DNA of 64,000 nucleotides from the NCBI GenBank assembly GCA_032158295.1, contig CM063243.1, positions 7,324,948 through 7,388,947 on the forward strand, written 5' to 3'. This document shows, piece after piece, positions 1 through 64,000 of this stretch. A model generated the notes under the pieces. The model was given only the letters and a program-made list of their open reading frames with translations. It searched no databases and was not told the DNA's origin. Numbering within the stretch: position 1 is the first letter of the stretch; every line of letters begins with the position of its first letter. The position numbers and the translations under genes were made by a program. The DNA is from Pycnopodia helianthoides. Its lineage: Eukaryota; Echinodermata; Asteroidea; Forcipulatida; Asteriidae.

Positions 1-368
1 CACAGGGCCATCTCAGAATGCAACATTTTAATTTAAATACAAGTAAATGCATACAAACTGGCGTTGATGCTGCTCATGAAAAATGCGTGCATTAAAAGAC
101 GCAGACTTTTTGGGGGGAAAGATGTTGTGTCTGTCCCATTTTCTTTTCAACCTTTAAAGTTTTGTTTTACATTTAAATATGTAAAATGAACATCCTTGTT
201 CAAAAAAATGACTTTATAAGTAAGTTAAACCAGTTAACGATGTGCTGCCCTTATGATGCCTAAATGATGATTGAATCATGGAATTCGTCGCAGTTGCAAC
301 AGAAATAGGCTTGCAACACATCACAATCCCTTTGATGTTATGTAACTTTACTTTTCTTGTTGTTGTAG
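1..368. other. CLHC1 intron end, no other feature seen
   Basis: This is non-coding, AT-rich sequence upstream of the first recognisable exon. It ends in a T-rich acceptor tract and TAG. I see no gene, RNA or recognisable transposon in it. Confidence 0.5.
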
Positions 369-517
369 AATATCAATGATTGAGAGTGACAATGAGCGGC
401 TCGATTATGAAATTCAGTCCATCTTAAATCAACATGAGACTCAGATTACAGCAATGCAAGAAGAAGAATTTACGCCAAAAGTCAATATTCGAAGCATGCC
501 TAATAGACTTCTGCCAG
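369..517 (+). CDS. CLHC1: CLHC1 exon (coiled-coil N-terminal part)
   Basis: This is the first exon visible in the window and is internal. It follows a ttgttgttgtag acceptor and ends at a CCA-G|gtaag donor. It enters with the third base of a codon and leaves with one base over. The 49 codons read as a charged helical segment (ISMIESDNERLDYE near the start, NIRSMPNRLLP at the end), typical of a coiled coil. The assignment to CLHC1 rests on phase continuity with the downstream exons, which carry the clathrin-linker homology. Earlier exons and the start codon lie outside the window. Confidence 0.65.
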
Positions 518-2133
518 GTAAGAATTAGTTGTTGGATCCCAGGTAAATTTTTGAGCTAATTTTTTTTGTCAGGGTGTTTTATTGATATTTGATAATCAGA
601 AGTATCTGAGTAGCCTTTTTTTCATTGCCTTGTTCATAGAGTTTAATTCAGGGGTCGCGTTTCATCTCTTGCCATATCCCATTCTGTTTTGTACTGGAAT
701 TGCAGCCCCCATTAAAAAAGAAACTCCTATGTGTAAAAGGTTGACTTGTTAGTTGGTAAGTGGGTAAATGTCTACTTTTTAGTAGGCCTTGTGACCAATA
801 ATGAAGCTTTGAGGAAGGGTTTGTCGTTCAGAGGTCATTGACCAAACAAAGTCATTTGGCACTTGGCCACTGGGCGCTGACAGAGGAATATTGTGGGAAG
901 TAACCCCCCAAGTTGTTTCAGTTTGTACACTTCGCCTCTGTTTGATATCTGCATTAGGATTGTGCCAGCCCAACAATTACTCATCATTTTCAAATGGCTG
1001 CAGATATTCATATAAAAATAAATTGAAAACACTTGACTCATCATACAGGATTGATGTTAGCGATCATTTGTAACCGGCTACTGTACTTGCTGTGTGTAGA
1101 TGTACAAGCATAGTTGACTTGCACACACACTATCCTTCAGTCTGTATAGTACATTTGCATGCACTTTCACCGCACTTGTGACAAGCATGTTGGGTGTTGC
1201 ATGTACAGATCAAATGAATATTCATAACGTGGAAGTTTTGTACGTCATCAGTCTGAGGATAAAAAGGCTGGCACAGCATTTTATTAATTTTTTTTGTAAG
1301 TAAGTGCCATTAATCATTTTAAAAATAATTATTTGTTCAAATATCAAATGAAAGCATCTAACTTTTGTTACCTCGTAAAATAGAAAATAATGTGTGTATC
1401 TTTGTAAATTTATCTAGTGTGGGCACTCGTGCCTGTTACATTGACTTGTATACCGCACACACAGACCCTTGTCATTTGATTGCTGGAACACACATTTTGA
1501 CATGTATACTGCCATGACGCTCCAAAATTTGATATAGGGTCCTATATGGATAATTGTAGGACTTCATCACTTGTACGCCAAAAACCATAGTCTCAGCAGT
1601 GAACATCCATGCAGGCATTTTTCTCCATCAACATCATCGTCAGTGTATCATGAACAATTCCTTGGCTACCACAGCACCTTCTGAGGTTCTATGCCCTGTA
1701 ATTAAATAAAAATAAATAAATAAAATGTGCGTGTAGTTTAACAAGCTCAAAAACAAGTCCAGAAAAAAATGACTTAGAAGAAAGTTAACGCATGTCAATT
1801 TTCCATTTTTCCACCGCCAAAATTGCCTGCAGCCAGAAGTATACATTAGAACTTCTTGCCTGTTAGGTGGCTTCAGAACTCAAACATATGAAATGTGAAA
1901 AAGAAATGAATGAACAAAGTATCCAGCGTGAAAAAAAACAGCAAAAGCAAAACAAAAGTCAAATTTGTTACTTTTCACCTCTCACAATAGTCTCAGAGTT
2001 GTTTGTGCCTGCAGGATAAATGAAAGAAAGTCTAACTTAAAAAACTCTCTCACAGGAATTAACAGTATTCAAAAGCTACATTGAAGAACTGTAAGATTAA
2101 TCATGTGTGTTTTTTCCGTTCTGTGTTTACCAG
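518..2133. other. CLHC1 intron, no recognised element
   Basis: This is intronic sequence with short AT-rich runs. Short open frames here have no recognisable protein features and no splice context. I see no transposon that I can name. Confidence 0.5.
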
Positions 2134-2339
2134 GATTAACACTAGAAGAATCCATCGATATTGAGCTTTTGTACAAAAAGCTATGTAGCTTAGAACAACT
2201 AGTAAAGGATATACATCTTGCAAAGAAGACTCGTTATACATCCAGGGAACAAAAGAATCAATTAAAGGTTCAGCTGGCTAGCAAGAGTAAAGCTAAAGAC
2301 CATGTTGTGGAGAAGAATGCACAGTTAAAAGCAAGGTTG
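2134..2339 (+). CDS. CLHC1: CLHC1 exon (coiled-coil segment)
   Basis: The acceptor is gtttaccag. The leftover G of the previous exon joins to give Gly, followed by LTLEESIDIELLYKKLCSLE and a Lys-rich helix ending KNAQLKARL. Two donors are possible: after 2335 (AG|gttggt) or after 2339 (TTG|gtttct). I prefer 2339 because it leaves phase 0 and so opens the frame of the next exon at its strong acceptor (7940). The composition (Glu, Lys, Leu heptads) fits a coiled coil. The exact 3' end is an inference from phase. Confidence 0.65.
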
Positions 2340-2639
2340 GTTTCTCTATTTTTATCTAAACCACTTCACGTGGGATGACGTGAATACATGCCAAATATTT
2401 CCAAACTGGCCTATTTCAGACATTTTTTAACGCCCGGAAAAACTTCAGGGTACCCTCTAGTTTTTTTCAGTCAGCTGACTGGCTAAAGTGAATTTACCCG
2501 GGACATTCCATTGTGTAGCAAGTACTGGTATGTACCTACCATGCTGCACTCCGTTTCACCTGTACAAAGAGGGAGAGAAGGTATTGGAATTCATGCTTGC
2601 AATCTCCCTTTTTCGGGTGAGTAATTTACTGTTTTATCC

Positions 2640-2860
2640 CCCGATATTAAACAATTTCTTAACAATTTCCAAACTTCATATCTCAAAAACTACTTATTGT
2701 TTCAGTATTATTTTAGCAATAATCTTGTAGCAGGTTTTAGAACATTAAGCCTGCTCAATCTTTTGCACAGAAATTACAACATTATGACCTTTACATTTGG
2801 TCGAAAAAGGATAATAAAGCGCACGTTTAAGTTGACCCGCATTGACGACGCACGTCAGTG
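2640..2860 (+). repeat. Dispersed repeat family 'R1' fragment
   Basis: The stretch reads like the block at 25150-25330: a 'tatctcaaaaactact' run, then 'cttttgcacaga', then a 'gacctttac...ggtcgaaa' run. Other copies of the same family lie at 6560-7900, 23411-24190, 24451-25920, 33240-33440 and 34340-34510. The family has no visible protein-coding capacity and looks like a non-autonomous element. Confidence 0.5.
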
Positions 2861-2984
2861 GAAGAACACACATACATGTACATTGTACCTGTACAGCCAC
2901 TTGTACATTAGTTCACTTTACATGTGTATTGTACTGAACAGCTAAATGTAGGAATACAATGGCGTCGCTCTGTGTTTCAGTGTG

Positions 2985-3840
2985 TATATCATCAAGCAGC
3001 AGCAGGGTGTCCAGTATCATATATATGCTGATGAATGACACCCAACTTTATGTCAGTTTTTACCCCAAGATTCCTGGTGAGCTGGAAAAGACCTTGCACA
3101 TTCTTAAGAAATGCATCTCTGACCTGGGAACGTGGATGTCGATCAACAAACTTAAACTCAACGACAAAACAGAACTGTTTCTGGCAATATCACCACGAAT
3201 GCGTCGCTATCTTCCAGCTGATATCAGTATTAAAATAGGCGACTCTTTTTTATTCATCTCTCTGAAAAAGTTAAGAATCTGGGTGTTCACTTTGACTTCC
3301 CTATGTCTATGTCTCACTACATCACTACTTCTTGCCACTCTATCAATTTTCACTTGCGCAACATTTCACGCATAAAAAAGTATATAACAGAAGAAGTTTG
3401 TCATCATGCAATCAGATCACTTGTCTTGTCTAGATTTGATTATGCCACCTCATTACTAGTCAACATTAACTCCACTCCAGACTGCAACATCTTCAGAATC
3501 ATGCTGCACGAATAATACTCGGTGCCAGGAAGTATGACGATCCTCTTCCCCTTCCCAAAGAACTGCATTGGTTACCGGTTCAAAAGCGCATCACTTTCAA
3601 ACTAGCTCTCATCATATTCAAATGCATGAATGGCTCTGCCCCATATTATTTACAATCTCTTCTTGAGCATCACAATGTCAGTTCGCATCTGCTCAATGGC
3701 TGGACTATTTTCAGGACTGCATTGACTCTATTTTGGCTCTCATTTATTTACATCTGCTGTGATTTTACCCTTCCCTTTGCCTCTGATGGAAAGTCAAGAA
3801 TTCGGCACGATAGCTTAACAGCCTTGGACGTGGATTAATT
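2985..3840 (+). pseudogene. CR1/L2-like LINE reverse transcriptase, C-terminal relic
   Basis: Broken frames read as the second half of a non-LTR reverse transcriptase. NDTQLYVSF stands where the active-site box (A/V-DDTQLY) belongs, followed by ISDLGTWMSINKLKLNDKTE. After a frame change come RSLVLSRFDYATSLLV and ELHWLPVQKRITFKLALI, the usual CR1/L2 C-terminal block. The first catalytic Asp of the pair is replaced by Asn. Several frame changes show the copy is long dead. The clade (CR1 versus L2) is not resolved. Confidence 0.75.
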
Positions 3841-3844
3841 TAAA

Positions 3845-5185
3845 AAACATTGTCCCTCGACCCAGCCCAAACTTACCTGCAGATGGAACCACAATCGACC
3901 TGGTGTTTACCAATTGACTCTAATTCGTCTCCAGTATTGAACAGTTGCTTTCTCTTGCCCCAAGTGATCATTATAGCATCATCTTCTCCATATCAGTGTC
4001 TTTCTCATCAAGAAGTTGTTATTACTTGTCATGGCAGTTCTAGAAAATGAACTTTGAAGGTTTGATGACCTTGCCTTTTTGAACACTCCTTGGGGCTTAT
4101 GTTTTAATGATTTAAATGTTAATGCAGCGGGAATACTATTTATGATTTGTTTTTAGCTGCTTTTGGAGCGATTGTTCCCACAGTCAAGCTTTAAGGTAAA
4201 AAAAATAATCCCCTTGGATTTCTAATGAAATTGTTCAGCTTTGTCTTAAGAAAAAAACACACATTGGATCTGCTGTTAGAAATCCTGGAAATTTACTCAA
4301 GTGGGCAAAATATAAACAATGTCGTAATTTGCTAAAGTACTTGGTGAAAAATCTTAGTGTTCTCACAATTCTAAACTGGCTCATGATGTTGACCTCAATC
4401 CTAAAAAGTGCTGATCTTTTGTCAACAGCAAGCAGTCCTCTTATGTAGGTCACAATTTTCACATTGATAATACAGATGTTAAGAATCCTCAGGTGATTTT
4501 TTATCATTTTAAAGATCTTTTTAAATCTCTTTTCAACACTCCTAATGCACCCATTGATTTTCATAGACTTCCTCCCATAAGGCTGTGTGGATCACTTTGG
4601 CTACTTCACGTCTCAGTACATGTAGATCTGCATTTCCTCTTATGAATCATGAAATAATTCATTCTCTCAATCACTCCTAATCTGCTGACAGCATTAATTC
4701 CTACAAGCAGAAATCACTGCTCCAGTGTCTCTTTCCCTAGCTTGATCTTCAATTTCTTGCTACAGTTGGGGGAGGATCCACTGGCATGGAAAGTGGCCAC
4801 CGTAGTCCTCTTTCCCAAACCTGGGAATAGTTCTGATACATGTAACTATCGCCTTATTTCCATCTACTCTACTATATGTAAGGTTTGAGAGAGTATAGTT
4901 GCTACCAACTATCTTATCATTTGTTCACATATAAGCTTTTGTCTAATGCCCAACATGGCTGTTTACCAGTTGTTCATGTACTGTACTACCAACATTTTTT
5001 GATTATTTTATGACTTGTCAGCTGCACTGGACAAATGTCAGCCTCCCAGGGTTGATGCCATATTTTTGGACTGGGCTCATGCTTTTGATACCCCCCCCCC
5101 CAACATGCAGACTGGTGTCCTCTTGGACCTTTTGCTCTTGAAGGCACTTGTAGAACCACTGGCTGGAATTGTTTCTTAAGGTTAA
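3845..5185 (+). pseudogene. CR1/L2-like LINE endonuclease-to-RT relic
   Basis: Fragments in several frames follow the order of a non-LTR element. TTIDLVFTN and PSDHYSIIF (near 3885-4005) match the end of an APE-type endonuclease, where the SDH triad piece is catalytic. Near 4800-4880 a 'WK-A-V-LFPKPGN...NYR-ISIYSTICKV' pattern matches the RT fingers. Near 5045-5085 DAIFLDWAHAFDT matches RT motif A. There are many stops and frame changes. It is separate from the C-terminal LINE relic just upstream, because the order of domains is reversed across the junction. Confidence 0.65.
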
Positions 5186-5189
5186 TTGT

Positions 5190-6535
5190 CTTGTTGTTAC
5201 TGTTAGCAGGTGCTAGCTTCAGACTACGTAGTGAGTTTCACTCCCTCTCATTAGAAGTGGGGAGCCTGCCAGGGGCCCCAGGTCAGGTTTCCGTTCGCAG
5301 AACCTATTGGACACTTTTTATCTGCATGACATTTTTGTTTCAAACATCAAGTCCCTGTCTGCGTTTTTTTCTGACAAACTTTAGTGCCCAGTTCAGGCCA
5401 GACGAAGATGCTTAGGGGCAACCATAACCACCCAGCATCCTGCAATACCATCTCATGATGGCTTGTGATGGCAATCTGATGGCCTGCTCTAACTGGGCAA
5501 AGAAACCTAAGACCCAGGTTTTAGCTCAAGAGACCTTGTGGGCCTTTTTTAGGGAAACCTGATGGCGGACATCATGCAGGCTGCTTCTAGAAGTCTGCCA
5601 TCACCTTCATAGAGTGCTAACTGAAGGGTGTCGTCCAATCTAAGGGCACTGCGGGCAGAGCCGTCTTCAGTGCGGCTAATGCAGCCTCATCCCAGCATCA
5701 TTTTATTCCATCAGCATCTCACTCACTGAAACCAAGTGAGTCCACCTCTGTCTGCTGTCAGATTTACACGTCTTTAATGTGTCAGCGTCGCAATTATGGA
5801 GTCATTATACAATGTTCTGCGCGATGTTTGCTCCCCTTTTTTATAAAGCAATTATTCCTGAGACTAAGTTTTTCGCAGGTTTGGCCTGGGGTCATCCCTA
5901 TGAGAAAGACCTCCTTGGCCAAGAGCTAGACCTATTCACTGAGCTCCGCAGGTTTTCCAAAAGTTTCTGCCGTGGATTATTCCCTTATGTAAATTTTTGT
6001 TTGCCAGTTGCAGGGACTTCAGTCCTGGGCTGCATCAGCAACCTTGGAAACTGAGTCTTTAGCCCTTAGCCATCATCATTGTCCTTAAACTTGGTTTTGA
6101 GTTTGTCTCTCATCTTAGATACATTTTCTTTGCACAAGGAACAGTGAGTCTTGTTTCCCTCTTTTGGGTAGACTAGGCCCCTTTGTACACGCAGTAGCAT
6201 CTGGCATACCAATCGCCTTCTTATGATGCTAGTTTATGCAAATGTGGTGGCTCTACAGGTAAGTAGAGTGATGTAGACCCCCCCCCCCAGTGTTTCTGGG
6301 GTATTCAAATGAATACTTACCTGTAGAGCATCCTACCTCCTTCCCCACTACAATTGACCTCATGGTTGTGTTGAGCATGTATCAGAAAAGAGGAAGCAAC
6401 GTGGCATCTATGCCGCAGGGCACTGTGGGTGAGTCAACAGAGGGGGCTATTGTGTGTGTAATAATCTTAGCGTTGCTCCTGGTAAGTATTAATTTGTAGA
6501 CCCCTACCACACTTCTGTTGGGGGAGGGGGGTTCA
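5190..6535 (+). mobile_element. Decayed DIRS-like element, 3' end
   Basis: The end of this stretch carries the signature of the other two DIRS copies in the window: CTCTACAGGTAAGTA (6253 onward) facing TACTTACCTGTAGAGC (6313 onward), C-rich and G-rich tracts, and 'gggcactgtgggt...agagggggct'. Upstream, 5190-6060 has degenerate frames that may come from a gag-like region, but I cannot align them. Only the terminal part is well supported. Confidence 0.5.
6253..6330. repeat. DIRS terminal inverted hairpin
   Basis: CTCTACAGGTAAGTA on one side faces its complement TACTTACCTGTAGAG on the other, separated by a C-tract. The same palindrome occurs at 18900-19012 and 32422-32507. DIRS elements are known to end in inverted repeats with an internal complementary region, which fits. 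Confidence 0.6.
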
Positions 6536-6559
6536 CTTGTGTGATGAATACTGTTTTTA

Positions 6560-7900
6560 TACTGTCCCTTGTGGTTTATTTTTAGCTGTTTCGCAGCGCA
6601 GCGGAACAGCTCTTGCTTTCGTTAAAGTTTTTGTTTTTATTGTTTGTTTTTTTTAATTTGTCTGTTTCAGTAAACCGGAAGTCATTGAAATAATGCACGA
6701 TTCATTCTAAGCGGCCTTTTGCATAGTTTCTAAAGAGCAATTGCAATGAAACTTTCAGTGATGAAAGGCATTGGTGCAATAAGGCCCCGCAAACAATGAT
6801 GTCATGATGATATCATCACCTGTCACGTGACGTCATCTGAAAGGTTTCTATTTTAAATGTTTGAAAATCCGTATCAAATCAGCCACAAGAGATCGTAGGT
6901 TTCTGTTTGCGGGATTGTATACGGATAAATAAGGTCTTCATTTTATTCAGTGTGCGTGACCTCACATAACCTCTACTTCCGGTCGAAACCGGAAGTGCCT
7001 TGTAATTCAAAAGTGCTAAATGTTATGAACATGCTTTCAACAATGTCAGTGTCTGGCAAGGGTGTGCATTTAAAAAAAAATACTGATGACGTCATGACAC
7101 ACACGAGCGCCCTCTAGCGGCAGGTTGAAACTGTTCAAAATGGACTTTTTAAAGATGTGTGTGGGGAAGTTTTGTGTAATCACTTCAAAATTAACACATA
7201 TCGTCAGCAATTTCACGAAGTGCCAAAAAGTCCCCTAAAGCCAAAAATGTATGTTTGGAGAAAACCGCGTGTGGTCTGTGTGCAGCGCGCGCGCGTCGTG
7301 TGTAAACTTTTTGGCTGTTCGTGAAAACGCAATAACAAAGTTTTTGGCACTTCGTGAAAACGCAAAAGACGGAGCACTCATGATTGGCAATGTGCCAGCT
7401 ATACAATCAACGCGGTCGCGAATACACAAAATGACAAAAAGGTTTTTGGCTCTTCGTGAAAACGCAATTCCAGGTTCTTCGGGTTTTTGCCTTTCATCGA
7501 CTTAGCATAATTAAGAAAGTAGACGCTTTTGAGAGTTGTAACTTTGTCAATTGTTAGATACCAATCAACTACATTGAAACCAACAAAAAAATCAATATGA
7601 GGTTTCTACCGATTTTTCAAGTTTTTGGCACTTCGTGAAATTGCTGACGATATGTTGACTGTCAGGCAGCCATCACATGTGTGAAATTTCAGATCAATGA
7701 CTTCATCGGGGGTCACGTGATGCGGCATTAAAGGTGCCTTTTTTGAAGTCGTATATCTCCCGATATTTTAGTGCGATCATGTTGAAACTAGGTAGGTTGT
7801 TAGATATTGGCAAGTTTTTGTAAATTTTGAAATGACGTCATGCCATCACAAGATTGTTTATGTTTTTTTAATTTTTTGCACCTTTAAGTCATAAATTGCT
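6560..7900 (+). repeat. Dispersed repeat family 'R1' copy, split by a MITE
   Basis: The copy starts with GTTTCGCAGCGCAGCGGAAC and contains CCGGAAGT/ACTTCCGG palindromes, 'gatgacgtcat'-type runs and the 'gtatatctcccgatatttt' block. The MITE at 7197-7654 interrupts it. No coding capacity is visible. The outer limits are approximate. Confidence 0.5.
7197..7654. mobile_element. MITE with 33-bp terminal inverted repeats
   Basis: CATATCGTCAGCAATTTCAC followed by GAAGTGCCAAAAA at the left end is matched by its exact complement at the right end. Inside, the motif TTTTTGGC-n-n-TTCGTGAAAACGCAA recurs at about 7308, 7341 and 7443, and the TIR contains a related form. The open frame across 7251-7505 is a by-product of these repeats. 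At 458 bp with no gene, it fits a non-autonomous DNA element. No clear target duplication is visible. Confidence 0.75.
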
Positions 7901-7939
7901 AAATGAACACTGTATAATCTAAATTCTTTTTTTAAACAG

Positions 7940-7992
7940 GCTCGATACATCAGATCTGCTTTGAATACAAAAAGACTTTCATATTTACTTGA
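7940..7992 (+). CDS. CLHC1: CLHC1 small exon (probable)
   Basis: The acceptor is a T-rich tract ending aaacag. Read in phase 0 after a donor at 2339, it gives ARYIRSALNTKRLSYLL plus two bases of a Glu codon, ending at GA|gtaatt. An in-frame TAA follows immediately, so the donor must lie there. The protein continues the helical, basic character of the preceding exon. The exon is short (53 nt) and rests on phase logic rather than homology, so it is less certain than its neighbours. Confidence 0.5.
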
Positions 7993-8178
7993 GTAATTGG
8001 AAAATGTTATTGGCGAAACAGCTCGGCATTTGTGCACAAATGCAATTAAGCTCTAGTTTGAAATCTGCTTTTGTGATGGTTTTCATTTCCAATGGAGTGG
8101 AACAAAATTTACGTTCTGTTATTCAAGATTGTATTGATCTTCAGTTTGCTGCAATTTGTTCTTTTTTTGTTGTTGAAG

Positions 8179-8306
8179 GTGCTTAAAACTCCGTGTGTCC
8201 ATAGATGCTTTAAGAATGTATTGTAAGGAGTCTCCAATGGGACAGACACCAGTAGAGGCTATCATTCATGCACTGACTCGCTCTAACTCAAAGATGAGCT
8301 CAAGAA
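8179..8306 (+). CDS. CLHC1: CLHC1 exon
   Basis: The acceptor is tttttttgttgttgaag. The two leftover bases GA plus G give Glu, then CLKLRVSIDALRMYCKESPM and VEAIIHALTRSNSKMSSR, leaving one base before gtgagt. Two other AGs (before 8205 and 8215) could serve as acceptor; the 8205 choice would break the frame. The exon links the coiled-coil part to the clathrin-like part and has no motif I can name. Confidence 0.65.
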
Positions 8307-9395
8307 GTGAGTATTACCTGTGCGAAAAATCATTTTACCTTGTTCAATTTTATGCATCTCCTTTTACTGATCAAATGTGTGATTAAAGTGAAGCTTGTCA
8401 GTAAAGCAGCAGGTAAAAACTGAACATAATGGTTGTGTTTGAGCATATAGGTACCTGCTGTGGATAATCCTTGTATGGGATTGCGAAACCCCATTGAGCC
8501 CTGTAGGCTGCTATTAATACAATGTACATGCATACTGCACAATACAAGCAGTATGATGTTGGCCTGCCCTTGACATGCTAGAGTTTGCATTGATAGCAGG
8601 TGGGTTAAGTGAAGAGCCTTGGACAAAATTAACCAATTACTTTTTTTTCCTTCAAACTCTTTCTACATGATCTTGTACATATATTGCATTAAATGCATGA
8701 TGGTGGCTGGGGATTACACTACTACTGTGGCCTCCACTTAATAGCCTTTTAAAACATTTTCCATTGTTTACAGCTTTTTTGTGAATGTATTTATGTTTAC
8801 CCTTTTCCGAGGTCAAGACGGCTAAAAGGCACGTCTAGATCATTGAGTCCAGGAGAAAATAATTTCCCAGTATGAGCCTCTGGGTCTCCTTAGTGTGTGA
8901 ATTATGTCGTGACCAAGCAGCAAGTCTTGAAACAAATCTATATGCATTTCTGATTCACCACAACATCTCTGCAGTTTTTTTGGGCAGAGATAATTATGGC
9001 AAATGTAGAAATCCCCAAAGGTAAAGTCTAATTCAATACTGAAATGAGCCTTTTGAAACTACATTTACAAAACACTACACACTTTATGAAAAGCTTAATA
9101 AAGTGTTGTTGAATGGCCGCTATGGAAGTGATGATGTCAGAAAATACATGTGTGTATGTATTTGTGTCAGGAAATGTTATCTAACATGCATCATAACCTA
9201 AAACATAACAATACTGTAGAATGTGATTACTTTTCCATAATTAGAACTGAAGGAGTCATATGATATTATATACCCCCTATCAATGGGTTTATCTGAAAAA
9301 TTGAGGAATAATTCATAACAGCTTCCATCACGTCTGAATAACCCTCCCCCGCTCTTGTCTATATAATGATTTGGGTTAATTTCTACATGATACAG
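8307..9395. other. CLHC1 intron, nothing recognised
   Basis: This is AT-rich intronic sequence. I see no transposon, RNA gene or further exon in it. Confidence 0.5.
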
Positions 9396-9587
9396 GTGGA
9401 GATACAACATCATCCACGTTTGATGATGATGATCCAAGTAAAGAAAGAGAAGCAGAGATGCTTCTGGAGTACATTGAACACTTCAATGATTTATTTGAAG
9501 ATGGTCAATACATTCAAGCTGCAATGCATGCTGCCAACAGCCCTAAAGGAATTTTAAGAAACTCAGAGACTCTAACAAGATTTAGAG
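9396..9587 (+). CDS. CLHC1: CLHC1 exon (start of clathrin-like region)
   Basis: The acceptor is tacatgatacag and the donor AGA-G|gtaaag. After an acidic linker (STFDDDDPSKE) the exon encodes a helical repeat with EYIEHFNDLFEDG, IQAAMHAANSP, then KGILRNSETLTRF. This matches the clathrin heavy chain pattern in which a helical pair (F-n-A-A-n-L-A-A-n-n-P-n-G-I-L-R-n-n-n-T-n-n-R-F) closes the beta-propeller/linker junction. It is the first of three exons that make the identification firm. Phase in and out is 1. Confidence 0.85.
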
Positions 9588-10800
9588 GTAAAGCATAACT
9601 CTTTTAGATCCCTAAACCATTATGTAGGTTATCAGTATTAAAGGCTATTGATATTTTAAAAACAGTTTCAGGGGAAAAGTTATAAATGTTTTTGGATGAG
9701 TAAATTTGTTCACATGATATAAAATTTGCCACTCATGTTGCAGAGAAAATGATAAAAACAGCTGAAATTTGGTCAGGGACTTTACACATGGAGATTGGAG
9801 GGGGGACTTTGACAGTATTTCATAGAGAAATTTAGGGTTATCAGTATTAAAGGCTTTTGATATTTGTACTGATGTGAACTTTACTAGTGAGCTTTTAAAT
9901 TTAAACTAATTATTAGGAGTTACGGCATCAAATAAATATCTTTTGCTATTGTTCAAGATAACAAGCTTATTTTTTCGATTTCTTCTTCTTTCTTCCAACG
10001 TTAGTCTACAAAATACCTCTGGATTAAAATTAAAATAAACCTTAAAACTTGACACATTGAACCTCAACATGAAGATGACACCTTAACACTTGGTTATCTC
10101 ATCATCAATATAAAGTTTACTATTTAACATAATTGGAGAGGTCTTGGATAACCAAACAAAAGTTACCTAGACTTTCACCTATTTGACCCATGTTGAAGTG
10201 ACAATGTTAAAGGGAGTTCAGATGATGAACATGTGATCAAACGACATGTGGCAATTTGTGTAAATGATGTTGTCAAATTTCTGACAGGACCCTACACCGA
10301 CAAGTTTGATAATAATCTAAGCATTTATATAGCGTTCTTACAACAATAATTACAAGCAATCCAAAATTTACAATACAAAGCCATGAGAAAAAATAGCCTA
10401 GCTAGCAAAATAAGTATGAAAAAGGTGTGTTTTGAGTGATATTTTGAAATCGGAAAAAGAATTAGCATGACGTTTTTGATAATGAAGATTGTTCCAAAGG
10501 TTTGGTGCTGCTGCATAAAAACCTTTGGAAGATGAAGTGTATCTGGTTCAACCAAATTTCACCATATTTAATACGCTTTCATATATCAACAAAACTTTTT
10601 TGTGAAGTCTGACTTTTTTTTTTACTGTAGTGTAAAGCGTAAGTTATGGTTAAAAGAAGGTGCCTTTTTTGCTTAATCGGAATTGTAAGAACATGTTACC
10701 ATGTCCCTGTTTTATTTCTTTCAACTCTTCTCTGCAAGCAAATGAAAAATTGTGAACTTCACATAACCTTGAATCTTACCAAGACCTAGACTGGTACGCT

Positions 10801-10824
10801 GTCCTTATCCGCAAGGATAAGGAC
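10801..10824. repeat. Perfect 10-bp hairpin with GCAA loop
   Basis: GTCCTTATCC, loop GCAA, GGATAAGGAC: a perfect inverted repeat with a GNRA-class loop if transcribed. It sits in an otherwise featureless intron stretch. It may be the remnant of a transposon hairpin end. Confidence 0.6.
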
Positions 10825-12539
10825 AGGCACCGGTCTATTAGTCAAAGAGATGGTCACTGCTACTGGTCCCCTGTTCAACTGGTCCCCCTATCTGCAAGAC
10901 CGCAATTGGATGCGAGGTCAAAGGTGCGTTTGTCAGGATTCCTCCAAACGCTCAAAGCCGGTCTCTGGCGTTAAACACGAGCCTCGAAGTGTGACGTCAG
11001 ATGTTCGGGCTAACCAAGACCCTACTAATACAGGCAATTTATAATACAGTGTGCCCTCTATAGTTTACATGGAGAGGTCATTTTCTCCCAAAGGGGTCGA
11101 ACTAAAAAAAAACACTTGCAACTCAGCAGCACACGGTCAGTTTGGGGACCTATAGCTTACATAAGCAGGCTCACATACCGCCTTATGCCATAAACACATA
11201 AAAATACAACCTTATTGCTTTACAAACCACAAACAAACTTTAAAAAATGGGGTTATGTGGCAGGGGCTGCTTGAGGACCAAAACCTGTCAACCTTTTTCT
11301 CAAAATACAGTGCCAAAATAGCCTCTCCCAGAAAACTGTAGACAGAGAGAGAGAGAGAGCGCTTTGTAATGCGGATTGCCCATATCATTTATATATGCAA
11401 GTATGACATTGTAGGTATCAAATTGCAGTAACTTAAAGTTTTACATTTCACAAAGTAATAACTCCTAAACTAAACAATGGATTTTTAAAATGTCTTATAT
11501 CATCACAAAGGTCTTGAAGAAAAAATACCCATTGTCATTACTCAAATTTGATCTTATCTCCCACTACAAATGGGAAGTTGAAGTGAAGTGTTGGGTCTTA
11601 AGCAGCCTCGCTCCGTACTGTTACATCTCATCACTAACTTCTGCCTGGTAGGAAAGTGCTGAAAAACAACACTGATTGGCTAACCAAAAATGTTAAAAAC
11701 TTTTGAGCGCTTGTAGGGTGCTTGTCAAAATGCAAGTATTTTGATGGAAACTACTTAAAATGAATCTTGTTTTTACATGGTCATCTTAAACTGCATACAG
11801 TTAGACATATCACAAGATCAAAGAAGAATGTTTGATAGTGGCTTTGCGTATGTCTCTATCGCAGAATGGGTCATTCACAGGATGTATTAAAATGTCCAAT
11901 ACAAAGTCACACTTGCAGCGGTTATGATTTATAGCAAGGCATTCTAGGAAAAAATGGCATGGCAAGATTGTACACCACTGGGAATGAGTTTGGGTTTGTA
12001 GCCAATATGGAAGTGAATTTATTTAGGGTTTCTTTTTGTGATATAATAAATGAACCTTGACCTCTTCAAAATTACTAGTGATAACAACATTATAATTGAC
12101 AGGGAGCCCTCTGATGACAGCTTTTATAAATACAATAAGTTACTAAAACATGATTGCAAGCTCAAAATCATTTTTAACTGAACAAATGCTTGTATCTTTA
12201 TGCTTAGATGAGAAATGAACAATGAGGTCTTGTTATTTTAAAGACCAACCACAGCTTTTATAAATTTAATCTTTGTGTGCTGTTTAGGTTTGACGTATGT
12301 AAAAAAATATATAAACAGTGGTAACCTGATTTGACACTTTTCCTTTTCAAACTGGAAACCAGAAGCTCAAGTGCAAATGTAAAATGATTGAAGTCTTATT
12401 TATGATTTTCCGGTCACAATGAGAAGCAACTTAACAAAACCTTTATGTATTACATTTGCTGACTCTTCATTTGTATGTGTTCCAGAACACCTATGTTTGT
12501 GGAAGTAGATATGTAGTTATTATTGCTTTGTGTATATCA

Positions 12540-12740
12540 AAAGAAAAAACATTATTTTCTTTTGTGCCGATAACCACAACAAATGGGTTTCAATTGGTGG
12601 AACACTTGAAAAAAATGAAATGATTTAATACTGAATTTTACATGTGATATCCAATATCGTAAACCCTAAAAGAATTTGTGGCGTTTGCTGATTGGACTGG
12701 AAGGACAGGTCAATGTGTCAAAAATTACAAGATGGCACAA
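12540..12740 (+). repeat. Dispersed repeat 'R2', copy 1
   Basis: A 'gggtttcaattggtggaa...acatgtgatatcc...cgtaaaccctaaa...ggaaggacaggtcaa' series matches the copy at 15140-15310 in the same orientation. A partial internal duplication follows at 12800-12870 ('gactggaaggaaaggt', 'gcacaaagattgtgactct'). No coding capacity. Confidence 0.5.
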
Positions 12741-13520
12741 AGATTATGACTCTGTGACGGCTCAGGAGATATGATTTTTTTTTTTAAATTTACAGCTTCC
12801 TGTTTAGACTGGAAGGAAAGGTAAAAATGGGTCACGTGTGCTCTAACCTCAAAAATAGCACAAAGATTGTGACTCTATGACATGTGGTCAGGAATAATGG
12901 CGAGACAACCCATAGATAAAACGTTGTTAAATTTTCTAGTGATGCCAGTGCAGCTGTGCGCATCGGAAGATCACCCAAAATCTTGAATATCAGTAAAAAA
13001 AAAAAAAAACATAACACTTAATCTAACCTCTTTTTAAAAAGAAACTCTGCAATATAGGCTCATTTTTATTTTCAGGTTTTCATTTGACCTTTCAACTAGA
13101 TTGGAAATTATGTGTATTCCATGCCCTCCAAAGACATCTAACGGATACAAACTGAGTCGAATTGCCAAATTTTTATAAAACAGATATCACTTATGCAGTA
13201 ATTACATCATGTAATCATTTAACTGATGGGGGTATTACCTGGAAGATAGGATCCCCTAATGTGTGTAAATGGTTTAAGGGTACAACAAAAGTGAATAAAA
13301 AAAGATTAAAAAACGAATATGAGGTAAACAAGTCATGAAAAAGTAATGGCAAACAACAATTCAAGCTGGAAATCAAGAGGAATACAGCGCAAATCCAATT
13401 CAAATAAAATGTAAAGTTCACTTAGGAAAAGAATTCAATACACTGAAAAAGTAAGAAATGATAGAAATTGGTATGAACTCTTTGTTGAAGAAGCAAGTAG
13501 ATGAAATCCACTGACTGATT

Positions 13521-14321
13521 AGCCTTGATTGCAAGGCTGTGTAATAGTTTGCTTACTATAAAGCTAAAAATGTGCATAACCACAGCCGCACGAATGCGAT
13601 GCCCGAATGCAATGCAATTCCCGTTCCGGTCCCCCCGACTGTCTTTAAACAGCACACCACGCTCTCACCCAAGGAAGCACACAAACGCTCGTTTCCACAG
13701 TCCCACACACACCGCTATTCCACACACCGCTATCGCCCACAATCCTAGCCTGTGAGCCGTCAGGCTCAGCCTTGACGATCTTGTACACTTCCGGGTCTTG
13801 CGGTTATGGTAATGAATGTGCTCTTCTTCTAATAAAAAGCTCTTGATTGGCCATTGGAAGTGGTCATGTTTAATAAACATTATGAATAGTAATACACGTG
13901 CGCGTTGTTTAACAACAATAATGGTGTGTGATTGGCTATTAGGAATGATGTATTATTCATGAAATAAATCTTTGCATATCCACTCACCCCCCCCCCCCAT
14001 TTTCCACGGATTTGCAAAGAAAAACAATGAAACACATAAGACACTCGGTTTACAAGATCGTCAAGGCTGTGAGCCTGACAGCTCAAGGGCTAGGATTGTG
14101 GGGCGATAGCGGTGTGTGGAATAGCGGTGTGTGTGTGGGGCTGCGTACATTACATGTACAGGCACTGTGTGTGTGTGCATGGTGAGAGTGCGGTGTGCTA
14201 TTCTATTTTAGAGTCAGTCGGGGGACTGGGGTTGTATCGCATTCGGGCGGCTGAGGTTTTAGTATCCTTGCTCTATGGTTTTAGCTAGAGTACTTGTCTA
14301 CACAGCCTTGATATCAAGGCT
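13521..14321. mobile_element. Foldback element with about 270-bp inverted arms
   Basis: The left arm (13521-13790) and right arm (14051-14321) are inverted copies. Both outer ends read AGCCTTGAT-n-n-CAAGGCTGTGTA. Both arms hold a GATAGCGGTGTGTGGAATAG / complement block and a GCATTCGGGC / complement block, and meet at TTGACGATCTTGTA. About 260 bp of unrelated sequence separates the arms, and no protein is encoded. The flanks read 'actgatt' on the left and 'actgaat' on the right, a possible imperfect target duplication. Confidence 0.75.
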
Positions 14322-15139
14322 ACTGAATGATACGTGACGCCACTCATAATCCACGCGATTATGAATCAAAGTTCAAGTGAATAAAATGATGAAACAAATC
14401 AAAACAAAAACATTAGGAAAAGTACAAAAGTTCAGATTCTAGAAGACACACTGAAGAAACAAATACTAGAAGAAATTTTAGACTAGCAGGTACACAATGT
14501 AATGAAGAAAACTAATAAGATAGAAACTATTAATGACAAACACAAACTTTTCATCTACATCAACGATCAGCAACTCCTCTAAATTATAACACCCAGTTGG
14601 AGAAACTACATCAACTCAGAGTAGTTAACAATTCAGCAAAACAACCCATGGTTGAAATAAAAGAATTGGTTAGTCTCAGCACATCAATAGTTGCGATTCT
14701 AACTGTATGTCTTAGCAGTAGGACAGCTGATCAAGTCAGAATGCCTAGCTGATTGCCAAAAAGACCCAATTTAAACACAAAGTCTTCCAACTTTCTAATA
14801 AATGCCCACAACCCACATCAGACATAAGGGAAAAGAACTTCAAGAACAAGTTTAAAAAAAGAAATATAAGATGACCTTGATTCTTCCTTCTTAGGGTGAA
14901 AGGCATAAGTCATAATGACCAAGCACTGTCTTAGATGTGAACTACATGTACACTAGCTCAAGTCATAGTCGAAAAGGCTCAATTTTAGGGGGTTTGCATA
15001 CCTTAAGCTACAATATAGTACAAAACTTGCAAAGAAAAGAAAAGATTATCTGTTACCCAAATCGGTGTACAAAAACTATGGGAATAGGTCGTCAAGAGAA
15101 ATAAAAATAAAAATAAACTTGAAATAGTGTTTGTCAAAA

Positions 15140-15310
15140 CAAACACAGAGGGGTTTCGGTTGGTGGAAATCACAAAAATAAAAATATATTGACTTCATAC
15201 TGAAAATTACATGTCATATCCATATTTTAATTTGGTCGTAAACCCTGAAGGAACTCTTTGAACTTGAACGTTGGATCAGAAGGAAAGGTCAAAGTGGGGT
15301 TGTGATTTTT
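15140..15310 (+). repeat. Dispersed repeat 'R2', copy 2
   Basis: This is the second copy of the repeat seen at 12540-12740, with the same order of blocks (ggtttcggttggtgg, acatgtcatatcc, cgtaaaccctgaa, agaaggaaaggtcaaa). It ends just upstream of the tRNA-derived SINE at 15361. Confidence 0.5.
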
Positions 15311-15360
15311 AACAAAATCTCAAATGTAGCCTACTTGGTGGTGTCAATTAACCAATTAGT

Positions 15361-15775
15361 GGCGTGTCGTGGCCGAGCGGATAAGAACACCGGACTCAAG
15401 CTCTGGTGTTTCTGATCGGCAGAGTGTGGGTTCGAGTCCCGGTCGTGACACTTGTGTCCTTAAGTAAGACACTTAACCATTATTGCTTCGTCCTTCGGAT
15501 GGGACGTAAAGCCGTTGGTCCCGTGTGTTGTGTAATGCACGTAAAGAACCCAGTACACTTATCGCTAAGAGAAGGGGTTCGCCCCGGTGATCCTGGTTTG
15601 ATTGGCAGCATATTGCGCCACAGCACCTTGTAAACCATTACTTGGTGCTATGTAAAGGAACAGGTCTAATACTTCAAAAGTAGCTACACAATATACCTTG
15701 CAAGAAAAATACTGAGTGCTTTGATACGCCCATTGGACGTGATAAAGCGCTATATAAGAACTGTGTATTATTAAG
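15361..15775 (+). mobile_element. tRNA-Leu-like SINE
   Basis: The head (15364-15451) folds like a class II tRNA: GTGGCCGAGCGGATAAGA is an A-box region, an ACTCAAG loop gives a CAA (Leu) anticodon, a variable arm follows, and GGTTCGAGTCCC is a clear B box, with 5' GTGTC pairing to 3' GACAC. A 320-bp body follows and ends in 'aagcgctatataagaactg' and a TATTATTA tail. The A and B boxes imply RNA polymerase III transcription when active. No gene is encoded. Confidence 0.8.
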
Positions 15776-15899
15776 AAGCTGAAGAGCAGAGAGAAAGTCC
15801 GACTGTTTCTTATTCGATTTCTAAAGATATATTTGGTAGATTTTTATAATTCAAAGTTGCTTCCATGATAACATTTGACACTGTTTCCCAATACTTCAC

Positions 15900-16212
15900 A
15901 CTATAAACAAGAACGGTTTATTACTTGACATTTAAATTTAAAAAAGTCGCATCCCCTCAAGGTGATCCCGTGGCTGCTGCTTCCCAGGTTGTATCGTAAA
16001 CTTGGGTGTGTTCCCTGGCTACACGGCAGTTAACGGTTGTATGGCTTCTGACTGGCACCCCCGAACAAAGATATTGACAAAATAGGGAGACCGCCAATAT
16101 AGGGCTAGATAGCTCAGTTGGTAGAGCGCCGGTACGTTAATCCGGAGGTCGTTGGTTCAAATCCCGCTCTAGTCAATTTTTCTTTGTTCAACCCCATACT
16201 ATAAACAAGAAC
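15900..16212 (+). mobile_element. SINE-like insertion flanked by a 15-bp target duplication
   Basis: ACTATAAACAAGAAC occurs at 15900-15914 and again at 16198-16212. The 283 bp between contain a tRNA-like segment at the 3' side and an unrelated GC-richer body before it. The exact duplication shows a single retroposition event. Having the tRNA-like part at the 3' side is unusual for a SINE on this strand. Confidence 0.75.
16102..16174 (+). ncRNA. tRNA-like segment within the SINE (Asn-like anticodon)
   Basis: GGGCTAG opens the acceptor, TAGCTCAGTTGGTAGAGC forms a normal D arm, CCGG/CCGG makes the anticodon stem with loop ACGTTAA (anticodon GTT), and GGTTCAAATCCC is the T loop with a B box. The 3' acceptor side reads CTCTAGTC. 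Base 33 is C instead of the near-universal U, and the top of the anticodon stem is mismatched. With its position inside a duplicated-target insertion, this is a tRNA-derived repeat rather than a working tRNA gene. Confidence 0.65.
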
Positions 16213-16934
16213 CTGTGAAGTTATGTCGATATTTGTGTCGTTAAACTCACAGGCAGTGACACCCTAAACCACATGTTTATGCCTCCTGAACTTTTGAACT
16301 AGTGAATTACGCATAATGGAGTCAAACAAAATTACTTTAGTTCTATTACTCTGGTTGCAGCTATGTCTGCATCAAAAATGCCAGTATACCAAATAGTATT
16401 TTGCATTAGTAGGCCTATATGCATTTTCTTAGTTTTTGTTGTTGAAAATCTAACGTTAAAAAAAAAAATTATTTGCAGGCCAGATTCCAGGATGATTGAA
16501 ATTTTTACAAAATGTTGATCAAGGAAGCTTACTTTTGAAATTTATGGTCAGTGTTTTACCCTGCCATTTGTACCTTGAAATAAAAAAACGTTAAAAAAGA
16601 TGTAAAATTCATGTCATCAGCTCAGGACTATAGGTCATTAGTGCAGTTTGTATGGATTTCATATAATTGCTGATGCTCCTGGTAAATAGAGTTGATTAAT
16701 CAAGAGTCGTCTCCCCAAAGTAATTGTTTTGAAGAAAGGAACATTCGTTTTGTACAAAAATATATTTATTTGTGGATTTTAATTTATTTTGTCAAATCTA
16801 TCTGCATTTGTTATTGAATTCCCTCATGATCATTGCGGTTATGAAAATTGCAACCTAATAGCACTGAGCTAACAATGTATATGGTTGCGAAATATAAAAC
16901 TAAAAATGTTTCAAACAGGTTCACCTAGTATTTT

Positions 16935-17060
16935 GCACACACCATTGTGGAACTTTCTATTGTTGTTCTATTATTCCCTTTTCTAAAGAATTCCCTTTTG
17001 GGGACATTGTGGGGACCTTTGTTCCATTGTGTAAAAGTCCCCACAATGGTGTGTGTGTGC
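16935..17060. repeat. Small foldback element
   Basis: GCACACACCATTGTGG at the left is matched by CCACAATGGTGTGTGTGTGC at the right, with an inner CCCTTTTGGGGAC / GTCCCCAC pairing region. It is 126 bp long with no gene. It looks like a short MITE. Confidence 0.6.
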
Positions 17061-17367
17061 CTAACCAGGGAAGCTCACTGGTCATACCAGTACTGATCCT
17101 GCAAAGAAATGTTTCAGTCTTTTACTTTCAAGGTAAAAAAAAGTTATCACCATATCTGTTTTGATTGCATCCATCAAAATAGGCATGTTTACATGTATAA
17201 TGAGCGTGTAAAAATCTATATCAAAAGATAACTTTGCCACCCCCTTCGATTTGATAAAATTTTCAACAAGATTTTGGACACAAACTTTTTGGGGATCAAT
17301 GATTCTGTTCTATCCAATCTGTATGTACTAATATACAAAATTTGAATTTGTTATTTCTCTTTTGTAG

Positions 17368-17542
17368 CAATTCATGCAAAGCCTGGCAATACATCACCTC
17401 TTCTTGCTTACTGTGAGGCACTCATGGCCTCTGTACCAGCTGCAGCTTCAATACCTAATGCTGAAACATCATTAGAATGTGTTAAGTGTGCCTTAACAGA
17501 AAACAGGCTTGATCTTGTCATGCATTGGCTGGCGCAAAAAAG
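17368..17542 (+). CDS. CLHC1: CLHC1 exon (clathrin linker)
   Basis: The acceptor is tttctcttttgtag and the donor AAAAAG|gtttgt. With the joining base it reads A-IHAKPGNTSPLLAYCEAL, then ETSLECVKCALTENRLDLV and MHWLAQKR. This is the clathrin heavy chain linker signature: PGQ-n-n-PLL-n-Y, then ESLEL-n-n-n-n-n, then LL-n-n-WL-n-n-n-L ahead of CSEELGDL. The match in order and spacing to that family, together with the adjacent exons, identifies the gene. It enters in phase 1 and leaves in phase 2. Confidence 0.9.
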
Positions 17543-17862
17543 GTTTGTCATTCAATTTAAGTCTGTAGGGCAATAAATTATTTTCCAATCATGGCTGCAA
17601 ATCTGCAGAATGAAAAGTTTTGGAAGCTGTCTCTTGGTGATGTTCAGTAAAGTGTTATGGTTTCACTGCTGAAGATACAACAAAGTTCTGTATATGTGCG
17701 ATGCTGACTGTGTAAGGAATTAAAAGTAATGAAAGATCTGCACATAATATAACCAGTGTGAGTGTGCATGGTGCAGTTACTACCCATACAGCTCTTACTT
17801 GGGTAACGACTATTTCTGTCTGGTTGCTTTAAAAGACTATTTGTTTTGTGAATAAAATGAAA

Positions 17863-17968
17863 AGCTGCACCGAGCAAGCTGCATCCAGCAAGCTGCATCC
17901 AGCAAGCTGCATCCAGCAAGCTGCATCCAGCAAGCAGCTGCATCCAGCAAGCTGCATCCAGCAAGCTG
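17863..17968. repeat. 14-bp minisatellite
   Basis: About seven copies of CTGCATCCAGCAAG, the first degenerate and one junction with an added CAG. On the minus strand it reads as Leu-Asp-Ala-Ala-Cys-Trp repeats, which is an artefact of the period and not a protein. Such arrays are prone to length change. Confidence 0.85.
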
Positions 17969-18079
17969 TACATGTCTCTACACCATGTTGGTACTACATA
18001 TGGTTGTGTTCAATTGCTTTTGTCAAATTCAGAAATTTAATAATTACTTTACCTGTTTACTTAATATGGAATAGTACAG

Positions 18080-18695
18080 ATATCTTCGTCTGCTAAGGAG
18101 AAATCTCGGCTGGTGAAAGATAGAATTGCTCATCTTACAGATCAGTTAAAATCTTCTCTTGCTCATGAACACAATAAGAATATTTTAGAAGCAATTCAAG
18201 TCATCCAAGATGAACTAGAGGAAATTGAAGCTAAATGATTTGAGGGTATTGTTATTCGCTCATGCTTAAAATGGTCTGAGAAGGGGGATTTTCGTTTATT
18301 TTTTATTGGCCTGGAGAAAAGGAGCAGCACTTGGAAGCATTGTAAAAAGCTCATCACAAATGAGGGTTTGGAAATTATAGATCCCAACGAGGTCCTTACT
18401 GAGCAAAATAATTTTTACCAAACCTCTATAAAAAAGTCCTTTCTTGATGAGAATGATGCTTTCTTTTCAAGGTAATAGGATTCCTGTGTTCAGTGAGGAC
18501 CTTATGTTGCTTTGTAAAGGACCTGGTAATGATGGGCTGACCTCAGAGTAGTATTTGATATTTTGAAAAGTCATTGGTAATTTTCTTGTTGATGTTTTAA
18601 ATATCGTCAAAAAGACAGGTAGTTATCACATTGATTGAAAAGGAGGGCAAAGACAGAAGTAAATTAAAAAACAGGAAGCCAATATCCCTGTTAAA
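18080..18695 (+). pseudogene. L1/Tx1-like LINE, 5' portion of RT region (interrupted)
   Basis: A frame with a few stops reads KEKSRLVKDRIAHLTDQLKS, KWSEKGDFRLFFIGLEKRSS and ITNEGLEIIDPNEVLTEQNN, then IPVFSEDLMLLCKGPGNDGL. Near 18630 comes a TLIEKEGKDRSKLKNRKPIS-type fingers block. This is the order found between the endonuclease and the RT core in L1/Tx1-type elements. The element stops at 18695 where a DIRS element enters and resumes at 22746. The joined copy lacks roughly the part around RT motif A. Confidence 0.75.
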
Positions 18696-18894
18696 TTTTG
18701 ATTCCCCCCTCCCCCAACAGTAGTGTGGGAAGGGTCTACCAGGCAGGTATCTACCAGTAAGAGTTTTTTATAAACCATACAATAGCACCCTCTGCCGCTA
18801 CCCACAGTGCTGCAGCATGTACACCTCCTGAGCCTCCTCTTTTCTCAAGCGTCTACAACGAACACTCAAGCTATTGAGTATAGAGGAGAAGGCA

Positions 18895-19015
18895 GGAGGA
18901 ATGCTCTACAGGTAAGTACTCATTTGTAGACCCTCCCCACACTACTGAGTGTTGTGGGGGGGGGGGGGAAGGGGGAGTCTACGTCACTGGACTTACCTGT
19001 AGAGCAACTACATTT
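18895..19015. repeat. DIRS terminal inverted hairpin
   Basis: GCTCTACAGGTAAGT (about 18902) faces ACTTACCTGTAGAGC (about 18998), separated by a C-rich then G-rich tract that includes a run of G. The same pair occurs in the other two DIRS copies of the window. Confidence 0.65.
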
Positions 19016-19188
19016 GCATAGACTAGCACCGGGTATTAGGCGGTGGGTATGCAAGATGCCATTGTATGGTCTACCACATAAGTGAACCCTGTCACATTAA
19101 ATCTATATATACATGTAGGATATCAACTCATAATATGATACATAGAAAAATGGTAATAAAGTAATCAGAACAAAAGCAACTCTTGTAA

Positions 19189-20282
19189 CTAGGGAGGCTC
19201 CGTCTGGGGAGTGTCCTGTGGATGAAATGAGGCTCGACTAGCCGCCCTCGGTACTGCTCTCCCTGTTCTGCCCTCTGTTTGGAGAACATCCTTAAGATAG
19301 CACTCAATCAAGGTTTTATGAGTCTTCCAACATGCCGCTTGAGTGATGTCGCCAATGGAAACACCCTTAAAAAAGCCCATAAGGTCGACACTGCTCTGAC
19401 ATCATGTGCACGGACTGTCCAGGAGTCCCCATCTGCTGGGACCTCCTGGGCCGAACGGATGGCCGTAGCGATCCATCAGGCATCCGTGTCACGAAAGGCC
19501 GGTTGATAAGGCGGAGTAATTGTCATGACAAAAAGTTAGGCATGCCCTGTCCGAAGTCCCTTCGTGTTGTTCATGTACCAACTGAGAGCTCTGACTGGAC
19601 ACCACAATTTGTCATTTGGCACTAACAAGAACGATTTTGTGTCTGCACAAGATGCCCGGAGTAAATGATCTTTGTTTGATTCTTAGTAAAAACCTCCCTA
19701 GGGATTAGGCGGACACCACCCGGTTCCAACCGGATGTGCCCCGGATCTAAAGCCGTCTAGACGTAGCCTTAGTGGAAAACTATAAAAGAGTTGTGCTACC
19801 AATCAGCTCAAACGGGGGCCTTGATAAAGCCGATAATACACTGAAGAGGTCCCACGAGTGCGCCAGCCTAACAGAGAAACAAACATCCCCTTAACTAGCT
19901 GACTCAGCGCCTGATTCTCTGATACAGAGGATCCATCTGGAAAGCCTCTGTGAATCGCCGCTATGGCCGACCGGTAATTCTTTGTCAGGCCACTCTCGAA
20001 ATCCGCCACCTCTCCAACAGCAGTATCGGGGGGATGTAGAAATCGGTGTCTACACCATTTGTTAAAATGGTAGTCTACTGTCGTAAGTTTTCCTGGTAGA
20101 GTCTCTCCGGCTGCCGGCTGCAATAGCTGCAGTTCGTTGAGAAAAGCCTGCCGTGCGGAGGGATTGCGTGATAGCACCCAGCACGTCAGGTGAAGCTCCT
20201 GCAGAGCCATGCACGGGGATCTGGAACACTTGTGCAGTAGACCAGAAGTTAGTGATTGTCCCCGAAGCAAATAGATCGACAT
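19189..20282 (-). pseudogene. DIRS tyrosine recombinase, decayed
   Basis: The N-terminal DNA-binding part reads FNKWCRHRFLHPPDTAVGEV, ADF, then TKNYRSAIAAIHRGFPDGSS and LSQLVKGMF. Compared with the copy at 31013-31285 it lacks about 12 residues between ADF and KNYRSAI. Downstream frames give AHDVRAVSTLW (the H-x-x-R box) and GVSIGDITQAACWKT, then TLIECYLKDV, whose Tyr is in the place of the nucleophile. Catalytic pieces survive but in different frames. The family inserts the circular cDNA by site-specific recombination. Confidence 0.75.
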
Positions 20283-20294
20283 GTGGCTCGTCGA

Positions 20295-20905
20295 TTAACC
20301 AAAAAAGAGATTGAGCGACCTGCAGGCGCAGTGTCCCCTCTGTCGGGAGGAGCCATCCCCTGGAGAGACATCAGTAGTGACATTTTCCTCGCCCAGGAGG
20401 TGGACCGCTGAAAGCAGTATCCTGTGGTGCATGCACCATTGAAAAAACTGCCACGTGAGCGCACACAGCTGGCCCGACAGCGTGCCCCCCTGGCAAGAGA
20501 AGCCACCAATGGCAGTGTCGAATCGAACCAGGAAAGCACGACCTGTAATCACGGTCCGGAAATGTTGGAGTGCATTGGACACTGCCAACAACTCGAGCAC
20601 AGACCTGCCATGGTATGGGTAGGGTGGCCCCCAAACCGGAAATTGACGTGTCCGTTGTAACAGTCAGAGACATATGTGGCTTGCGAAAGCCACCATTGGA
20701 GTTGCTGAAGCAGCCAGGGCGTGGTCGACACCGGATGGTTTATACAGTTTATGATGGGTCGGTAGAATGATAGCCGGTGGAGCTGAATGGGGCGCATCCA
20801 CAGCCTGCAAAATTCCACAATGTCCCCCAGATGGGCCATATATATATAGTTGATGCTACTCGGGTCGAAATCGGCTCGAGACGTTGTGACCACGGGTTTT
20901 TGCAA
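20295..20905 (-). pseudogene. DIRS RNase H / connection region, decayed
   Basis: Frames on the minus strand read RLWMRPIQLHRLSFYRPI, TPWLLQQLQWWL, TVTTDTSISGLGATL, LELLAVSNALQHFRT, LVRFDTAIGGFSCQGGTLS and LLGEENVTTDVSPG. This is the order of the DIRS RNase H: first Asp in DTS-n-n-GLGA, Glu in LELLAV, then a 'DN-T...-QGGT' segment and the final Asp. The second Asp region reads FDTAIGG, a change from the usual DNTT. At least three frames are needed, so it is inactive. Confidence 0.7.
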
Positions 20906-21157
20906 TGTTAGAAATTCGTTTTTTCCACCCAGGCCGATCCTGGGCAGCAGGAACAGCCTGATCGTGTTGTAGGCTGATGGCGTTGAGGTCGTCTATAACC
21001 TGTGTTATGTAGGTGCAGCGAAGGCTTCCACCCTGTCGAAAGGGTTCAGATGGTTGGTTTTTTGGATTTAAGAAGGCAGCGAGAGGCACCTGAGGTCTTC
21101 GCAGAGCATGGTCAATTAAACGAAGACGGCTTCTCAGCAGGGTTGTTGTGGCAGGTG

Positions 21158-21409
21158 CTACGCATGTGCGAGCTTACAAGTCTGTGTTGGACAGCCGTAC
21201 TGGAAAGGATAAATCAACGTTTTTAAGAACTTCCTCAAATTTGCCGCAAGTCTTTTCGGTAAAAGGTTTCTTGGAAGCAGTGGTGCCGCTAGCTTGTCTC
21301 TAGCTGAGTCGGAAAGTGAGGGCATGGTGAAAAAATTATCGAAATCCACTAGAGGGAAGCGATAATATGTAGTATCTGTGCACAGATCCACAGGGTCAGC
21401 GGTTGTGCA
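21158..21409 (-). pseudogene. DIRS gag-like fragment (3' of MITE)
   Basis: The minus-strand frame contains LVDFDNFFTMPSLSDSARDK and LAAPLLPRNLLPKRL. I place it as gag-like from its position upstream of the RNase H and recombinase regions. It continues from the fragment on the other side of the MITE at 21410-22163. No motif assigns a function. Confidence 0.45.
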
Positions 21410-22163
21410 GTTAGGCATTAGCTCTTTTCTCCCCCGGTTCACGAACTGCTCCCCGGTTAGCTCACCCGGTATTCACTGTCCCCTTTTATTTCTATCTCAC
21501 CCGGTTACTGAAGCGGTTAGGATTATTAGCTTACTGACGAACTACCTCACACTTCAAGAAGAGAATAATGGGGCAATGTAGTCGGATTACTTGCTATTGT
21601 TAAAGGATTATTGACCAACTGCTGCTGCAAACAACACTTACTACTTTAAAGATGTTTATTTTCTAACTGATTATTCCGTAGAGACCATTTTTTACTGTGA
21701 AACAATATTGTATGATACTGTTTCCAACGATGTATAACTACAGTAGTATTCAGTACTAATCTTATTAAGCGAAATCGCAATTTCGTCCCATGTTTTTTTT
21801 GTAACGATTGAGGGCGCAGTTTGCCTTATTTAGTTTGGTTCCCGTTTGCGATGACACGTTCTGTCAATAAGGTAGGTTGGGAGCCAGATTTGTATGCCTT
21901 TACTATTACCGCTGGGCTCGAACCATTATTCGCCTCTGGCGATTATTCCCAGCTTTAAGTTGTGTCTATTGTTTGGTTCCAGAAGCACAGCCAGGGCTGT
22001 AAACTTGGCAACAATGGCCCTAATTGAAACAGCTTAAAGTAAGGCATTCACTTGAACTGGACAATTGTGTGACCCCACCCGGTTGCTCATCCGGTTTGAG
22101 CAAACCGGTTGGGATACCGGGGGGCGGTTCGTGAACCGGGGGAGAAAAGAGCTATCGCCTAAC
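21410..22163. mobile_element. MITE with about 48-bp terminal inverted repeats
   Basis: The left end GTTAGGCATTAGCTCTTTTC then TCCCCCGGTTCACGAAC is matched by the complement of the right end with two mismatches in the first 37 bases. Repeated CCGGT/ACCGG words follow on both arms. It is 754 bp with no convincing gene. It splits the DIRS gag-like frame, so it is younger than the DIRS element, which is younger than the L1/Tx1-like LINE. Confidence 0.75.
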
Positions 22164-22751
22164 CTCAGTTTTGAATGCCATAAACGGGTGAAGACTCAAA
22201 GCGGGGACGGATGCTGAAGCATGGCTAACTGTATGTGGTATGTCCCAGGTCCTTGGGCTAGCCAACCTTGGCCAATGATTGAGGGCTGTTGGGTGATTGG
22301 GGGCGGCGAAGCATGACTAGGCATGGTCGATGGCACCCCAACAATGCCGGCCTCGTGGGTAGAAAATAGGGCTGATAAAGACCCAAAATCATCTGAAAAG
22401 CCTCCATGAAGTCAGCTCTGGACACCGAGCCCTCACCCCGGTGGCACTTGCCATGATGGGACGGGCTGGACCAACATGAAGAAGAACAGAGTTTGAATGC
22501 CTGCCCTTGGTCTTCTTTTTTGAAAAATGCCCTCTCGGGATATCCGAAGATAATTCAGATGACGCCAGGGCCACCGGGTTTCCCGAGCAATGACAAAAGT
22601 TCATTGACGAAGCCGGCAAAAAAGAAGGAGAACCAGCCAGATGGTGGGGATCACCATTGAACCGGGGGGACATGGGCATATCATTCCCCCAGAACCAGGC
22701 AGGAAAAGAGAAAGAGAAAAGAGGAAGCTCACGAGGCGTTAGAAATGTCAA
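22164..22751 (-). pseudogene. DIRS gag-like fragment (5' of MITE)
   Basis: A Pro/Ser-rich minus-strand frame begins near 22751 (MTFLTPRELPLFSFSFPAWF) and is followed after a stop by further Pro-rich frames. The right limit coincides with the point where LINE sequence resumes. Assignment to gag is by position only. Confidence 0.4.
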
Positions 22752-23330
22752 ATCTCTTTACTTGAATATAAGTAGTCGTGTAATGAATAATGGTCGAACC
22801 TCAAGTTACTTTTCAGTTGGAAGAGGGGTGAGACAGGATGACCCACTGAGTCCTTATTAATATATATTAGCGATTGTCTCGTGCTATAAGAGATGATCCT
22901 AATATTAAATGTATTTTTGTGGATGATGCTGAAGTCAAGATATTCCATTACAGAGATGATAGTACCTGTATAGTCCAAGATGAGAACTCAGCTGAAAAAT
23001 TATTTGTCCTTCTGAATAAATTTATTGTGATATCGGGTTTGAAACTAAATGTGAGTTAATCACAAGCTATGTGGTTGGGCTCCAAACAGTTTTCTGTTGA
23101 AGAACCTTTTGATATTATATGGCCTGATCTGCCGTGGATCGAGAGATATAATAATGTGAGTTTGGCTCCCAGGAAGCTTGTTTTCAAGAATTTAAAAAAA
23201 TACATCTTGTCTTATGGTGGTAATTTAGTTTTCCACTGTAATGTTAAGTTTAGCCAAGTGAAAAAGTGGAAAAACATTCCCTTGTTTTACAGGAAGGTGC
23301 TTTGATTCGGTAAAACCAAGTGATGTAAAG
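22746..23330 (+). pseudogene. L1/Tx1-like LINE, RT core relic (3' piece)
   Basis: YLNISSRVMNNGRTSSYFSV then GRGVRQDDPLSPYLYILAI is RT motif B of the L1/Tx1 type (R-G-V-R-Q-G-D-P-L-S-P-Y). A frame change leads to IFHYRDDSTCIVQDE, where YRDD replaces YADD, then SGLKLNVS and WLGSKQFS. It is the continuation of the piece ending at 18695. Multiple frameshifts show it is inactive. Confidence 0.8.
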
Positions 23331-23410
23331 ATTACTGCCACAGTGTATTTCAAACAACCACTGTATCAATATTAATGGTAAACCCTTTTTATGCAAAATA
23401 ATGTACAATT

Positions 23411-24190
23411 AGGTGTTCGGGCAACAGCCAAACACCTACTGTTATTGTTAGTTTTTGAAATATAAACAAAATAAAAAATTATTCTCCTTCTGCGTTGATT
23501 GTCCGTAAACAGATGCACAGTTGCGAAGCTGACATGCAGTTAGACTATAACTTAGCTGTGACGTCGTGATGACATCATCAGGTGTTGAGTTAGATTAAAT
23601 TAAAGTTTAATATTTGAAAAAATCATAACTCATGAACCACACAACGGATTTTTTTTACAATTCATACATCAGTGGAGAGGACTTCAAAAACTTAAAACAG
23701 TGTGACCCCTTTTGACCTTGACTTCCGGTTCAAAATTGAATTTGAAATTTCAAAATTAATATCTCAAGAACTTTGTATACTTTAGTAAAATTTTTCACAT
23801 AGTTAGCTCTTCACTAGTAGAGGACACTGCTTGAATGACGCCATCAAGTTTAATATTGAAAAAATCATCACTCGTCAACTGTGCAATGTTTTTTTTACAA
23901 TCTACACATCATCAGAGGGCTTCCAAAATTATACAAACGCTACATAGATTGTGACCTCATTTGACCTTGTCTTCTGGTTGAAACCGGAAGTTAAGTAGTT
24001 ACTTTAGCATTTATTTTCATTGTAAACTAAAGGTATAAATGTAATAGATTTACACTTTACTTTCTGTGAAATTGTAAAAGCTATCTTTTCGTTGATTTAA
24101 TTAAATAGTTCACACAATACCACACTTTACCCCAATGAAACCCAATCACCTTGTGTTTGTTTCTACAGACGCTAAATTCTAGTTTTGGTT
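23411..24190 (-). repeat. Dispersed repeat family 'R1' copy
   Basis: It starts GGTGTTCGGGCAACAGCC and ends near CTAAATTCTAGTTTTGG. Inside are 'gatgacatcatcaggtgt', 'tgacctt...acttccggttc' and 'ggttgaaaccggaagt' blocks, and the block 'aatatttgaaaaaatcat' occurs twice, so it is partly internally repeated. No coding capacity. Orientation is arbitrary. Confidence 0.55.
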
Positions 24191-24445
24191 TAGTTCTTGT
24201 AAGTGATTTGTATTAATGTTAATGGGTGCTTTGATCCCCTTCTCTGAATGGATTAGGAGGGGTCTTTCAAATTAGTATTACTTGCATTAGAGGGGAGTTA
24301 TATCATCCATCCCAACAAACGTTCCACGTTAGAGTATTGTTCATTGTGACACCAAGGTACTTGTAAATGGTTGCAACTGTCAAGGGATATTCAAGAACAA
24401 AATACTGCGGAAGGGCTAGTGGTTTCGTAGATCTAGTCATATGCA
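24191..24445 (-). pseudogene. CR1/L2-like LINE, RT thumb piece (separated by a repeat)
   Basis: The minus strand reads MHMTRSTKPLALPQYFVLEY then PLTVATIYKYLGVTMNN and TLTWN. KYLGV is the conserved block after the RT active site in CR1/L2 elements. It continues the LINE whose upstream part ends at 25921; repeat R1 at 24451-25920 is inserted between. Confidence 0.65.
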
Positions 24446-24450
24446 TTATT

Positions 24451-25920
24451 TGAGGTGTTCGTGCAACAGCGCGAACAACTCATTGTTTTTGTTCGTTTTT
24501 TTTTTATTTTTTAGTTTTTATTCTTCTTCTCAGAGTTTTTTGTCTGCAAGCAAATGCATAGTTGTTAAACTTACATGATCTTGAAACTTTACATGTAGGT
24601 ATACATTAACTTGTAGATGATTCTAAAAGTTGTGCCGTCATGATGACGTCATCGGGTGTCAAATTACAAGCAAATTTAGGTTCAAAAGGTGACGTCATGC
24701 CAATGTCTGTATGTCTCTGAATATTATAGCCACATTTTTTATATTTTGGCATATGATAGATCTAGACACGGGCAATCTTTAAAAAGTTAACACCAAAATC
24801 GTATGACCTTTACTTCCGGGTCGTTACCCTGGGTCGAAGTTTGCCTTTGGTTTTTTCTTGAAAAACATCACTTTTGGGCTTATTTACGACATAACTCAAG
24901 ATTGAAATTGAATTGAACATTGAAACTCATCAGGCATTTGAACCTTAACATCAAGACAACACAAACTTGATGATGTCATGATGACGTCATCAGGTTTTGA
25001 ATTACAATAAATCAAAGTTTAATATTTGTAAAAAATCATAACTCGTGAACCGCATGTTGGATTTTTACAATCGACACGTCATCGGACAGATCGTTGAAAG
25101 TTTAACAAACCTTACACAAAGCTTGACCCCATTTGACCTTAACTTCCGGTTCAAATCGGAAGTTGAAAATTTCAAAAATTCATATCTCAAAAACTACTTT
25201 TACTTTAGTCACAATTTTTACATCAGGTTGTAGGTCCTTGAGCTTTCTCAAACTTTTGCACAGAGATAATATCAATTTGACCTTAACTTCTGGTCGAAAT
25301 CAGACGTTAAAGCCCACGAGTGTGATTACCCGCGTTTAAACTGTGTATAGTGCTAAAGCACTGTGGCTGGCTGTTCCGCTCTACTGATCACAGGGGGCAA
25401 AGTCCATTTGGCATTAGGCTATGCATAGAGCAAGGCTGTATGGGCTGTGTTGGTCAAATCCAAATGTGATCATTTTTGCCAGATAACAAAAGACACACTT
25501 CGCAAGATCACGCAACCTTCAAACTTCGCACATAGTTGGCTCTCCACCTGTAGAAGACACCACTTTCTTGTCGTCATAATGACGTCATCATGTGTTCAAT
25601 TAAATTGAAATAAAGTTTAATATTTGAAAAATTCTTAACTTATGAACCGTACGTGGATTTTTACAATCCATACATCATCGGAGAGGTCTTCCAAAAATAA
25701 ACAAACGCTACACAAGGTGTGACCTCAATTGACCTTTACTTTCGGTTGAAAGCGGAAGTTAAGTATTAACGTTTGCATTTATTTCCTGTGTAATAAATGT
25801 ACTTTCCGTGAAATTTCAAAAGCTATCAACAATCTTTTCATCGATTTAATTAAACACTGACCCCTTTGATAGCCGAACACCTCAGTGTTTGTTTGTACAA
25901 ACACTTAAGCTCTAGTTTTG
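24451..25920 (-). repeat. Dispersed repeat family 'R1', long copy
   Basis: It opens GGTGTTCGTGCAACAGC and closes CTTAAGCTCTAGTTTTG. It holds three rounds of a 'gtgacgtcat...acttccggt...ccggaagt' module, so it looks like a partly tandem composite. It interrupts the reverse transcriptase of the minus-strand LINE. No gene. Confidence 0.55.
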
Positions 25921-26740
25921 ATTTGCTTGTATTAAGTTTCATTCCATTTGACTCACTCCATTGGCTAAGGGCATCTAGGTCTGTTTGCAGGAGGACTTCA
26001 TCTTCAGGGGACTTGATGGGGTGGTAAATACAAATGTAAGAGTATCATCAGCAAAGAGTAAGGATTTGGTAGAAATAGTCTGGGATATGTCACTGATGAA
26101 TAAATTAAACAGTAGGGGGCCTAGGACACTTCCTTGTGGAAGATGTTACAGGAGACCAAGATGAAAAGGCCCCATGGTACATGACTCGTTGATGCCGTTC
26201 AACAAGAAAAGATTTCAACCATGACCAAGTTTGACCCTGTATGTTGAACTTCTGAGCAAGCTTTTTGAGGAGTGTATGACGGGGCATTACGTCAAAGGCT
26301 TTACTAAAGTCCAAGAAGGCGATGTCACTAAGTGGGCTTGGCTTGTCCATGATTGAAGCCCAGTCATGAATGGCATTTGTCAGCTGGGTGACACATGATT
26401 TACGTGCTGTAAAGCCATGCTGCTCATCGTTGCCAAGGCAACAGGTCGACACGTGATCATTAATGTTATCAGCGACGGCCATTTCTAAAACTTTGCAGAC
26501 AATGGAGGTAAGGGCAATCGGCCGATAGTTTTTAATGTCAGTTCGTTTGACGGATTTAAACACGGGCGTGACATTTGCTAACTTCCAGTCCATGGGGAGG
26601 GTGGCGTGTGCAAGTGAGGAATTCATCAAGTGTAGCAATGGCGGAGCAATAAAAGAGGCTGTAGATCGAAGAATGGTTGGCAAAATCCCATCAGGCCCTG
26701 GTGCCTTATGAGGGGTCAGATTATGTAGAGACATAGTCAA
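25921..26740 (-). pseudogene. CR1/L2-like LINE reverse transcriptase, near-intact core
   Basis: Minus-strand motifs occur in order: LTPHKAPGPDGILPTILRS (fingers), KNYRPIALTSIVCKVLEM, ARKSCVTQLTNAIHDW, IAFLDFSKAFDVMPRHTLLK (motif A, catalytic Asp in FLDFSKAFD), LAQKFNIQGQTWSWLKSFL. After a frameshift near 26150 come SVLGPLLFNLFISDI (motif B) and LLFADDTLTFVF (motif C, catalytic DD). The active-site residues are present, but the frame is broken between A and B and the 3' end is cut by repeat R1. It is a fairly young, dead copy. Confidence 0.85.
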
Positions 26741-27147
26741 CTATCCAAGTTTAATTTGAATCAGAGGTAGCTCGGGAATTGGAAGTGTGCAGGGTGGTGG
26801 TGTGGCTGGACAAGTTTCGGCAGGAGAGTGAACCGAGGTGAAGAACTCATTGAATGTTTGTGCAATGTCAATTGGTTTCTGGAGAAGTTTATCAGCATAT
26901 TGGAATGCTGGGGGACACCTCGATTTTTGTTGGTCTCTGACGAAACACTAAAAACTGCGCTTGTTGTTTCTGGTTTCAAATAGACCATTTACATAGTTCC
27001 AGTAGGTAGATTTAGTGGAATGTTTGACTTTAAATTGTTGCGTATCTGTTAATAGTGGAGCCACGCTGAACTGGAACTGGAGTGCTTGGCTTTAGTAAAC
27101 AGTAAACTCTCCAAGAGGTGAATCAACTTCCTCAGTTCAGGTGTGAA

Positions 27148-28226
27148 CTATGGAGAAATTTTAGAGCGACGCCGTTGCTTTCTAGGTATGCTATCATGAA
27201 TGGCTGCCTCGAGAATGTCCATAAAACCTTCCCATGATGCATTAGGATCATCATCGTTCATGAAGGCAGACCATGCAAGGTGCAGAAGGGTTTCAAGATG
27301 TTTCATGTCGGCTGAACTGTAGAAATGAGCGGATGACTGCGGGTTGTGGAGGAGCTTTGGGGGCACTGAATGTGAAGGAAACTGCATGATGGTCACTTCT
27401 GACTGGATTAGTAAAGGACCCCACTGCAGAGAATTTCTCCGGCCTATTTGTGAAGATGAGATCAATTGTGGATCCAGTTGAGGTTAAGTTGTTTGAAGGA
27501 CAAGTTACATCTTCAACAATCTGTGTAAGTTGAAGGGAGTCAGCGACTTCTCGGAGATTGGACTTGGCCGTAGACTCAGCCAGCCAATTTATATTAAAAT
27601 CTCCAAGCAGAATGAGACCTTCATATTGAGGAAGAATTGCTAGGACTGCATCAAATTTAATGTTGCTTGTAGTTTATCAAAGAAGGTGATGTCAGAGTTT
27701 GGAGGCCTGTAAACAACTCCAACTAACCATTTGGAGTGCTTAACAGTCAGTGACAGCCAAGTGAGTTCAATGTTTGCAGGTTCAAAGTGCTGAAGGTGTG
27801 TTGGTAGTAGTGAATCGTTGATTATGGCCATAATACCACCACCCCGACTGTCTCGATCTCGTCGAATGGTTGAGTAACCAGGTACTGTGGAGATTGTTTC
27901 AGTGTCGCTAGCTGACAGCCAAGTTTCAGTCACACGAGCAATATCAATGGGATGGAGTTCCAAGATGATTTGAATTCCTGTTGTTTACTACGTATACTAC
28001 GAGCATTGAAAAGTAACCCAGAGATAGAATTCTTTGAGCGTAGGTTGGGATCTGGTGTTGATACAAGAAGTTCAGTTAACTGATCATCACTAGTTGTGTT
28101 GTCAAAGACACCCTGGAATGATGTATCACTACATGAAGAAAACGGCAGCACTGTAGATGTGGTACATACCGGGCAAAACCAGTCTATTGTACTTGATATA
28201 AGCACTCTGTACTGGTGGATGGTCAT
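27148..28226 (-). pseudogene. CR1/L2-like LINE APE endonuclease, broken
   Basis: Frames give NARSIRSKQQEFKS, VTETWLSASDTETISTVPGY (catalytic Glu in ETW), STIRRDRDSRGGGIMAIIND, WLVGVVYRPPNSD, then in another frame LLGDFNINWL (Asp/Asn of the active site), STIDLIFTNRP and SDHHAVSFTF (SDH triad). This is the full order of an APE-type endonuclease. Frameshifts near 27650 and 27450 split it. Its job in the family is to nick the target and prime reverse transcription. Confidence 0.85.
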
Positions 28227-28762
28227 AGCAGGTATGCATTCTGATGCCAGTATTTATTGTAGTCCTCAAAGAGAAGAGATCTTTGATTGCATTTAACTGG
28301 ATGGCTACTTTTACCACAGGGGTCTTTTACAGGACCAGGATTCAATTCTATGTCTCCAAAGATAGTCAAAGAGATGTTAAATGCAGCTGTAGAGTTGGGG
28401 TAGTACGTCACTGAAGGTTTACCAAACTTACTGTGTTTTGGAGATCTGAGTTTGAGTTTCAGCCATATTGGATGCACTGTATAAAGCTTGCAGTACTTCC
28501 CTGATGCTTGGTGAGAACAATGACTGGTATATGGTTCACAATCACTGACATGTTGTTCACAATGGAGTTGATGACGCGTGCAATGAATGGTGCAGTTGGC
28601 TTGGAAGACTGGTCGAAGGTGGAGAAAAACAGAGTGGAAAACACTCAAGATTTCACTTTCCCCAGTAGATAATCCTTGATGAATGTGTCCAGGCTTGTCA
28701 GCAGGCAAAACTCTATCATGTGGTATACAATTTGTAGTTTTAAGGGTTGAGAAGAGCAACAT
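28223..28762 (-). pseudogene. CR1/L2-like LINE N-terminal region with 2A-like motif
   Basis: A 179-residue minus-strand frame ends with NISLTIFGDIELNPGP, then PCGKSSHPVKCNQRSLLFED and YNKYWHQNAYLL. GDIELNPGP matches the 2A consensus D-V/I-E-x-N-P-G-P, at which the ribosome skips the last peptide bond. The Cys/His pattern after it, continued in the next frame by WFCPVCTTST, looks like a PHD-type finger. 2A motifs are known at the N-terminus of some CR1 and L2 elements in sea urchins, amphioxus and molluscs, so the placement is as expected. The frame is broken after the motif. Confidence 0.75.
28331..28357 (-). other. 2A-like ribosome-skipping motif
   Basis: The minus strand encodes GDIELNPGP. 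The break would fall between the last Gly and Pro, separating the upstream 130-odd residues from the PHD-like/endonuclease/RT protein. All invariant residues (D, E, N, P, G, P) are present. Confidence 0.8.
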
Positions 28763-28974
28763 TTATAGCGAAAGTGAGAGCCCAACAAAGAGCTTGTGGA
28801 CTAGACACCATCTTATTTATATGAGGGTGCTACAATATTTATGATTTTAGTGAAACCCCCCCAGCAAACTTTGTAATTGTATATCTTACGAAGCATTGCC
28901 TAAATAGGTTGAGAGTTTCAAAATTGTAAATAGCGCCTGAACTTGATGAAATGCCTGTAAATTTCTCACACTTT

Positions 28975-29100
28975 TACAGGGGGAAACTGTGTTGGGGGCG
29001 ATTTTGTTGGGGGGCAACTCTGGAAGGGCGACTTTTAGAGGGGGCGAGTTTGTATGTGGAGGGGGCGACTTTGAAGTGGGCGACTTTGCTGGGAAGCAAG
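28975..29100 (+). repeat. G-rich degenerate tandem repeat
   Basis: GGGCGA(C/T)TTT-type words recur about six times with runs of four to six G ('gggggcgattttgttgggggg', 'agggggcgag', 'gtgggcgactttg'). The plus strand could form G-quadruplexes. No coding role is visible. Confidence 0.5.
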
Positions 29101-29420
29101 ATTACTGGTGTTATTGAATTGACCTACTTGTATAGACAAATCTATTTTGGGAGTCAGTTGCGTATGTCCTGTACCAGTTTTTTCTGCCTTTCTGCATAAC
29201 GCGCGCAGTTAGTCGCGTGTATCGCAATGGTGCTTCTTATAGTTATGTTATCATAATCAGTTTAGGATGCCTAAAGTGGTGCATAACAATTTACACTGGT
29301 TGCAATGTGTGGAGTGCCTATACCAATTATGGTGGCATAACATCGTAGCTTGGATTCGTCCATTTATACTGCTGTTATACCAACTTGGGGAATAAATATT
29401 TTGTTATGTTTTGGTTTCAG

Positions 29421-29623
29421 ATTGACGTGTTCAGAACCTCTTGGTCATCTTCTCTACAATTACACTCAGGGAAAGACTGCAGTGACTGTAGGTCAATGCC
29501 TTCCATTAGCTGAAGCTGTATATACCATTGTTGGAGCACACATACAAGCTGCTGTGTGTATGTGCAAACAGGGTAAAGTTCAAGCCATGATGGATTATGC
29601 AACCAATGCTGACTTTGGCAAAG
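29421..29623 (+). CDS. CLHC1: CLHC1 exon (end of clathrin linker)
   Basis: The acceptor is gttttggtttcag and the donor AAA-G|gtaagc. With the leftover AG it starts R-LTCSEPLGHLLYNYTQGKTA, matching the clathrin block L-E-C-S-E-E-L-G-D-L that follows the linker helix. It continues LAEAVYTIVGAHIQAAVCMC and KQGKVQAMMDYATNADFGK, a helix-hairpin repeat with the clathrin-like 'A-L-I-Y-n-R-A-n-V-n-n-K-V-I' spacing. It enters in phase 2 and leaves in phase 1. Confidence 0.9.
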
Positions 29624-30383
29624 GTAAGCTCAATTTGCTCAACTTTTTAGAAATCGTTACCAAATTTAATGTCACATTAAAGGTTTTTGAAACTTACTGG
29701 TTGATGTACTTCATGTTGTACATTTATTCAGTGCTTTAAAATTTTGATTAGATACAATGAATCAAAAACATGTAGTTGTCACCTGTAAATGAGAATTTTG
29801 CCATTTGATCAAACCTATACATGTGTAAGTTTGCAGGGTCTATAAGAGCTCAAAAAAGTCTCCTGGAAAGTATAACAAACGTAGGTCTCCTATTTTCAAT
29901 ATGGCTGCCATATTTGTTCAAAATGGCGGCCTTGTATGATCATTACGTGAATCACCCATTAAAAGCATTGCCTATGACAAACTCGGATCTGTACTCATCT
30001 ATTTGGGAATGAGCAGTTTTCAACAATATCTTTCTTATCTGATCAAAAGTTCATGAGGCGTATGGTCTACTTCACTCTACTTACCTGTAGAGCGAATACT
30101 ACAATTGCATTGTTCCCTATGCCGGCAGGCAATTAGCTAAGAGTTTTACACACAATAGCGCCCTCTTGTGTTCTATCCCCGACGCCCTGTGACATGCGCA
30201 CTACGTAAGTGCCTCTTTTTCTCTTAGCAGGCTCAGGTAAAGCATATGTGAATTTTTACGCTACGTAAATTTTGTAATTTTGAGCATTTGCCTGATTGTT
30301 GAAGAATAAAATTAGTGATTATCTGAGAGACAATTTTGTAGAGTTGCTGTAGAGTATTATTTGAGTGTTGTTGGAAGATAAGA

Positions 30384-30944
30384 ATGAATTCTAGGAAGTT
30401 GGGGGGGGGGCAGGGCTTGTCGCTACTGGAGGGACCTACATCCCTTCCGGGACAGCCTGAGTCCTCGGGGGATTGCGCCGGTGACATTACGTCGCCGCGT
30501 CAGCAATCCTCCAGTCAACTCCCTCAGCCACTGCCGGCTGCCGGGGCTGACGGACCCATTAACCGTACTGGGGACCCTACAGTCCCACCGTCCCCGGTTA
30601 GTATCCATGGGACCACCCAACAGAAAGGGAAACGCCCTGGTAAGGCCAGGAAACTGGCCGGTACCGGGGCTGTACCCAAAAAGGGACGACTTGGCAAGCG
30701 TGCCCCCACTACGGAGCCGACCACGCCAGTCCCAGGGGGCACTCGCAGCTGGGGGACTACCCCTTCACAGCTCGGTAAACCCGGGCCATTCCAGCACCGT
30801 AAATACCACGTTGCCTGGGGATGGTCTTTTGTCGGTCCACCTGGACCGCGCAGCGCCCGCCTATGCTATTTGGCTAGAGGGCAGACATCCTCTTCCAACC
30901 CAGCTCGGGCCTCCAGCACCCAGCCCCTCAGCATCTCCACCTGA
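30384..30944 (+). pseudogene. DIRS gag-like N-terminal region
   Basis: A 186-residue frame rich in Gly, Pro, Ser and Lys (NSRKLGGGQGLSLLEGPTS, KGKRPGKARKLAGTGAVPKK) stands in the gag position of a DIRS element. The basic stretch could bind nucleic acid. No known domain is seen. It is followed without a gap by recombinase-coding sequence in another frame, which marks the internal deletion. Confidence 0.5.
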
Positions 30945-30949
30945 CCTGC

Positions 30950-32205
30950 AGGGTGATGTCACGCAGTCACTCTGCGCAGCAGGGTTTTCACAACGAGCTG
31001 CAGAGATCGCAGCATGTAGCCGGCGAGCATCCACCAGAAAGGTGTATAATAGCAGGTTACGACATTTTTACCGATGGTGCAAGCGGCGATCTCTACATCC
31101 CCCTGATACTAATGTAGGGGAGGTTGCAGATTTTTTAGTGTACCTTTTTAAGGATGACCTCAAGATAGGTACGATTAAGAACTACCGCTCGGCTATTGCG
31201 GCTGTCCACAACGGGTTCCCTGACAAGTCCTCCGTTTCAGACAGCCGGGCACTTGGCCAACTGATTAGGGGGATTTTGTCTCCCGTCCCCCAGTACGTAA
31301 GCTTGTGCCCCCATGGGACGAGGCCGCCATATGAGCCGATGGGTAGCGCAATGCTGCTGCACCTATTCATTAGATTGACTTTTTTTGTTAGCTGTAGCTA
31401 CGTCAAGGTGACGTAGTGAGCTGCACTCCCTGACTACAGAGGCAGGCCACATCCGGTGGGAGCCGGGTGGGGTTCGGCTGATACCATCAACTGGTTTTTT
31501 GACCAAGAACCAGTCTGACACCTTCTTCCATCCAGACATCTTTGTGCCAGACATCAAGGCTCATTTGTCGGTCCTAGAGGACAATCTTTGGTTCCCGGTC
31601 AGGGCACTAAAGTGGTACATCAGTCGTACAAAATCACTTCGTAGCCACCCGCAGTTACTTGTTACATCGACCCCACTGCATGGCCCGGCGTGGGAGCCGG
31701 GTGGGGTTCGGCTGATACCATCAACTGATTTTTTGACCAAGAACCAGTCTGACACCTTCTTCCATCCAGACATCTTTGTGCCAGACATCAAGGCTCATTC
31801 GTCGGTCCTAGAGGACAATCTTTGGTTCCCAGTCAGGGAACTAAAGTGGTACATCAGTCGTACAAAATCACTTCGTAGCCACCCGCAGTTACTTGTTACA
31901 TCGACCCCACTGCATGGCCCGGCGTCCCGGGACACTGTTACTCGGTGGTTGGTTGCGGTGATACGGGCGGACGCAAAACGTGCCAACGGCAGGAGCAGTG
32001 AAGGCCCACGTCATGGGCATTTTTTAAAGGCGTTTCTTTAAAAGATATAATAGAGGCAGCCTGCTGGAAGACCCCAAATACATGCACCGACTGCTGTTTG
32101 AGGGATGTACTCCAGACAGAGGGCAGAGCAGGAAGGACGGTTCTGGCTGCAGCCAGCAGAGCATCCTCCTTGGCACAGAACCCGCCCCAACCAGGGACTT
32201 CACAA
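30950..32205 (+). pseudogene. DIRS tyrosine recombinase with internal duplication
   Basis: The N-terminal SAM-like domain is clear: CSRRASTRKVYNSRLRHFYR, WCKRRSLHPPDTNVGEVADF, KNYRSAIAAVHNGFPDKSS, LGQLIRGIL. After a frame break near 31360, the catalytic part resumes at about 31450 and includes a 78-residue segment present twice in tandem (31457-31690 and 31691-31924). Then come DTVTRWLVAVI and, in a further frame, AHVMGIF where the sister copy has AHDVRAV, so the H-x-x-R Arg is lost. The Tyr of ECYLKDV is Cys here (DCCLRDV). It is catalytically dead. Confidence 0.75.
31457..31924 (+). repeat. 234-bp tandem duplication, in frame, within the recombinase
   Basis: The block starting TGGGAGCCGGGTGGGG at 31457 repeats from 31691 to 31924 with only a few substitutions (for example TTT to TTC near SSVLED, GCA to GAA). 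234 is 78 codons, so the frame is kept. It is unique to this copy in the window. Confidence 0.9.
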
Positions 32206-32421
32206 CAATAGTTGAGTCTCTATGTTTCATTGTTCTCTGATCATTGATTCTGTATTATTAATGTAAATAGACATGATGTTAGATTTCGCTCCCGTCGTTG
32301 GCACGTATGCGGTGCCGGGTTCGATTTCGCAGTCAGGCGTCCGGGGCACCATATAATACCCTGACATCTCGCATACCCACCTCCAGTACTCAGTGCGAGT
32401 CTATGCAAAAATAGTATTGAG

Positions 32422-32507
32422 CTCTACAGGTAAGTATAAGTGAAGTAGACTTCCCCCCCACAGTAGTGTGGTTGGGGTCTACGAGCGAATACTTACCTGT
32501 AGAGCAT
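32422..32507. repeat. DIRS terminal palindrome
   Basis: GCTCTACAGGTAAGTAT at the left pairs with ATACTTACCTGTAGAGC at the right, with CCCCCCCCACAGTAGTGTGG between. A further inverted copy of its right half lies at 32684-32743, giving the double-hairpin layout seen at DIRS 3' ends. Confidence 0.7.
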
Positions 32508-32806
32508 CCCTCCCTCCGTCCCCACTGGCCTCGATGTTTCGGTTTTCCTTGATTGGTGCTCGAGAAAAGAGGAGGATCTTGCGGTATACCGCGGGGCACT
32601 ATGGGTAGACCAATAGAGGGCGCTATGTTAAATTTTAGTGGTATTACCTGCCGGTATAGGGAAATATGCAAAAATAGTATTGAGCTCTACAGGTAAGTAT
32701 TCGCTCGTAGACCCCAACCACACTACTGTGGGGGGGGGGGAATATTTCCCTCATCTGAAAGACTCCAATTTCATCAAAACGATGATTGAGGGATTGATGA
32801 AGGGCA

Positions 32807-33051
32807 GTCAGGTTGGTGTAGTGGTATGTTGCCTCGCCTTCCACCTCTGGGGACCCCAGTTCAAATCACACCGGGGTACTACGTGGATTGGGTTTTTCAG
32901 TCCCTGCCTGATTGCGTGGGTTTTCCCTGGAACATTTCTCTGGGGTTTTTCCTCCCACACCTAAAACTGAAACTTCCTTCATTGTCTTCTCTCCACGGGG
33001 TTCTTGGCTAGTATAGTGACTTTCTGAGAGTCCTTGGCTTCACAACCGGAA

Positions 33052-33086
<35 letters not shown>

Positions 33087-33088
33087 AC
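32807..33088 (+). mobile_element. tRNA-derived SINE with (AAAT)n tail
   Basis: GTTGGTGTAGTGGTATG is an A-box-like head and AGTTCAAATCACACC a B-box-like segment, spaced as in a tRNA. A 180-bp body includes GTGGGTTTTCCCTGG and TTTTTCCTCCCACACC, then an AATAAATAAATAAA tail (33050-33087). It is abundant SINE architecture and no gene is encoded. Confidence 0.7.
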
Positions 33089-33239
33089 AGACAGATTATC
33101 TCGATCCTTTGCTGCACAGAAAGTTGTACGATGCGCGCGCATGTGAGAGGAGAGTGGTACATGGATATTTGTTGCCCGCTCATGTGATCGTTCTGCGCCA
33201 ATGAAAATACAGCATTCAAGACAGAGGTATAACAAATTA

Positions 33240-33440
33240 GAATGTTACAATCTGTACTCATCAGAAAGGTCTTTAAAAACCCACACAGAGTGTGATCTAT
33301 TTTGACCTTGACTTGTGGTTCAAACCGGAAGTTGAGGTTAAAAATTTGAAATTTTTTCAACTCCTGAACCACATATTGGAAATTCTTATAATCTAGTCAT
33401 TGTCAGAAAGGTCTTCACAGACTTAACAAATGCTACACAA
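33240..33440. repeat. Repeat family 'R1' fragment
   Basis: 'gtgatctattttgaccttgac', 'ggttcaaaccggaagttga' and 'catattgga' blocks match the R1 copies at 23-26 kb. Another fragment lies at 34340-34510 around a (GATCT)n run. Confidence 0.5.
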
Positions 33441-33701
33441 AGTGTTACCCCACGTGGAATGGCGTCACCAGTGTGATGGGGGGCAGGAGGGGCCTGCGCC
33501 CTCATTCATATCAGTATGTGGACTATAACGCAGTCATGACAAATGCATGGAAACGCGCGTAAATGTATGTTGTGGTTTTGCGGTTACAGAGAGTGCAGGA
33601 AGCCACAAAGTTCAGTTTAATACGTGGTGGTCTGAACGCAGACCAATAGCTCCGTTAACACAACGTAGTCAGATGCGCAACAGAGAGATTTAAACAGCAA
33701 A

Positions 33702-33818
33702 ATGGCCAGCGAAAAAGGTAGCTTAGATCATTTCTTCTCCATATCAAAGCGCCCGTCTTTGCCTCGTGCTCTAACACCTAAGAGGCAGAGACGTGAAAAT
33801 ACAGAAGATGCATGCTGA
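33702..33818 (+). CDS. Short unrecognised ORF, possible transposon 5' fragment
   Basis: ATG in a favourable context (aaaATGg) opens a 38-residue frame: MASEKGSLDHFFSISKRP, then PRALTPKRQRRE and a stop. The basic PKRQRR looks like a nuclear localisation signal. The LDHFF opening resembles N-termini of some hAT-type transposases, but this is a weak resemblance. It may be a broken 5' end. No splice site continues it convincingly. Confidence 0.25.
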   Translation: MASEKGSLDHFFSISKRPSLPRALTPKRQRRENTEDAC

Positions 33819-34734
33819 TTCTGAAGTGGTACCATCAGAGTATTGCATGGACTCTGCATCCGAGGATTCCGCCCTATTTTAAATATCCGTTTCATTATAA
33901 TTACACCCGCAATTTCAATCCTGGTTTTGATTGAATTTGGTTTTGATTTTTGTTAATGGCTTACACTTTTGGGTTATTTGGGTTTGGGGTATTTACACTG
34001 AAATAAAGCATACAAACAATAATTTAATTAGCACTCACAGAGCCTAATTTGAGAATGCCGTGTATAACTCTAAATTGATACTTGGTAATCACTGTTGGTA
34101 ATTTAATCCTTACAGTATACAGTAGAAAAGTTTTATCTTATAAAATTGACAAGTTCTCTAAGATTTGGTTTTTTTCGCAATCTTTTGTTACCTGCAAACT
34201 ATGTAGACTGTTTTAGAACTGCATTGGTGTGTATCAACTCTCAGTTAACATATTTAATGATAATCTTGCACTTCTTTGGCCCCCCAAATTTAATCTTTGC
34301 CCCCACTTGCCCCCCAAATGAAAATGTCTAGTTATGCCACTGCCCACGTGACCTTGACCTCACCTGACCTGATCTGATCTGATCTGACCTTGACCTCCAG
34401 TTCAAAACAAAATAGTTTATAACTCCTTCACCACACATTGGATTTTTACAATCTAACATCAAACCGGAAGTTGAAGTTTAATATTGGAAAAAGTCTACCC
34501 TGAACCACACATTGGATTGATAAGGTAAAATGTTGTCATCAACTCATTCAATCATCATTTGATGAAATCACTCACGAAACCTTGTTTTTGTAATTAACAA
34601 AACCAGTATCTAGCTTAGTAAAAGCATTTTTACAAGTTGGTTATTTGTCAGACATTTGGGTAGGCAGATGCAGTTGGATTGGTCATTGCATTAAGGGGCA
34701 GGGCTTATCAAATTTGTCCAGTGTGACATATTAA

Positions 34735-34854
34735 GGGAATAAAAGGGTAGTGACGCGGTCTTAACCGGCCGTTTAAAACCGGCAGGGTCGTGGCCGTGTG
34801 ATAAAGGACAGAGCCGAAGGCCGGTTAAGACCAAGTCACTACTCTTTTATTCCC
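34735..34854. repeat. 120-bp foldback hairpin
   Basis: GGGAATAAAAGGGTAGTGAC then GGTCTTAACCGGCC at the left is matched, with few mismatches, by the complement at the right (GGCCGGTTAAGACC, then GTCACTACTCTTTTATTCCC). The loop is GC-rich with further CCGGC words. It looks like a tiny MITE or the palindromic end of a larger one. Confidence 0.7.
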
Positions 34855-35247
34855 ATTCATAAATGCCCTTTTTGTTTAAAAGCGTAATATCGTTGGAAAA
34901 ATCTTAACTTTTCTGTTAACTTTCATTTCCTGTCACGTCCTCGAGCCCTGTTTCGCAAAGGATATACATGCCACGCTCAACAGTTGTGCGTACGCGGGCG
35001 TCATAACACTAACATGTTTTTAGATTGAATACCAATATGTGTTGATTGCGTTTTGCGTAATCTAGCCTGCGTGTAACCTTGCGTGCCACAGGTGTGTTTA
35101 AACACTTCTAGCCGTGTCTATATCACCCGTTTAAACACCCCCACGTGACACGCTCTCCACCAATCAGAATGGATAAACTGTCCCAGGTTTTAATGAATAA
35201 CTATTAATTACATGCTTACACAATAAATGTAATGTTATTTATTTCAG

Positions 35248-35430
35248 ATATGTATATTGGTGTTCTAGTAGCATGCCCATCACTGGCTGTAGCTGAAGTC
35301 TTAATTGAGCCAAGAGGTCTATACCAGAAATCAGCTTTATCTTTTGGGACAGTTGTTAATCAATTACTACACACTGAGAATCATGACATTGGGGTTCAGC
35401 TTCTACAAAACTTACAAAAGATCAAATCAG
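35248..35430 (+). CDS. CLHC1: CLHC1 exon (helical repeats after the linker)
   Basis: The acceptor is tgttatttatttcag and the donor TCA-G|gtgagt. It reads D-MYIGVLVACPSLAVAEVLIE, GLYQKSALSFGTVVNQLLHT and HDIGVQLLQNLQKIKS. It is alpha-helical and keeps phase with both neighbours (1 in, 1 out). It has no separate motif I can name. The next intron, 28.5 kb, carries the Penelope-like array. Confidence 0.8.
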
Positions 35431-35798
35431 GTGAGTTGTTATATTAGGATGTTCATTAGCAATGCAAAACAAAATAATTATTTTTAGTTTGATTCTTGCA
35501 AAGGTGCACCTTTGATGGCCAAATTGACATGAGCTTTCCCATTTAACATGCTTTAAACTTGACTATTAGTTTTTCATTTTGGGTTTACAAGTTACAGTAA
35601 AAGTACTTGGTTAAGAAAAGTGAGTAAAAGGGAAGAAAAGCCTACCCTTGAATGAATTAATACAAAAGGTTGTGATATATTAATTACTAATTACATGCAG
35701 AATATACACAAATGTCCAGACAATGTTGACCGGACGGTACTTGGTCTATTTTCTAGTGAAAAGGGACCATGTCGGCCGGTCTATTGACTCATGAAAGT

Positions 35799-35918
35799 AA
35801 ATCTCAGATAAATCATCTATAGATGTATCTCTACTACCAAAATCAAATATGAGCTAAATAAACTTTTTAAAAAGGATTGGCACTCATCCAAAGTTGGGTT
35901 CAGGTGAGAAAAAATATA
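35799..35918. repeat. Left terminal inverted repeat
   Basis: AAATCTCAGATAAATCATCT to GGTTCAGGTGAGAAAAAATA is repeated in inverted orientation at 62357-62478, with only a few mismatches (for example CATCCAAAG against CATCTAAAG). Confidence 0.85.
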
Positions 35919-35969
35919 AAAAACACCCCTTTTGTCATGCGAGCAGATCCCCGTGTTAACGGTAGTTAA

Positions 35970-36075
35970 ACATGTACATTAGATCTACTTATGTACTATA
36001 TTCAGCCTTGGTACTCATTTCCTTCATGGTCAGGTTGCATTTTGAAAATGACACAATTTTTTTACATATTCGGGT
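35970..36075. repeat. Subterminal inverted block of the TIR transposon
   Basis: CAGCCTTGGTACTCATTTCC and TTCATGGTCAGGTTGCATTT recur as complements at 38976-39078. The pair suggests that the transposon's two ends share long, interrupted inverted arms. Confidence 0.8.
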
Positions 36076-36789
36076 CATTCTTCAGTAAGTGTCTATTTAC
36101 GTGTCCCTATACTTTAACACCGTATAGAAGGAAATTGCATTATTTACAAAAACATTTTTTTTGTGGATTTATGTTAAACACAATTCCGATAAAGGACCAC
36201 AAAAGTAAAGAAAAAAGTGTGACATGTTATTTATTTTCCCGGACGTTAGATGTCAACCCCCGGAAAACCCATGCCCTGATCGTACAATGTAAAATTTCTT
36301 ATTGTTGTATTTTTGGGTGAAGGGAATTATTTTAACAATTTTTATTTTTAAACGCTCAGGTATTTATTAGTTAAATTAATAAAAACCTTCAAAATATGCA
36401 ATTATAGACCATTCAAGTCATAATTTACGTTTTTTTATCGGGAAATGTTTGTCCCTAGGTTTTATGTCAGATACCGTCACGAACCTTTGCAGCGCCCTCC
36501 AGAATTAATAAAAATAGACATAAACAAGTCCTTCAGTCTTTGCGCGCGAGTGACGTCTCTTGCATCTTGTAAACAGTTATCTCCAGGTAGAGCGAATAAA
36601 AACCCACAAAAACTAGGATTTAAGTGAAATTATAGGAGTGTACCTTTATTCAGTGTCATCTCCGAACGCTATGGAACCCATTAAATATATATACAGTTAT
36701 TGGTTTTTTTAAGGATTTGTTGTGAAATTATTCATGAACTATACCAGGTACGTGGACTTCGCGCCAGACATCGTCTGCACCTCGTTGTT

Positions 36790-36965
36790 ACACTTGGATA
36801 AAAGTTTGGACCGTCATATCCGTCACGGTCAGTTCCGTCACATTCACTGTGTTATAAAGTCATTTCCGTCACAACTTTATTATCTCCGTCATGGCATTGT
36901 CATATCCGTCACATGAGTTTTTTGTGCATATTTTGTGCATATTTTGTGCATATTTTGTGCACAAT
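36790..36965. repeat. Degenerate TCCGTCAC repeats and a 12-bp tandem
   Basis: CCGTCA(C/T) words occur about nine times between 36810 and 36913, followed by four copies of ATTTTGTGCAT (36920-36965). A reverse form (GTGACGGAG) appears again near 37290. Clustered short repeats near a transposon end often bind the transposase, but that is only an inference here. Confidence 0.5.
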
Positions 36966-37529
36966 GTTTAAACTAATACAGGAATGAGAACAAAACCAGT
37001 TGCATTTGATAAAGTTAAACATTGTGTGTCTGCTAGTTAATCTGAAGTTAAACATTTTTGAAAGGAAGTTGGTAAAAAATTGAACCGCAGCCAGTGTTTT
37101 TGCTAAAATTCACCTCTTATTGATTAATTTAATTTGTACAAGGGTATAAAATCGGTCAATTAAAGTGAAACAATAAAATTTGTTGATTCATTTGAGGACG
37201 ATACTCTACAATTTTACAGACCGCGACATGGACATTGATTTGTAGTCTTAAATCAACAATTTTTTCAAGTTTGGTTTGTTCGAAAAGTGTGACGGAGATG
37301 ACTAAATGCAATGACTGACCAGAAACTTAAAGAGGAAAATTTAAATTAATTTCGGTAAAGATTGCGCCAAACACATTTTTCCCATGCTAGGGATATCCAT
37401 CTATTGGAAACAATATTCAAAGTTGCAAAAATTACGTTTTTAAAATCGGTTTTCCTGCAACTCAAAAATAGGAGACCCATTCGGAGACATAAATTTGACT
37501 TAGATGGGCATTTAACAAAAGTACCAAAA

Positions 37530-37810
37530 ATGTCTTCTAGCTTTTAGAATACTGTCTTGTAAGTTGCAGTAGTTTGCTGGTAGTTTTTCTTGAATGTTAT
37601 TGAAGTCTGCTTTAGCTAACTTGTACTGATGGCCCCTTGTCTCTGTAGTTCTGGAGCACTGATTTTGCCTATCACATTCTCAAATGGTATGCAAAACTCA
37701 TTGCAGGAGTCATGTGGCCATGCAAGGACAGTGTATTTGTATTCTTTGATCTTCTCATGAACTTCATATAGAAATCATTGTTCCTGTGATCTTCAACAAT
37801 TAAGCCAACT
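37530..37810 (-). pseudogene. Inverted C-terminal fragment of the transposon gene
   Basis: The minus strand reads VGLIVEDHRNNDFYMKFMRR, then (frame change) WPHDSCNEFCIPFENVIGKI and APELQRQG. The plus-strand fragment at 38630-38900 carries the same block (VYVKFMRR and a matching downstream tail). The block W-Y-x-G-x-V, V-K-F-M, W-P, then C-x-x-P-x-x-x-V is the C-terminus of an uncharacterised family often found near transposons. Two inverted copies point to a rearranged or foldback-like origin. Confidence 0.5.
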
Positions 37811-38039
37811 TTAACACACCATTTTCTTCTTTTTCCTCTTGTACAACCCCCCCCCCCCCAAATGAACTCTTGAGATTTCAAGCACACATTGAAGAAACCA
37901 GGGGGGGAATACAATATGGTCAGATAGGTGGTAGCAAAAGTTTTTAAAAGTTCTTGTAAAATAAGTGGCTGAATGCTCCATTACTGAAATAAACTAACTT
38001 GGGAGACTGCTTGTACAAGTGTTGTCATGATTTTAGACT

Positions 38040-38900
38040 GCATGAAACACGATATATAAGTGTCTATGCCCTCATATCAAGGCTTATTTCTTGTATCAAG
38101 GAGAAGCTTCCAGCAAAGGCAGTATATTTCAGTGATGGGGCAGCCAGCCAGTATAGCAATTACAAGAACTTGTGAAACCTTTGCTACCTTGTATCTGACC
38201 GTGGACTTGAAACACCGGCCACAAAGAGACTGGTAGCAAGAGCCAGTTTTCAGGCTACCAAGAATGAGCAGATTCTGACACCACAGCAGATTTTTACATG
38301 GGCTGATTAGAACATCAATGGCATCAAGTTCTTCTACATGTTCTATGTCAGTAATAGTGATGTAAAAGCTAATGCAAAAAAGTACAAACTACATGTAGGT
38401 GATCGACTCTCTTCATCAAAGACTATATTATGTACTCGATCACATCATAGTTTTGTTCCTGTGGCTAATGGAAAAATGAAAATTAATATGCAGTGACTTT
38501 CTGATGACAATGTTTATAGCATTGTTTCCATTGGAGATCATGCAAAAACAGATCAAAATACTAATGCAACAGAGTACCAACCAGGTCGATACATTGCATG
38601 TATGTATGACAATGAATGGTACATTTTGGCACAATTGTTGAGAGATAAGAGTGTCTATGTGTATGTGAAGTTCATGAGAAGAATAAGAACTCAAATACAT
38701 TGTCGAGTCCTGGCCTAATGACTCAGTGTTGCATACCATTTCAGGGTGTGATATGTACCATACATGTAGTACTACAGAACTACAGGGACAGGGGGCCATC
38801 AGCAAATTATCTAAAGCAGACTTCAATTACATTCAGAACAGACTACCAGTATTTAGCAAGTAAACTACTGCAACTTACTGGACAGTATTCTGGAAGCTAG
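38040..38900 (+). pseudogene. Decayed gene of uncharacterised transposon-associated family
   Basis: A frame with a few stops reads AVYFSDGAASQYSNYKNL, TKRLVARASFQATKNEQILT, PQQIFTWAD, GIKFFYMFYVSNSDVKA, LCTRSHHSFVP, then EYQPGRYIACMYDNEWYILA and VYVKFMRR. I recall this order (SDGAASQYKN...; K-R-L-A-A-R-A; G-T-R-S-H-H; V-A-C-x-Y-D-x-x-W-Y) from many uncharacterised invertebrate proteins. The SDG box may be an active-site Asp in an RNase H-like fold, which is an inference. A stretch equivalent to 'WHFFATSHGKG' is missing. It is dead. Confidence 0.5.
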
Positions 38901-38975
38901 TAGCTAGAATACATGCGTGATACTTTGGTTAAAATAAATGCCCATCTACACTTGTAAGTCAATTTATGTCCACCA

Positions 38976-39078
38976 ATATGTAAAACATTGTGTAATTTTC
39001 AAAATGCAACCTGACCATGAAGGAAATGAGTACCAAGGCTGAAATTTAGACATAAGTAGATCTTATGTACACGTTTAA
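38976..39078. repeat. Subterminal inverted block, right copy
   Basis: This is the complement of 35970-36075 (AATGCAACCTGACCATGAAG, GAAATGAGTACCAAGGCTG). The nested element begins directly after it. Confidence 0.8.
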
Positions 39079-39592
39079 AGATGCTCTGAAATATTTGGTT
39101 TTTATATTTTTCCATTAGATGGAGTCCAGAAGAAATAGAAAACATTATTTTGAGTCCATTACCTCACAATAAAACAGGGTAAAAATGTATTTTCTCCGAA
39201 ACACTCCCAGCCAAAGATCCGAAAACTGCGAGGTCAAACAAACCACGTGACAAAGGACTTGTGACATCACCGGTTGCTAGTTGATGTATTTACGTAGCTA
39301 ACGCAAATACACAACCAAACTTTTACAACCAACACGGCAGGACAATCCAACAGGCACATAATCAGCAATTTTGAACAGTTTTTTTAGGGGCAATTCCGCA
39401 GCTTGGCTTGATTTTAGTACATCGATCGACACGTCAATTACGTTGTACAACTCTAACGATATGTACAGTACATACACATGACAATGCACTACACCGTGCT
39501 TTGCCTGTTGAGGTTACTCGGTTACCCGACTGATTGTCCGTTACATGTTAACAATTTTACGGTTCTGAACCGTCCAAAAATTCACTTGAAGG

Positions 39593-39681
39593 TGCCGTGA
39601 AATGCAGACCACATTGCAATCTCACGGTGTGCACAACGCACAATCCATTGCAACATACGAGTGGTCAAAATGCGATATTAC
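39593..39681. repeat. 89-bp target duplication, left copy
   Basis: The segment from TGCCGTGAAATGCAGACCAC to TCAAAATGCGATATTAC is identical to 61682-61770. The two copies sit directly at both edges of the Penelope-like array. This is the clearest sign that the outer limits of the array are insertion boundaries. Confidence 0.9.
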
Positions 39682-39936
39682 TGATAGAGAAATGATGGCG
39701 CTGTCCCATTCAGTGACACTCCAACACTGTTGACTTGAGATTTACATAAAACTGTAAAAATGTTTTTACATGCTTTATGGGTGAGGTTTGCGTCTGGGTA
39801 ATATGTTCGTATTTTTGTCAAATTGACGGGGGTGATATGACAAACATAAATAGGACCAGAGGAACTGGTTGACAAGTGTCAACAAATTGGTTTTCAAGGG
39901 GTAGACCGCGAGGATATTTTTTCAGATCCTCTTTGT

Positions 39937-39989
39937 GTATAGCAATAACATGTTTTCATGCCTTCTTGGCACTCATCAGTTGCATGTGG
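39937..39989 (-). ncRNA. Hammerhead ribozyme motif (3' fragment)
   Basis: Same sequence as the motif described at 45148-45200. Predicted cleavage lies between 39946 and 39945 (minus-strand direction). Confidence 0.8.
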
Positions 39990-40093
39990 GTGATTCTAAT
40001 AGAATCTGTAGGTCTTATGTCTTGTGAAAGACATATTATTTGTGTAGTTCGCTTAGGTTCAGGTAAAATGTAATATTTTCCGTATGCGGATTT

Positions 40094-40413
40094 TTAGTCC
40101 TGAGTTGAGTTTTCAGTATATGTGACCTGTTCCTCCAATAAGGATATTAGGATGTTTAGTGTTTCATCCGGGTCTTCAAAACCCGAATCATCAGGGGGTG
40201 GAGCGAGCTGTTTAGAGGTTGAGTCGGTTGGACTCCGGTTTAGTTTTGCTCTGATCATCTTTTCCCTTATGTTTTGATCTTTTCTATACGCAATGAAAGG
40301 AGGGTCTGGAAAGATCCCCGAAAGTGTTTCATGATTGCGTATTAGAGACCAGTTTTGTTTGATGGATTTGTTTAGGTCACTTTGGTTGATGTACGGGTTG
40401 TATGTCGTACTGA
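40094..40413 (-). pseudogene. PLE reverse transcriptase, C-terminal remnant
   Basis: It encodes only the last 105 or so residues (from TTYNPYINQSDLNKSIKQ to the stop). All catalytic motifs are absent because of the 5' truncation. Confidence 0.85.
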
Positions 40414-40668
40414 TGATAGAGAAATGATGGCGCTGTCCCATTCAGTGACACTCCAACACTGTTGACTTGAGATTTACATAAAACTGTAAAAATGTTTTTA
40501 CATGCTTTATGGGTGAGGTTTGCGTCTGGGTAATATGTTCGTATTTTTGTCAAATTGACGGGGGTGATATGACAAACATAAATAGGACCAGAGGAACTGG
40601 TTGACAAGTGTCAACAAATTGGTTTTCAAGGGGTAGACCGCGAGGATATTTTTTCAGATCCTCTTTGT

Positions 40669-40721
40669 GTATAGCAATAACATGTTTTCATGCCTTCTTG
40701 GCACTCATCAGTTGCATGTGG
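40669..40721 (-). ncRNA. Hammerhead ribozyme motif, unit 1
   Basis: Same as at 45148-45200. Predicted cleavage lies between 40678 and 40677 (minus-strand direction). Confidence 0.85.
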
Positions 40722-40825
40722 GTGATTCTAATAGAATCTGTAGGTCTTATGTCTTGTGAAAGACATATTATTTGTGTAGTTCGCTTAGGTTCAGGTAAAA
40801 TGTAATATTTTCCGTATGCGGATTT

Positions 40826-42874
40826 TTAGTCCTGAGTTGAGTTTTCAGTATATGTGACCTGTTCCTCCAATAAGGATATTAGGATGTTTAGTGTTTCATC
40901 CGGGTCTTCAAAACCCGAATCATCAGGGGGTGGAGCGAGCTGTTTAGAGGTTGAGTCGGTTGGACTCCGGTTTAGTTTTGCTCTGATCATCTTTTCCCTT
41001 ATGTTTTGATCTTTTCTATACGCAATGAAAGGAGGGTCTGGAAAGATCCCCGAAAGTGTTTCATGATTGCGTATTAGAGACCAGTTTTGTTTGATGGATT
41101 TGTTTAGGTCACTTTGGTTGATGTACGGGTTGTATGTCGTACTGAAAACCAATGGAGTTTTGCTTTCCGTTTTTTCTTGTTGTTTATGAATCAAATTAGA
41201 TCGTTCTCTGTGTGATACTGTTTCCGTGATTTTGTTTATCTCTGAAAGGTTATAGCCTCTTGCTATTAGCTTTTCAGAGAAATTGTTGACTTTAATTAAG
41301 AAATCATCTTCGTTATTTGTGTTTCTGGCATATCGGAGTGTTTCTCCGTATATGAATGCTTTGAACACATGTGGGGGGTGTGATGATGTCTTGTGTAGGT
41401 ATTGGTAGGTTTCAGTAGGTTTGGTATATACTTTTGTGTCTAAAATACCAGTTTCACTGAACCTTTTACCTTTGAAGATTGTTAGGTCAAGGTAGTTGAT
41501 GGCAGTATCAGAGGCCTCAAAAGTGAATTTGAGGGTTGGGTGTATTTGATTCATGTCGTTGATAAGGCTCTTGAAATTGTCAAGGGTGTTGTTATAGATG
41601 ACAAGTATGTCGTCTCTATAACGCCACCAGGTTAGGATGTGATCAGCTTTTTCCAGGATTTGTTTTTCCAGAACATGTAGTGTAATATCACAGATTTCAG
41701 GGCTTGCTGTTGAACCCATGGCGCATCCGATTTTTTGGAGATAGTAGTTGTTACTGAAATGGAAGCAGTTTCTTCCTAATATCAGTTCCAATAGCTTACG
41801 GATGCAGTTGGAGGGTGGTTTTGTGATAGAGTATGGGTGGTTGGTTCGGTCTAGGGCATCGCAAACACTGTTTATTGCTTCCGTTTGACGGACGTTTGTG
41901 TACATTGAGACAACATCAATACTTGTTATCAGAACATTGGGTGGAAATGTGGAATCCTCAAGTTTGCGCAATATGTCTGCGGTATCGCGGACATATGTTG
42001 GTTGGGCGGTAACTATCGGAAGAAGGAAAAAGTCCACAAATTCTGATATTTTGGCTGTAGGGCTTGAACATCCACTTATTATAGGTCTCCCTACGAAAGG
42101 CGTGCCCGCGGGTGGTGTTTTGTGTATCTTCGGCAGAAAATACATAGTAGGGCAGTGGCCTGGTTGTGAGAGTGGATCAAGATAAGCCAGGGTTTGTTTG
42201 TTGATGTATTTGCTTCTATGCATATTGATGAGTAGGTTGTGGACCATTGTAATGGTCTGTTGTGTGATATCTTGGTCAAGCTTTGTGTAGTGCTTGGATT
42301 CAAGATGTCGGTAGCCTACTTCAAGGTAATCAGTGCGGTTCATTATGCAAATGCCTCTTCCTTTGTCGTAAGGTTTAATTACGATGTCTGGATTGTTTTT
42401 TAGTTTGGTTATGGCTGATATTTCTTGTTTGGTCATATTTCTGAGCTGATTGCGCAATCGAATATGAGCAAATTGGTATTTTGTGGCTTCCAAATAATTC
42501 TCGAGTGTCGCACATTGTGTTGAATTTGGATGCCATTTTGAGGGTGGTTTGAAAGGTTGAGCCTTGGTAGGTTTGTTGTGCATTAGGAAGGCAATTCTCA
42601 TTCTTCTTTGGAAGATATTGAAATCACTCAGAAGTTTTTTACGGGTGGGTTTGGCCGGAGTGGGAACAAAGTTGAGACCTTTTCCTAAAGCAACTTTCTC
42701 AATTGTGGAAAGGTTTGCCTTGGATAGGTTGGTTATGAAATGTTCACTTTCTTCTGCCAGTTGTTTAAGAATATTATTCTTTTTGAACCGTTTAGATTTG
42801 GAGCATGTGTGTGAAAAGTTATTGGCTTTTCTTTGGGAGCTGTTTGCTCGTTTATCAAACTTTCGTTTAGTCAT
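40826..42874 (-). CDS. Penelope-like reverse transcriptase (no GIY-YIG endonuclease)
   Basis: The 682-residue protein would copy element RNA into DNA. A basic N-terminus (residues 1-35) precedes the Penelope block GKGLNFVPTPAKPT (64-77). YFLPKIHKTP (245) and GRPIISGCSSP (262) are followed by motif A SIDVVSMYTNV (318-328, catalytic D320), motif B AMGSTASPEICD (385-396), motif C WWRYRDDILVI (416-426, D421/D422) and YLDLTIFKGK (461-470). KVYTKPTETYQYLHKTSSHP (481-500) is the Penelope/telomerase-like thumb entry. After the IREKMIRAKLN helix (625-635) the protein ends in an acidic tail, where canonical Penelope proteins carry a GIY-YIG nuclease. The ATG lies 184 nt after the ORF1 stop. Confidence 0.9.
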   Translation of the reverse strand: MTKRKFDKRANSSQRKANNFSHTCSKSKRFKKNNILKQLAEESEHFITNLSKANLSTIEKVALGKGLNFVPTPAKPTRKKLLSDFNIFQRRMRIAFLMHNKPTKAQPFKPPSKWHPNSTQCATLENYLEATKYQFAHIRLRNQLRNMTKQEISAITKLKNNPDIVIKPYDKGRGICIMNRTDYLEVGYRHLESKHYTKLDQDITQQTITMVHNLLINMHRSKYINKQTLAYLDPLSQPGHCPTMYFLPKIHKTPPAGTPFVGRPIISGCSSPTAKISEFVDFFLLPIVTAQPTYVRDTADILRKLEDSTFPPNVLITSIDVVSMYTNVRQTEAINSVCDALDRTNHPYSITKPPSNCIRKLLELILGRNCFHFSNNYYLQKIGCAMGSTASPEICDITLHVLEKQILEKADHILTWWRYRDDILVIYNNTLDNFKSLINDMNQIHPTLKFTFEASDTAINYLDLTIFKGKRFSETGILDTKVYTKPTETYQYLHKTSSHPPHVFKAFIYGETLRYARNTNNEDDFLIKVNNFSEKLIARGYNLSEINKITETVSHRERSNLIHKQQEKTESKTPLVFSTTYNPYINQSDLNKSIKQNWSLIRNHETLSGIFPDPPFIAYRKDQNIREKMIRAKLNRSPTDSTSKQLAPPPDDSGFEDPDETLNILISLLEEQVTYTENSTQD

Positions 42875-43058
42875 ACTTATGAAAGAAGAGTTATACCAGT
42901 AGTTGTGTTCAGTAATAATATATACTTGGATTTGTCGTATTATATTATTATTATTAGATTATTTATTTAATGAAAAATAAATAACAAAGCTGTATATTAT
43001 CTCTCTTTGGAAGATGGGGTGGTCCTGAAAAGGACCGGTTTGTTTGAAAGTAAACGAG

Positions 43059-43715
43059 TTACAGGTGCTCCCGTTTTCTCTTCGAGCCCTTGCTTGCCGG
43101 TTGTCTTGGTCTTGTGAAGTACCCGAAGAGTTGAGTGGCCGTTCTCAGGTTGGCTCCTTCAAAGTCTGCTACAAGCTTGGTTCTTGCCTCTTTCCTCGCC
43201 GTCCCCAATTTCTGTTCGATCTCCTTCTCCTGGAACTTGTACTCTTCCAGTGCTAGTTGTACTAGAAGCAACGAGGCTTTTGACGTGAGTCTATTCCAGT
43301 TCTCCGTAAAGGAGGGCTGAAAGGTTAGGCCTCGGTGCGGGTGTGGTGGTTTCGCCGTTGATTTTAGGTAGACCGGAGGTTTGTTTGTTGTTATGGCTTG
43401 GTTGTAAACTCCTAGTTGACTAGTGATGTGGCTTTTGGCGGCCGATAGTCTGTTGACTGGTTCCGCCAAAAGTTTCACGTTGTTGAAGTCAGTTTCTGAT
43501 AGCCTGATACGAGGGACAGGGGTTTCGTTTGCGAATTCCTCCCTGACCTCGAGAGATGTAATTAGGGAGTCCTCTAGGCGGTCTATCAGGGGCAGTTGTC
43601 CGCACTGGAAGTCGCTAGAGTTGGAGGATGCAGGAGATGGTGGGTCCTGGCTGGGAGGAGGTTGAGGGCTTGTTTTGGTGCGTCGCTTGAAGGATTTACT
43701 TAGCTTGGTCGACAT
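43059..43715 (-). CDS. PLE ORF1 protein, unrecognised
   Basis: The 218-residue protein is conserved in all units but not recognised. A basic, Ser/Pro-rich N-terminus (SKSFKRRTKTSPQPPPSQDP) is followed by an acidic stretch (RLEDSLITSLEVREEF, 46-61), a middle part PPVYLKSTAKPPHPHRGLTF, and a predicted amphipathic or coiled-coil helix (SLLLVQLALEEYKFQEKEIE to RTKLVADFEG, about 148-188). The C-terminus KGSKRKREHL looks like a nuclear localisation signal. A nucleic-acid-binding or coat-like role would be typical for a first ORF but is only inference. The ATG is chosen because it follows a stop and all units share it. ORF2 follows in the same direction after 184 nt. Confidence 0.7.
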   Translation of the reverse strand: MSTKLSKSFKRRTKTSPQPPPSQDPPSPASSNSSDFQCGQLPLIDRLEDSLITSLEVREEFANETPVPRIRLSETDFNNVKLLAEPVNRLSAAKSHITSQLGVYNQAITTNKPPVYLKSTAKPPHPHRGLTFQPSFTENWNRLTSKASLLLVQLALEEYKFQEKEIEQKLGTARKEARTKLVADFEGANLRTATQLFGYFTRPRQPASKGSKRKREHL

Positions 43716-44892
43716 GTTGTCAGTGGCGTGATCGCCGTGGTGACAGGGTATAAATCCAGAGAAAAAGTGGACGCTGCGAAGGTCACTCAGGTGTATGCTT
43801 CCAGGAGTTGCGGGTAGTTGATTGGTTGGTTGAAGTTCCTTTGTGTTCAGAAGGTGTTAGTGTCCAGTAGTTCCGGTGGTTGGCTCGCACAAAATGCGCG
43901 GGAATACTGAATGTGGGATTCTGGATTCCGTGGCAAGTTTGTGTTTGTTTTTTTGTGGAAATGGCGAGATTTTCCCTTTTCGAATGCGAAAAAATGAGAA
44001 ATAAAATTGTAGTACCATTTCTACAGATGTGTGGAGTACTAATTGAGTATATGAGCCAGATTATTTGTTCCCTTCCGGTTGCGGAATTGGGAAAGGTATC
44101 ACGGGTTGTTTGTGTGTGAAGGGTTGTAATGATTTTCTATTGTTTTGGAGCAAATATTTCTGTTCTGTCCCGCCTGCGGGTGTGTGAACGGGGAGTGGTT
44201 ATACTTTTTTTTTTTGCTCGTGTTTGTTTTTATTTTGGAAGATGTTCCATGATTTGATTTTGAAAATCTCATTTCCCGAGGAAATGGTATATATACCCGG
44301 TTGCGGGTAAATTGTAGTATTGTGGTACCTTAGTTATATTATAAGGTGTATAAACGGGTTTGACATCGAGACAAGGGTTTATGGGTTGTGGGTAGTGTTT
44401 TGTAAAGAAAATAATGGATTGCTGTTTGCGTTTACATTATAATCTCTTATATGGTAATTAATTATTAAATAATAATTAATTCAAGAGTGTGGGTACCCAT
44501 TCATTTATGTGTTTTCCATCTGAATGCAGAAAGTTTCGGAAAAATATTGAAAGGTGTTTGGTGTCCTTTTTAAAACCGGATTGCGGAAGGAAAAGGTTTT
44601 GAGTTTATTTTCAATATTTGTATTTATGTGGATGTCAGGTTCGTTCTTTTTAAGAAGAGCGGAACGGATTTTGGTTTTGGACATCATGGTAATGATGTTA
44701 TTTGGTCATGTTTTTAGACGGACCGGTAGGTATCAAGTCGTGTAGTGGCATAAAGTATGTCTTATACCTGTTGTAGTGCAGTGTGGAGCAACCTGAAGAT
44801 ACCAGTCTCGCTAAACGAGTGGTATACCCCGGTAGCTTGTGTAGCCATCGACCCACAGTACCTCCTAAAAAGGCAAGGAGTATAGCAGTAAA
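43716..44892 (-). promoter_or_regulatory. PLE unit 5' leader / inter-unit region
   Basis: In each full unit, 1177 nt separate the unit's 5' edge from the ORF1 ATG. It holds a stem-loop near the 5' edge (44799-44825: ATACCA, CTCG, loop CTAAA, CGAG, TGGTAT), a TATATATA run (44288-44295) and several CCGGTTGCGG-type words. In tandem copies this region lies directly after the 3' end of the preceding unit, where a promoter would be expected. No protein-coding frame is convincing. Confidence 0.45.
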
Positions 44893-45078
44893 TGATAGAG
44901 AAATGATGGCGCTGTCCCATTCAGTGACACTCCAACACTGTTGACTTGAGATTTACATAAAACTGTAAAAATGTTTTTACATGCTTTATGGGTGAGGTTT
45001 GCGTCTGGGTAATATGTTCGTATTTTTGTCAAATTGACGGGGGTGATATGACAAACATAAATAGGACCAGAGGAACTG

Positions 45079-45094
45079 GTTGACAAGTGTCAAC
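45079..45094. repeat. Palindrome GTTGACAAGTGTCAAC between ribozyme and unit end
   Basis: A perfect 7-bp inverted repeat with a 2-nt centre lies 54 nt downstream (minus strand) of the ribozyme and 186 nt before the unit's 3' end. It is present in the other units too. It could form a hairpin in the RNA or bind a dimeric protein in the DNA; neither is shown. Confidence 0.55.
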
Positions 45095-45147
45095 AAATTG
45101 GTTTTCAAGGGGTAGACCGCGAGGATATTTTTTCAGATCCTCTTTGT

Positions 45148-45200
45148 GTATAGCAATAACATGTTTTCATGCCTTCTTGGCACTCATCAGTTGCATGTGG
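45148..45200 (-). ncRNA. Hammerhead ribozyme motif, unit 2
   Basis: On the minus strand: stem I strand UGCAA, core CUGAUGA (45190-45184), stem II GUGCC / loop AAGAA / GGCAU (45183-45169), core GAAA (45168-45165), short stem III ACAUGUU, cleavage triplet UUA (ends at 45157), then UUGC pairing back to GCAA of stem I. All invariant core bases of a hammerhead are present. It is a type I form with a 3-bp stem III. Such minimal hammerheads are known in Penelope-like elements and plant retrozymes. Predicted cut lies between 45157 and 45156. Confidence 0.88.
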
Positions 45201-45304
45201 GTGATTCTAATAGAATCTGTAGGTCTTATGTCTTGTGAAAGACATATTATTTGTGTAGTTCGCTTAGGTTCAGGTAAAATGTAATATTTTCCGTATGCGG
45301 ATTT

Positions 45305-47353
45305 TTAGTCCTGAGTTGAGTTTTCAGTATATGTGACCTGTTCCTCCAATAAGGATATTAGGATGTTTAGTGTTTCATCCGGGTCTTCAAAACCCGAATC
45401 ATCAGGGGGTGGAGCGAGCTGTTTAGAGGTTGAGTCGGTTGGACTCCGGTTTAGTTTTGCTCTGATCATCTTTTCCCTTATGTTTTGATCTTTTCTATAC
45501 GCAATGAAAGGAGGGTCTGGAAAGATCCCCGAAAGTGTTTCATGATTGCGTATTAGAGACCAGTTTTGTTTGATGGATTTGTTTAGGTCACTTTGGTTGA
45601 TGTACGGGTTGTATGTCGTACTGAAAACCAATGGAGTTTTGCTTTCCGTTTTTTCTTGTTGTTTATGAATCAAATTAGATCGTTCTCTGTGTGATACTGT
45701 TTCCGTGATTTTGTTTATCTCTGAAAGGTTATAGCCTCTTGCTATTAGCTTTTCAGAGAAATTGTTGACTTTAATTAAGAAATCATCTTCGTTATTTGTG
45801 TTTCTGGCATATCGGAGTGTTTCTCCGTATATGAATGCTTTGAACACATGTGGGGGGTGTGATGATGTCTTGTGTAGGTATTGGTAGGTTTCAGTAGGTT
45901 TGGTATATACTTTTGTGTCTAAAATACCAGTTTCACTGAACCTTTTACCTTTGAAGATTGTTAGGTCAAGGTAGTTGATGGCAGTATCAGAGGCCTCAAA
46001 AGTGAATTTGAGGGTTGGGTGTATTTGATTCATGTCGTTGATAAGGCTCTTGAAATTGTCAAGGGTGTTGTTATAGATGACAAGTATGTCGTCTCTATAA
46101 CGCCACCAGGTTAGGATGTGATCAGCTTTTTCCAGGATTTGTTTTTCCAGAACATGTAGTGTAATATCACAGATTTCAGGGCTTGCTGTTGAACCCATGG
46201 CGCATCCGATTTTTTGGAGATAGTAGTTGTTACTGAAATGGAAGCAGTTTCTTCCTAATATCAGTTCCAATAGCTTACGGATGCAGTTGGAGGGTGGTTT
46301 TGTGATAGAGTATGGGTGGTTGGTTCGGTCTAGGGCATCGCAAACACTGTTTATTGCTTCCGTTTGACGGACGTTTGTGTACATTGAGACAACATCAATA
46401 CTTGTTATCAGAACATTGGGTGGAAATGTGGAATCCTCAAGTTTGCGCAATATGTCTGCGGTATCGCGGACATATGTTGGTTGGGCGGTAACTATCGGAA
46501 GAAGGAAAAAGTCCACAAATTCTGATATTTTGGCTGTAGGGCTTGAACATCCACTTATTATAGGTCTCCCTACGAAAGGCGTGCCCGCGGGTGGTGTTTT
46601 GTGTATCTTCGGCAGAAAATACATAGTAGGGCAGTGGCCTGGTTGTGAGAGTGGATCAAGATAAGCCAGGGTTTGTTTGTTGATGTATTTGCTTCTATGC
46701 ATATTGATGAGTAGGTTGTGGACCATTGTAATGGTCTGTTGTGTGATATCTTGGTCAAGCTTTGTGTAGTGCTTGGATTCAAGATGTCGGTAGCCTACTT
46801 CAAGGTAATCAGTGCGGTTCATTATGCAAATGCCTCTTCCTTTGTCGTAAGGTTTAATTACGATGTCTGGATTGTTTTTTAGTTTGGTTATGGCTGATAT
46901 TTCTTGTTTGGTCATATTTCTGAGCTGATTGCGCAATCGAATATGAGCAAATTGGTATTTTGTGGCTTCCAAATAATTCTCGAGTGTCGCACATTGTGTT
47001 GAATTTGGATGCCATTTTGAGGGTGGTTTGAAAGGTTGAGCCTTGGTAGGTTTGTTGTGCATTAGGAAGGCAATTCTCATTCTTCTTTGGAAGATATTGA
47101 AATCACTCAGAAGTTTTTTACGGGTGGGTTTGGCCGGAGTGGGAACAAAGTTGAGACCTTTTCCTAAAGCAACTTTCTCAATTGTGGAAAGGTTTGCCTT
47201 GGATAGGTTGGTTATGAAATGTTCACTTTCTTCTGCCAGTTGTTTAAGAATATTATTCTTTTTGAACCGTTTAGATTTGGAGCATGTGTGTGAAAAGTTA
47301 TTGGCTTTTCTTTGGGAGCTGTTTGCTCGTTTATCAAACTTTCGTTTAGTCAT
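45305..47353 (-). CDS. Penelope-like reverse transcriptase, unit 2
   Basis: A full 682-residue frame with the same protein sequence as unit 1, including the YRDD active site and the acidic C-terminal tail. Identity of both intact copies suggests recent amplification, or selection at the time of amplification. Confidence 0.9.
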   Translation of the reverse strand: MTKRKFDKRANSSQRKANNFSHTCSKSKRFKKNNILKQLAEESEHFITNLSKANLSTIEKVALGKGLNFVPTPAKPTRKKLLSDFNIFQRRMRIAFLMHNKPTKAQPFKPPSKWHPNSTQCATLENYLEATKYQFAHIRLRNQLRNMTKQEISAITKLKNNPDIVIKPYDKGRGICIMNRTDYLEVGYRHLESKHYTKLDQDITQQTITMVHNLLINMHRSKYINKQTLAYLDPLSQPGHCPTMYFLPKIHKTPPAGTPFVGRPIISGCSSPTAKISEFVDFFLLPIVTAQPTYVRDTADILRKLEDSTFPPNVLITSIDVVSMYTNVRQTEAINSVCDALDRTNHPYSITKPPSNCIRKLLELILGRNCFHFSNNYYLQKIGCAMGSTASPEICDITLHVLEKQILEKADHILTWWRYRDDILVIYNNTLDNFKSLINDMNQIHPTLKFTFEASDTAINYLDLTIFKGKRFSETGILDTKVYTKPTETYQYLHKTSSHPPHVFKAFIYGETLRYARNTNNEDDFLIKVNNFSEKLIARGYNLSEINKITETVSHRERSNLIHKQQEKTESKTPLVFSTTYNPYINQSDLNKSIKQNWSLIRNHETLSGIFPDPPFIAYRKDQNIREKMIRAKLNRSPTDSTSKQLAPPPDDSGFEDPDETLNILISLLEEQVTYTENSTQD

Positions 47354-47537
47354 ACTTATGAAAGAAGAGTTATACCAGTAGTTGTGTTCAGTAATAATAT
47401 ATACTTGGATTTGTCGTATTATATTATTATTATTAGATTATTTATTTAATGAAAAATAAATAACAAAGCTGTATATTATCTCTCTTTGGAAGATGGGGTG
47501 GTCCTGAAAAGGACCGGTTTGTTTGAAAGTAAACGAG

Positions 47538-48194
47538 TTACAGGTGCTCCCGTTTTCTCTTCGAGCCCTTGCTTGCCGGTTGTCTTGGTCTTGTGAAGTA
47601 CCCGAAGAGTTGAGTGGCCGTTCTCAGGTTGGCTCCTTCAAAGTCTGCTACAAGCTTGGTTCTTGCCTCTTTCCTCGCCGTCCCCAATTTCTGTTCGATC
47701 TCCTTCTCCTGGAACTTGTACTCTTCCAGTGCTAGTTGTACTAGAAGCAACGAGGCTTTTGACGTGAGTCTATTCCAGTTCTCCGTAAAGGAGGGCTGAA
47801 AGGTTAGGCCTCGGTGCGGGTGTGGTGGTTTCGCCGTTGATTTTAGGTAGACCGGAGGTTTGTTTGTTGTTATGGCTTGGTTGTAAACTCCTAGTTGACT
47901 AGTGATGTGGCTTTTGGCGGCCGATAGTCTGTTGACTGGTTCCGCCAAAAGTTTCACGTTGTTGAAGTCAGTTTCTGATAGCCTGATACGAGGGACAGGG
48001 GTTTCGTTTGCGAATTCCTCCCTGACCTCGAGAGATGTAATTAGGGAGTCCTCTAGGCGGTCTATCAGGGGCAGTTGTCCGCACTGGAAGTCGCTAGAGT
48101 TGGAGGATGCAGGAGATGGTGGGTCCTGGCTGGGAGGAGGTTGAGGGCTTGTTTTGGTGCGTCGCTTGAAGGATTTACTTAGCTTGGTCGACAT
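47538..48194 (-). CDS. PLE ORF1 protein, unit 2
   Basis: The full 218-residue frame is identical to unit 1. It is followed after 184 nt by the reverse transcriptase. Confidence 0.7.
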   Translation of the reverse strand: MSTKLSKSFKRRTKTSPQPPPSQDPPSPASSNSSDFQCGQLPLIDRLEDSLITSLEVREEFANETPVPRIRLSETDFNNVKLLAEPVNRLSAAKSHITSQLGVYNQAITTNKPPVYLKSTAKPPHPHRGLTFQPSFTENWNRLTSKASLLLVQLALEEYKFQEKEIEQKLGTARKEARTKLVADFEGANLRTATQLFGYFTRPRQPASKGSKRKREHL

Positions 48195-49626
48195 GTTGTC
48201 AGTGGCGTGATCGCCGTGGTGACAGGGTATAAATCCAGAGAAAAAGTGGACGCTGCGAAGGTCACTCAGGTGTATGCTTCCAGGAGTTGCGGGTAGTTGA
48301 TTGGTTGGTTGAAGTTCCTTTGTGTTCAGAAGGTGTTAGTGTCCAGTAGTTCCGGTGGTTGGCTCGCACAAAATGCGCGGGAATACTGAATGTGGGATTC
48401 TGGATTCCGTGGCAAGTTTGTGTTTGTTTTTTTGTGGAAATGGCGAGATTTTCCCTTTTCGAATGCGAAAAAATGAGAAATAAAATTGTAGTACCATTTC
48501 TACAGATGTGTGGAGTACTAATTGAGTATATGAGCCAGATTATTTGTTCCCTTCCGGTTGCGGAATTGGGAAAGGTATCACGGGTTGTTTGTGTGTGAAG
48601 GGTTGTAATGATTTTCTATTGTTTTGGAGCAAATATTTCTGTTCTGTCCCGCCTGCGGGTGTGTGAACGGGGAGTGGTTATACTTTTTTTTTTGCTCGTG
48701 TTTGTTTTTATTTTGGAAGATGTTCCATGATTTGATTTTGAAAATCTCATTTCCCGAGGAAATGGTATATATACCCGGTTGCGGGTAAATTGTAGTATTG
48801 TGGTACCTTAATTATATTATAAGGTGTATAAACGGGTTTGACATCGAGACAAGGGTTTATGGGTTGTGGGTAGTGTTTTGTAAAGAAAATAATGGATTGC
48901 TGTTTGCGTTTACATTATAATCTCTTATATGGTAATTAATTATTAAATAATAATTAATTCAAGAGTGTGGGTACCCATTCATTTATGTGTTTTCCATCTG
49001 AATGCAGAAAGTTTCGGAAAAATATTGAAAGGTGTTTGGTGTCCTTTTTAAAACCGGATTGCGGAAGGAAAAGGTTTTGAGTTTATTTTCAATATTTGTA
49101 TTTATGTGGATGTCAGGTTCGTTCTTTTTTAAGAAGAGCGGAACGGATTTTGGTTTTGGACATCATGGTAATGATGTTATTTGGTCATGTTTTTAGACGG
49201 ACCGGTAGGTATCAAGTCGTGTAGTGGCATAAAGTATGTCTTATACCTGTTGTAGTGCAGTGTGGAGCAACCTGAAGATACCAGTCTCGCTAAACGAGTG
49301 GTATACCCCGGTAGCTTGTGTAGCCATCGACCCACAGTACCTCCTAAAAAGGCAAGGAGTATAGCAGTAAATGATAGAGAAATGATGGCGCTGTCCCATT
49401 CAGTGACACTCCAACACTGTTGACTTGAGATTTACATAAAACTGTAAAAATGTTTTTACATGCTTTATGGGTGAGGTTTGCGTCTGGGTAATATGTTCGT
49501 ATTTTTGTCAAATTGACGGGGGTGATATGACAAACATAAATAGGACCAGAGGAACTGGTTGACAAGTGTCAACAAATTGGTTTTCAAGGGGTAGACCGCG
49601 AGGATATTTTTTCAGATCCTCTTTGT

Positions 49627-49679
49627 GTATAGCAATAACATGTTTTCATGCCTTCTTGGCACTCATCAGTTGCATGTGG
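49627..49679 (-). ncRNA. Hammerhead ribozyme motif, unit 3
   Basis: Same as in unit 2. Predicted cut lies between 49636 and 49635. Confidence 0.85.
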
Positions 49680-49783
49680 GTGATTCTAATAGAATCTGTA
49701 GGTCTTATGTCTTGTGAAAGACATATTATTTGTGTAGTTCGCTTAGGTTCAGGTAAAATGTAATATTTTCCGTATGCGGATTT

Positions 49784-51832
49784 TTAGTCCTGAGTTGAGT
49801 TTTCAGTATATGTGACCTGTTCCTCCAATAAGGATATTAGGATGTTTAGTGTTTCATCCGGGTCTTCAAAACCCGAATCATCAGGGGGTGGAGCGAGCTG
49901 TTTAGAGGTTGAGTCGGTTGGACTCCGGTTTAGTTTTGCTCTGATCATCTTTTCCCTTATGTTTTGATCTTTTCTATACGCAATGAAAGGAGGGTCTGGA
50001 AAGATCCCCGAAAGTGTTTCATGATTGCGTATTAGAGACCAGTTTTGTTTGATGGATTTGTTTAGGTCACTTTGGTTGATGTACGGGTTGTATGTCGTAC
50101 TGAAAACCAATGGAGTTTTGCTTTCCGTTTTTTCTTGTTGTTTATGAATCAAATTAGATCGTTCTCTGTGTGATACTGTTTCCGTGATTTTGTTTATCTC
50201 TGAAAGGTTATAGCCTCTTGCTATTAGCTTTTCAGAGAAATTGTTGACTTTAATTAAGAAATCATCTTCGTTATTTGTGTTTCTGGCATATCGGAGTGTT
50301 TCTCCGTATATGAATGCTTTGAACACATGTGGGGGGTGTGATGATGTCTTGTGTAGGTATTGGTAGGTTTCAGTAGGTTTGGTATATACTTTTGTGTCTA
50401 AAATACCAGTTTCACTGAACCTTTTACCTTTGAAGATTGTTAGGTCAAGGTAGTTGATGGCAGTATCAGAGGCCTCAAAAGTGAATTTGAGGGTTGGGTG
50501 TATTTGATTCATGTCGTTGATAAGGCTCTTGAAATTGTCAAGGGTGTTGTTATAGATGACAAGTATGTCGTCTCTATAACGCCACCAGGTTAGGATGTGA
50601 TCAGCTTTTTCCAGGATTTGTTTTTCCAGAACATGTAGTGTAATATCACAGATTTCAGGGCTTGCTGTTGAACCCATGGCGCATCCGATTTTTTGGAGAT
50701 AGTAGTTGTTACTGAAATGGAAGCAGTTTCTTCCTAATATCAGTTCCAATAGCTTACGGATGCAGTTGGAGGGTGGTTTTGTGATAGAGTATGGGTGGTT
50801 GGTTCGGTCTAGGGCATCGCAAACACTGTTTATTGCTTCCGTTTGACGGACGTTTGTGTACATTGAGACAACATCAATACTTGTTATCAGAACATTGGGT
50901 GGAAATGTGGAATCCTCAAGTTTGCGCAATATGTCTGCGGTATCGCGGACATATGTTGGTTGGGCGGTAACTATCGGAAGAAGGAAAAAGTCCACAAATT
51001 CTGATATTTTGGCTGTAGGGCTTGAACATCCACTTATTATAGGTCTCCCTACGAAAGGCGTGCCCGCGGGTGGTGTTTTGTGTATCTTCGGCAGAAAATA
51101 CATAGTAGGGCAGTGGCCTGGTTGTGAGAGTGGATCAAGATAAGCCAGGGTTTGTTTGTTGATGTATTTGCTTCTATGCATATTGATGAGTAGGTTGTGG
51201 ACCATTGTAATGGTCTGTTGTGTGATATCTTGGTCAAGCTTTGTGTAGTGCTTGGATTCAAGATGTCGGTAGCCTACTTCAAGGTAATCAGTGCGGTTCA
51301 TTATGCAAATGCCTCTTCCTTTGTCGTAAGGTTTAATTACGATGTCTGGATTGTTTTTTAGTTTGGTTATGGCTGATATTTCTTGTTTGGTCATATTTCT
51401 GAGCTGATTGCGCAATCGAATATGAGCAAATTGGTATTTTGTGGCTTCCAAATAATTCTCGAGTGTCGCACATTGTGTTGAATTTGGATGCCATTTTGAG
51501 GGTGGTTTGAAAGGTTGAGCCTTGGTAGGTTTGTTGTGCATTAGGAAGGCAATTCTCATTCTTCTTTGGAAGATATTGAAATCACTCAGAAGTTTTTTAC
51601 GGGTGGGTTTGGCCGGAGTGGGAACAAAGTTGAGACCTTTTCCTAAAGCAACTTTCTCAATTGTGGAAAGGTTTGCCTTGGATAGGTTGGTTATGAAATG
51701 TTCACTTTCTTCTGCCAGTTGTTTAAGAATATTATTCTTTTTGAACCGTTTAGATTTGGAGCATGTGTGTGAAAAGTTATTGGCTTTTCTTTGGGAGCTG
51801 TTTGCTCGTTTATCAAACTTTCGTTTAGTCAT
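49784..51832 (-). CDS. Penelope-like reverse transcriptase, unit 3
   Basis: An intact 682-residue frame, same protein as units 1 and 2. Its upstream ORF1 is broken, so this unit would need ORF1 protein from another copy if ORF1 is required. Confidence 0.9.
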   Translation of the reverse strand: MTKRKFDKRANSSQRKANNFSHTCSKSKRFKKNNILKQLAEESEHFITNLSKANLSTIEKVALGKGLNFVPTPAKPTRKKLLSDFNIFQRRMRIAFLMHNKPTKAQPFKPPSKWHPNSTQCATLENYLEATKYQFAHIRLRNQLRNMTKQEISAITKLKNNPDIVIKPYDKGRGICIMNRTDYLEVGYRHLESKHYTKLDQDITQQTITMVHNLLINMHRSKYINKQTLAYLDPLSQPGHCPTMYFLPKIHKTPPAGTPFVGRPIISGCSSPTAKISEFVDFFLLPIVTAQPTYVRDTADILRKLEDSTFPPNVLITSIDVVSMYTNVRQTEAINSVCDALDRTNHPYSITKPPSNCIRKLLELILGRNCFHFSNNYYLQKIGCAMGSTASPEICDITLHVLEKQILEKADHILTWWRYRDDILVIYNNTLDNFKSLINDMNQIHPTLKFTFEASDTAINYLDLTIFKGKRFSETGILDTKVYTKPTETYQYLHKTSSHPPHVFKAFIYGETLRYARNTNNEDDFLIKVNNFSEKLIARGYNLSEINKITETVSHRERSNLIHKQQEKTESKTPLVFSTTYNPYINQSDLNKSIKQNWSLIRNHETLSGIFPDPPFIAYRKDQNIREKMIRAKLNRSPTDSTSKQLAPPPDDSGFEDPDETLNILISLLEEQVTYTENSTQD

Positions 51833-52016
51833 ACTTATGAAAGAAGAGTTATACCAGTAGTTGTGTTCAGTAATAATATATACTTGGATTTGTCGTATTA
51901 TATTATTATTATTAGATTATTTATTTAATGAAAAATAAATAACAAAGCTGTATATTATCTCTCTTTGGAAGATGGGGTGGTCCTGAAAAGGACCGGTTTG
52001 TTTGAAAGTAAACGAG

Positions 52017-52672
52017 TTACAGGTGCTCCCGTTTTCTCTTCGAGCCCTTGCTTGCCGGTTGTCTTGGTCTTGTGAAGTACCCGAAGAGTTGAGTGGCCGT
52101 TCTCAGGTTGGTCCTTCAAAGTCTGCTACAAGCTTGGTTCTTGCCTCTTTCCTCGCCGTCCCCAATTTCTGTTCGATCTCCTTCTCCTGGAACTTGTACT
52201 CTTCCAGTGCTAGTTGTACTAGAAGCAACGAGGCTTTTGACGTGAGTCTATTCCAGTTCTCCGTAAAGGAGGGCTGAAAGGTTAGGCCTCGGTGCGGGTG
52301 TGGTGGTTTCGCCGTTGATTTTAGGTAGACCGGAGGTTTGTTTGTTGTTATGGCTTGGTTGTAAACTCCTAGTTGACTAGTGATGTGGCTTTTGGCGGCC
52401 GATAGTCTGTTGACTGGTTCCGCCAAAAGTTTCACGTTGTTGAAGTCAGTTTCTGATAGCCTGATACGAGGGACAGGGGTTTCGTTTGCGAATTCCTCCC
52501 TGACCTCGAGAGATGTAATTAGGGAGTCCTCTAGGCGGTCTATCAGGGGCAGTTGTCCGCACTGGAAGTCGCTAGAGTTGGAGGATGCAGGAGATGGTGG
52601 GTCCTGGCTGGGAGGAGGTTGAGGGCTTGTTTTGGTGCGTCGCTTGAAGGATTTACTTAGCTTGGTCGACAT
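52017..52672 (-). pseudogene. PLE ORF1, unit 3, one-base deletion
   Basis: A single C is missing near 52111 (TTGGTCCTTC against TTGGCTCCTTC). The frame ends after residue 189 (DFEGPT), losing the last 30 residues including the KGSKRKREHL signal. Confidence 0.85.
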
Positions 52673-54108
52673 GTTGTCAGTGGCGTGATCGCCGTGGTGA
52701 CAGGGTATAAATCCAGAGAAAAAGTGGACGCTGCGAAGGTCACTCAGGTGTATGCTTCCAGGAGTTGCGGGTAGTTGATTGGTTGGTTGAAGTTCCTTTG
52801 TGTTCAGAAGGTGTTAGTGTCCAGTAGTTCCGGTGGTTGGCTCGCACAAAATGCGCGGGAATACTGAATGTGGGATTCTGGATTCCGTGGCAAGTTTGTG
52901 TTTGTTTTTTTGTGGAAATGGCGAGATTTTCCCTTTTCGAATGCGAAAAAATGAGAAATAAAATTGTAGTACCATTTCTACAGATGTGTGGAGTACTAAT
53001 TGAGTATATGAGCCAGATTATTTGTTCCCTTCCGGTTGCGGAATTGGGAAAGGTATCACGGGTTGTTTGTGTGTGAAGGGTTGTAATGATTTTCTATTGT
53101 TTTGGAGCAAATATTTCTGTTCTGTCCCGCCTGCGGGTGTGTGAACGGGGAGTGGTTATACTTTTTTTTTTTTTTGCTCGTGTTTGTTTTTATTTTGGAA
53201 GATGTTCCATGATTTGATTTTGAAAATCTCATTTCCCGAGGAAATGGTATATATACCCGGTTGCGGGTAAATTGTAGTATTGTGGTACCTTAGTTATATT
53301 ATAAGGTGTATAAACGGGTTTGACATCGAGACAAGGGTTTATGGGTTGTGGGTAGTGTTTTGTAAAGAAAATAATGGATTGCTGTTTGCGTTTACATTAT
53401 AATCTCTTATATGGTAATTAATTATTAAATAATAATTAATTCAAGAGTGTGGGTACCCATTCATTTATGTGTTTTCCATCTGAATGCAGAAAGTTTCGGA
53501 AAAATATTGAAAGGTGTTTGGTGTCCTTTTTAAAACCGGATTGCGGAAGGAAAAGGTTTTGAGTTTATTTTCAATATTTGTATTTATGTGGATGTCAGGT
53601 TCGTTCTTTTTTAAGAAGAGCGGAACGGATTTTGGTTTTGGACATCATGGTAATGATGTTATTTGGTCATGTTTTTAGACGGACCGGTAGGTATCAAGTC
53701 GTGTAGTGGCATAAAGTATGTCTTATACCTGTTGTAGTGCAGTGTGGAGCAACCTGAAGATACCAGTCTCGCTAAACGAGTGGTATACCCCGGTAGCTTG
53801 TGTAGCCATCGACCCACAGTACCTCCTAAAAAGGCAAGGAGTATAGCAGTAAATGATAGAGAAATGATGGCGCTGTCCCATTCAGTGACACTCCAACACT
53901 GTTGACTTGAGATTTACATAAAACTGTAAAAATGTTTTTACATGCTTTATGGGTGAGGTTTGCGTCTGGGTAATATGTTCGTATTTTTGTCAAATTGACG
54001 GGGGTGATATGACAAACATAAATAGGACCAGAGGAACTGGTTGACAAGTGTCAACAAATTGGTTTTCAAGGGGTAGACCGCGAGGATATTTTTTCAGATC
54101 CTCTTTGT

Positions 54109-54161
54109 GTATAGCAATAACATGTTTTCATGCCTTCTTGGCACTCATCAGTTGCATGTGG
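54109..54161 (-). ncRNA. Hammerhead ribozyme motif, unit 4
   Basis: Same as in unit 2. Predicted cut lies between 54118 and 54117. Confidence 0.85.
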
Positions 54162-54265
54162 GTGATTCTAATAGAATCTGTAGGTCTTATGTCTTGTGAA
54201 AGACATATTATTTGTGTAGTTCGCTTAGGTTCAGGTAAAATGTAATATTTTCCGTATGCGGATTT

Positions 54266-56313
54266 TTAGTCCTGAGTTGAGTTTTCAGTATATGTGACCT
54301 GTTCCTCCAATAAGGATATTAGGATGTTTAGTGTTTCATCCGGGTCTTCAAAACCCGAATCATCAGGGGGTGGAGCGAGCTGTTTAGAGGTTGAGTCGGT
54401 TGGACTCCGGTTTAGTTTTGCTCTGATCATCTTTTCCCTTATGTTTTGATCTTTTCTATACGCAATGAAAGGAGGGTCTGGAAAGATCCCCGAAAGTGTT
54501 TCATGATTGCGTATTAGAGACCAGTTTTGTTTGATGGATTTGTTTAGGTCACTTTGGTTGATGTACGGGTTGTATGTCGTACTGAAAACCAATGGAGTTT
54601 TGCTTTCCGTTTTTTCTTGTTGTTTATGAATCAAATTAGATCGTTCTCTGTGTGATACTGTTTCCGTGATTTTGTTTATCTCTGAAAGGTTATAGCCTCT
54701 TGCTATTAGCTTTTCAGAGAAATTGTTGACTTTAATTAAGAAATCATCTTCGTTATTTGTGTTTCTGGCATATCGGAGTGTTTCTCCGTATATGAATGCT
54801 TTGAACACATGTGGGGGGTGTGATGATGTCTTGTGTAGGTATTGGTAGGTTTCAGTAGGTTTGGTATATACTTTTGTGTCTAAAATACCAGTTTCACTGA
54901 ACCTTTTACCTTTGAAGATTGTTAGGTCAAGGTAGTTGATGGCAGTATCAGAGGCCTCAAAAGTGAATTTGAGGGTTGGGTGTATTTGATTCATGTCGTT
55001 GATAAGGCTCTTGAAATTGTCAAGGGTGTTGTTATAGATGACAAGTATGTCGTCTCTATAACGCCACCAGGTTAGGATGTGATCAGCTTTTTCCAGGATT
55101 TGTTTTTCCAGAACATGTAGTGTAATATCACAGATTTCAGGGCTTGCTGTTGAACCCATGGCGCATCCGATTTTTTGGAGATAGTAGTTGTTACTGAAAT
55201 GGAAGCAGTTTCTTCCTAATATCAGTTCCAATAGCTTACGGATGCAGTTGGAGGGTGGTTTTGTGATAGAGTATGGGTGGTTGGTTCGGTCTAGGGCATC
55301 GCAAACACTGTTTATTGCTTCCGTTTGACGGACGTTTGTGTACATTGAGACAACATCAATACTTGTTATCAGAACATTGGGTGGAAATGTGGAATCCTCA
55401 AGTTTGCGCAATATGTCTGCGGTATCGCGGACATATGTTGGTTGGGCGGTAACTATCGGAAGAAGGAAAAAGTCCACAAATTCTGATATTTTGGCTGTAG
55501 GGCTTGAACATCCACTTATTATAGGTCTCCCTACGAAAGGCGTGCCCGCGGGTGGTGTTTTGTGTATCTTCGGCAGAAAATACATAGTAGGGCAGTGGCC
55601 TGGTTGTGAGAGTGGATCAAGATAAGCCAGGGTTTGTTTGTTGATGTATTTGCTTCTATGCATATTGATGAGTAGGTTGTGGACCATTGTAATGGTCTGT
55701 TGTGTGATATCTTGGTCAAGCTTTGTGTAGTGCTTGGATTCAAGATGTCGGTAGCCTACTTCAAGGTAATCAGTGCGGTTCATTATGCAAATGCCTCTTC
55801 CTTTGTCGTAAGGTTTAATTACGATGTCTGGATTGTTTTTTAGTTTGGTTATGGCTGATATTTCTTGTTTGGTCATATTTCTGAGCTGATTGCGCAATCG
55901 AATATGAGCAAATTGGTATTTTGTGGCTTCCAAATAATTCTCGAGTGTCGCACATTGTGTTGAATTTGGATGCCATTTTGAGGTGGTTTGAAAGGTTGAG
56001 CCTTGGTAGGTTTGTTGTGCATTAGGAAGGCAATTCTCATTCTTCTTTGGAAGATATTGAAATCACTCAGAAGTTTTTTACGGGTGGGTTTGGCCGGAGT
56101 GGGAACAAAGTTGAGACCTTTTCCTAAAGCAACTTTCTCAATTGTGGAAAGGTTTGCCTTGGATAGGTTGGTTATGAAATGTTCACTTTCTTCTGCCAGT
56201 TGTTTAAGAATATTATTCTTTTTGAACCGTTTAGATTTGGAGCATGTGTGTGAAAAGTTATTGGCTTTTCTTTGGGAGCTGTTTGCTCGTTTATCAAACT
56301 TTCGTTTAGTCAT
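54266..56313 (-). pseudogene. PLE reverse transcriptase, unit 4, frameshifted
   Basis: One G is missing from a G-run near 55982 (TTTTGAGGTGG against TTTTGAGGGTGG), breaking the frame after about residue 110. The downstream part, with all catalytic motifs, is still open from residue 128 on, so only the N-terminal block is disconnected. Confidence 0.85.
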
Positions 56314-56497
56314 ACTTATGAAAGAAGAGTTATACCAGTAGTTGTGTTCAGTAATAATATATACTTGGATTTGTCGTATTATATTATTATTATTAGATTA
56401 TTTATTTAATGAAAAATAAATAACAAAGCTGTATATTATCTCTCTTTGGAAGATGGGGTGGTCCTGAAAAGGACCGGTTTGTTTGAAAGTAAACGAG

Positions 56498-57154
56498 TTA
56501 CAGGTGCTCCCGTTTTCTCTTCGAGCCCTTGCTTGCCGGTTGTCTTGGTCTTGTGAAGTACCCGAAGAGTTGAGTGGCCGTTCTCAGGTTGGCTCCTTCA
56601 AAGTCTGCTACAAGCTTGGTTCTTGCCTCTTTCCTCGCCGTCCCCAATTTCTGTTCGATCTCCTTCTCCTGGAACTTGTACTCTTCCAGTGCTAGTTGTA
56701 CTAGAAGCAACGAGGCTTTTGACGTGAGTCTATTCCAGTTCTCCGTAAAGGAGGGCTGAAAGGTTAGGCCTCGGTGCGGGTGTGGTGGTTTCGCCGTTGA
56801 TTTTAGGTAGACCGGAGGTTTGTTTGTTGTTATGGCTTGGTTGTAAACTCCTAGTTGACTAGTGATGTGGCTTTTGGCGGCCGATAGTCTGTTGACTGGT
56901 TCCGCCAAAAGTTTCACGTTGTTGAAGTCAGTTTCTGATAGCCTGATACGAGGGACAGGGGTTTCGTTTGCGAATTCCTCCCTGACCTCGAGAGATGTAA
57001 TTAGGGAGTCCTCTAGGCGGTCTATCAGGGGCAGTTGTCCGCACTGGAAGTCGCTAGAGTTGGAGGATGCAGGAGATGGTGGGTCCTGGCGGGGAGGAGG
57101 TTGAGGGCTTGTTTTGGTGCGTCGCTTGAAGGATTTACTTAGCTTGGTCGACAT
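56498..57154 (-). CDS. PLE ORF1 protein, unit 4
   Basis: An intact 218-residue frame with one change from unit 1 (Ser22 to Arg in the Pro-rich N-terminus). Confidence 0.7.
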   Translation of the reverse strand: MSTKLSKSFKRRTKTSPQPPPRQDPPSPASSNSSDFQCGQLPLIDRLEDSLITSLEVREEFANETPVPRIRLSETDFNNVKLLAEPVNRLSAAKSHITSQLGVYNQAITTNKPPVYLKSTAKPPHPHRGLTFQPSFTENWNRLTSKASLLLVQLALEEYKFQEKEIEQKLGTARKEARTKLVADFEGANLRTATQLFGYFTRPRQPASKGSKRKREHL

Positions 57155-58580
57155 GTTGTCAGTGGCGTGATCGCCGTGGTGACAGGGTATATATCCAGAG
57201 AAAAAGTGGACGCTGCGAAGGTCACTCAGGTGTATGCTTCCAGGAGTTGCGGGTAGTTGATTGGTTGGTTGAAGTTCCTTTGTGTTCAGAAGGTGTTAGT
57301 GTCCAGTAGTTCCGGTGGTTGGCTCGCACAAAATGCGCGGGAATACTGAATGTGGGATTCTGGATTCCGTGGCAAGTTTGTGTTTGTTTTTTGTGGAAAT
57401 GGCGAAATTTTCCCTTTTCGAATGCGAAAAAATGAGAAATAAAATTGTAGTACCATTTCTACAGATGTGTGGAGTACTAATTGAGTATATGAGCCAGATT
57501 ATTTGTTCCCTTCCGGTTGCGGAATTGGGAAAGGTATCACGGGTTGTTTGTGTGTGAAGGGTTGTAATGATTTTCTATTGTTTTGGAGCAAATATTTCTG
57601 TTCTGTCCCGCCTGCGGGTGTGTGAACGGGAGTGGTTATACTTTTTTTTGCTCGTGTTTGTTTTTATTTTGGAAGATGTTCCATGATTTGATTTTGAAAA
57701 TCTCATTTCCCGAGGAAATGGTATATATACCCGGTTGCGGGTAAATTGTAGTATTGTGGTACCTTAGTTATATTATAAGGTGTATAAACGGGTTTGACAT
57801 CGAGACAAGGGTTTATGGGTTGTGGGTAGTGTTTTGTAAAGAAAATAATGGATTGCTGTTTGCGTTTACATTATAATCTCTTATATGGTAATTAATTATT
57901 AAATAATAATTAATTCAAGAGTGTGGGTACCCATTCATTTATGTGTTTTCCATCTGAATGCAGAAAGTTTCGGAAAAATATTGAAAGGTGTTTGGTGTCC
58001 TTTTTAAAACCGGATTGCGGAAGGAAAAGGTTTTGAGTTTATTTTCAATATTTGTATTTATGTGGATGTCAGGTTCGTTCTTTTTTAAGAAGAGCGGAAC
58101 GGATTTTGGTTTTGGACATCATGGTAATGATGTTATTTGGTCATGTTTTTAGACGGACCGGTAGGTATCAAGTCGTGTAGTGGCATAAAGTATGTCTTAT
58201 ACCTGTTGTAGTGCAGTGTGGAGCAACCTGAAGATACCAGTCTCGCTAAACGAGTGGTATACCCCGGTAGCTTGTGTAGCCATCGACCCACAGTACCTCC
58301 TAAAAAGGCAAGGAGTATAGCAGTAAATGATAGAGAAATGATGGCGCTGTCCCATTCAGTGACACTCCAACACTGTTGACTTGAGATTTACATAAAACTG
58401 TAAAAGTGTTTTTACATGCTTTATGGGTGAGGTTTGCGTCTGGGTAATATGTTCGTATTTTTGTCAAATTGACGGGGTGATATGACAAACATAAATAGGA
58501 CCAGAGGAACTGGTTGACAAGTGTCAACAAATTGGTTTTCAAGGGTAGACCGCGAGGATATTTTTTCAGATCCTCTTTGT

Positions 58581-58633
58581 GTATAGCAATAACATGTTTT
58601 CATGCCTTCTTGGCACTCATCAGTTGCATGTGG
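58581..58633 (-). ncRNA. Hammerhead ribozyme motif, unit 5
   Basis: Same core as in unit 2 although the unit has other changes nearby (two one-base deletions between the ribozyme and the 3' end). Predicted cut lies between 58590 and 58589. Confidence 0.83.
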
Positions 58634-58737
58634 GTGATTCTAATAGAATCTGTAGGTCTTATGTCTTGTGAAAGACATATTATTTGTGTAGTTCGCTTAG
58701 GTTCAGGTAAAATGTAATATTTTCCGTATGCGGATTT

Positions 58738-60787
58738 TTAGTCCTGAGTTGAGTTTTCAGTATATGTGACCTGTTCCTCCAATAAGGATATTAGGATGTT
58801 TAGTGTTTCATCCGGGTCTTCAAAACCCGAAACATCAGGGGGTGGAGCGAGCTGTTTAGAGGTTGAGTCGGTTGGACTCCGGTTTAGTTTTGCTCTGATC
58901 ATCTTTTCCCTTATGTTTTGATCTTTTCTATACGCAATGAAAGGAGGGTCTGGAAAGATCCCCGAAAGTGTTTCATGATTGCGTATTAGAGACCAGTTTT
59001 TGTTTGATGGATTTGTTTAGGTCACTTTGGTTGATGTACGGGTTGTATGTCGTACTGAAAACCAATGGAGTTTTGCTTTCCGTTTTTTCTTGTTGTTTAT
59101 GAATCAAATTAGATCGTTCTCTGTGTGATACTGTTTCCGTGATTTTGTTTATCTCTGAAAGGTTATAGCCTCTTGCTATTAGCTTTTCAGAGAAATTGTT
59201 GACTTTAATTAAGAAATCATCTTCGTTATTTGTGTTTCTGGCATATCGGAGTGTTTCTCCGTATATGAATGCTTTGAACACATGTGGGGGGTGTGATGAT
59301 GTCTTGTGTAGGTATTGGTAGGTTTCAGTAGGTTTGGTATATACTTTTGTGTCTAAAATACCAGTTTCACTGAACCTTTTACCTTTGAAGATTGTTAGGT
59401 CAAGGTAGTTGATGGCAGTATCAGAGGCCTCAAAAGTGAATTTGAGGGTTGGGTGTATTTGATTCATGTCGTTGATAAGGCTCTTGAAATTGTCAAGGGT
59501 GTTGTTATAGATGACAAGTATGTCGTCTCTATAACGCCACCAGGTTAGGATGTGATCAGTTTTTTCCAGGATTTGTTTTTCCAGAACATGTAGTGTAATA
59601 TCACAGATTTCAGGGCTTGCTGTTGAACCCATGGCGCATCCGATTTTTTGGAGATAGTAGTTGTTACTGAAATGGAAGCAGTTTCTTCCTAATATCAGTT
59701 CCAATAGCTTACGGATGCAGTTGGAGGGTGGTTTTGTGATAGAGTATGGGTGGTTGGTTCGGTCTAGGGCATCGCAAACACTGTTTATTGCTTCCGTTTG
59801 ACGGACGTTTGTGTACATTGAGACAACATCAATACTTGTTATCAGAACATTGGGTGGAAATGTGGAATCCTCAAGTTTGCGCAATATGTCTGCGGTATCG
59901 CGGACATATGTTGGTTGGGCGGTAACTATCGGAAGAAGGAAAAAGTCCACAAATTCTGATATTTTGGCTGTAGGGCTTGAACATCCACTTATTATAGGTC
60001 TCCCTACGAAAGGCGTGCCCGCGGGTGGTGTTTTGTGTATCTTCGGCAGAAAATACATAGTAGGGCAGTGGCCTGGTTGTGAGAGTGGATCAAGATAAGC
60101 CAGGGTTTGTTTGTTGATGTATTTGCTTCTATGCATATTGATGAGTAGGTTGTGGACCATTGTAATGGTCTGTTGTGTGATATCTTGGTCAAGCTTTGTG
60201 TAGTGCTTGGATTCAAGATGTCGGTAGCCTACTTCAAGGTAATCAGTGCGGTTCATTATGCAAATGCCTCTTCCTTTGTCGTAAGGTTTAATTACGATGT
60301 CTGGATTGTTTTTTAGTTTGGTTATGGCTGATATTTCTTGTTTGGTCATATTTCTGAGCTGATTGCGCAATCGAATATGAGCAAATTGGTATTTTGTGGC
60401 TTCCAAATAATTCTCGAGTGTCGCACATTGTGTTGAATTTGGATGCCATTTTGAGGGTGGTTTGAAAGGTTGAGCCTTGGTAGGTTTGTTGTGCAATAGG
60501 AAGGCAATTCTCATTCTTCTTTGGAAGATATTGAAATCACTCAGAAGTTTTTTACGGGTGGGTTTGGCCGGAGTGGGAACAAAGTTGAGACCTTTTCCTA
60601 AAGCAACTTTCTCAATTGTGGAAAGGTTTGCCTTGGATAGGTTGGTTATGAAATGTTCACTTTCTTCTGCCAGTTGTTTAAGAATATTATTCTTTTTGAA
60701 CCGTTTAGATTTGGAGCATGTGTGTGAAAAGTTATTGGCTTTTCTTTGGGAGCTGTTTGCTCGTTTATCAAACTTTCGTTTAGTCAT
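58738..60787 (-). pseudogene. PLE reverse transcriptase, unit 5, frameshifted
   Basis: An extra T in a T-run near 58997 (CAGTTTTTGTTTG against CAGTTTTGTTTG) shifts the frame after residue 596, so about 85 C-terminal residues are replaced by a short tail. Catalytic motifs are intact. Substitutions include Met98 to Leu and Ala410 to Thr. Confidence 0.85.
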
Positions 60788-60971
60788 ACTTATGAAAGAA
60801 GAGTTATACCAGTAGTTGTGTTCAGTAATAATATATACTTGGATTTGTCGTATTATATTATTATTATTAGATTATTTATTTAATGAAAAATAAATAACAA
60901 AGCTGTATATTATCTCTCTTTGGAAGATGGGGTGGTCCTGAAAAGGACCGGTTTGTTTGAAAGTAAACGAG

Positions 60972-61628
60972 TTACAGGTGCTCCCGTTTTCTCTTCGAGC
61001 CCTTGCTTGCCGGTTGTCTTGGTCTTGTGAAATACCCGAAGAGTTGAGTGGCCGTTCTCAGGTTGGCTCCTTCAAAGTCTGCTACAAGCTTGGTTCTTGC
61101 CTCTTTCCTCGCCGTCCCCAATTTCTGTTCGATCTCCTTCTCCTGGAACTTGTACTCTTCCAGTGCTAGTTGTACTAGAAGCAACGAGGCTTTTGACGTG
61201 AGTCTATTCCAGTTCTCCGTAAAGGAGGGCTGAAAGGTTAGGCCTCGGTGCGGGTGTGGTGGTTTCGCCGTTGATTTTAGGTAGACCGGAGGTTTGTTTG
61301 TTGTTATGGCTTGGTTGTAAACTCCTAGTTGACTAGTGATGTGGCTTTTGGCGGCCGATAGTCTGTTGACTGGTTCCGCCAAAAGTTTCACGTTGTTGAA
61401 GTCAGTTTCTGATAGCCTGATACGAGGGACAGGGGTTTCGTTTGCGAATTCCTCCCTGACCTCGAGAGATGTAATTAGGGAGTCCTCTAGGCGGTCTATC
61501 AGGGGCAGTTGTCCGCACTGGAAGTCGCTAGAGTTGGAGGATGCAGGAGATGGTGGGTCCTGGCTGGGAGGAGGTTGAGGGCTTGTTTTGGTGCGTCGCT
61601 TGAAGGATTTACTTAGCTTGGTCGACAT
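60972..61628 (-). CDS. PLE ORF1 protein, unit 5
   Basis: An intact 218-residue frame. The open frame extends upstream into the flanking target duplication, but the shared ATG at 61628 is the start in all other units and is kept here. Only 52 nt of PLE leader precede it, so this copy probably lacks its own promoter. Confidence 0.7.
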   Translation of the reverse strand: MSTKLSKSFKRRTKTSPQPPPSQDPPSPASSNSSDFQCGQLPLIDRLEDSLITSLEVREEFANETPVPRIRLSETDFNNVKLLAEPVNRLSAAKSHITSQLGVYNQAITTNKPPVYLKSTAKPPHPHRGLTFQPSFTENWNRLTSKASLLLVQLALEEYKFQEKEIEQKLGTARKEARTKLVADFEGANLRTATQLFGYFTRPRQPASKGSKRKREHL

Positions 61629-61681
61629 GTTGTCAGTGGCGTGATCGCCGTGGTGACAGGGTATATATCCAGAGAAAAAGA

Positions 61682-61770
61682 TGCCGTGAAATGCAGACCA
61701 CATTGCAATCTCACGGTGTGCACAACGCACAATCCATTGCAACATACGAGTGGTCAAAATGCGATATTAC
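61682..61770. repeat. 89-bp target duplication, right copy
   Basis: Identical to 39593-39681. It marks the 5' edge of the array on the minus strand. Confidence 0.9.
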
Positions 61771-62356
61771 TACAGTAAACGTCCATGTGATAGCATACAA
61801 AATCAGTTACAAACGCCTTGACCAAAGACTTAACGTGTCTGCAAAATGTTTCCGAAATTGCAATAATCACCATCGCTGGTGCGCGCAAAAACCATATACA
61901 AAAACTGTCATCGCTGGTCCACACGCACCAGTCTGCGGAGCACAGTTCCTTTGAAACTTTAGCTTGTTATTTACGAAAAACTACAAAAATTTAGTATACC
62001 CTGGATGAACAGAAAGATTATTTACTGTATAATGTAAGATTTTTCTTCTTCATGATTTTGTTTGGTTTTCCAAGCAAAGAGTTGTTTATGTGTGTGTGTT
62101 AAATGCTGACCGTGTGTTTCTAGCAACTGGTGATGTCAAGGGGTCAATGCATATCATTATCATAGATAAGTAATTTTTGACTTTCGGCTTAAAAAGCCGC
62201 GCGGAGAGGTGCATTTTTTACTTCAATTATTGTCTACTAAATACAAATTTTAAGTGTAAAGTACTTATTAACCGGTGTCTACGATGTCTACTCGGACACA
62301 AAAAAGGTAACAACTAAAATATTAAGAGCATCTTAGAGTTGATCTTTAACTACTGT

Positions 62357-62478
62357 TTTTTATTTTTTCTCACCTGAACCCAACTTTAGATGAGTGCCAA
62401 TCCTTTTTAAATAGTTTATTTAGCTCATATTTGATTTTGGTAGTAGAGATACATCTATAGATGATTTATCTGAGATTT
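62357..62478. repeat. Right terminal inverted repeat of the outer transposon
   Basis: The complement of 35799-35918. It ends GATTTATCTGAGATTT before flanking intron sequence. Confidence 0.85.
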
Positions 62479-62854
62479 GTAATCCATGTGACCCCTGATG
62501 TGGTCATGGGGTGACCCAAAATATCATTAAAGTGTTACTAGAACGATGTTTGCTACGGTTCCCTTATCCGATAAAACTGTAGAATGATACTTCATTATGT
62601 CACATAAAAAACATCCAAAGATTTTGGCCCTTTTAGTCATGCCTAAATAACGACTTTTACATACCCATTTTTTGGCACTCGCCACTCCGAATCGCAAAAA
62701 GACCCCCAACGTAGAGTCTCTTTACACACAGCTTCCGCGAACAACTGTATGACGTCACAGAGTGGTATAGGTCTTGTGTTGTCACACTATACAGCGTCAT
62801 GTACTTCCCCGCACTCAAACTTGTTCGGCGATTTTTTTTCCGACAAATTCCACC

Positions 62855-62950
62855 ATGGTTGAAAGAGACAGTTCTTGGGAAGATTATAGTATAACTAAGG
62901 AAGTCATTTATGATAGTAGCAGCGATACTGTGGCAGTAATTTGCTGGTAA
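62855..62950 (+). CDS. Small unrecognised ORF in good start context
   Basis: CACCATGG opens a 31-residue frame: MVERDSSWEDYSITKEVIYD then SSSDTVAVICW and a stop. A TGACGTCA (CRE-type) palindrome lies about 100 nt upstream. After the stop, another frame (DDEESAVQNSTGWSRSHAPV, then a basic RQRRRRTGQR) runs to a good donor at 63096|gtgagt. It could be a broken first exon of a transposon or of another gene. I do not recognise it. Confidence 0.25.
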   Translation: MVERDSSWEDYSITKEVIYDSSSDTVAVICW

Positions 62951-63749
62951 TTTTAGCAATTTAATTTCATCATGACGACGAGGAGTCTGCGGTGCAGAAC
63001 TCTACCGGCTGGAGCCGCTCGCACGCCCCGGTAGGCCAAGGCAGCCGGCAAAGACGAAGCCGAACAGGACAACGATCATCTTTTAAACACAGACTGGTGA
63101 GTTGTTTATCAACAATAAGGGGATCATAATACATGTACAGCCTGGTCAGGATTTAGTGTAGTTGAAATTTTGACTTGATTCCATTGGAACTTAAACTAAC
63201 GTGTGTGACATCAAAACATTTGCCCCGCCGAAGTTTGCCGATTGACTACAGTTAGTAGTACCAGCATTACACACTACGTTTGTGTGGGTGTACAATAAGA
63301 TACAAGCCTTTAGTTGTGCATAAATTTCCATGCAAGATTGTGTAATTCCTTTGCCTAACAAATAAGAAATTTAAATTGTGAAATAAACAAGTTGGAGCAA
63401 CAATTAGTTTTGCTTTGATCTGTTGAAAACTTTGAAACTGAAATGAAAATATTTGATATCTCTTGGCAGCTTAATTTATGGTACTGTTGTGTAAAGTGAT
63501 TGATAGAAAGTTTCTGGCTTCAAGTTGGTATTTCCCCCTCACAATGTACGAAATAACTTGTTTATCCCGAATTACCGTTAACCTTAATAGTACAAACATT
63601 CCTATCGAGTTCTGTATGCCCACTTTCCCCATCGTAAGGTCAACATTAACTTTGGTTATATAAGTTGTGTACAATGTGGGGGAGAAATACTTAGGTGGCT
63701 TTTATGTATGGATGAATTATTCAGAGATCTTTGAATTATCAGGGTCATG

Positions 63750-63900
63750 CACCCCCCCCCCCCACAAAAAACACACAAAACAAACCTTTAAAGAAAAAAG
63801 GACCCCCCCCCCCAATAAAAAATAATAATAATACCACCCCACACTTGCCCACAACACATAGGAAGACAACATTAAATTATATTTTTCCTCCCCCCCCCCC
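63750..63900. repeat. Low-complexity C-tracts
   Basis: Three runs of nine to twelve C with A-rich spacers. They lie just upstream of the acceptor of the last exon and supply its pyrimidine tract. Confidence 0.7.
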
Positions 63901-63915
63901 TCCCTCCTGATCCAG

Positions 63916-64000
63916 GTGTACTTGTGGCAGTCCGTCATCCAACAACTTGTAGCAAACTGAATATGACTGACTTTGAGATAGACCTAGGTTTGAAGCATGC
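63916..64000 (+). CDS. CLHC1: CLHC1 exon, partial (runs off the window)
   Basis: The acceptor is a long C/T tract ending ctgatccag. The leftover G of the exon at 35248-35430 plus GT gives Gly, then VLVAVRHPTTCSKLNMTDFE and IDLGLKHA, open to the edge of the window. The clean phase join across a 28.5-kb intron supports it. The donor lies outside the window. Confidence 0.7.

Follow-up and report, generated by a model that had tools for sequence, protein, structure and literature searches.

The window, the whole stretch of 64,000 nucleotides that was analysed, holds on its minus strand a head-to-tail tandem array comprised of four full units, a fifth unit truncated at its 5' end and a 3' fragment of 732 bp. 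Judged by its sequence, the repeated element is an endonuclease-deficient, two-ORF Penelope-like (PLE) retrotransposon of an animal, probably an echinoderm, and the most unusual feature of its unit is a predicted histone 3' stem-loop with a downstream element, located between ORF1 and the reverse transcriptase (RT). From 5' to 3', the unit is laid out as ORF1 (218 aa), histone stem-loop, RT ORF (682 aa) and hammerhead. Exact-term literature searches found no paper on this feature.

Histone-type 3'-end signal behind ORF1

The signal starts 22 nt past the ORF1 stop and consists of a 6-bp stem, a UUUC loop, ACCCCA and an AAAGAG purine core 12 nt after the stem. It reached or exceeded the RF00032 threshold in all five array units and, outside the array, in all 13 fetched copies that retain this interval. 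Every one of these matches was on the sense strand and behind ORF1; scores across the 18 intervals were 34.0-37.7 bits, most copies lying at 34.0-34.5 against a threshold of 34. No other RF00032 match at the Rfam threshold was found in the window or in 15 other loci scanned. A loose stem descriptor gave 0.16 matches per simulated window and one match outside the array, at 28321 on the plus strand. Matches to tRNA-Sec and microRNAs in the array were below threshold and were taken as chance.

The 16 letters of the stem-loop were unchanged in 12 of the 13 other copies, and in L025 one stem pair is altered on both sides, from C-G to U-A, a compensatory change. Pairing was kept in 36 of 36 cells, counted over six distinct rows of an alignment of 7 of the 18 copies, and all seven aligned rows have ACC behind the stem and the AAAGAG core 11-14 nt after it. 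The spacer outside the stem-loop was 43-59% identical over the same distance, and the stem-loop was intact while ORF1 synonymous sites were near saturation. The stem-loop segment folded moderately better than its shuffles (z -1.84). Because there was only one compensatory change and 88 of 500 shuffles showed as much covariation as was observed, covariation alone proves nothing.

The position and spacing of the stem-loop agree with histone pre-mRNAs, for which passages of PMC6303110 place cleavage 5 nt after the stem; part of PMC7026596 gives the mouse H2a HDE as holding an AAAGAG core. As described in portions of these two sources, replication-dependent histone genes share with the element the stem-loop, the ACC flank, the AAAGAG core and a position near the stop codon; in the element, the stem-loop has its flanks and is followed at ~12 nt by a purine-rich downstream element. 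Unlike the histone genes, ORF1 has no Pfam match above the cut-off, and within the unit the signal precedes a further ORF. No AATAAA was found after the RT stop in u1; the spacer has one, at unit position 1926, and ordinary polyadenylation of ORF1 is therefore possible. One copy (L015) starts at unit position 1900, ~22 nt past the expected U7 cut, and truncation via U7-cut RNA was considered for it.

The array and its coding content

Recomputed on the window, the coordinates, periods, strand, unit count, ORFs and hammerhead of the array were those given by the initial annotation (Table 1). The full units u1, u2, u3 and u4 measure 4479, 4479, 4482 and 4474 bp, and the whole array is flanked by one perfect 89-bp target duplication; neither this duplication nor the histone stem-loop was part of the initial annotation. 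Pairwise substitutions among u1-u4 number 0-4, with none between u1 and u3 across 4478 aligned bases, and u5 has 6 (14 counted, minus 8 in misaligned flank that was included). Two marker bases are common to u5 and L009, a copy on another contig, and at least three unit variants occur within the single array. The 3' fragment begins within RT and joins u1 exactly at the element 3' end; 17 of 19 other copies have their 3' end there too, at unit position 4479. The statement that each unit encodes both proteins holds for ORF1 in four of five units (it is 189 aa in u3) and for RT in three of five, the frame being shifted in u4 and u5; u1 and u2 alone keep both open. The proposed intronic location was not confirmed: 61690-64000, read in all six frames, and 24600-39600, read in four of six, contained no recognisable host exon.

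Table 1. Positions of array features in the window
Feature	Position	Strand	Remark
Target-site duplication copy 3' of array, 89 bp	39593..39681	-	identical to 61682-61770
Target-site duplication copy 5' of array, 89 bp	61682..61770	-	identical to 39593-39681
3' fragment, 732 bp, 5'-truncated	39682..40413	-	0 substitutions vs u1 3' end
u1, full, ORF1 and RT open	40414..44892	-	
u2, full, ORF1 and RT open	44893..49371	-	
u3, full, ORF1 frame-shifted	49372..53853	-	
u4, full, RT frame-shifted	53854..58327	-	
u5, 5'-truncated, RT frame-shifted near C end	58328..61680	-	
ORF1, 218 aa (u2 example)	47538..48194	-	pI 9.92
ORF1, other intact copies	43059-43715, 56498-57154, 60972-61628	-	broken in u3
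RT ORF, 682 aa, Penelope-type (u2 example)	45305..47353	-	RVT_1 9.1e-08
RT ORF, other intact copies	40826-42874, 49784-51832	-	broken in u4, u5
Predicted histone 3' stem-loop and downstream element, u1	42996..43041	-	RF00032
Predicted histone 3' stem-loop and downstream element, u2	47475..47520	-	RF00032, 34.5 bits, threshold 34
Predicted histone 3' stem-loop and downstream element, u3	51954..51999	-	RF00032
Predicted histone 3' stem-loop and downstream element, u4	56435..56480	-	RF00032
Predicted histone 3' stem-loop and downstream element, u5	60909..60954	-	RF00032
Minimal type I hammerhead, 42 nt, stem III 3 bp (u2)	45153..45194	-	descriptor match

The hammerhead descriptor matched at all six array 3' ends and nowhere in 100 simulated windows; Rfam's own hammerhead model gave 18.4 bits against a threshold of 52, and the region folded no better than shuffles (z 0.29). 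Among 17 other aligned copies, single substitutions affect GAAA in L017 and stem II in L022. The fixed element 3' end is 264 nt downstream of the hammerhead cut.

A Penelope-type RT, as first annotated, was supported by the RVT_1 match (9.1e-08) and by its relatives, and the claimed absence of a nuclease agrees with Pfam, which found no GIY-YIG in the RT ORF or ORF1. Among 49 relatives, a precomputed GIY-YIG domain is present in P0029 and P0035, P0031 has a motif match, and the C end of P0034 looks similar by eye. In the tree, the RT falls within a supported clade of 26 rows, none with a precomputed GIY-YIG domain, which speaks against the possibility, raised in the initial annotation, of nuclease loss within a clade where single-copy, GIY-YIG-bearing elements are the rule. 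No relatives were found among viral contigs by RT or ORF1, or among GTDB contigs by RT. ORF1 is basic (pI 9.92) and predicted to be helical (model mean pLDDT 73.9, built from 7 sequences), and no solved structure was similar to the model at E <= 0.001. Comparison of ORF1 with that of L022 gave dS 1.7-2.0 and dN/dS 0.08-0.09 (181 codons), indicating purifying selection; for u1 and L025 dS was saturated, and for u1 and L012 dN/dS was 0.6 from just 6 differences, a pair too close to judge selection. Splicing within the spacer was considered and set aside, there being by eye no shared AG ahead of the RT start in the alignment.

Other loci and the origin of the array

Seventeen other loci from the same genome were fetched and scored, out of 434 first-look candidates. 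The same head-to-tail junction was present at one of them (C109, L010, at a contig end), where it joins two unlike units end to end; the suggested lineage that moves as multimers was thus not borne out among the fetched loci. The remainder are single copies, mostly 5'-truncated, together with L013, which is a head-to-head palindrome, and diverged copies that have been rearranged; L018 and L019 are one insertion that was duplicated with its flanks. As L020 begins at a contig edge and 17 of 434 candidates were scored, further arrays may have been missed. Of the 17 loci, 11 are placed megabases into their contigs; L017 and L023 have a contig end at ~180 kb and ~53 kb, respectively, and the contigs of four loci are shorter than 230 kb. 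This placement, and the absence of doubled TTAGGG from the window, leave telomere attachment unsupported.

Tandem PLEs, hammerheads and nuclease-less two-ORF PLEs are already in print, and the array is not new in kind. The element has a Penelope-type RT, a terminal hammerhead and tandem or inverted copies (the window, L010 and L013), and it lacks the nuclease of canonical GIY-YIG PLEs. Endonuclease-deficient PLEs, whose groups include Athena and Coprina, are matched in the missing nuclease and the second ORF and not in telomere attachment. Poseidon of Anolis (PAc), whose single ORF includes a GIY-YIG nuclease at its C terminus, resembles the element in its Penelope-type RT, hammerhead, tandem arrangement and start of copying downstream of the hammerhead (PMC11167929), whereas the element has two ORFs, no nuclease and the predicted histone 3'-end signal. 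Parts of PMC6431247 and PMC3846280 describe nuclease-less two-ORF PLEs of 4-6 kb, and Terminons with hammerheads, coiled-coil ORFs and long head-to-tail arrays; as characterised there these are telomere-associated, while the loci of the element are mostly deep inside contigs (11 of 17) and carry the histone signal. Retrozymes, according to passages of PMC7761336, also form tandem arrays in which every unit has a type I hammerhead, but are small, non-autonomous repeats (~150-300 bp in animals, ~700 bp in plants). The initially proposed likeness to them fails on size and coding capacity, the 4.48-kb unit encoding an RT, and on the insertion end, which does not coincide with the hammerhead cut.

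With just one 89-bp duplication around the whole array, several independent insertions are unlikely. The duplication fits insertion of a multimer or expansion in place; a multimer lineage is rejected as the rule, since the junction recurs at one of 17 other loci. An RT reaching the 5' end of its template may have jumped to the 3' end of another, or one insertion may have expanded later. End-to-end template jumping is a property of R2-type RTs, and by analogy it would leave unlike copies joined exactly, 3' end to 5' end. Template jumping would fit the single duplication, the 3' end at 4479, the three or more unit variants and the L010 junction. Unequal crossing over or slippage after a single-copy insertion, with no reverse transcription of several templates, is a somewhat doubtful but real possibility: u1 and u3 are free of substitutions, u1-u3 and u4 resemble steps of one line, and there is just one target duplication. 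However, the marker bases that u5 shares with L009 are absent from u1-u4, the terminal fragment opens in RT and meets u1 precisely at the element 3' end, and L010 shows the same junction between unlike units.

It is unlikely that a multimeric RNA was copied, whether by read-through of a tandem source or by rolling copying of a hammerhead-made circle. Every unit end has a hammerhead and the junctions between full units are identical, as such copying would have it, yet the 3' ends of insertions are 264 nt beyond the cut and not at it, single copies prevail among the fetched loci, and for the anole PLE in vitro insertion is as good with a mutated hammerhead as with the wild type (PMC11167929). 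Most unit lesions are one-base indels, as is typical of long-read assemblies, and the units are nearly identical, so assembly error is possible and the real array could be longer or shorter in the animal; this is improbable, given that the units differ at distinct sites and that the fragment, junctions and duplication are mutually coherent.

A model for ORF1 expression and insertion

These observations are probably best accounted for by a nuclease-less two-ORF PLE in which the ORF1 mRNA is processed by SLBP and U7, and which formed the array by template jumping or later expansion. SLBP and the U7 snRNP would cut the transcript behind ORF1, and the resulting mRNA would lack poly(A) and be stable and translated mainly in S phase. 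The RT would be translated from uncut RNA or via a second start in the spacer; the location of the RT ORF downstream of a 3'-end signal counts against the model. ORF1 (basic, pI 9.9, predicted helical) may serve as an RNA partner or a complex partner of the RT. Copying would start at the fixed 3' end, primed on 3'-OH ends not cut by the element and plausibly associated with replication.

The stem-loop could instead be kept as a site at which the RT, ORF1 or host SLBP (in export, storage or translation) binds the full-length template RNA, with no cut behind ORF1. The full-length template would not survive such a cut; several copies extend far 5' of the stem-loop, which implies that some RNA at least escapes cutting. 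Such a role is nonetheless improbable, since the AAAGAG core kept with ACC in all seven rows serves U7 cutting and not SLBP binding alone, and since the signal sits immediately behind the ORF1 stop. The window copies are barely above the Rfam threshold, as might be expected of a chance match or of a recently captured histone 3' end carried without function. That either is the case is very improbable: the stem-loop is retained in all 13 other copies with the interval, including L022, L025 and L021, whose ORF1 or RT diverge from u1 by dS of ~0.3 (L021 RT) to 2 (L022 ORF1), and the loose descriptor rarely matched simulated windows.

A histone-type signal behind ORF1 suggests that part of the life cycle of the element is tied to DNA replication. 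Tentatively, ORF1 may be the first protein-coding gene outside the histones to have a complete replication-dependent histone 3' end, its protein being made in S phase via SLBP and U7, with insertion into 3' ends exposed by replication; such insertion would account for spread without a nuclease of its own. If so, a mobile element with a histone signal behind a non-histone gene would break the histone-only rule, and would be a natural reporter of the effects of the histone signal by itself. How nuclease-less PLEs insert inside chromosomes, namely by tying their proteins to replication, would also become testable.

Composition of the array

Read along the minus strand, the array begins at 61680 and ends at 39682; its units, periods and 3' fragment were all found as the initial annotation had described them. 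Its placement in an intron was not confirmed by scans for host exons, which recognised none in 61690-64000 (six frames) or 24600-39600 (four of six frames). Substitutions number 0 to 4 between any two full units (u1 to u4), 6 between u5 and u1 (8 more in a misaligned flank were left out) and 0 between the 3' fragment and u1. A perfect 89-bp direct repeat lies on both sides of the whole array, and is read as a single target duplication. The unit types are mixed: u5 carries marker bases at unit positions 3246 and 3973 in common with L009, another locus of the element, and u4 with u1-u3 forms a separate line from the u5/L009 type.

Features of the array and of its repeat unit
Feature	Position	Strand	Length (bp)
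u5, 5'-truncated unit (61680 end of array)	window 58328-61680	minus	
u4, full unit	window 53854-58327	minus	4474
u3, full unit	window 49372-53853	minus	4482
u2, full unit	window 44893-49371	minus	4479
u1, full unit	window 40414-44892	minus	4479
3' fragment	window, 39682 end of array	minus	732
Stem and loop	unit 1857-1872		
Purine core of downstream element	unit, starts 1885		
RT start	unit 2019		

Elsewhere in the window are a tRNA gene at 16103-16175 (Rfam, 56 bits), an RT fragment from a different retroelement at 26105-26740 (RVT_1, E 1.3e-12), and a tyrosine-recombinase element fragment at 30384-32041 (Phage_int_SAM_4, E 1.6e-05) containing a 234-bp tandem duplication at 31456-31925.

Coding capacity, RT phylogeny and hammerhead

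Two ORFs had been assigned to every unit, which holds in part: ORF1 (218 aa) is open in 4/5 and the RT (682 aa) in 3/5, both together in u1 and u2. The RT ORF matches RVT_1 in Pfam, and neither ORF matches a nuclease there, in agreement with the proposed nuclease-less composition. Comparison of u1 with L022 gave a dS of 1.7-2.0 and a dN/dS of 0.08-0.09 for ORF1, and with L025 a dS of 0.85-1.06 and a dN/dS of 0.14-0.18 for the RT; by these substitution ratios, both ORFs are under selection. ORF1 is basic (pI 9.92) and has 6 matches, 3 of them partial. Its modelled fold is predicted to be helical (mean pLDDT 73.9), and matched no solved structure at E <= 0.001.

The RT has 49 relatives; the animal names that occur there are Patiria, Saccoglossus and Ptychodera, which makes an echinoderm host probable. 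In a 44-row tree, built without six short relatives, it falls within a 26-row clade (support 100/99); P0029, P0031, P0034 and P0035, which apparently bear a GIY-YIG nuclease, lie outside. No clade member has a precomputed GIY-YIG, although several are fragments and its absence is therefore unproven for each member.

The hammerhead at the unit 3' ends was recovered by a strict descriptor in 6/6 cases, with 0 matches in 100 simulated windows. Rfam's hammerhead model scored 18.4 bits, far under its threshold of 52, as fits a minimal hammerhead whose stem III has 3 bp. Shuffled sequences fold as well as this segment does.

A histone 3' stem-loop between the ORFs

Each of the 5 array units also carries a histone 3' stem-loop (Rfam, 34.5 bits, threshold 34), starting 22 nt past the ORF1 stop, which the initial annotation had not noticed. 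It scored at or above threshold in 13/13 other fetched copies that keep the interval, 12 from a search that covered 15/17 loci, all but L019 and L025, and one from L025, searched separately. No further RF00032 match reached threshold in the 15 loci or the window.

Two stem pairs are unlike the Rfam consensus on both sides. All stem pairs are kept in an alignment of 7/18 copies, which include the diverged copies and an array unit, and one pair is changed on both sides in L025. The covariation observed is reached in 88/500 shuffles and is therefore weak evidence, so that the weight of this sequence-based case lies on conservation. Against the divergence of ORF1 (u1 and L022) and the RT (u1 and L025) given above, the stretch from the stem-loop to the downstream element has changed little: 33/38 positions are identical in L021, and 36/38 and 37/38 in two L022 copies; 26/38 columns agree in L025, because its downstream element is displaced by one base. 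Identity in the remaining spacer is 58-59% (L021 and one L022 copy), 45% (L025) and 43% in the other L022 copy, whose row extends past the spacer. A second, TA-rich spacer block upstream of the RT start is also partly kept; RT transcription could begin there.

A literature search found no paper joining 'Penelope-like' or 'retrotransposon' with 'histone stem-loop', which does not establish absence in print; wider searches returned nothing of the kind among the matches listed. Features already described include tandem PLEs, hammerheads, two-ORF PLEs without a nuclease and Terminon arrays in head-to-tail order (PMC11167929, PMC7761336 and PMC6431247).

Other copies and a possible mode of propagation

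The genome (479 Mb, 742 contigs), in which the window is C1:7324948-7388947, holds at least 31 matches to the unit, a lower bound since scoring covered 17 of the 434 candidates from a first look. Among 17 further loci fetched, the search for other multimers yielded L010 (C109), where the junction TATCA|TTTACT recurs between two units that are 4 substitutions apart over their last 1500 bases. By BLAST, the 3' end lies at unit position 4479 in 17/19 copies (L024 is without a 3' end and L025 ends at 4469) and the 5' ends are scattered, as in target-primed copying. L024 also contains a hairpin (8656-8735) with weak, sub-threshold microRNA-family matches on both strands.

Flank comparison at the 17 loci (exact repeats >= 6, best three per locus listed) gave an abutting repeat only at L017 (8 bp); L020 was without upstream flank, L010 had ~50 bases downstream, and the outer flanks of L013 were used. 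The same truncated copy, with common flanks, lies at L018 and L019 (C12), ~8.8 kb apart: one insertion duplicated together with its surroundings in a local segmental duplication. L021 and L023 have 3' flank sequence in common, so their ends may belong to a larger repeat. At L013 the element forms a near-perfect palindrome of 6.6 kb (1807-8440), head to head and centred just before the ORF1 start, as if a copy had snapped back on itself; an alignment of its two arms, 3314 columns long, has 2 mismatches and 8 gap positions.

The anole PLE is reported to be organized in tandem, to start copying internally, downstream of the hammerhead, and to insert in vitro independently of hammerhead activity (PMC11167929). 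For the element described here, SLBP and U7 would cut the RNA behind ORF1 to give an S-phase ORF1 mRNA, and the RT would be made from uncut RNA or from a second start. Copying would begin at the fixed 3' end, on ends not cut by the element, and the arrays may arise by template jumping or by later expansion.
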